DNA of 31,801 bases from Spirogloea muscicola (lineage: Eukaryota; Streptophyta; Zygnematophyceae; Spirogloeales; Spirogloeaceae), in assembly GCA_009602725.1 (NCBI GenBank), contig WELB01000023.1, positions 943,097 through 974,897 on the forward strand, read 5' to 3'. How positions within the stretch are numbered: position 1 is the stretch's first letter; the number at the start of each line of letters is the position of its first letter. The position numbers were made by a program, and so were the translations under genes. The notes below the pieces were generated by a model. That model had not been told where the DNA came from. It searched no databases and saw only the letters and a program-made list of their open reading frames with translations. Below, in pieces: positions 1 through 31,801 of the stretch.

Positions 1-151
1 CCGCCGCCCCGCGCCCCGGCGCCGAGCGCCGCCGCAGCCGCCGCCACGCTCAGTAGGCGCAGCCTTTCCCGGCCCCTTGGCCGTCCCGCCGCCGCCGCCG
101 CCGCGTACAGTAGGTGCAGCGTCTCCAAGCCTCTTGGCCGTCGTCGTGGCA

Positions 152-185
<34 letters not shown>

Positions 186-244
186 AGGGTCGCGCCGCGG
201 CGTGCGCCGCAGATCACGGGCGGTCGACCCACGGCCTCCCACCT
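1..244. repeat. GC-rich low-complexity sequence with (CCG)n
   Basis: This stretch is almost entirely CCG/GCC-type simple repeat, including an uninterrupted CCG run at about 149-185. Within it an imperfect direct duplication of about 60 bp is visible: the segments beginning near 48 and near 106 share the pattern CAGTAGG(C/T)GCAGC followed by CTTGGCCGTC. The open frames across it are poly-Ala, poly-Pro or poly-Gly products of the repeat, and I call no gene. It could be the 5' edge of a gene lying outside the window, but nothing here shows that. Confidence 0.6.
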
Positions 245-297
245 GATAACCCTAAACCCTAAACCCTAAACCCTAGCCCTAAACCCTAACCCTAATT
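245..297 (+). repeat. Telomere-type CCCTAAA tract (short, degenerate)
   Basis: About seven units of CCCTAAA, with two variant units (CCCTAG, CCCTAA), run without interruption. CCCTAAA on the plus strand is the C-rich strand of the TTTAGGG telomere used by land plants and by Chlorella. In this orientation the chromosome end would lie to the left. However, 244 bp of non-telomeric GC-rich sequence sits on that side, so the tract is either interstitial or joined to foreign sequence by assembly. It directly abuts a truncated copy of the dispersed repeat at 300. Confidence 0.85.
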
Positions 298-299
298 CC

Positions 300-490
300 T
301 CGACATCTTCTGTTGAGCAGCCTCAGGTCAGAGAATCTACAGTCTCCGGGTAGCGGGTGCCCTGGCCAAAGCCAGAGGCTGCGCGACCGGCACGCAGGCA
401 GACGCAACGAAGCGTGCCATTGACCGATGCAGCGAGACTGACGGGCGCATGCCACACACCTGAGCGAGAGAGCCTGCTGCGTCGAGGAAT
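300..490 (-). repeat. Dispersed SDLxLLTRGY repeat, copy 1 (truncated)
   Basis: On the minus strand this matches the copy at 690-880 along its length. Shared blocks on the plus strand include TGAGCAGCC(T/G)CAGGTCAGA (314 and 704), AGCCAGAGGCTGC, GCGACCGGCACGCAG and TGAGCGAGAGAGCC. The offset between the two copies is about 390 bp, so they form a head-to-tail pair. The motif end reads SDLRLLNRR here, without a stop codon. The roughly 120 bp lying beyond the motif in the second copy is missing and is replaced by the telomere-type tract. No intact ORF is present. Confidence 0.75.
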
Positions 491-574
491 GCGGCTGCTG
501 ATGTTGCAAGAGCGGCTGTGGAAGCCAGCCAGGTGCATACAGAGGAGAGGGTGTTCATAGAGAGGAGGGCATTT

Positions 575-885
575 CCGGTAATGGGCGATGGCTGTGATCG
601 GCCAGCCCAGGGACGAGAATGGACAAACTTCGAAGGGGTCAGAAAAGCGCGCCGAAGCACACAGCGATTGGAGTGGCCACTGGGTGCTCAATATCCCCTT
701 TTGAGCAGCCGCAGGTCAGACGCCTAGTCGTCGAGTAGCAGGTCCCCTGTCTGTAGCCAGAGGCTGCAGCCAAAGCGCGACCGGCACGCAGATGCAACGC
801 GTGTGCCATTGACCGCCGCAGCGAAACTGATAGGCGCATGCGATACACTTGAGCGAGAGAGCCCGCCGTTGACATTCATTTTTCC
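575..885 (-). repeat. Dispersed SDLxLLTRGY repeat, copy 2
   Basis: Minus-strand reading gives the family block RAGRALAAASG, then, after a one-base frame change, SDLRLLKRGY and a TGA stop (codons at 720-688). Beyond the stop lie the tail modules shared with other copies: a GACC/TTTGTCCATTC segment and the palindromic motif at 583-609 (GGCTG...CAGCC arms). Because the frame is broken within this copy it does not encode the whole conserved block today. It is similar to copies near 7.9, 20.8, 21.6 and 22.9 kb. Confidence 0.75.
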
Positions 886-3009
886 CCCTTGGCATCCTCT
901 GGACAGAGCGCTGCGCGCTAGCCCGTGCAGGAGCTCAAGTCTGCAAGGGCCGGAAGGTGCACAAAGCAGGATACCACTCTCCATGATCCGCATGTGGGGC
1001 TAGACAGCCTCTAGTCAACAATCAGATCAGAATGACTACCGGGCGGAAGAGCGTCGTCTGGCGGAATCCGGAGGCAACACCCAAGGTGCAGCCTGCCCGC
1101 AAGTGGACGGCAATGCCAAGGACCGCTGCTTAGAAATTAGAAATGGCAAGCCACACACGCACAACCGAGCCAGCAACCCGGCGGTGTCAAAGAGCCCCTC
1201 TTTTTTTCCTTCCCCCAACTAATGAGTTTCACGCCCTTGCAGCAGCCTCTGGCTTTCTTTCTCTGGCTTGACGCAGCCGAGTCGCTCTTCCTCCCATCAG
1301 CTCATCTGGCATCCTATTGCCCACACAATAAAGAGGCTGCCCTGAACATCATACATCAGCAGCATGTGAAGTGATGTTGTCCCCGCCATAAGCCTCGAGC
1401 CTCAGGCCTTTTCAGCATGCATGTGCACCAGAGAAGAGGGCAAAAGAAGACACGGGGGTCCAATAGTTTCAAGTCAATGAAGGAGGGGACGATCTCCGAC
1501 CCCAGATGAGATCCTCCACATTGTCCTAGGGGGCCACGTTAAGCACAGTAGATGTACTCCGCAATCTTGTATAAGGTTACAGTTGCAGCCCAATAGTCAC
1601 GCAATGCTGCATTCTAGAGGCAGTGCTTGCCTGACAATGGGAACACGGAAGCTGTGCGATCAGGAATGGCACAGTCCATTATTTGCTTATGGCAGCATAT
1701 TGGAGTGCTGCTGCACAGACACGGGAGCACCTGACGCATGGACAGGTACATACAGCGGCGTCAACTGTGACTCAGCTCTGTAAGGGCGGGGCTTGCTTGC
1801 CAACGCAGCCTGAGTCAAGGTGCGAGCATGATTTGGCTTGACTGCATGGGCAAGTTTATCGTCCATCCAACCTGTTCCGGTCTTGCTGCTTAAAAACCAC
1901 CGTCCAAAAGTGATGCTACATGAGACATGATACCCCCTCCGCACCTATCCTCACACCTTCTGCGCAACAATCTGTGACTTCATCCAAGTGTGATGGTGCG
2001 GAGCTGCCGCCCATTGCCACCATGACGAAAAGGGCACTACAATTGTGGTGCCGAGAAGCGTCCTGCTTAGGTCCCTCCTCGGCATCAGATGTTCATGGTG
2101 GGCAAGTGCTGCTCCACGTGGTTGAAGCCTTCCCAAGTCTTGGTCAGGCAATCCAAGGCAGAATCCTTAAACAACATTGACATCTCCCCCTCTCGGCCAT
2201 CCGCTTCTCCTCCTTCCAAACCGCGCTCCTTATTCTCCCTTTTAAGAGCCCAAGTGGTGCACACCTGTGGTTGACACGGAGTACCCTGCAGGAGCAAGCC
2301 AAGAGAGTTCCATCTCCTTCAGAGAACTGCTTGGGCTCTACCCAGCCAGCCATCACGTAGCCCTCATTTGACTACGTTGTAGCTTCTCTTACCACTGCAC
2401 TCACAGGAAGCCTGCTCTGACTCAATTGTTTGCGCACATGCTCGCAAAGTTGAATCCACCACCTGCATACCTTCAGAATAAAGATGTTTTCACCTTCAGG
2501 TCAGAAGCAGGTCTTGCAATGTAAAGTCAGGCCCCCAAGTGATGCTTGCGCAGTGCACATTGCCAAGGTTTTTGCAGCTGCAACATTCTGAGACTTCAGT
2601 AGCTCGTGCAACAGTGACGACAGGATACATGCAGAATGACAACCTGTCCGCCTACTGTGCTACCTTACGTCCGCAGCAATGCAACATAACTGGAAGCAGA
2701 AAGGTCACAAGATGCACATCAAGGGCTTACCTTGAGATGGAAGTCGTATTTGTTCTCTGCTTTCTTTAGTCAGCCACAACATCGAGCAGCTCATCTGACA
2801 GTCTGCGCTTCCTTGTGGGCAATGAACGACATTTGTCGGCCTTGTGCAGCGCAGCTGGCCGATGTGAGCAAATCTTCTAGCTCAAACAGCCACGTGTTGT
2901 GCCAGGCAGTCGGCAAGACATTTCATCTGATTGCTTGGTCATTTGCTAGGGAGGGGCTGTGAAGTCATTCTGTGATGGCCCCCTGGGGGCGTCTGCGAAC
3001 GCCGCTGAG
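886..3009. other. Gene-poor interval, nothing recognised
   Basis: No open frame on either strand shows a recognisable family motif, and none is long enough to stand out in this base composition. Candidate frames (for example 1920-2180 plus and 1687-1944 minus) are short and have no plausible spliced neighbours. GC content is visibly lower than in the repeat-rich left end. The right part presumably contains the 3' UTR and polyadenylation region of the minus-strand INTS3 gene, but I could not place them. I saw no tRNA-like cloverleaf and no array of short repeats. Confidence 0.5.
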
Positions 3010-6000
3010 CTAGCTACGGTCCCGCTGCGCCTCCGCTAGAGAATTGCCATCACCTCCCAATTCTGTATGCTCCTTGGCAGGGTCCAACCGCTGCATCCCA
3101 GACGGGCCACCTGCAGGTGGGCTGCCAGCACCTCCCAACAGATGCTCGCTTGGCTCCTGCTTCACAGGAGCTGACTCCACGACAGTGTCTTCAACCGGGC
3201 TCCGCTTGCGGTCAGAGTTGGCGCTCCAAACACCATTGGGCAAGTGCTCGTGCTCGCCGTCCTTCTGCACAGGCTCGGCAGCGGCGCTGGTCTTGCCCTT
3301 CGCCGACTGATGCTGCTGCAGCAGCGTCACCAGGAGAGCGCGGTGGCTGGAGGACCAGATGCTCAGCATGGCCGCTGGGACCTGGTCAAAGGAGGGCGGG
3401 AGACCCAGGACAAGCTCAAGGAGCTGCGGAGCTGGCGCGCGGCACCGCAGCAGGGACATGAAGCCGACAACCGCCTCACTGTCGACCTGGGGGCGTATGG
3501 CGGCGATGACTGTGGTGAGCAGCCTCAGCAGTGCAGGCAGGGGCCATCGCTGCACCTCCGCTGCAAGCAGCTGCCAGAACCACTGCTGCTCCAGCGACTC
3601 CCAAGCAAGCGAGCCCTTCACCAGGCGCGCCATATCCACGTCCTTACTGCCGCTTCCCACAATGGCGACATCGCCAACATCGACTCGGCACAGCAGGCGG
3701 CAGAGCTCGAGCGGGTCAAGCGCCGACAGAAGGAGGTGCACGACCTCCTCATTGCACATCGTGAGGTGTGGCAAGTACTTGAAAACTGCCGGCAGCACCT
3801 GCAGCAGCCGATATGTGTTCCACAGCAGGCACGTTCCCAGGTCCGTGAGCAGGAGCTGCTGCAAAGACGGCAGCTCTGGTACACCTGCTGCCTTGCTGTC
3901 GCCAGCACTGCTGCCGGCTGCAGCTTCGCTTTTGCTCTCGCCCTCCCTTACTGCTGCTGCGCTGGTTGCAGCGGCTGTGGCGCCTTTCCTCTTTCCTACG
4001 TCCCGAAGGAATTCCTCGTAAGCCCAGAAGGCATCGGCCACTGCCGCCCGGCCTCGCCTGTGCATGTCTGACAACGCGCCACCATCTCTGACCTCCTCCA
4101 GAAGCTCCTCTGCCAGCCGAGGCTGCTTTTCTTCGCCTCTTGGGCTGGAGCTTGACGTGCCAGCTGTGCTCCCGCTGGCCAACCTCTCTGCAGTAGTTGC
4201 GGCTGCACGGTCTACTTCGCTTTCTGTCTTAACCGGAGGGGATGGGGAAGCCTGTGCAACAGCTGGCAGCCCCGCTGGCTCGTCCTGCACAGCGCCCTTG
4301 CCGGGCTGCTCCAACTGTTCAGCACTGTCCGGCACCTCGACTCTTGTCACAAGCTCCCTCTTCGAGGTCTGCTCCAGCTCCTCAGCGACTCTTGCGACAT
4401 AACAAAGAAGCCGCGTGCTGACAGCAATGCCCTGCAGCAGATTGTTGCAGTCACAAGCAGCTGAGGAGGGCCCCTTAAACCCTTGCAGAACTTTGTGCAG
4501 ATTGCACTATCACATACTCTGGCAAATGGAAAGCAGTCTGAAGCCTAGGTCCTGCAGCTACAATCCCAAACATTTCATTGCAATGGCTCCTCAGTGCTCC
4601 AGAGTCAGACTACCTGCTGCTGCCAGGTGGCAAGCAACTGCCGCAGCTGCGAATTCCTTGTTGCCACGAAGAGCCGGAAGAGGGTGGAGGTTACAGACAT
4701 TATCTCGTCGCCATCGGGCATTTCCGTTGGCAGAGAGCGCAGTGGTGCACAGACCTGCACGCCCAATACAGCAAAGAAACTTGGCCAAGACGCAGGTACT
4801 CAAGCAGCACAAACCTTGGCCAAAATGGTACTCAAGTGAAACACAGTGAACAGAATCAAGGTAACCCCTACTGCAAGACTTATTGAGAGGCGAGGGTAGG
4901 ACTTGACCTCAGCCACTTCAGCAGAGAACCTATCTGCAAGCAGAAGGCGCTGATTACCTGATAGCCAGCTTTCGAGAACACCTCCTCCATTTGCTTCGCT
5001 ACATCAGGGGCGTACAGCGGGGACGATTCCGGCACGTGGTACTTCCTGCCATTCGAGCGCGTGTCCTCGTGGCCAACTGCCATCCTGGGCTGCTGGCGGT
5101 CTACGCCAGCAAGCCTGGGGGCGGCCACCACCAGCTCCAGCAGCTGCACCAGGGCATCAATGACCCCCTGCTGCGACCCGGCCATGGCTTTGGCCAGCCG
5201 GTCCAGTCTCTCGTGCAGGTCAGCGGCCTCATTGTCAGTGCTCAACTGCCGTTTCCGCTTGAGGCTCCCTGCCAATGAGACAGACGGAGCTTCTGGTACC
5301 GCGGCGGCCTTCTCAAGAGGTCCGTTGGTGTCCATGTTGCCCTCTGTTGGAGTACTTTGAGGTCCTGCATTTCTTGGCGACTTTACATGCTCCCCAGGCG
5401 TGGACGTGCTCGCATCCACCAGCAGCCTCGCGACACCTGTGTCCGGAGGCCTGCTTTCACCCTGCGCCAGTGTTGGCAGCGGAGCTGCAGGGCGCGGGCC
5501 AAGCTCGGGCCGGCAATGGGCCGGGAACGCCGCCTGAAGCTTTTCTCGCAGCTCGGGGTGCACCAGTGGGTTGGCGTATAGCGGCTCCAGTGACCGCACG
5601 ACGCCCTTGCTGATGAGGATGTCGATTGACGAGGCCACGCCGCGCTCGATGAGCTCACGCCGTGGTGGATCGAAGTGCTCAACGAGCAGGAACAGGAACT
5701 GCAAGGGGCTCACTCAGTCGGCTCCAATCAGTGTGCAGGTCACCAATCCTTCTTGTGGCAGAGGGAGGCGCTCATCCTACACATGCTGACTCTGGTGACA
5801 GGGAGCGCGCCTGAGCTCAAACCTCAAGAAGGGTGTGCGTGAGGTCCACGTATTTCGGGATTGAGTACACCATGAGGAGGATGGCTGGCTCAATATTCAT
5901 GATGTTGTCGGACGCGCCGAAGAAGAGCCAGTCAAAGAAGAGCGCCAGCTTGGCATTGGCCTCAACGTGTCCCGACTTGACGCACTTGAGGAGCCAGCCA

Positions 6001-7649
6001 ACGATGGCCCATCGCGGCACGATGTCCGACTGCAAGATAGCATTGGGCGGGTGGTGCGCACAGCAGATGTAGCGGATGAGATCGCTGACCAGCGACTCGC
6101 TCTCTGGCGTCGACAGGAAGCGCTGTGCGAACCACGTCTGGTAGCGCCGCTGGTTGCCCATGCGCACGTGCGTGAGCATGAAGATGAGCTGCGTCTCAGC
6201 ATCTGGTGTGACGCGCGACACGACGTAGCGCACGGGCGTGCGCGTAGCGTAGAGCTGCTCGAGGCCTGAGAGGGAGGGCGCTGTCGCCTGAAACGTTGCT
6301 GCGTTGCATAACAGGTCGCGCCAGATGGGCTCGAACTCTGGCAGGCCAGCAACGTCCTGCAGCAGCCGAATGAGGTCGCGGCCAATCGCAAGGCAGTCCT
6401 GAAAGTGCTCGCGCAAGAGATGGCAGCAGAAGGCGGCCTCGCTCTGCCGCAGCCGCTGCTCGTGCTTGGCTGCCGCGTGGTCCGGCAGGAGCCGCAGGTA
6501 CGCGAACAGCGCAGTGGTCGCAAGAGCTGGGAGGTCCAAGAGCCAAGCAAGGTTCGACTGAAATACTTCCAGCAGTTGTGATGCGAGCCAGACATTGGCT
6601 GCACTGAGGTCACCGCCAGCCACCTGACGGAGCATGGCAAGCGCCAAGGCCTCGGCGTCGGCCACGGCGAGGCCGACGAGCTGCAACCACAAGTTGCAAT
6701 CAGCACATGGTCCCTCGCTGACAGAGGATGTTGTCACTGAGGTCAATGCACTCCTTGACGAATTCAAGTAGTAGGACTATCCCTAGCTGGCCAAGATCAT
6801 CTAGCTTCTGTGGTCCTTCCCCTGCAAGCACTGCACTTGCTCAGGCTGGGACGGTCAGCGAAAGCATGGTCCTGCGTACCTGGCGGAACACCCACACAGC
6901 TTGCACACGTGCAGCCTCCAGCAGCTTTGGCCACTTCTGCACGACCAAGTCCTGCGATAGGGCAACAGAAATGCCAATGAGAGGCAAGGCCAAGGACCTA
7001 TCAGCAGCAGTTGTGGTCATGTGTCGTGGCTGGCCATTAACCTGGCAAACAAATGCGCATGCATGCAGGTCCAGTACATAAACTTCTCCTCTGCATCCGA
7101 ATGCACAGTTACTCTGCGGCGACGGAACGAGAGAGGTCCGGCCAGCACAGCAGTGACTGGTGCAGCCCGGAGCAACCCCTGAGCTGTCCAGCACTGTGAG
7201 CACTGCGACAGCGAGCGCAGCGGCAGGCCATGACATTGCAGGGAGCGCTTCAGCGGACCTTGAGCGCAGCGGCGGCGGCGGCGTAGCCGTCGCGCGTCAC
7301 CGAGGTGAGGTACCCGAAGAGGCGGGGCGCCGCGGCGGCGTCGGCGAGCGCGCCGTACAGCAGGCCCTGGGCGACGTGGCCGTGCGCGGCGGCGGAGCCG
7401 GAGACGCGCTCCTGGAGGGCGGCGTGGATGGCACCCTCGGACGCGCCCGGATCGCCGAGCACGTCCTGCAGGCGCAGCCACTGCGCCTGCAGCGCGCGCT
7501 CGAGCTCATCCGGCGGCTCGAATGGGCCCCGTGCAAGCAAGACACCGGCGCCAGGGCCCGCGCCGACGCTGCCGCCGCCGTTGCCGCCGCCGCCGCCGCC
7601 GCTGCTGCGTCGGTGCAATGCGGCGGCGGCAGCGGTGGCGCTGGGGCAG
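3010..7649 (-). CDS. INTS3: Integrator complex subunit 3 (INTS3; plant DSP3), 5' end unresolved
   Basis: Helical scaffold subunit of the nuclear Integrator complex (snRNA 3' processing and Pol II termination); in animals it also anchors the SOSS single-strand-DNA complex. Coding exons in order: 7649-7259, 6951-6880, 6680-5823, 5698-4958, and about 4370-3010 (TAG at 3010-3012). The first three introns are phase 0 and family spacing is kept; for example VWVFRQ runs straight into LVGLAV...LRQVAGGD. Hallmarks in order are TRDGY, RQVAGGD, IGRDLIRLLQDVA, PEFEPIWRDLL, SDLIRYIC, DIVPRWAIVGWLL, NAKLALFFDWLFFG, IEPAILLMVYSIPK, LVEHFDPPRRELIERGV, then the C-terminal helical part with LTDLGTCLLWNTYRLL. 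An acidic, low-complexity linker of roughly 200 residues lies between the two halves. About 1,150 residues are visible (family about 1,000-1,050). No ATG exists in frame upstream of the poly-Gly N-terminus, so a first exon is missing or lies upstream, beyond the repeat at 7671-8142. Confidence 0.93.
7560..7640 (-). repeat. (GCC/GGC)n tract encoding INTS3 poly-Gly
   Basis: Trinucleotide-rich stretches on both sides of 7605 encode a Gly-rich segment just before the first conserved INTS3 residues (PPDELERALQAQW). Human INTS3 also begins with Ala/Gly-rich sequence, so this placement is family-typical. Its length is probably variable between strains. Confidence 0.6.
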
Positions 7650-7670
7650 CTTTGGCAAGAGTGAGATAGA

Positions 7671-7827
7671 GAAGTGCGCGCCCGTAGAGAAGAGGGGCTG
7701 GCAAAGCGAGCCCAAAAAAGAATGGACAATGTCCAAAGCCAAAGAAAGAGGAGCCGGAAAAAGGACTACACTACAAAACACTGCAGAACACACAGACGAT
7801 GCAGAGGGAAGCTCAGTACCCACGAGA
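7671..7827 (-). repeat. Dispersed repeat tail, inverted partner; left 103-bp arm
   Basis: 7725-7827 is the reverse complement of 8040-8142 with about four mismatches over 103 bp. The left flank, 7671-7724, continues as family sequence: it closely matches 22195-22250 (GGGGCTGG, then ...AGCCCAAAAA, then GAATGGACAA). The segment is thus the tail of a minus-oriented copy placed head-to-head with the plus-oriented copy to its right. It ends about 20 bp from the probable INTS3 splice acceptor at 7650-7651, and its pyrimidine-rich minus strand runs into that acceptor. Confidence 0.8.
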
Positions 7828-8142
7828 GACATCTAATGAGCTGGGCCGTGCTCCCAATGGGCCGCTTGAGTCGCTGTGTGCTTTTAGCTCGATCCGGCTC
7901 CTTCGTCTGGCCGTATCGCTTCAACGCTCCCTTGCCCAAGCCGTCCACACGCGAGCAGGCCGCGCTATGGCCGCCGCCTCTGGGTCTCGGCGGAGTGCCT
8001 CTTTCCCTGCAGCGAGCTCCTCAGACCTGATGGTGCTCACTCGTGGGTACTGAGCTTCCCTCTGCATCGTCTATGTGTTCTGCAGAGTTTTGTAATGTAG
8101 TCCTTTTTCCGACTCCTCTTTCTTTGGCTTTGGACATTGTCC
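7828..8142 (+). repeat. Dispersed SDLxLLTRGY repeat, copy 3, with intact 84-codon ORF
   Basis: Plus-oriented copy whose last 103 bp form the right inverted arm. An ATG at 7799 (inside the left arm) opens 84 codons ending at TGA 8051-8053. The protein contains LQRSLAQAVH, AGRAMAAASGS, SFPAAS and SDLMVLTRGY. Other copies encode the same residues with different codons. The ORF could be a real small gene, but its N-terminal part is antisense to the end of another copy, which argues for accidental openness there. An unresolved base (N) at 8143 follows the arm immediately. Confidence 0.75.
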
Positions 8143-8143
8143 N
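8143..8143. other. Ambiguous base at the edge of an inverted repeat
   Basis: This is the only N I noticed in the window. It sits exactly after the last base of the right inverted arm and before a CGG run. Hairpin-forming arms plus a CGG tract are a difficult template, so the local join between the repeat pair and the ISA2 5' region should be treated with caution. Confidence 0.95.
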
Positions 8144-8430
8144 CGGCGGCGGCGGCGGAGCCGTGTGGCGTAGCTCGCCCCGCCGCACGGCGCGCTAGCT
8201 GCCAGCCGAGGGCCGCAGTGCCCTCCCCGCGATGCGGCGCTCATTCGCAGGTGATCGGCGGCGGCGATGGCCATTGGCAGTCACTGACGCTTCTCCTCTC
8301 GTTGGCCTCCGCTTTCCTGGCTGTCCAAGCGCTAGTTGAGCTCATCTTCTGGCCGCGTAGCTCCTCGAGGAGCAGCAGCTGCAGGTTCGGGCCGGCCTGC
8401 CTGCTGGCGGCGCTCGTCGGCGCGGCCTGA
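8144..8430. promoter_or_regulatory. Divergent INTS3/ISA2 5' region
   Basis: GC-rich region between the minus-strand INTS3 and plus-strand ISA2. A candidate first exon for ISA2 is ATG CGG CGC TCA TTC GCA G at 8232-8250, followed by GTGATC as donor. On the opposite strand an ATG at 8274 opens a short frame that could hold the missing INTS3 start. Neither is supported by homology. No clear TATA box is visible. Confidence 0.4.
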
Positions 8431-11400
8431 CTCGCCGCAGGTCCTTGCCCGTTCCTTGAGCAGACCGGACTGTGCCTACGCGCCGGGCGGGACTCCAGGA
8501 GAGGCGTCGGCCAGGCACCGGCGAGACGGCCAGGCGCAACTAGCGCGCAGCAAGAGCAGGCCGGGCAGGACGGGCGAGAGATCGAGCCACGCCGGAGCAG
8601 CTCCTCGGCGCCGCCGCTGCCGCGCGTTCCTGACGAGGCAGCCGGCGCGATCGGGTCGTCGACCTCGTCGGCGGCCCCGTCGTCGTCGTCGTCGTCGTCC
8701 TCCTGGGAGGGGCATCAAGGGTCAGACGCTGACCGTCGCGACGGGGGCCTTGCTGTTTGGAACTCGGTTTTCGAGAGTAGCAGCAGTGGTCCGCCCGCTG
8801 AGTCATCCCCCAGCCCCGGCGAGGCTGGCCTGCGGGTGCCGGGGCGCCGGGACACCTCCGAGAAGTACATTATGCACGTCGAGGGTGGTGGACAGGTGAG
8901 CCCCTTAGCTGCCTGACGAACTCATAGCACCGGTGCAGTTTGCTGCTTTTCATCCTAAATCATATGACCAGCAGTGAGCTTGTTTAACGTATTGACTCTA
9001 AAGGGACGATGAGTATCTGGTAATCCTCAAGCAGTCTGCAGGTGTTATCGCAGCATGGCACGATGTATTGTTGAGCTGCTGAAGTGATGCGAGCAGGTAG
9101 CAGCGTGGGTGGCGGAGTTGCCAGGAAAATTTGTCGTGGACTTGGAGGCATGTACGACAAAAGTGAAGCTCCATAAAGATAGACCTCTGTACTTGCATTG
9201 GGTGAGCAGGCAATGGCCTCATTACTTTGGTAGCTTCTGTTGCTCACTGCTGCCAATTGCTCTCAGCAACCATTGGTCAGGTGACAGAGGGCACACTGTT
9301 TTGAGATCGAGCATCTGTTCTCCACTCAAGATGCACCTGGATCTACCAACAACCATAGCCATCTTGAATCATATCATAGGTGCACCTTGGCAGGGGCTCT
9401 TTCGGTCTGACAGGGAAGGATGGGTGATGCTAGAGGCCAGCCAAGCCCCTCCCGGTACTCGATTTCTGGAAGATGAGTGAGGACGCGAGGCCTCAGTGAC
9501 AAAACCACAGAGTTGCGATTTTATAGCACTGCAGTAGCTCATAGTACACGTATGAGCTGTACTGTACCCCGTCATAGTCCTGGTGCAGGAGTTCACTGTG
9601 TACCTGTCTGACTGCCCAATGCAGTGTAGAGGCCATGAGAAGCCCTTGGGTTGAGGAGGCCGATGGTGTTCGCACCCTCCAAATCACTCTTGATGCTGGC
9701 ATGCAGCCTCTTGGACTAAGCTTTGTACTCTACCAGCCTGCCGAGGACGACGGAGAGAAGGAGATCTGGTTAAGGTTTGCACCTGGCATGCGTCCTACCT
9801 CTTCAGGAAGTTGCATTTGAATGGCTGCACAGGCTTTTGGAAATTTGCTGGATAATCTGGTTCATTTGCTACCACATTACTCAGCTAGATACCTTGCTGG
9901 GACTCACCGTTTGTGTCAGTTCATTCTGGCCAGGTCCACGCGGCAGTCCAACTTTTGTCTGCCAATTGGCATGAAGAAGGGCAGGCCAGAGCCACTTGGA
10001 TGCACCTGGTTGGCAGATGGCTCTGTCAATTTCGCCCTGTACTCTCGCAATGCAGATGGTGTCATCCTCTGCTTGTATACTGACGACGCTGCAGAACCCT
10101 CTGTAAGATCATATATATCATTGTTAACGACATCTTCCTGTTTGGCGATTGCAGTTCTAGTCACCCTGTTGCTGTGACTGTCCTGAGACAGTTGTGCTAC
10201 CTGCCATCGTGCATCTTATTTCTGGTAATGGGTCTCTCTGATTAGCAAAGGTGTTGACAAGAGAAGCATCTGGCAGATGGAGATAGACTTGGAGCCTGCA
10301 GCACATCGCACTGCAGACGTGTGGCACATTCAGCTCCGGGACGTGTCTTCCTATGCGCGATATGGTTATCGAGTGAAGGTCCGTTGCTTCAATGCTGGCT
10401 GGTGGAATCTTTGAAATACGCACTGTTGCTGTCACAGATGCTCTAGAAGCATGCTCCCCTTGTAGCAGTACAAAGCCATAAGCAGGATGTTCATTTGCAG
10501 GGCGAGATAAGCTGGGAGCATGGGAGCCGCTTCCACTCCCGCCACGTTCTTCTTGACCCTTATGCTCATACAATTGCAAATCATGTACCAGGCCAAGGTA
10601 AGACATGAAGGATCCTTCATGCTATAACCTGGTAAGGATGGCTCCTCATTCTCCTAGCTGTATATTTGTCCGTTGTGGAGGTCCAACTATGACACTGGCA
10701 CAAGCCCTATGCATGGTGAGAGACTGATTTCATGATATCTGCAACTTCTCCAACTTTTGCAGAGGAGTTGCCGTCACCAGCTGCTGCCCTGGGTCTCCTC
10801 TGCGAGCCAGACATGAGCTTTGATTGGGAGGATGACTATCCCCCTAGGTGCATTTGGGCCTGTGCCAGCAAATACTGAGAAGCAATTACGTCATCTCAGC
10901 AAGGAGTTGCACAGCCTAGCTTGATGCCAGTCTTGGGCACTGTTCATATGTTCCTGGATTACCTTACTGATCTCTTGTGGGTGCTGGATGCAGGTTACCA
11001 ATGCAGAAGCTCTCTGTCTATGACATGAATGTGCGTGGCTTCACAATAGACGAGTCGAGTCGGGTTGATGAGGAGCTTCGAGGAACCTTCGCAGGAGTCA
11101 TGGAGAAGATTGAACATCTTCTGAATCTAGGTAGCGGTGATGTTGTCAGGTCCAAGCTAGTGTGCAGCCATCATGTATTCCTTCTTTTATAGAGCAGTCG
11201 AGAGTAAGAAGGTTGCAAATGCATCCTGTTTCCATGTGAAGATTCTTCTCTTATAGCCTACGTGCATGTGCTTGACCACTACTTTGTCCTCTTATGTAAT
11301 TCCATCTGCAAGCTTGCAGGTGTCAATGCAGTCCTTCTGCAGCCCATAGCAGCTTTTGATGAAAACCAAGGTTTCAATTTTCCCATAAGGTGTGTGCTGC

Positions 11401-14400
11401 CTTGTAGAGTGCAGTGCCAATGACTACTACGCAACTTCTAATTTCACCTGGCGTGCAATAAGTATTCTTGTCTGGCAGCTACACACTTCTTGCAGTCACT
11501 GATGTTGTGAGGCCTGTTTGACTTGCAGCTTCTTCGCTCCAGATCCGAGTTTTGGTCCTCAAGGAAGTGGCTTGGCTGCAAGTTTCTGGCTAAAAGCCAT
11601 GGTTAAAGAGCTACACAAGCATGGCATCGAGGTACTGTTTATCAATTGCAAATTAACAATTGCAAGTGGTTTGTCTGGATGACACCAAGGGTTATCAGAT
11701 GTCATGCCAATACTGCTGAACAGTTGTCAACTTGTGTATGACTTTGAGCAGCTCCTTACTATTCTCAAAGGTCTGCAGGGTGATATGTGTCAAGGTGAGG
11801 CCCCTTCAGGCCATGCCTTGCCTGATAGCCGTCTGCCCACCGTGCTCATTTCCTGCAGGTCTTCATGAACGTTCTCTACAGCCATACAGCAGAGCGTAGT
11901 GACGAGAACCCACTAACAGTCTCATTCCGTGGCATTGACAGTTCTGTATACTACATAATTGACCAGCATGGAGGGTACGTTCACTGCTGTGCAGTGTGCA
12001 TTTCTTGTAGAGACTAGCGCACATTCAGTCGCTTGATGCAGCTAGAAAATGCATGCCATGCCCTTGCACCTGGACAAGGCATCTGCTTAATCACATTGTT
12101 CATCGCCAAGTTGTTACTAATGTGTGCAGCATGTGGAGCACTGTACAACCTGCCTTCCAACTTTGCATTGAGGCATTTATTGTTCATCCTGCAGGCTCGC
12201 AGTTCCAGAATATGGTGCTGGATGCGAATTCAACTGCAATCACCCAGCTGTGCAAAAAATGGTCACATTCCCTGCCCACTTGACAGACCTGAAGGAGGAT
12301 GTTGTGCAAGATGTTGTGCAATGTTGAGGAAGAACATCATGAGCAAGGCCAAAGTCTGCATACACACTAGGCAGCCAGGTCATTGTCGACAATGGAGACT
12401 TGTGGCTTGTGCCACTGTCTAAACCACTGTTCACGTTTTGACTTGCTAGGCCCTTGCTCGTGTGTTTCTGCAGATTGTAGATAGCCTCAGACACTGGGTG
12501 GAGGAGTACCACATTGACGGGTTCTCATTTCCAAATGCGGTGGCACTGACCACTGGCCCTCACGGGCAGGAGGTCAGCAGGCCCTTGCTGGTCGAAGCTC
12601 TGTCCTTTGATCCAGTCCTCGCAGACGTGAAGCTCATAGCCGACCCCTCCTCCCCACCAACAGGGCAGGTGAAGGTATGCTCTTTCACAGACCTCTCTTC
12701 CTTATGACGAATCTACACAGTGAAGATGATGAACATTGCCCGATGATGAACATTGCCCGCTTGCGTGCTTTGGTCGTTTACTCGTGCAATACTATCTTGC
12801 TATGTGAGGCGAATCAGATATAGCTAACGGTGCATTGTAAAGCTTGTCTGGCAGGACATGACATTTCCCCACTGGGGGAGGTGGTCGGAGTGGAACTTTA
12901 ATTTCAAAAACGATGTCAGGCGCTGGATGCGAGGCGAATTTGGTCAGCTTAGCAGGCTGGCCACCAGGCTAGTTGGCAGGTATACTTTGAGGACCATCTG
13001 CTTAATCATGCAGTCTTCTGGTCGTTGGCAGGTCTGATGCAGTTCCGTTGCGTACGTCGAGTGTGTCAGAGATCTGGGTTGTGTATGCAGCTTGGAGGAC
13101 TGTCAATTCTAGACTTTCAACAGGCACATGACGGGTTTACCGTGGTCCTTGGAGCCAAAGATGGCATTGATGCCTCTGTTAACATCCTCCCGTTTTGATG
13201 TCAGTGTCGATGTTCTGGCCAACGGGAGAGGCCCGCAACACGCCTTCAACCGCATCACCGCCTCGTATGGCTTCTCGCTGGCTGACCTCGTCAGCTTCAG
13301 GTCAGTGATGGACGTTGGTTGCTCATCTCAATGGCTGCCCAGCATTCATTTAGGGTGTTCCTGTCAGCATACCTAAGGCCTGTGTTCAGGACCGTATACA
13401 ATGACTTAGCCGGCATCCATCTAAGATCTCGCTAGTGCCAAGGGCTTCATGCTGGACCTAAGCAACCCACCACAGATTGTCATTGAACTACACTGTCTTG
13501 TCTGGGTGCGCAGCTCGGAGTCAGAGATCAGGTGATTTGTCTGGTTGTCTGGCTGAGTGAGGCCCTTCTCCTGTCATGTAATATCAGTGTAGCATCTATC
13601 TATCTATGTGCAAGTGTTGCTTGATTGTGACCTCCATCTCAAACTCCATGCCTAAGATTGACTCAATCAAGCACTGGCGGCGTTCTCGAGAACTGTGGAC
13701 GTGCCCACTTGCTCAACATATTCTCTGATCCTTCTGTCAGCTGGAATTCGGGCGAGGAGGGGCCCAGCGACAACTTCATGGTCATGGAGACACGCGTCAG
13801 GCAGGTGGGGAGGCCTGCACACGTGAAGGCAATGTTTAGCTGCATACCTCCCTTCTTGGATTGTCCATGACAGCCGTGCCTTTGACGCCAAAGTCCTGTA
13901 GCAGTTGCGTCCCGTCTTGAGAAACGACAGGGCCTGCTTTGCGCAGGTCAAGAATTTTCTGTTCTGCCTCCTTATGGCGCAAGGTGTCCCAGTTGTGTCT
14001 ATGGGCGATGAGTACGGGCACACCAAGGGTGGGAGCATACTCCCCGAGGATACGTGAGTGCAATCGCTCTCCCTTTGCCCTGCATGCTGCTTGCTTGCCA
14101 GACTGTCGGTGCACTATTGCTTGGAGGTGTCAGATCCACCCTGGACTTTAGAGCAGCGGAGCAGCAGTTGTTCAGTATCACATGTCGAAGTGGTTGACGC
14201 TGACTGTCTTTGCAATACGCAGTGACAGCTGCTTCCGATGGGACGCCCTGGACAGCGACTTCGGCCGGCACGTGACTCGCTTCATCTCCTGCCTGTCAGC
14301 CTTCCGTAAACGGCGGCAGGCTCTGCTGCAGGTGCGAGCACCTCTGTGGGAGCCAACTCATTTTGGCCAGCTACTATGCTAGCATCGCTGGCGGCGCTTA

Positions 14401-15713
14401 TGGCCTCTCCCTCGAGGAGCAGCTTTTGGATCCACAATCATCTTCTGTGTGCATCTCTCCGCGCTCGAAAGGACGAGCTGGCCACTGGGCTGGCCGTCTG
14501 CTCCATGAATGGAGCAGGCGAGGTCCGTTGCCTGCAACAACTGCTGAGTGACCAAATGCTTCAAGCCGCCTCCGCATACACACTGCTCTTGCTGCAGAGG
14601 CGCGACTTTCTACCCCCCAACTGTGTCACCTGGCACGGCCTGACGCCCCTGCAGCCGGCATGGGACAGCCCCGACAGGTGCGGTGGTTGCTGTCCATGGC
14701 AGACAAGATGCAGCCAGATTGTCTTGTGCTCCTTTTGCTTCTTCGACCTTCGCAGGTCCTCTATGGTCGTTGTTTGCGCCATGCGATCCATGGCCATGCG
14801 GCCTGCTGCAGTACCTAAAAGACCCACGCTTGCCACCGCTGACGCCATTGCCTTTCTGTTGACAGCTGCTTCCTCGGATTTGAGATTCAGAGTGCGCCAA
14901 GCGGTAATGGTAGTCGCAAGCCCCGGCCTCCCGTCATCGCGGACCCAGACAAAGGAAACTTGTACATTGCCTTCAATGCTCACCACTACCCTGTCACGAT
15001 CACGCTCCCAGAAGCTTCCGATGGCATGGGCTGGTAAGCTGCTGAGCTGCCGTAATCGCTTTTGCTTATTGCAGTTGTTTCAAGCGTGCCTCTCGTGTCA
15101 CCCCCATGACCTGTGCAACACACCACTGAAAGCCGGGCCGTCAACTAACTGGGAAGCCATTCCTGATAGGTTCCGTGTGGTGGACACCTCCCTCAACTCT
15201 CCTCATGACTATGACCTCGGCGGCACGGAGATCCACCCGGCCGAGGAAGGGTGAGCCCTGCCACTCGCTCTTCTAGGTCCTTGTTTTGCTGCAGGTTGTC
15301 TGACATGCATTCACTCGCCTGCGAGCGCGATTGAGGCTGGCATTGCAATATCTCGTGCTGCAGCACAATGGCTCGTGCTGCAATGGCAAATCTTAGCAGG
15401 AGTTGCCGCAGGTCCGCTTAGTGTCAAGGAGGACTGAGCAAGTGGCCAGCTCTGACCTGCGGCGGTGTGCTGAAGTGGGCGGGCTAAGCTCACCAGACCT
15501 GCGCCGCTCTGCCTTTGCTCGTTGGGGGCCAGGCTGGAGTGCAAGTACGACCTGCAATCGTATGGCGCGCTGCTGCTGGAGGCGCGCATCCCTCTCGGCC
15601 CAGGGGGCGTGCGGCGGCCCCGCAAGGCCGCTGCCTCTGCAGCTGCCGCGCCTAGCCTCGACGCATTTGCCGTGCCAATACCGGCAAGGGCCGCCAGGGT
15701 CGCGGCCCCCTAG
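8431..15713 (+). CDS. ISA2: Isoamylase 2 (ISA2), non-catalytic debranching-enzyme subunit
   Basis: GH13 isoamylase family; in plants and Chlamydomonas ISA2 partners ISA1 in the plastid complex that trims phytoglycogen during starch building. Exons: ?-8895, 9097-9201, 9632-9774, 9934-10102, 10262-10378, 10501-10597, 10763-10847, 10994-11130, 11320-11389, 11529-11631, 11859-11974, 12195-12261, 12474-12674, 12855-12979, 13205-13300, 13514-13531, 13741-13804, 13947-14053, 14223-14331, 14598-14677, 14866-15033, about 15140-15250, 15533-15713 (TAG). Phases agree except at 15033/15140. The order is Ser-rich N-terminus, CBM48-like module (GRPEPLGCTWLADGSVNFAL), barrel, and C-terminal beta domain ending KYDLQSYGALLLEA. 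Catalytic motifs are lost: FRFD reads FSFP, the AE(A/P)WD region reads ADPSS, AHDGF reads ASYGF, and DVVFNH reads NVLYSH. This is the ISA2 signature. The start and plastid transit peptide are not resolved; 8431 is only the first codon after an in-frame stop. Confidence 0.93.
8678..8702 (+). repeat. (TCG)n microsatellite encoding poly-Ser in ISA2 N-terminus
   Basis: Seven or more TCG units lie in the ISA2 reading frame and encode a serine run upstream of the conserved YIMHVEGGGQ exon end. A Ser-rich, basic N-terminus suits a plastid transit region, but this is inference. Confidence 0.6.
12725..12758 (+). repeat. Perfect 17-bp tandem duplication in an ISA2 intron
   Basis: GATGATGAACATTGCCC occurs twice back to back (12725-12741 and 12742-12758) with no mismatch, in the intron after the exon ending at 12674. 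It has no effect on coding sequence and looks like a recent slippage or repair duplication. Confidence 0.9.
13514..13531 (+). other. ISA2: 18-nt microexon of ISA2
   Basis: Eighteen bases between ...TGCGCAG and GTGATTTG add exactly six codons and keep phase with both neighbours (phase 2 in, phase 2 out). Including it makes the protein read LVSFSSESEISWNSGEEG. This restores the length expected between the DLVSF and WN(C/S)GEEG motifs of isoamylase 2; skipping it gives LVSFSWNSGEEG. Confidence 0.7.
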
Positions 15714-16597
15714 CCCGCTCCCCCTCCTCGCCTCCCTCCTTCTCCCAGCCCATCGGCCGAGTGCAGAAGAGCTGACCCGCGTCTTGCAACTCGAGGAAGC
15801 TCAGGTCCCTGAGGCCTTGCCACCGGCGCTCCTGCTTGGGCAGCGCTTGCTGTCACTTTTGCTCAAGTACTCGCAAAAGTGCCAGTTGCAGAATTGTGAC
15901 TACAACACAGTGGAGGCAAGCGGCTGGAGCCTGTGCTTCGCTGCACTATCACAGCAGACAGCCAGGCTTACATTTTATTCCGCAGCCAATGACCTTGCAA
16001 ATAATTCGCCGCTCGTGGAGAATAGGGAGCCCGGTGTCTTTCTGACGCATACCCCATCACGGCATGTGGGACCTTGCTGCTGCCTGAAAACAGCAGGCTG
16101 CGACGATCGGCCATTGCGGCTACAGCACCGGACGAATGCAGCTATGATCAATTCGCTAGGTTCTGCACAGCTTGCATCAGCCAGAAGCACTGCAATAAGT
16201 GCGAATTGCAGTGACCACCACCGGCCCTTGAAGCAAGACGTTGCCAAGGTAGCTGCCTTCTGGGTGCTACTCTGCTGTGATGTGTTCTCCAGAAACTTAT
16301 TCACTTTGCCACACGTTCTTCCGTGGCAGCCACTTGTCCCCTTTTGGCAGGCAATCCAGCAAGGTGAGGGGCAGCAAATCTGCTGCCAGGCACTGGGGTT
16401 GCGGACACATGACCATGCTGGCCCGCTGGTGCCAGAAAAGTGACATGAGCAAGCAGCGCCCAAGCTGGGGCATGGAGCTGCGGGCATGGAGGTGCTGTTG
16501 AGTGCTGCAGCTGGAGGGGCAGGGGCGGAGAGGCATGCTGATGAGCTACTGTGCGCGCGAGCTTGTAGAAGCTCAAGCTCGCGCGCACAGTAGCCCC
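15714..16597. other. Convergent ISA2/MKK3 3' spacer
   Basis: The stretch between the ISA2 stop (15711-15713) and the MKK3 stop (16598-16600) has no frame with a recognisable product. It must contain both 3' UTRs. A TTACA at about 15970 would be a TGTAA poly(A) signal on the minus strand, but it is far from the MKK3 stop. The one striking structure is the hairpin at 16545-16594. Confidence 0.5.
16545..16594. repeat. Perfect 20-bp inverted repeat, 10-nt loop
   Basis: 16545-16564 is the exact reverse complement of 16575-16594, with the loop GTAGAAGCTC. The inner part can also pair as GAGCTT/AAGCTC. The arm contains GTGCGCGCGAGC, so the stem would be very stable in RNA or as a DNA cruciform. It begins three bases after the MKK3 stop codon on the minus strand and therefore lies at the start of its 3' UTR. 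There is no run of T, so nothing resembles a bacterial-type terminator. Confidence 0.95.
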
Positions 16598-19500
16598 TTA
16601 CCTGGGCAGCTTCTTGATAGCCAGCTCCTGCTTGGAGATCCAGAAGGACCCCTGCAACTCGCCTGACTCAAAAGTGATCAACTCCCAGAAGCTGCCCAGC
16701 TTGTGCTCTGGCCTCGGCGGGCCCTGCTGGTATGGCCGTCCCACGCCCTCCACCTGCGCGCCGTCCCCCGCCGGTATGAAGTGTGTACCAGCAACCAGGC
16801 TGCCAATCACCCGGACCTGGAGGCCATACTTGCCATCCGGCCGGCAGTCGAGAAACTCCACCGTGTGCACCAGCCGCTCGCCAGGGCGCGGCCCTGCCAG
16901 CTGGTTGCGCAGCTGCGTCAGCAGTGTGAATATCCTGGGCGCACCCTCATTGCGCTGATTTGCAAAACTGCACACGGGCAAAGCAACATGCTGCAGCTCG
17001 TCAGCCCATGCTCATAATGCTCTCTTGCCCGACCGCGTCAGTCATGGTCTGGAACAGGATCCCCTCAAGCTCGCTCTCCAACTCTTCAACCACCCTCCTC
17101 AACCCCCTCCTTCAAGCGGTGCACAGCAAGCTCAAAATGCCGCCGCCAATGATGCGAGCATCACTTGCTGATGAGTTTGAGCTTACACTAAGGTAGATGA
17201 TGGTCTGTAGAAGCTCTCCATATGCTTCCAGGAGCTGTTGGGGCCGTCAAATAGCATATAGTAGTGAATGGTTAACATCTGCACCAATGTGGAAACGCCT
17301 CAAAATTCAATCAGGACTCTCTTCCAAGTTGGCAGAAGTTGACAACCATCAGCCCACTGTAGAAACGCCTATTCAATCAGGACTCTAAGTTGGCAACCAT
17401 CAACATGGGCTGCCCCTAGTCATTGCCCATTCAGAGATTGATGTGTGCAATCCAAAAGTATGAATGGTCCGAAGACAGGACAGCTCAGCTGTGGCCTGTC
17501 TATCCATATGAGCAAGGACACTCAAGGAACAGCCAGAACATGCTCTGGAGTGGGATTTACATCTGACAGATCTTTCAGACGCTCGCAAGGATCAAAGACG
17601 CTGTGAATGAAGCTGGGAAGATCAACATCCGTGTTCTCGTACTTTCTTATGTAGGGGTGTTGCAGCAACTGCCAGGATGAAGAGGAGCTTTGAGTTTTGG
17701 CGAGAAGACAATTATGACACAAGGTGCAACATGTCAAGGTGCAGACTAGTATCAAAGCTCCACTTTCATTTACATACTGCCATAGTAGCTCTGCACCTTA
17801 GAGACCATGTTGATGAGAACCAGTAGATGTGTGAGTTGGACGTACTTCACATAAGTAGTCATCAGCAAGAGCAGTCACGTCTACCTGCTCTGCTGTTGGT
17901 CTTGCCCTGGAATCCTTGAGGAGACAAGCATCCACAAAGGACCGAAATTCCGGCGAGAACCTATCCGCAGGAGGGCTAGGGGAAGGGTCTTCCATCACCT
18001 GCACACAATTGCAGGTCAATGTGAGCCTAGCATTGATGGTGTATGCAACAGTAACAGGGACAGTATAACAACATTGGGATACTTGATCACCTTGATATCA
18101 TGAAGGTCAGTTGAAGGTCATTGCTCAACAGGCATTGTTTTGTGAATTTACGTGCTAGCTGCTTCCATTTGCTTGAAAGCCAGCGCAATGGAGCAATCAC
18201 ACACTAGCCTCAATCGATAGTCATGTCAGATGCACATGACAGACGAGGCAAAGTGGGAATAACCTGTAGCATGAGAGTGACAGGTCCTTTGTTTGCATTG
18301 TATGGAAATTCTCCTGTTCCGCATTCAAGCAGTGTCAAACCCAAGCTCCAGATGTCAGCTGGATATGAATACTGTTGATTGTTAATTCGCTCAGGTGACA
18401 TGTAGGTTACAGTTCCCACAAATGTTGCACACTGCATCGTCACAATTGATGGTATTCAGGATGGGACCCACTCTGGCCTCGAAGTTATTGCTGATTAAGG
18501 TCATTCGACAGTCAATCGCAGGCCTTGTGCAACGGATATAGTGCCTGCCAAATCAGGACAATGGACTGTGCAGGCAGATCGCTGGTCAAAAAGCTATGCA
18601 ACAGACACAACTACCTCATCCGTTCTACTGCACTCACCATTGCTATTGAGTTGTCAAGGCCAGCGCTAATCCCAAAGTCAGTGATTTTAGGTTCGCCCGA
18701 GAGATTCATCAGCAGATTAGCTGGCTTGATGTCACGGTGTACAAGGTGGCGACTCTGATGGAGATAGCAGAGGCCCTAGTCGTTATCAAAAGTACGAAAA
18801 AAGCATGTGTAAGAGCTCAGAGACCATGCAATTGTGCCCAACGTTGTGTGTAAATTAGCTTCACCCTGACCTCTACTTCACTTGAATAACTTGAGATCTG
18901 CATCCGTCACCATGACCAATCAGAGCAGCACTAGCTTTCACAGCGTGTTATGGAGTACATGCCATGCGCAAGAGATCTGGACACTTACGTGCAAGACTTT
19001 GCGTGTGATGACTGACAGAATAGGCTCTGGAATGATCTTTGCTTCGCGCACAACATCTGCCAACGATCCTCCGTCCATGTACTCAAGTGCAATGCTGATT
19101 TGACCACTATCTGGGGAATAGAATGCTCCATAGAACTCCACAAGACCTCGGGCATTTGGTGCCTCACAGAGTAGCTTAATCTCGTTCATCAAAAGGCTCC
19201 TCTTGTCCTGCTCTAGATCATAGGCAAGCCAGCAAGGTCAAGTAGAGCAACAATAGCAGACTGCTGTCTGAGCAGTCTACATACCAAATACATAAGCTCC
19301 TGCCCAAGGGACGGCCGAATGTGGATCAATGATAAACTGAAGCAAGTGCACAGACTGCTTCTCATGAGAACCATGGATGGTGGGTCTCCACATAGTTGGC
19401 TCGCTGTCTTTCAGTGTAGGAAGATTGAGAATGACGGTGACAGGTAGTAGCAAGATTGACAAGATCATATATAGCCACGGACGACAATCCACTGTTAAAG

Positions 19501-19850
19501 ACTAACATGCAAGCAGCTCTGCTGACCTTTTCAAAAACGTTGATCTTCTTGAGGGCCACAATCCGATGGGTTGGAATATGCACAGCTTTCCTCACCACAC
19601 TGCTAGCTCCGAAGCCAATTGCACCAAAAAGGCACATATCCTTTGAAGCAATCCGATAGTTGTATTCCCTGCTTGTTCCCTCTGCGTCCCTGTCATCACC
19701 TCGTGTGCTCACAACTCTCTGGAACTGCAGCCCTTCTGAGTTTATGGCGAAATCTCCCCTGGTTTGACTCTGCAGATTCAGAGTACCTTCATCTGACACC
19801 TGTAACATACCAGATTGAAAGTATTGATCAAATTGAGGCTTTTCAGTCAC
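16598..19850 (-). CDS. MKK3: MKK3-type MAP kinase kinase with C-terminal NTF2 domain
   Basis: Dual-specificity kinase phosphorylating MAP kinases, with the NTF2-like tail unique to plant group B MKK3. Exons: 19799-19527, 19207-18989, 18775-18638, 18431-18264, 17998-17885, 17668-17561, 17278-17187, 16967-16598 (TAA); all junctions keep frame. Kinase features in order: [11 protein letters not shown] glycine loop, ALKKIN (catalytic Lys), EYMDGGSL hinge, [15 protein letters not shown], activation segment NSIAMCATF giving the plant S/T-x5-S/T site, [17 protein letters not shown]. After the lobe come [14 protein letters not shown] and an NTF2 fold ([21 protein letters not shown] ... [10 protein letters not shown]). 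Order and spacing follow Arabidopsis MKK3. The N-terminus is unsettled: a stretch at about 19.89 kb reads [14 protein letters not shown] like the plant N-terminus but is not in phase with 19799, and the frame running directly upstream of 19799 has no ATG. A first exon near 20.14 kb is possible. Confidence 0.93.
17288..17410. repeat. Imperfect direct duplication in an MKK3 intron
   Basis: Two consecutive copies share TGT(G)GAAACGCCT, ATTCAATCAGGACTCT, AAGTTGGC and AACCATCA, the second copy shortened by three small deletions. The pair lies in the intron between exons 17668-17561 and 17278-17187. The unit is about 55-70 bp. I see no coding role. Confidence 0.8.
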
Positions 19851-20690
19851 AAGGTGCAGGCTTCTTTGCTCGGCTCAGCTCCTCCAGCCCGTATCTGCAT
19901 TGTTAGCTTCTTCCTCTCAGTAGCCAGGTGTCATTGTGTTTAGCAGCTAATGGACAGTTTGTACACGACAAGAGCAAAGGCACACGTCCTTGAGATGTAG
20001 CACTCTACAGGTGCAGGGATAGCAGTTGTCGCGCATCCTGCTATGTCTGCAGACCTGCAGGTCTACTGCACATGCTGTTACACAAGGGGTAGATGATCTG
20101 GCATAGACACCTTATATGAGGCCGTCACGTCAATGGACATATCAGACGAGTCCGGAGCTCTGGAGTTCAGGTCGCACATGAGCGGCGAAAGCCGTTTCTT
20201 CAATTGCTCCATTGCAACCATTCCTGCAGCAAGTGGCGCTACTTATGGGACTGCCTGTGCAGTGATCCTCCGCATCCTCATTGTGCGCATATCTGGCGCG
20301 GCGTTTCCACCAAGGACTACCCCTGGCCTCGGAAGCAGGTGCCAATGGCGCCAAGCGAGGACAGGTGTCGCCAGGCCGGTTCGCAAGCTGCACCGAGGCT
20401 CGCGGGGCGGGGAGGCGCCCGCGCTGCCGACTACCGCCTCGACGTCGACGCCGGCCGTCGATGGCAGGCCGGCCGTGTCAGTGAGGTCGAGGTGCTGCGC
20501 GGCAGGGAGCCGGGGCGAAAGGAGGCGCCGCGGCGGGCGGCGCGGGCGCTGGCCGGGGAGGTGGCGGCGCCGTGGCGGCCCTCGTGGGGCCCGCCTGCGA
20601 GATCGGATACCCGTCGCCACCGTCTCGGCCCACCAACGGGGCGCGCGCCGTCTTGGAAAGACACCCACTCCCTTTCCCTACTCGAGAACA
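19851..20690. promoter_or_regulatory. MKK3 5' region (minus strand), candidate first exon
   Basis: Upstream of the last confident MKK3 exon. On the minus strand an ATG near 20.14 kb opens a ten-codon frame (MSIDVTASYK) followed by GTGTCT, a usable donor. It could be the first exon, but no homology supports it. Beyond 20.3 kb the sequence becomes very GC-rich (Arg/Pro-rich frames on all strands), as in a promoter or 5' UTR. The long plus-strand frame at 20204-20926 has a biased composition and ends in a repeat copy; I do not call it a gene. Confidence 0.35.
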
Positions 20691-20759
20691 TAGCGAGTCT
20701 GGGATATGCACGACGCGAGGATATGCTCCCAGCCCAGATGGGTATGCCGGCAGCCTATC

Positions 20760-21060
20760 TGTCATTTCTGCGACGTCGAGTGTCAACCTGTCTGCAACGA
20801 GCTCAGGCGTATGCTCTGCATCAGAAAGCTGGTCGAGCCTTAGCTGCTGGCACAAGAGCTAGTCAATTGCCGTCCGGTATTCGAGCGTCAGCTAGCGACC
20901 TCTATGTGCTGACTCGTGGTTACTGAGCGGGTCAGCTTAGCAGCAGGTGACGTACATTTGTCCAATATGCTTGCCTTTGTACTTGGCCACACTTGGCCTC
21001 CCCATCTCTTAATATACACGCATTTCCTTTCCCGTTCCCCGCGCCGGCCGCTCATGCTCC
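20760..21060 (+). repeat. Dispersed SDLxLLTRGY repeat, copy 4
   Basis: Reads QRAQAYALHQKAGRALAAG, then ASDLYVLTRGY and TGA at 20924-20926. Relative to copy 3, AGRA is encoded with four different codons and LTRGY with two synonymous changes. A second module follows: TCAGCTTAGCAGCAGGTGA, then GCTTGCCT(T)TGTACTTGGCC. It matches the minus strand near 23.47-23.57 kb. Confidence 0.7.
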
Positions 21061-21299
21061 AGCACGAGCCGGTGGGGTTAATAAATAGTGGGGCGGGGTG
21101 GACGGCCGACACCCACGCCCGCCACGACTGCGCGACGGCGGAGCACATGCCGGAGGCGCCACGCCCGACAGCCAGGGTTATAGGCGCTTATTTAGAAGAA
21201 CTATATACCTTTTCATGCCTTGTGTCAGCTTTTCCCGTGGATACTTACGTACACTGGTAGCTGAGACACCTTAGCATAGGGCTGCCTTTCATGTAGCCT

Positions 21300-21810
21300 C
21301 ACATTTTTCACTAGCCTTTGCCTGACAGTGTGTTGGCTTGTATTTGGCCACCCTTTCAATTCATGCGTACGGCACACCTCCTCTCTCTCGTCCCGTTTCC
21401 TCTGGAACTTGTCATTCGTGGGCTGGCCTTCGAAGCCCTCGCCGCCTTTGCAGGAGCTGCGTCTTCTGAGGCCGTCCATCGTCAGCAAGGACAACAAGGT
21501 GAGCTGCCCGTCTGCAACGCCGCCAGGTCGCTTGCCAAGTTTTTCCGCATGAAGCTAACTGATTTCTTCCTTTGTTCCCAGGCTCACGCAGAGCACTTGC
21601 GGTCAGACCGTGCTTTGGTTGCTACTTCTGGCTCTCGTTGGGGTGCCTCATTTCCAGCTGCAAGCACTCCGACTTGCGGCTGCTGACTCGGGGTTACAAA
21701 GCTCCCGTTCGCTGTAGTCTCTTGTATAGCTGTGTGGTTTTGAAGCTTTTTGGACCTTCTCCAACCTTTCTGGGCTGGCTTCCTGCAACCCCCGTCCATT
21801 AGGAAGAGCT
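21300..21810 (+). repeat. Dispersed SDLxLLTRGY repeat, copy 5
   Basis: Contains RALVATSGSRWGASFPAAS in one frame and, after a one-base shift, SDLRLLTRGYKA, where the usual stop codon has been lost. The tail has the GGACC...TTTCTGGGCTGGC module seen in other copies. Upstream, GGCTTGTATTTGGCCACCC resembles the ACTTGGCCAC module. The frameshift and missing stop mark it as decayed. Confidence 0.7.
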
Positions 21811-22380
21811 CACTTCTTCTTCTGAGGCGCGCGCGCTGCTCTTGGATTCAATCAAGTGCGACCATGACAAAAAGGGAATGTGCTCGCCCATAGAGAGTGG
21901 CTGTGGTGGCCGCAGACCGAAAGTAAATGTACGGAGTGTCGTGGAATGGCAGCGCCGACGCAGCAGAGCACCGCCGGACGCGACAAGATGGAGGGGCGGG
22001 AGTTTCCGAAGCGATTTGGCTGTACTGGGCCATCCCGCGGTACACCGGCGTCAGTGGCTCGACAAGTCGGTCGATTACGAGTGTTGGCAGCCGCTGCCAT
22101 TACGTGAGAAGCCTCGCTGCCGTCGTCGCGTATCATTGATGGAAGCGCGACTTGCCCACGTGCGCGGCAGGCAGCGCCGGCCCTTGAAGAAAGAGCTCGC
22201 CCATTGAGGATAGGGGCTGGAACAGCCAGCCCAAAAAGAATGGACAAAGTACGAGCCCTTGGGCTCGCTGCGCGGCCCAGCTGGCGTCGTCCACCGGCTA
22301 TTCTGCCTGGTGCACAGATTGTTCTGACTTGATTTAGCGGAGCCAGAGTTAAAGAAGGGCTCGCCCATCGCTACTCCCAT
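21811..22380 (-). repeat. Partial copies of the repeat tail
   Basis: GCTCGCCCAT occurs at 21882, 22195 and 22359. The middle one is followed by GAGGATAGGGGCTGG, then CAGCCAGCCC and AAAAAGAATGGACAAAG, matching 7671-7728. The middle example forms a GGGCTGG/CCAGCCC hairpin. No conserved SDLxLLTRGY block is attached, so these are fragments. Confidence 0.65.
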
Positions 22381-22489
22381 CCTGGCTGTGTGCTGGGGAA
22401 GTGCAAGCGCATTCCTTCCGAGAATTCGTAGCTGTGAGTTCCCGCCCAGCCCAGTGAGAAAGCAAAATCCTCAAGAATCTCAAGAAGGG

Positions 22490-22570
22490 ATTGATCTGGC
22501 TGCCCCGCTCGCAATGGAGAAGCATCTGTTCAGAGGCATGGCTGTGAAAGGCCAGCCCATAGGTAATGGT
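22490..22570 (-). repeat. Partial copy with palindromic GGCTG motif
   Basis: Contains the motif GGCTGTGAAAGGCCAGCC at about 22540-22557 with the same flanks (ATG before, CA after) as those at 583, 22811 and 23173. The sequence downstream is not shared. Confidence 0.6.
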
Positions 22571-22739
22571 GGAACCGAAACAGCAACCTCACGCATGGAC
22601 CTTCCTGAAATAGGTTGACCGAGTTGGGCGAGAAGGCCCACGGCAATGGAGCGATAAGGAAGGAATGCCTCAAGTGAAGGCACTTACACTACCACATATA
22701 GTATACATCTGGCGAAAGCCTAGTGAACAAGGTCCAGAT

Positions 22740-23095
22740 TGAGCTTCTCAGGAGGGTATGGAGTGTGTAGTGAGTGATGGAGGGCATGAGTGGCCAAGTC
22801 CAGGGGGGGGCAATGGCTGTGAAAGGCCAGCCAAAAGACAGACGTGACAACGCCTAGAAGGGGCCAGAAGCGCAAACCTACACATCCACGCACGTGGCTA
22901 CAACGACTGGGTGCTAAACTACGCCTAGCCAGCAGCTGCAAGTCAGAGTAGCTTGCAGCCGGGAAAGTGTCACCACTCAGAGACCCAGAAGCAGCAGCCA
23001 ACGCACGGGCTGCCTGCAAGTGCGGTGACAAAGCAAGGGAACGCTGGAGCGAGAGTGCGCCAGGTCCAAAGGAGTGGGAGAGTGTAGAACGCACT
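22740..23095 (-). repeat. Dispersed SDLxLLTRGY repeat, copy 6
   Basis: Minus-strand frame reads SLQRSLALSPH, ARALAAASGS, FPAAS and SDLQLLARRS, with the stop lost. The Phe-Pro-Ala-Ala-Ser block uses different codons from copy 3. The tail holds the palindromic motif at 22808-22832 and then ACTTGGCCACTCATGCCCTCC, which is closely matched on the minus strand at 23455-23510. Confidence 0.7.
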
Positions 23096-23200
23096 ATGGT
23101 AGCCTGCTCAGTATCCCCTGGTCAGCAGCTGCAAAGTGGGAGAAACCAGCTAACACAGTCCTTTCAAAGTAAGGCGATGGCTGTGAGAGCCCAGCCCGCA
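23096..23200 (-). repeat. Dispersed repeat, copy 7 (short)
   Basis: Minus strand reads LQLLTRGY followed by TGA (codons 23134-23108), using AGG for Arg and GGA for Gly. The upstream RAGRALAAASG block is not recognisable here. A palindromic motif lies nearby at 23173-23199. Confidence 0.65.
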
Positions 23201-23342
23201 TGGAACAAGGACCAGCAGCCGGACCGGCCAGCCCAGTTATGGACGACAGGGGCGCTCGCGATGATTAACAGCTTTCTCCAGATGGAGGCGAAGGATGTGG
23301 AGGCCAAACCAATGAGGACAAAGTGGCAATGGCGCGCGGTGC

Positions 23343-23377
23343 GCATATATTGAAATATATATACATATATATTGAAA
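23343..23377. repeat. AT-rich near-palindromic tract
   Basis: A 35-bp A/T island in GC-rich DNA, made of ATATATTGAAA twice around ATATATACATATAT. The centre is close to a perfect palindrome. It lies 415-450 bp upstream of the CCT1 start codon. It could be a distal promoter element, a cruciform site or simple microsatellite; nothing decides among these. Confidence 0.7.
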
Positions 23378-23439
23378 GGGAAGCCAGTATCAGCCAATAC
23401 TCTGTTCAGGCTTCAGTGCAAGAGTGGGGCTACGTAAAA

Positions 23440-23640
23440 CGAAGCCCTACGCGAAGGAAGATGGAGCGAGTGTACTGCGTGACGGAGGGCCTGAGTAGCC
23501 AAGTACGGAGGCAAGCACATTGACAGATGTGTACATCACCTGCTGCTAAGCTGAGGGGGGCATGAGACTGGACAGAGGCCAGCTCGCGCACACTGCTCGC
23601 GCGGGTTACAGACAGACGAAAGGGCTCGCCCATTGAAAGG
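23440..23640 (-). repeat. Dispersed repeat, copy 8 (second module)
   Basis: On the minus strand this begins ATGGGCGAGCCCTTTC and continues through TCAGCTTAGCAGCAGGTGA to CCGTACTTGGC, the module that follows copy 4 at 20931-21000. The shared peptide reading SLAAGDVH is spelled with GAT/GAC and CAC/CAT differences. It lies directly upstream of CCT1. Confidence 0.65.
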
Positions 23641-23791
23641 TTACTACAGACAGGTTACTAAACCCCACCAAAGCCCTGCGTTGCCCCAAGGCGTGAAGCA
23701 GCCCCTGCCCCGGCTTTGCCGCCGGCTTCCACGGGCGGCCCTCCCGCCCGCGGCGGTCGCGGCGGCGGCGGCGGCTGCGGCGGGAGCGGCC

Positions 23792-23941
23792 ATGGCGGGT
23801 CACGCGCTGGAGATCTCGGGCGAGCGGCAGACCGGGCAGGACGTGCGCACGCAGAACGGTGGGCGAGAGCCGGCGTGCCGAGCTCGGCGGCGCCGCCTCG
23901 GCGCCGAGCGGCGCCTCTCGCCGCTGAGCAGCCGGCCTGAC

Positions 23942-23978
<37 letters not shown>

Positions 23979-26900
23979 GGGCCAGTGATGGCGTGCCAGG
24001 CCATCGCCAACATCGTCAAGAGCTCGCTGGGGCCGCTGGGCCTGGACAAGGTCCGCCAACGCCGCTGCATGGCGGCGGCCCTCGCCGACCCTCTAGCGGG
24101 CTGGACGCGTAAAGAAGCGCTAACGGCGGCCGCGTCGGGGCGCAGATGCTGGTGGACGACATTGGCGACGTGACGATCACCAACGACGGCGCCACCATCC
24201 TGAAGCAGCTCGAGGTCGAGCACCCGGCCGCCAAGGTCTGGCCCCGCTCCTCCCAGCACGGCCCTCACGCAGCGCCGACGAGCTCATGCTGGTCCCGCTG
24301 CGCAGCGGCGAGCTGCGCTGCCGAGATGCATGTCGCACCTGATTGGCGGCGAGCTCTTCCCCGCGTCACTGAGGGCAGGCGTCTGCGGCTCAGCTCATTG
24401 CGCCACCATCGTCAGGCGCCACACGCCGCCGACCGCTGTTCAATGACTGTGCGAGGGTCCGGTCCCCTGCTCACGGTGCTGGCAGGTGCTCGTGGAGCTG
24501 GCGGAGCTGCAGGACCGCGAGGTTGGGGATGGCACAACCTCGGTCGTCATTGTCGCGGCAGAGCTTCTCAAGGTGGGAGGGCCGCCAAGCTCCGTTTGCG
24601 TGCAGGCTGCGTCCCCAGAAGTACGTGCGGAGGAGTGGAGGACCCCCTCCAGCGAGGCTGGTCTGACCGCCCACCTCCTGGGCTCTGCATGAGTGTGATG
24701 GCTGCATGTACGGCTTGTGCTGCGTGGTGGGTGCGGCCAGAGGGCCAACGACCTCGTGCGGAACAAGATCCATCCGACGTCCATCATCAGCGGTTATCGG
24801 GTGAGCCTCTTTGGATGGCTATGATGCCGCCTGCACTGTTCAGGCCTTCCTTTTGCAGGCTAGGCGCTGAACGTGAGGTCCAGGCGAACACATGCTCGGC
24901 CTCTTCTGCTGCTCATTTGGGCATGCTCACATGCGCGCCTTGGAGCAGCTAGCCATGCGTGAGTCTTGCAAGTACATCGAGGAGAAGCTGTCGATCAAGG
25001 TGACAGGCCCCACCCACCGTTCCCATCTTGATAGCCTGCACCTCAAATCGTGCACACCTCATCATGCTCTATTGCACCAAGCCGCAAGTCACACAAGAGG
25101 GAGGGCTGGCCTTGACACTTCCCCTTTGTGCCACCTGTGACCAGGTGGAGAAGTTGGGCAAGGAGGTGCTTCTGAATTCCGCCAAGACGAGCATGTCCTC
25201 CAAGATCATCGGCGACAACGCCGACCACTTTGCCAAGATCGTGAGCCACTGTGACCCAAGGTGCTGGAAGATTCGCCGGCTGGCCTGCTGCCCACCTCCC
25301 TTGACGGCTTGGCCTGTCTGCTGTGCGATTTGCTTGCAGGTGGTCGACGCGGTGCAAGCGGTGAAGATGACAAACGAGAAAGGAGAGGTCCGGTATCCCA
25401 TCAAGGTGTGTTGACTCTGGAGGGGTCAGGATGGCCTCAGAATTGCTGTGCCCAGTCTGGGCTCGGGGCCTAGCTCCTCTGGGTTTCCACGGCCGCTGAT
25501 GTTAGAGCATGGAGTAAGCGAGTTTGTTGAAAGGCAAAGCCCGTGGAGCACCGCCTCTTGTTGTTGCCACGGGGGCTGGACAAACTTTGGCACTCTATGG
25601 CAAGGAGCAAAGCCCGCCCAAGTTGCTGACGCCTTGCTGTGAGGCTGCCTGGCTGCAGTCGGTCAACATCCTCAAGGCGCACGGCAAGTCTGCCAAGGAG
25701 AGCGTGCTGCTGAACGGCTATGCGCTGAACATGGCCCGGGCCTCTCAAGGAATGCCCACGCACGTCAGCCCTGCGAGGATCGCCTGCCTCGACTTCAACC
25801 TGCAGAAGACCAAGATGCAGATGGGCGTGCAGGTCCTGGTCAACGACCCCAAGGAGCTTGAGAGAATACGAGACAGGTACTGAGCTGGAAGCACGTTCTT
25901 TTCTTTTTGGCCGCTGCTTCTCTTGGATTATCATTCATCGGAACAGGGTTTCATTTGTGACTTTTCTCAGTGTTGCAAGAGCAGGTTCTGCCACTGACTG
26001 ATGCGAAAGATGGCATAAGCTCTTGGAGCACCCATAGAGACGAACTGGATGCTGTGCTTCTTCTGCTTTTGGCTGCTGACTGTTTGCTTCGGAACTTATT
26101 TTGAGGCACCAGAGAGGCAGACATCACAAAGGAGAGGATTGAGAAAATCATGAAGGCAGGAGCTAATGTCATTCTCACGACAAAGGGCATCGATGACATG
26201 GCGCTTAAGGTGCTGTAGACTGCAAATGTTGTCAAGCAACTTCTTTGGCATAGCCAAGCTAGACGTGGTGCTTGACTCCTTGCGGCAGCTCAATTTCTCC
26301 AGTACTTTGTGGAGGCCGGAGCACTTGCAGCTAGAAGAGTGGGCAAAGAGGACTTGCGGCGCATTGCTAAGGCGTCAGGGGCGACGCCGGTGAGTCGTCC
26401 GAAGCCCACTCAGAGGGCATGACCCGCTGACACAACCATGGGGCATTTGCGGACGAGCTATGCATGCCCTTGATGCTTGGTAAACTGCTTTCAAAGTGGC
26501 AATATCTTCCCTTTGCCTTCCTCAAGCGAGCAGCTATGAATGTGGCAATAGCATTTGCCATGTGCAGTGCAGAAAGCATCTGAAGAAGTGTGTCAAGGTG
26601 AATTTGGTCAGGTGCTCACTTTGGCAGACATGGAGGGAGGGGAATCGTTCGATCCATCCTTCCTTGGCATGGCCGAGGAGGTTGTTGAGGAGCGCGTGGC
26701 AGACGATGACGTACTCATGATCAAAGGCCTCAAGAGCTCCAGAGCGGTCAGCTCTTCATCCTCGCTGAGAGACTTTCATCCAGATGAAGGCCGTGCAGCG
26801 AGCTTTAGCATCCTATGCATTTCGTTGTCCTGATGCCTTCACTTGGCTCTTAGGTGTCCATCCTGCTGCGAGGCGCCAACGACCACATGGTGGACGAGAT

Positions 26901-28055
26901 GGAGCGCTCTGTGCATGACTCCATCTGCATAGTCAAGCGCACACTGGAGTCAAATCTGGTGCGTCACAACGCCTGGTCTTCTGCATCTAAGCCTCCAAGC
27001 ACGTCAACGAATGAATTTGTTGCAAAACTGTAGCAGGTGCGACCCTCATCTCACATGCATTTCTGATTGAAGCACTTGTTGACTCTTAGATGTTGACCAT
27101 TTGTTGACTCGGATGTTGACCATGGCATGAGTTGGGCCACTGGGAGCAGGTTGTGGCAGGCGGCGGTGCCGTGGAGGCTGCCCTTTCCGTGTACCTCGAG
27201 AACCTGGCAACCACACTGGGGTCGAGGGAACAGCTCGCAATCGCCGAATTTGCAGAGGCCCTCCTTGTCATCCCTAAGGTGACCGTCTCCTTTGACTAGG
27301 CTGCATGGAACACCATCAGTCTGGTATGCGCGGATGTACAAAGTTGCTAATGTGTGATAGTTCTGAGCAATGCTTGTTTGGCACTGGCCGTGCTTATGCA
27401 ACTGGAGCAGATCCTTGCCGTGAATGCTGCTAAGGACGCCACGGAGCTGGTGGCGAAGCTGCGGGCATACCACCACATGGCTCAGACCAAGGCGGACCGG
27501 CAGCACCTGTCAGGGTGAGCTACAGGTCACACGAGGCTCCTTGTGCAGCTCCATCATAGCTGCCTTGTCAATCACATTGCACATAATGCTTGGACAGGAC
27601 AGGGATGCGACTCAACTGTAAAGTAGCTAGTGTCCATGCAGCTTACAGTTCACTAATAGCTTACTCTTTTGCTGCACCCTGGGCCCAGGTCTGGCCTTGA
27701 CCTCATCAATGGCGTCATTCGAGACAATCTCAGTGCTGGCGTGATTGAGCCTGCCATGAGCAAAGTGAAGATTATCCAGGTTGGGGCCAAGGCCACTCTC
27801 TGTTGCAGGCTCTAGGAAACTTTGGCTTTGCAGGGTTGCTTTGACCATTGAAATTGTTGCTCCAACAAGTTTAATCTGGGGTGCCTCTGAAGAGTATTCC
27901 TGACTCCTGTTTCAACACCATGTGGACACTGCAATTGACACCCTATTCAAGCTCACAATGTCCAGTTTGCGACAGAGGCGGCCATCACAGTCCTGCGGAT
28001 TGACGACATTGTCAGGCTACACAAAGAGGAGACTGGGCCTGAGGAAGATTACTGA
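23792..28055 (+). CDS. CCT1: T-complex protein 1 subunit alpha (CCT1/TCP-1 alpha)
   Basis: Subunit of the cytosolic group II chaperonin CCT/TRiC, which folds actin, tubulin and other proteins with ATP. Seventeen exons: 23792-23858, 23986-24050, 24146-24235, 24486-24572, 24741-24800, 24949-24999, 25145-25240, 25340-25405, 25659-25876, 26113-26209, 26303-26389, 26612-26746, 26854-26958, 27150-27278, 27411-27514, 27689-27779, 27966-28055 (TGA). All borders are GT/AG, all phases agree, and the sum is 1,638 nt, i.e. 545 residues, the usual CCT1 length. Motifs: [14 protein letters not shown] start, [33 protein letters not shown] (ATP hydrolysis Asp), [102 protein letters not shown] and [13 protein letters not shown]. 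The conserved YPIKG reads YPIKS. Subunit identity rests on the [15 protein letters not shown] and C-terminal regions. The start ATG has a good context (GCC before, G after). Confidence 0.97.
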
Positions 28056-28717
28056 TACCAACAAACACCATCTTGCGGCCCCGTCAGTAGCAAGTGGCAT
28101 AGTATTTGCCGAAATATTGTTCTACTTGACAGCCTGCCATGTAACCCACTTGTGCATACCCCTTCCCAGTAGGAACAACAAAGCACAAGGCACTCAGTAG
28201 CTGCTCTTCATTAGCTGCCCACGGACATGTGAGCAGTTTGTCTAGACAAGATTTGCTGCAGCAGCAGACTTTGGTGGCGCTGTCTGGCGAAAGCAATACA
28301 CGAGGCAAGTTGTCACAGAGGGTCGCGCTGCTGGGGGAACAGTATAAGCACGATTCTCTCGCTGCATACCCAGTGTGTAAAATGAAGTGGAGAGTCCAAC
28401 AATTGCAGTTGGTGGTGTTCTGTCGCTAGGGTGCAAGAGAAGCTCTGTACAGAAGAGTCGTGAAGGCAACGGAATACAGGGCGGGCGGCGGCCTGCAGGC
28501 CCCTGTGCTCGGGGTCTGCAATCACCGCGGCACAGGGAAAAAAGTGATGGAGAATACAGCTGTGCCACGGCGCGGACGCCTCGGAGCTGCGAGGGTGGGA
28601 ATCGCTGGACATGTGATGCTGCAGCAACATGACCAATTGGTGAATGGAATTTGGTAACAACAAAGCAACTTTTGTCAGGCCCCGCCAGTGCCCGGTCAAT
28701 GTGGCACCATGGGATGG
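28056..28717. other. Convergent CCT1/GBF 3' spacer
   Basis: No frame on either strand has a recognisable product. It must hold the 3' UTRs of CCT1 (plus) and of the bZIP gene (minus). Apart from a possible TGTAA signal at 28140-28144 I see nothing in it. Confidence 0.5.
28140..28144 (+). promoter_or_regulatory. Possible TGTAA polyadenylation signal of CCT1
   Basis: TGTAA, the usual poly(A) signal in chlorophyte algae, lies 85 nt after the CCT1 stop codon. A five-base match is weak evidence; position is the main support. Confidence 0.3.
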
Positions 28718-31538
28718 TCAATCCCCAGCTGGGCTCTCATCTGAGGCGCCGGCCAGCCCCGCCTCGTTGCCATTGTTTGCTGCCTCCACTGCACCGGCCT
28801 TTTCTGCCGCCGCATCGTCTGTCGGTTGGTGTGAGGAGCCGCCATGTAGCTGCACTGCATCCTGAGGCTGCTTCCTGAGGCTGCTCAAGCGCTCCTGTAC
28901 TTGTTCACAGCAGCAGACCACCGTTTTACATTAGAAAGCCACCGACATACATTGAAAGCCAGCTCTTCAATGAACTACAATGTAAGCTCGTCAGGGAAGC
29001 GCGGCACACTCAGCTAGTTAGAGGGGAAACCGCAACTTGTATGGACGTGTTGTCCTGCGTGAGCTTGCGGCACTCGTCGTTGAGGCGCACAAGCTCGGCC
29101 CGCAACTGCACATTCTCGGCATTGAGCGTGTCTACCCGCTGCGCCAGCTCTTCGCACTCTGCCTGCTTGCGCAGCCGTGAGCGCCGCGCACTCTCCCGGT
29201 TGGACTGCTTCCGCCGCTGCCGTTTCACCTCGCGCTCGTCCTAAGCCGCCGTAGGCGACAGACAGCATAGCAACAGAGCTCACTGCCATCAGTGGCAGGA
29301 CATAGTGCATTGCCGAAACTCTGCAATTGACACTTGGGCACTGCTAAGTGCAAGCGCACTACGGCAAGGGCCACTGGCCGTATAATCGCTGCAGAGGTCG
29401 GCAGCGAGCACACCTGAAGCCAGAGCTCAGGTGGCATGTTCTGCCCCATGCCACCACCGCCTGGCCCCCGCTTCTTGCCACCCCCGCCACTGCCACCGCC
29501 GCCACCACCGCCACTGATGACGCCGCTGCCGCCACCACTGCCTGCATGCCAGTACTCCATCCCCATGCCGAGCCCGCCACCTTTACCGCCTGCGTGCGCA
29601 TCCCTGACCGCACATGAGACAGCAACGGACGATATCTCGCCCACATGAAGCTTCTACTGCGAGCAGAAGCCTCTCCTGCGAGCCGCAGCCACCTCCAGCT
29701 GCCAACAACAAGTGAAGCCAACTGACCTTCGGCGAGCAGCTGACTGTATGCTGCCTTGTCGCCCATCTGCAATAGCAATGACGAGGATGTTAGCCTGAGC
29801 CTGGGCTTGGGATCGGGCTGTACTAAATCACGACACATGGAGAAGCTGTCACTCGTGCGCGATACTACAGCAGAGGGGCGCGATCGTGCTCACATTTGGG
29901 CCGCTGCTGTCATCACCGTCATCGTCGTCGGAGTCCTCCGAGTCCTCATCTGCACTCTGGCTGCCATTGCCAAAAGGAGGGGGCCCGCCTGAGCATGGCC
30001 GCCAAGCCGCTCGTAGCATGTGCGCTACCAGTAGAGCGTACATGCTAGTTGGCACTGGAGCCGGCTCACCCAACAGCCAGCGCGCCGTTGTTAGCCAGCG
30101 TGACGCCCGACTTGGCCTGCGATGGCGAAACCGTGGCTGCCACCCCCGCAGCCTTGCCGCCGCCGCCGCCGCTGCCGCCGCCGCCGCCGGGCTTGACCCC
30201 GGCCTTGTCTTTCACTGCGGCCTTGTTCTCCTCGGGCTCCGACACGCTCTGGGGCTGCAGCAGGACGCGCAGTGAGCGTGAGCGCCTGCGTCTACCTCGG
30301 AGTCCGCACCTCACCGCAAGCACCGAGCACGGCCATGGGGGGCGGTGCGGCTGCGGCGGCAGCGCGGGAGGCACCTTCATCGCCGCCGCGGCTGCGGGGT
30401 CGGCGCCGGAGGGCCCGGGGCCTGGCATCCCAAACTTCACAGCAGGCAACACAGCGCCAGCATCAGGTGAAAGCCGCTGGCAGCCATTGTTGCCTAGCAG
30501 TTGTCGCTTCACAGCAGGGGCCTGAGCTTGGTGGGATTAAGCATCGCCAGCGACTCGACTATACCGGTGGCATCTGCGGCGGGCCGTACATCCCGCCTGG
30601 CGGGTACATGCCGCCATAGGGAGGCGGCGGCGTTCCATAAGGCGGCATCATGTGCTGCGCATCAGAGCTGGCGAGTGAGGGCTGGCGCATGGGCAGCGGC
30701 CAGCGACAACGAGAGGCGGCGGCTGCTGCTGGCAGTGCCGCACACTGACAAAGAGGCGGTGCTGGCGGCGGCGGGGCGGCAAGCGGGGTCGGTGTAACCT
30801 GGCCGCTCCAGGCCATGTACGGGTGGCCCTGCGGAGTGCCGCCCGGCGGCGGCGGCGGATAGTAGGCCGGCGGCGGCTGTCCACCTTGCCCATAGTACGC
30901 CTGCGTGCGCGGGCGCCGAGGGCCAGCTGTCAGTGCAATGTGTCGTCTGCGATCGAGCAGGCAGCGGCGGCCTGGTCGACAAGCGGCTGCTGGCATAGGC
31001 CGGCCCGCAGAGGCGGCTGGCCAGCATCACCTTGGCAAGCTGAAGCGGCAGCCAATGCGCGCCGTACCTGGAACGCGGCGCTCCACTCGAGAGGATAGCC
31101 GCTCTGGCTCGGCACCGGCTGGTCCTGCTGCGCATGCGGCAAGGCCGCCAGCCCCTTGGCAGTCAGATCTGCCAGCGCGCGGGCGATCGCCTGCCAGGCT
31201 AGACCGCAGGCAGGAGCTGCGGCAGCAGCCCCGCGTGCGGTGCTGGCAGATGCTGCGACACCGACGTACGCAGTGGACGCGAGAGACGCCACTCTGACTC
31301 GTCGCGGTTGTCTAAGGCGCGGCGCTTCACTGGAGCATCGACTGGCCTGCGAGGCAACCTTGCCATGCCTTTCCTATGGAGCAAGACCGTGCGGCGGGCT
31401 AGTGCCAGGCGGCACAGACCAGCGCCATGGCAAGCGTACATCGCGGCGCGTTCCCCGCTGCCTGCTCGGTGGCGCTGCGACGGCGCGACAAGCTCGCACC
31501 TTGGTCTTGAGCGGCGTGGCGCCCTCGGTGGTGCCCAT
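28718..31538 (-). CDS. GBF: G-box-binding bZIP transcription factor (GBF, group G)
   Basis: Nuclear factor of the plant GBF group, binding CACGTG G-boxes as a leucine-zipper dimer. Exons: 31538-31500, 31127-31068, 30900-30799, 30654-30565, 30434-30375, 30254-30070, about 30020-29894, 29766-29727, 29589-29414, 29240-29037, 28894-28718 (TGA). Order: [13 protein letters not shown] start; proline-rich MFMR-type region with [30 protein letters not shown] and MYPPGGMY; Gly-rich and acidic linkers ([13 protein letters not shown]); MEYWHA; basic region [20 protein letters not shown]; then heptads with L, V/N, V and L in [20 protein letters not shown]. Each listed junction except 30070 to the next exon is in phase. 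There, the donor leaves two bases and only an acceptor at about 30027 (weak, adding [10 protein letters not shown]...) keeps the frame, so that exon start is uncertain. The first-exon ATG matches the plant GBF1 start (MGT.E). Confidence 0.93.
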
Positions 31539-31801
31539 GGTTTCGGCCGAAGGACCGCAGTGCGGCGGCGGCGGTGGCGGCGATGGCGGTGGGGCCAAGC
31601 CCCCGGTCGCCTGCAGGGCGGCGTGACCCGCGGGCCGCGGCCTTCGACGGCGGCGGCGCCGGATCTGGCTGCCGTCTAAGGGCAGCGGCAGTCGGGGCGG
31701 CGGTGGCGTCCTGGCGGCGGGGAGAGAGCCCACGGCGGGCCCCGCGTCCTGCGCTGGCGCGGCTTCATGGCCAGCGCCGCCGCTCGCGCGGCGCCGGCGG
31801 G
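31539..31801. promoter_or_regulatory. GC-rich 5' flank of the bZIP gene
   Basis: Very GC-rich CGG/GGC-repeat sequence upstream of the bZIP start codon, with no recognisable coding sequence or TATA box. It probably includes the 5' UTR and core promoter of the minus-strand gene, and it is cut off by the window edge. Confidence 0.4.

Follow-up and report, generated by a model that had tools for sequence, protein, structure and literature searches.

Dispersed copies of a probable RLE-type LINE group in a 31,801-nt window of Spirogloea muscicola

Repeat copies and their C-terminal peptide

The window, i.e. the whole analysed stretch of 31,801 nt, contains fragments of several related repeat subfamilies (Table 1). 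A previous sequence-only reading listed six copies ending in the peptide SDLxLLTRGY followed by a stop codon. The motif is present in three of the six, its fifth residue being L or V; the other three have decayed forms. A stop directly follows at 8020-8053 and 20893-20926, and the frame continues at 21670-21705. TGA immediately followed by GC was found in four of the six copies, as claimed. A profile search of the window again recovered the RAGRALAAASG and SFPAAS blocks upstream of the motif, with matches at 738-872, 7901-8050, 20747-20923, 21516-21665 and 22924-23058 as well as weaker matches at 409-483 and 1010-1159. Seven fragments were mapped beyond the six listed. Four additional matches, at 60-67% identity to the sequence coding for the proline-rich N-terminus of L031 (7271-7738, 30731-30859, 31442-31708 and 31555-31763), were set aside as probable GC-rich chance matches.

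Table 1. Repeat fragments mapped in the window, with the C-terminal peptide where it was translated.
Position	Strand	Feature	Terminus	Basis
294..480	-	Old 5'-truncated copy, RS subfamily closest; C-terminal ORF end and 3'UTR		blastn, 72% to L032, 70% to L055
652..951	-	Old copy; RAGRALAAASG block upstream, 738-872	SDLRLLKRGY-stop, 688-720, decayed	Profile search, translation
945..1192	-	Old copy, H subfamily closest; two in-frame stops within 1010-1159		Profile search
7665..7829	-	Young M2-subfamily copy; last codons, 3'UTR, hairpin tail		95% to M2 copy L012
7904..8142	+	Young M2-subfamily copy, 5'-truncated; ORF end 7904-8050, stop 8051-8053; 3'UTR broken off at N, position 8143	SDLMVLTRGY-stop, 8020-8053	95% to M2; 96.7% across a 150-nt stretch of the coding end
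20676..21025	+	Very young 5'-truncated Y-subfamily insert, 350 nt; 3'UTR to 21025	SDLYVLTRGY-stop, 20893-20926	2 differences vs full-length L077
21206..21386	+	F-subfamily 3'UTR fragment		69-70% to L070/L033
21425..21820	+	Old M/H-like copy	SDLRLLTRGY then K, no stop, 21670-21705	Translation
22176..22268	-	Tail-only copy, RS-type hairpin tail		77% to L032 (whole), 91% to L055 over 70 columns
22789..23106	-	Old copy	SDLQLLARRS, no RGY, no stop, 22906-22946, decayed	Profile search, translation
23108..23134	-	Remnant of a further copy	(SPT)LQLLTRGY-stop, decayed	Translation
23364..23457	-	F-subfamily 3'UTR fragment		69% to L070
23484..23554	-	Y-subfamily 3'UTR fragment		85% to L077

The C-terminal peptide recurs in the genome far beyond chance. 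A C-terminal query matched with E < 1e-56 at all 150 scored places (out of 20,648 first-look candidates), and the 59 amino acids of the Y-subfamily insert at 20676..21025 were identical at 130 of 150 scored places, itself counted. The M2 copy at 7904..8142 matched 39 other places at 94-96% in a first search. In most subfamilies, the motif SDLx(L/V)L(T/S)RGY-stop closes an open frame.

The parent open frame and its predicted nuclease

The long parent open frame, which the sequence-only reading had proposed to look for, was found. Frames ending in the same motif span 1,267-1,418 codons (L031 1,418, L032 1,325, L033 1,316, and L077-L080 1,267 each), measured from stop to stop with start codons unassigned. 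The order of domains is a weak, candidate N-terminal zinc finger, a reverse transcriptase (RT), a zinc knuckle and an R2-like nuclease fold. The Pfam family RVT_1 was detected in all four frames scanned (L031 2.5e-13, L033 2.3e-15, L032 8.3e-16, L077 1e-18), and the (Y/F)ADD box of the reverse transcriptase reads YADDT or FADDT in the subfamily alignment. In the PDB sequence searches, the RT region matched 9nl3, an R2 protein, best (E 3.3e-4), and R2 and L1 were the only LINE proteins met. The N-terminal zinc-finger matches fall below the Pfam cut-offs, with zf-C2HC_2 in L077 at E 4e-4 and 20.5 bits (cut-off 27) and zf-C2H2 in L031 and L032 far under. Pfam scans of the four long frames reported no Myb match. 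A CCHC cluster lies at the place expected for the knuckle and reads CX1CX11-12HX3C in the aligned subfamilies, in contrast to the spacing CX2-3CX7-8HX4C reported for RLE-type LINEs (PMC5678591).

The putative C-terminal nuclease is predicted to adopt a PD-(D/E)xK fold of the R2-type RLE, at the fold level only. In a fold search with the C-terminal 310 amino acids, all three PDB matches at E <= 0.001 were R2 (among 387 at E <= 10). VIA-align ranked seven R2 chains at Z 12.5 to 10.2, with spliceosomal proteins (Prp8) following from 7.4. For a model extending from the RT to the end, all seven matches at E <= 0.001 were again R2 (158 at E <= 10; next E 0.48), and VIA-align gave Z 15.9-13.1 for R2 and 8.0 for the next match. 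The models are of modest confidence (mean pLDDT 61.6 and 55.1), identity within the fold alignments to R2 is 13-19%, and the RT-to-end model superimposes on R2 with an rmsd of 16-20. The residues E130, D151, D166 and K196 (A1 numbering) remain invariant once the Y subfamily is added. The classical nuclease PD reads AD, VD or LD here, with the P absent. A sequence profile of the nuclease region matched no chain among PDB sequences, leaving fold and position as the basis for assigning an RLE.

The C-terminal peptide could also stem from an APE-type LINE (a relative of Zepp/L1 or RTE) or from Dualen/RandI, in either case seen at its C-terminus only. L1/Zepp, RTE or RTEX, and RandI/Dualen are the green-algal LINE groups named in excerpts of PMC3446292, PMC8226300 and PMC3747384, and Zepp nests too (excerpt of PMC3446292). 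Yet, the Pfam scans of the four long frames revealed no APE or RNase H family, and the C-terminus has the R2 RLE-like fold. The full-length Y element (L077, L079 and L080 have both ends in common) is 3,974 nt long with a single 1,267-codon frame without APE, leaving space for one long ORF only. An APE-type or Dualen/RandI origin is hence very improbable.

Codon-structured divergence, insertion and amplification

Synonymous codon changes preserving the motif residues had suggested past selection on a protein, and substitution counts bear this out. Between subfamilies (14 copies), 191 differences are synonymous and 70 non-synonymous, and codon positions 1, 2 and 3 account for 50, 27 and 184 changes. 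The sequence-only reading had named dN/dS near 1 with changes spread evenly over codon positions as counter-evidence. Such a pattern was not found between subfamilies and is nearly reached within the young M2 subfamily. Among 50 private changes of young M2 copies, 17 are synonymous, 31 non-synonymous and two create stops. The synonymous counts are compatible with neutrality (p 0.28), although third positions are in excess (26 of 50, p 0.005). The counts point to selection on the source elements, most of the dispersed copies being dead inserts that lack their 5' part. Near-neutral decay in the young subfamily is as expected of such copies.

A host multigene family or a domesticated retroelement protein, selected for a role in the host, would fit the low dN/dS between subfamilies (0.023/0.51 for M2 vs M1) and the third-position excess even in young copies. 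However, the synonymous counts of young copies fit neutrality with two stops included, truncation points differ among copies, and target-site duplications flank some of them. Furthermore, 546 3' ends were counted in one subfamily alone. We consider a host family extremely improbable.

The copies are 5'-truncated inserts with variable target-site duplications, as is characteristic of LINEs. The insert at 20676..21025 carries the 8-bp duplication CCTTTCCC on both sides. In the Y subfamily, duplications of 7-10 bp occur at six of 21 resolved distinct places (the 5' junction of L090 being ambiguous), with no perfect duplication at the remaining 15. Duplications in M2 are 10 bp (L012) and 9 bp (L014), and 12 of 14 loci have none that are convincing. 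The 3' junctions of one subfamily show a target starting with C in 25 of 26 cases followed by a pyrimidine in 26 of 26, compared to a background in the window of C after ATT+ in 182 of 586. The examined inserts lie in varied sequence, several of them nested within other element copies, and are spread across contigs. The elements terminate either in a hairpin tail or in CATTT. Near-identical full-length copies with different flanks indicate recent amplification, with no difference between L077 and either L079 or L080 and one difference to L078 over 3,801 nt. The excess of C-terminal candidates (20,648) over RT candidates (1,322) points to truncation, with both counts being rough and 150 candidates scored in each.

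A short non-autonomous element, either a SINE or a MITE, whose open frame arose by chance might produce a similar picture. In the window, 7724-7829 and 8037-8142 form an inverted pair with arms of 106 nt, which could be taken for terminal inverted repeats, and the left edges of the 39 copies from the first search nearly coincide (query 96-112). The terminal-inverted-repeat reading of 7724-8142 was discarded because each arm belongs to an M2 copy of its own. The two copies face opposite ways, and the left copy has a tail of its own. At 7904, the left edge marks where the window copy itself was truncated, and others run upstream into the ORF. When 14 loci were aligned with the window copy, the result was too repeat-rich for boundaries to be readable, but the upstream ORF became visible. 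Given also the codon-structured divergence and the long parent frames, a SINE or MITE origin retains only a minimal probability. Tail-sharing SINEs may nevertheless exist besides the LINE copies, and SINEs are reported to share the 3' tails of Dualen/RandI (excerpts of PMC4640811 and PMC3747384).

A shared hairpin pattern of the 3' tail has 18,867 genome matches, some of which may lie outside these subfamilies, and three matches in a reversed control. An outer stem enclosing this RNA hairpin looked compensatory by eye and was rejected by a partner-permutation test (79 dereplicated tails, mean best helix 6.49 vs 6.47, 91 of 200 permutations at or above the observed value). Fold energies of four tails relative to shuffles gave z of -2.63, -1.47, -0.45 and -0.77, with the M2 tail alone standing out. 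Rfam and tRNA scans retrieved nothing for the repeats, and four miRNA-like hits were under the Rfam gathering scores.

Proposed mechanism and relation to known elements

The copies very probably represent 5'-truncated insertions of related subfamilies of one RLE-type non-LTR (LINE) retrotransposon group. The mobile-element reading is supported by the long frames with the motif, RVT_1, the R2-like nuclease fold and some target-site duplications. The earlier suggestion, an unknown mobile-element protein represented by its C-terminus with most of the 5' part lost, thus holds, and its alternative of a multigene family is not needed. The element protein would nick the target at a short pyrimidine site, C followed by C or T on the element-carrying strand. 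Synthesis of cDNA might then be primed at the 3' end of the element's own RNA, by target-primed reverse transcription as in R2, with the 3' tail and its GGGCTGG hairpin possibly recognized by the element protein. Reverse transcription would usually halt early, so that the insert retains the ORF end and 3'UTR with the rest missing. Conservation of the peptide would reflect the need of source elements for a complete protein, and dispersed copies would afterwards decay nearly free of constraint.

More tentatively, the elements might constitute an unnamed new clade of APE-less green-algal RLE LINEs, a proposal that we hold with less than even confidence. The clade would be marked by the C-terminal SDLx(L/V)L(T/S)RGY-stop extension, the CX1CX11-12HX3C knuckle, a C-Y target provided by the elements' own tails, nested families trading the hairpin tail, and copy numbers in the thousands to tens of thousands. 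Under this proposal, families would nest in one another because their own 3' tails supply the C-Y site. Unusual features are how abundant an APE-less RLE element is in this alga-like genome, the spacing of the knuckle, and the nesting. A broadly inserting APE-less RLE element in such a genome, with near-identical recent full-length copies and a great many truncated ones, would widen the known range of RLE LINEs and offer a natural comparison for relaxed target choice by R2-type nucleases. How these nucleases relax their target choice is of interest for R2-based gene insertion. A visual clue alone, a peptide preserved through synonymous codons, can reveal where a transposon ORF has its 3' end.

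Searches of a prokaryotic (genome_contigs) and a viral (viral_contigs) collection produced 79 and 35 pattern matches, respectively, with none confirmed (by tblastn for the prokaryotic matches). Given their prokaryotic and viral content, these collections say little about algae. Among the titles and abstract openings listed from an open-licence library, none describes a green-algal RLE LINE lacking an APE, which does not imply absence in print.

Among the closest known systems is R2, whose structures from Bombyx mori, Taeniopygia guttata and Platysternon megacephalum share the order RT, linker, zinc knuckle and RLE with the present element. R2 provides the sole fold matches at E <= 0.001 and the top VIA-align ranks, and 5' truncation occurs in both (for R2, excerpt of PMC7650587). 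In contrast, R2 inserts at a single 28S rDNA site, and the inserts examined here lie in varied sequence and in each other. The knuckle spacing, the lack of a reported Myb match and the low identity within fold alignments also set the two apart. Site specificity is described for most RLE LINEs (excerpt of PMC4640811). BLAG, a non-site-specific R2-like element of cockroach, and HERO are RLE-type LINEs with many insertion places, as found here (excerpts of PMC7650587 and PMC4640811). The members known from these excerpts are animal elements, and the comparison is by description only. The Dualen/RandI LINEs of Chlamydomonas form a green-algal group that carries an RLE (excerpts of PMC4640811 and PMC3747384). 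Dualen encodes an APE as well (same excerpt of PMC4640811), and none was found in the four frames here. Zepp and ZeppL of Coccomyxa, Chlorella and Chlamydomonas are algal LINEs in nested clusters (excerpts of PMC3446292 and PMC8226300). Zepp is nevertheless L1-type with a poly(A) end (excerpt of PMC3747384), whereas the present elements have a hairpin tail or CATTT at the end. In Coccomyxa, Zepp forms one cluster per chromosome (excerpt of PMC3446292), whereas the inserts described here are distributed over contigs.

Window fragments and their parent frames

The repeat in the window belongs to R2-like LINE families that carry a restriction-like endonuclease (RLE), a large group with recent activity that is seen there through 5'-truncated 3' ends. 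The sequence-only reading had listed six copies of a repeat ending in SDLxLLTRGY-stop and proposed the C-terminus of a mobile-element or multigene-family protein. Translation of the six places recovered the motif at three on the plus strand, one without the stop, and decayed versions at three on the minus strand (Table). TGA followed by GC was confirmed at four of the six. Mapping against element representatives added seven further fragments on both strands; four more weak rows, matching a proline-rich coding stretch, were dropped. The observation was therefore substantially right and overstated in its detail. It was a useful clue, and its object is the 3' ends of mobile-element families.

Table. 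Coordinates of features in the window and at genome loci (L numbers) read for element copies. Subfamily labels (M1, M2, L, H, RN, RT, RV, RS, F, Y) are our own.
Location	Strand	Feature	Detail
Window 245-295		Telomere-like (CCCTAAA)n array, short and interstitial	Internal to contig, not its end
Window 688	-	Decayed terminus	K replaces T
Window 7665-7829	-	M2 copy	74 bp from the next, oppositely oriented
Window 7904-8142	+	M2 copy	Cut off at one N (8143), which may mark an assembly join
Window 8020	+	Motif	With stop
Window 16545-16594		Near-perfect hairpin, arms ~20 nt	mir-3622 match under gathering score
Window 20.7-23.6 kb		Nest of fragments	
Window 20676-21025	+	Y copy, 350 nt	Two differences; abutting 8-bp duplication CCTTTCCC
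Window 20893	+	Motif	With stop
Window 21670	+	Motif	Without stop
Window 22906	-	Decayed terminus	Without RGY and stop
Window 23108	-	Decayed terminus	Without SDL
L029:1086-1400		5' chimera (by eye)	Apparent out-of-frame M-type RLE fragment fused upstream of RN/RT-type RT frame; template switching or nested insertion could account for it
L032:5209-5250		Exceptional end of long RS-type frame, SDLRLLSRDKGKGQGRGEPFFPY	No RGY-stop; runs to new stop
L070:1158-1350		F copy	RS-type hairpin tail
L071:1158-1350		F copy	RS-type hairpin tail

The window spans 943097-974897 of contig C23 in the genome searched, which comprises 153 Mb in 471 contigs. A DNA query (window 7800-8100) gave 86 matches from the 40 scored of 2,340 first-look candidates, about half of these matches being short and covering the inverted arm. 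Among the scored places, 39 besides the window match at 94-96%, starting at about query position 96-112, and several copies among the 14 of these loci read continue upstream into one long frame. The C-terminal protein query, joined by hand, reached E < 1e-56 in all 150 scored places, and the reverse transcriptase (RT) query also had 150 places scored; first-look candidates numbered roughly 20,648 and 1,322, respectively. The long parent frame that the earlier reading sought was found as open frames of 1,267-1,418 codons. Stop to stop, these span 1,418 codons at L031, 1,325 at L032, 1,316 at L033 and 1,267 in each of L077-L080 (L027 and L028, with long frames mostly N, were left out). The frames end in SDLMLLTRGY (L031), SDLFVLSRGY (L033) and SDLYVLTRGY (L077), and other loci end in SDLLLLTRGY, SDLHLLTRGY, SDLHLLSRGY, SDLRLLSRGY, SDLFVLTRGY, SDLRLLTRNY or SDLRLLTRTY.

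Near-identity among long Y copies marks this subfamily as very young: across the 3,801-nt frame, L079 and L080 match L077 exactly and L078 has one difference; L077, L079 and L080 share a 5' end and differ in their flanks. Of 13,403 first-look candidates for Y, 150 were scored; 130 of these, the window included, match the window's 59 aa exactly, and eight carry the 1,267-codon frame. Y 3' ends numbered 546, against none in the reversed control.

An R2-like protein, probably under selection in source elements

Pfam scans of four long frames found RVT_1 in all four, no APE or RNase H, and weak zinc-finger matches (zf-C2HC_2 in L077, E 4e-4, under its cut-off). The closest solved RT in sequence is the R2 protein 9nl3 (E 3.3e-4). 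For the C-terminal 310 aa of L031, AlphaFold (15 sequences, mean pLDDT 61.6) gave a model with the order helix-strand-strand-strand-helix-strand. In Foldseek, only R2 matches reached E <= 0.001 (three of the 387 at E <= 10). VIA-align scored seven R2 chains at Z 12.5 to 10.2 over model residues 23-290, followed from Z 7.4 by spliceosomal chains, presumably Prp8. With a 779-aa model from the RT to the end (14 sequences, mean pLDDT 55.1), R2 accounts for every one of the seven matches at E <= 0.001, and the next match has E 0.48. The Z scores of this model were 15.9-13.1 for R2 and 8.0 for the next best; the rmsd of 16-20 makes the relative placement of domains unreliable. E130, D151, D166 and K196 (numbering of A1) stay invariant once Y is included in the alignment. 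The terminal decamer is modelled with low confidence. Its conservation is good without being exceptional: when four full frames are compared, 154 of the frame's 1,409 ten-residue windows equal or exceed it, as do 18 of 219 in the C-terminal part.

The pattern of synonymous codon changes noted in the sequence-only reading held up. Over 186 nt, M2 and M1 are separated by 19 synonymous changes and 3 non-synonymous ones (dS 0.51, dN 0.023); the remaining pairs have dN of 0.03-0.59 and dS from 0.28 to saturated. Sixteen further M-type rows were compared (76-94% identity over 70 nt or more, including rows with gaps). Two equal the nearer reference, and one of these is that reference itself; the other 14 carry 191 synonymous and 70 non-synonymous changes (50/27/184 at codon positions 1/2/3). 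Within M2, 35 copies at >=94% (excluding overlapping L015, gapped L049 and hits <120 nt) contain 60 distinct changes, 50 of them private. Of the private changes, 17 are synonymous, 31 are non-synonymous and 2 create stops; the synonymous count is near the simulated neutral mean of 14.6 (p 0.28), and third positions carry more changes than expected (26 of 50 vs 16.5, p 0.005). In our reading, source elements are under selection and copies decay almost freely after insertion; this reading does not account for the residual third-position excess among young M2 copies.

Hairpin tails and insertion sites

A hairpin GGGCTGG(C)...CAGCC(C), mostly followed by a short pyrimidine run, closes the M, L, H, RN, RT and RS subfamilies. 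F is mixed, some of its copies having the hairpin and others not, and Y lacks it. The pattern TGGGCTGGCN{2,7}CAGCC has 9,465 + 9,402 genome matches (reversed control 2 + 1), counts of pattern matches only partly tied to the subfamilies read here. Many matches have loops, such as CCTCTCA or CCAATCA, unlike those in the subfamilies for which a long frame was read. Further families or SINEs with a common tail are likely. Among the first 100 matches listed, 22 of 99 same-strand gaps are <500 bp, vs 3.9 expected at random, consistent with nesting and also with any clustering. F 3'UTRs occur with the RS-type tail and without it (L033, L069), which suggests an exchange of tails between families. By analogy with the 'stringent' LINEs in PMC3747384, the protein may recognise the hairpin. 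Tail fold energies and an outer-stem test gave little additional support.

Both ends could be resolved at 21 distinct Y places: six have perfect flanking duplications of 7-10 bp, and the other 15 show none under this test; outside this set are five loci without an end by the pattern used and two repeats of counted places. Among the six, the duplication at L090 is ambiguous because its flank is still Y-like. A looser test at 14 M2 loci gave convincing duplications of 10 bp (L012) and 9 bp (L014), both inserts lying, by eye, within another element's hairpin tail. At L083 the 10-bp duplication falls within an RS-type tail, and one of 11 bp flanks, by eye, a tail-only insert (L027). At 26 distinct Y junctions, C follows the T-run in 25 and the next base is a pyrimidine in all; one additional place (L095) has C at the junction too.

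Relation to known LINEs

RLEs have the spacing PD-X12-14-D, with which D151-x14-D166 agrees. The knuckle here, CX1CX11-12HX3C, is unlike the CX2-3CX7-8HX4C reported in PMC5678591. The parts available of PMC4640811, PMC7650587, PMC3747384, PMC3446292, PMC8226300 and PMC5348765 mention no green-algal APE-less RLE LINE. Within those parts, the green-algal LINE clades tabulated are L1, RandI and RTEX (PMC3747384), Zepp shows nesting in Coccomyxa (PMC3446292), Chlamydomonas relatives carry Dualen and ZeppL (PMC8226300), and Utopia is described in oomycetes (PMC5348765). RLE LINEs are mostly target-specific there, HERO including non-specific members (PMC4640811), and a cockroach has non-site-specific R2-like elements (PMC7650587).
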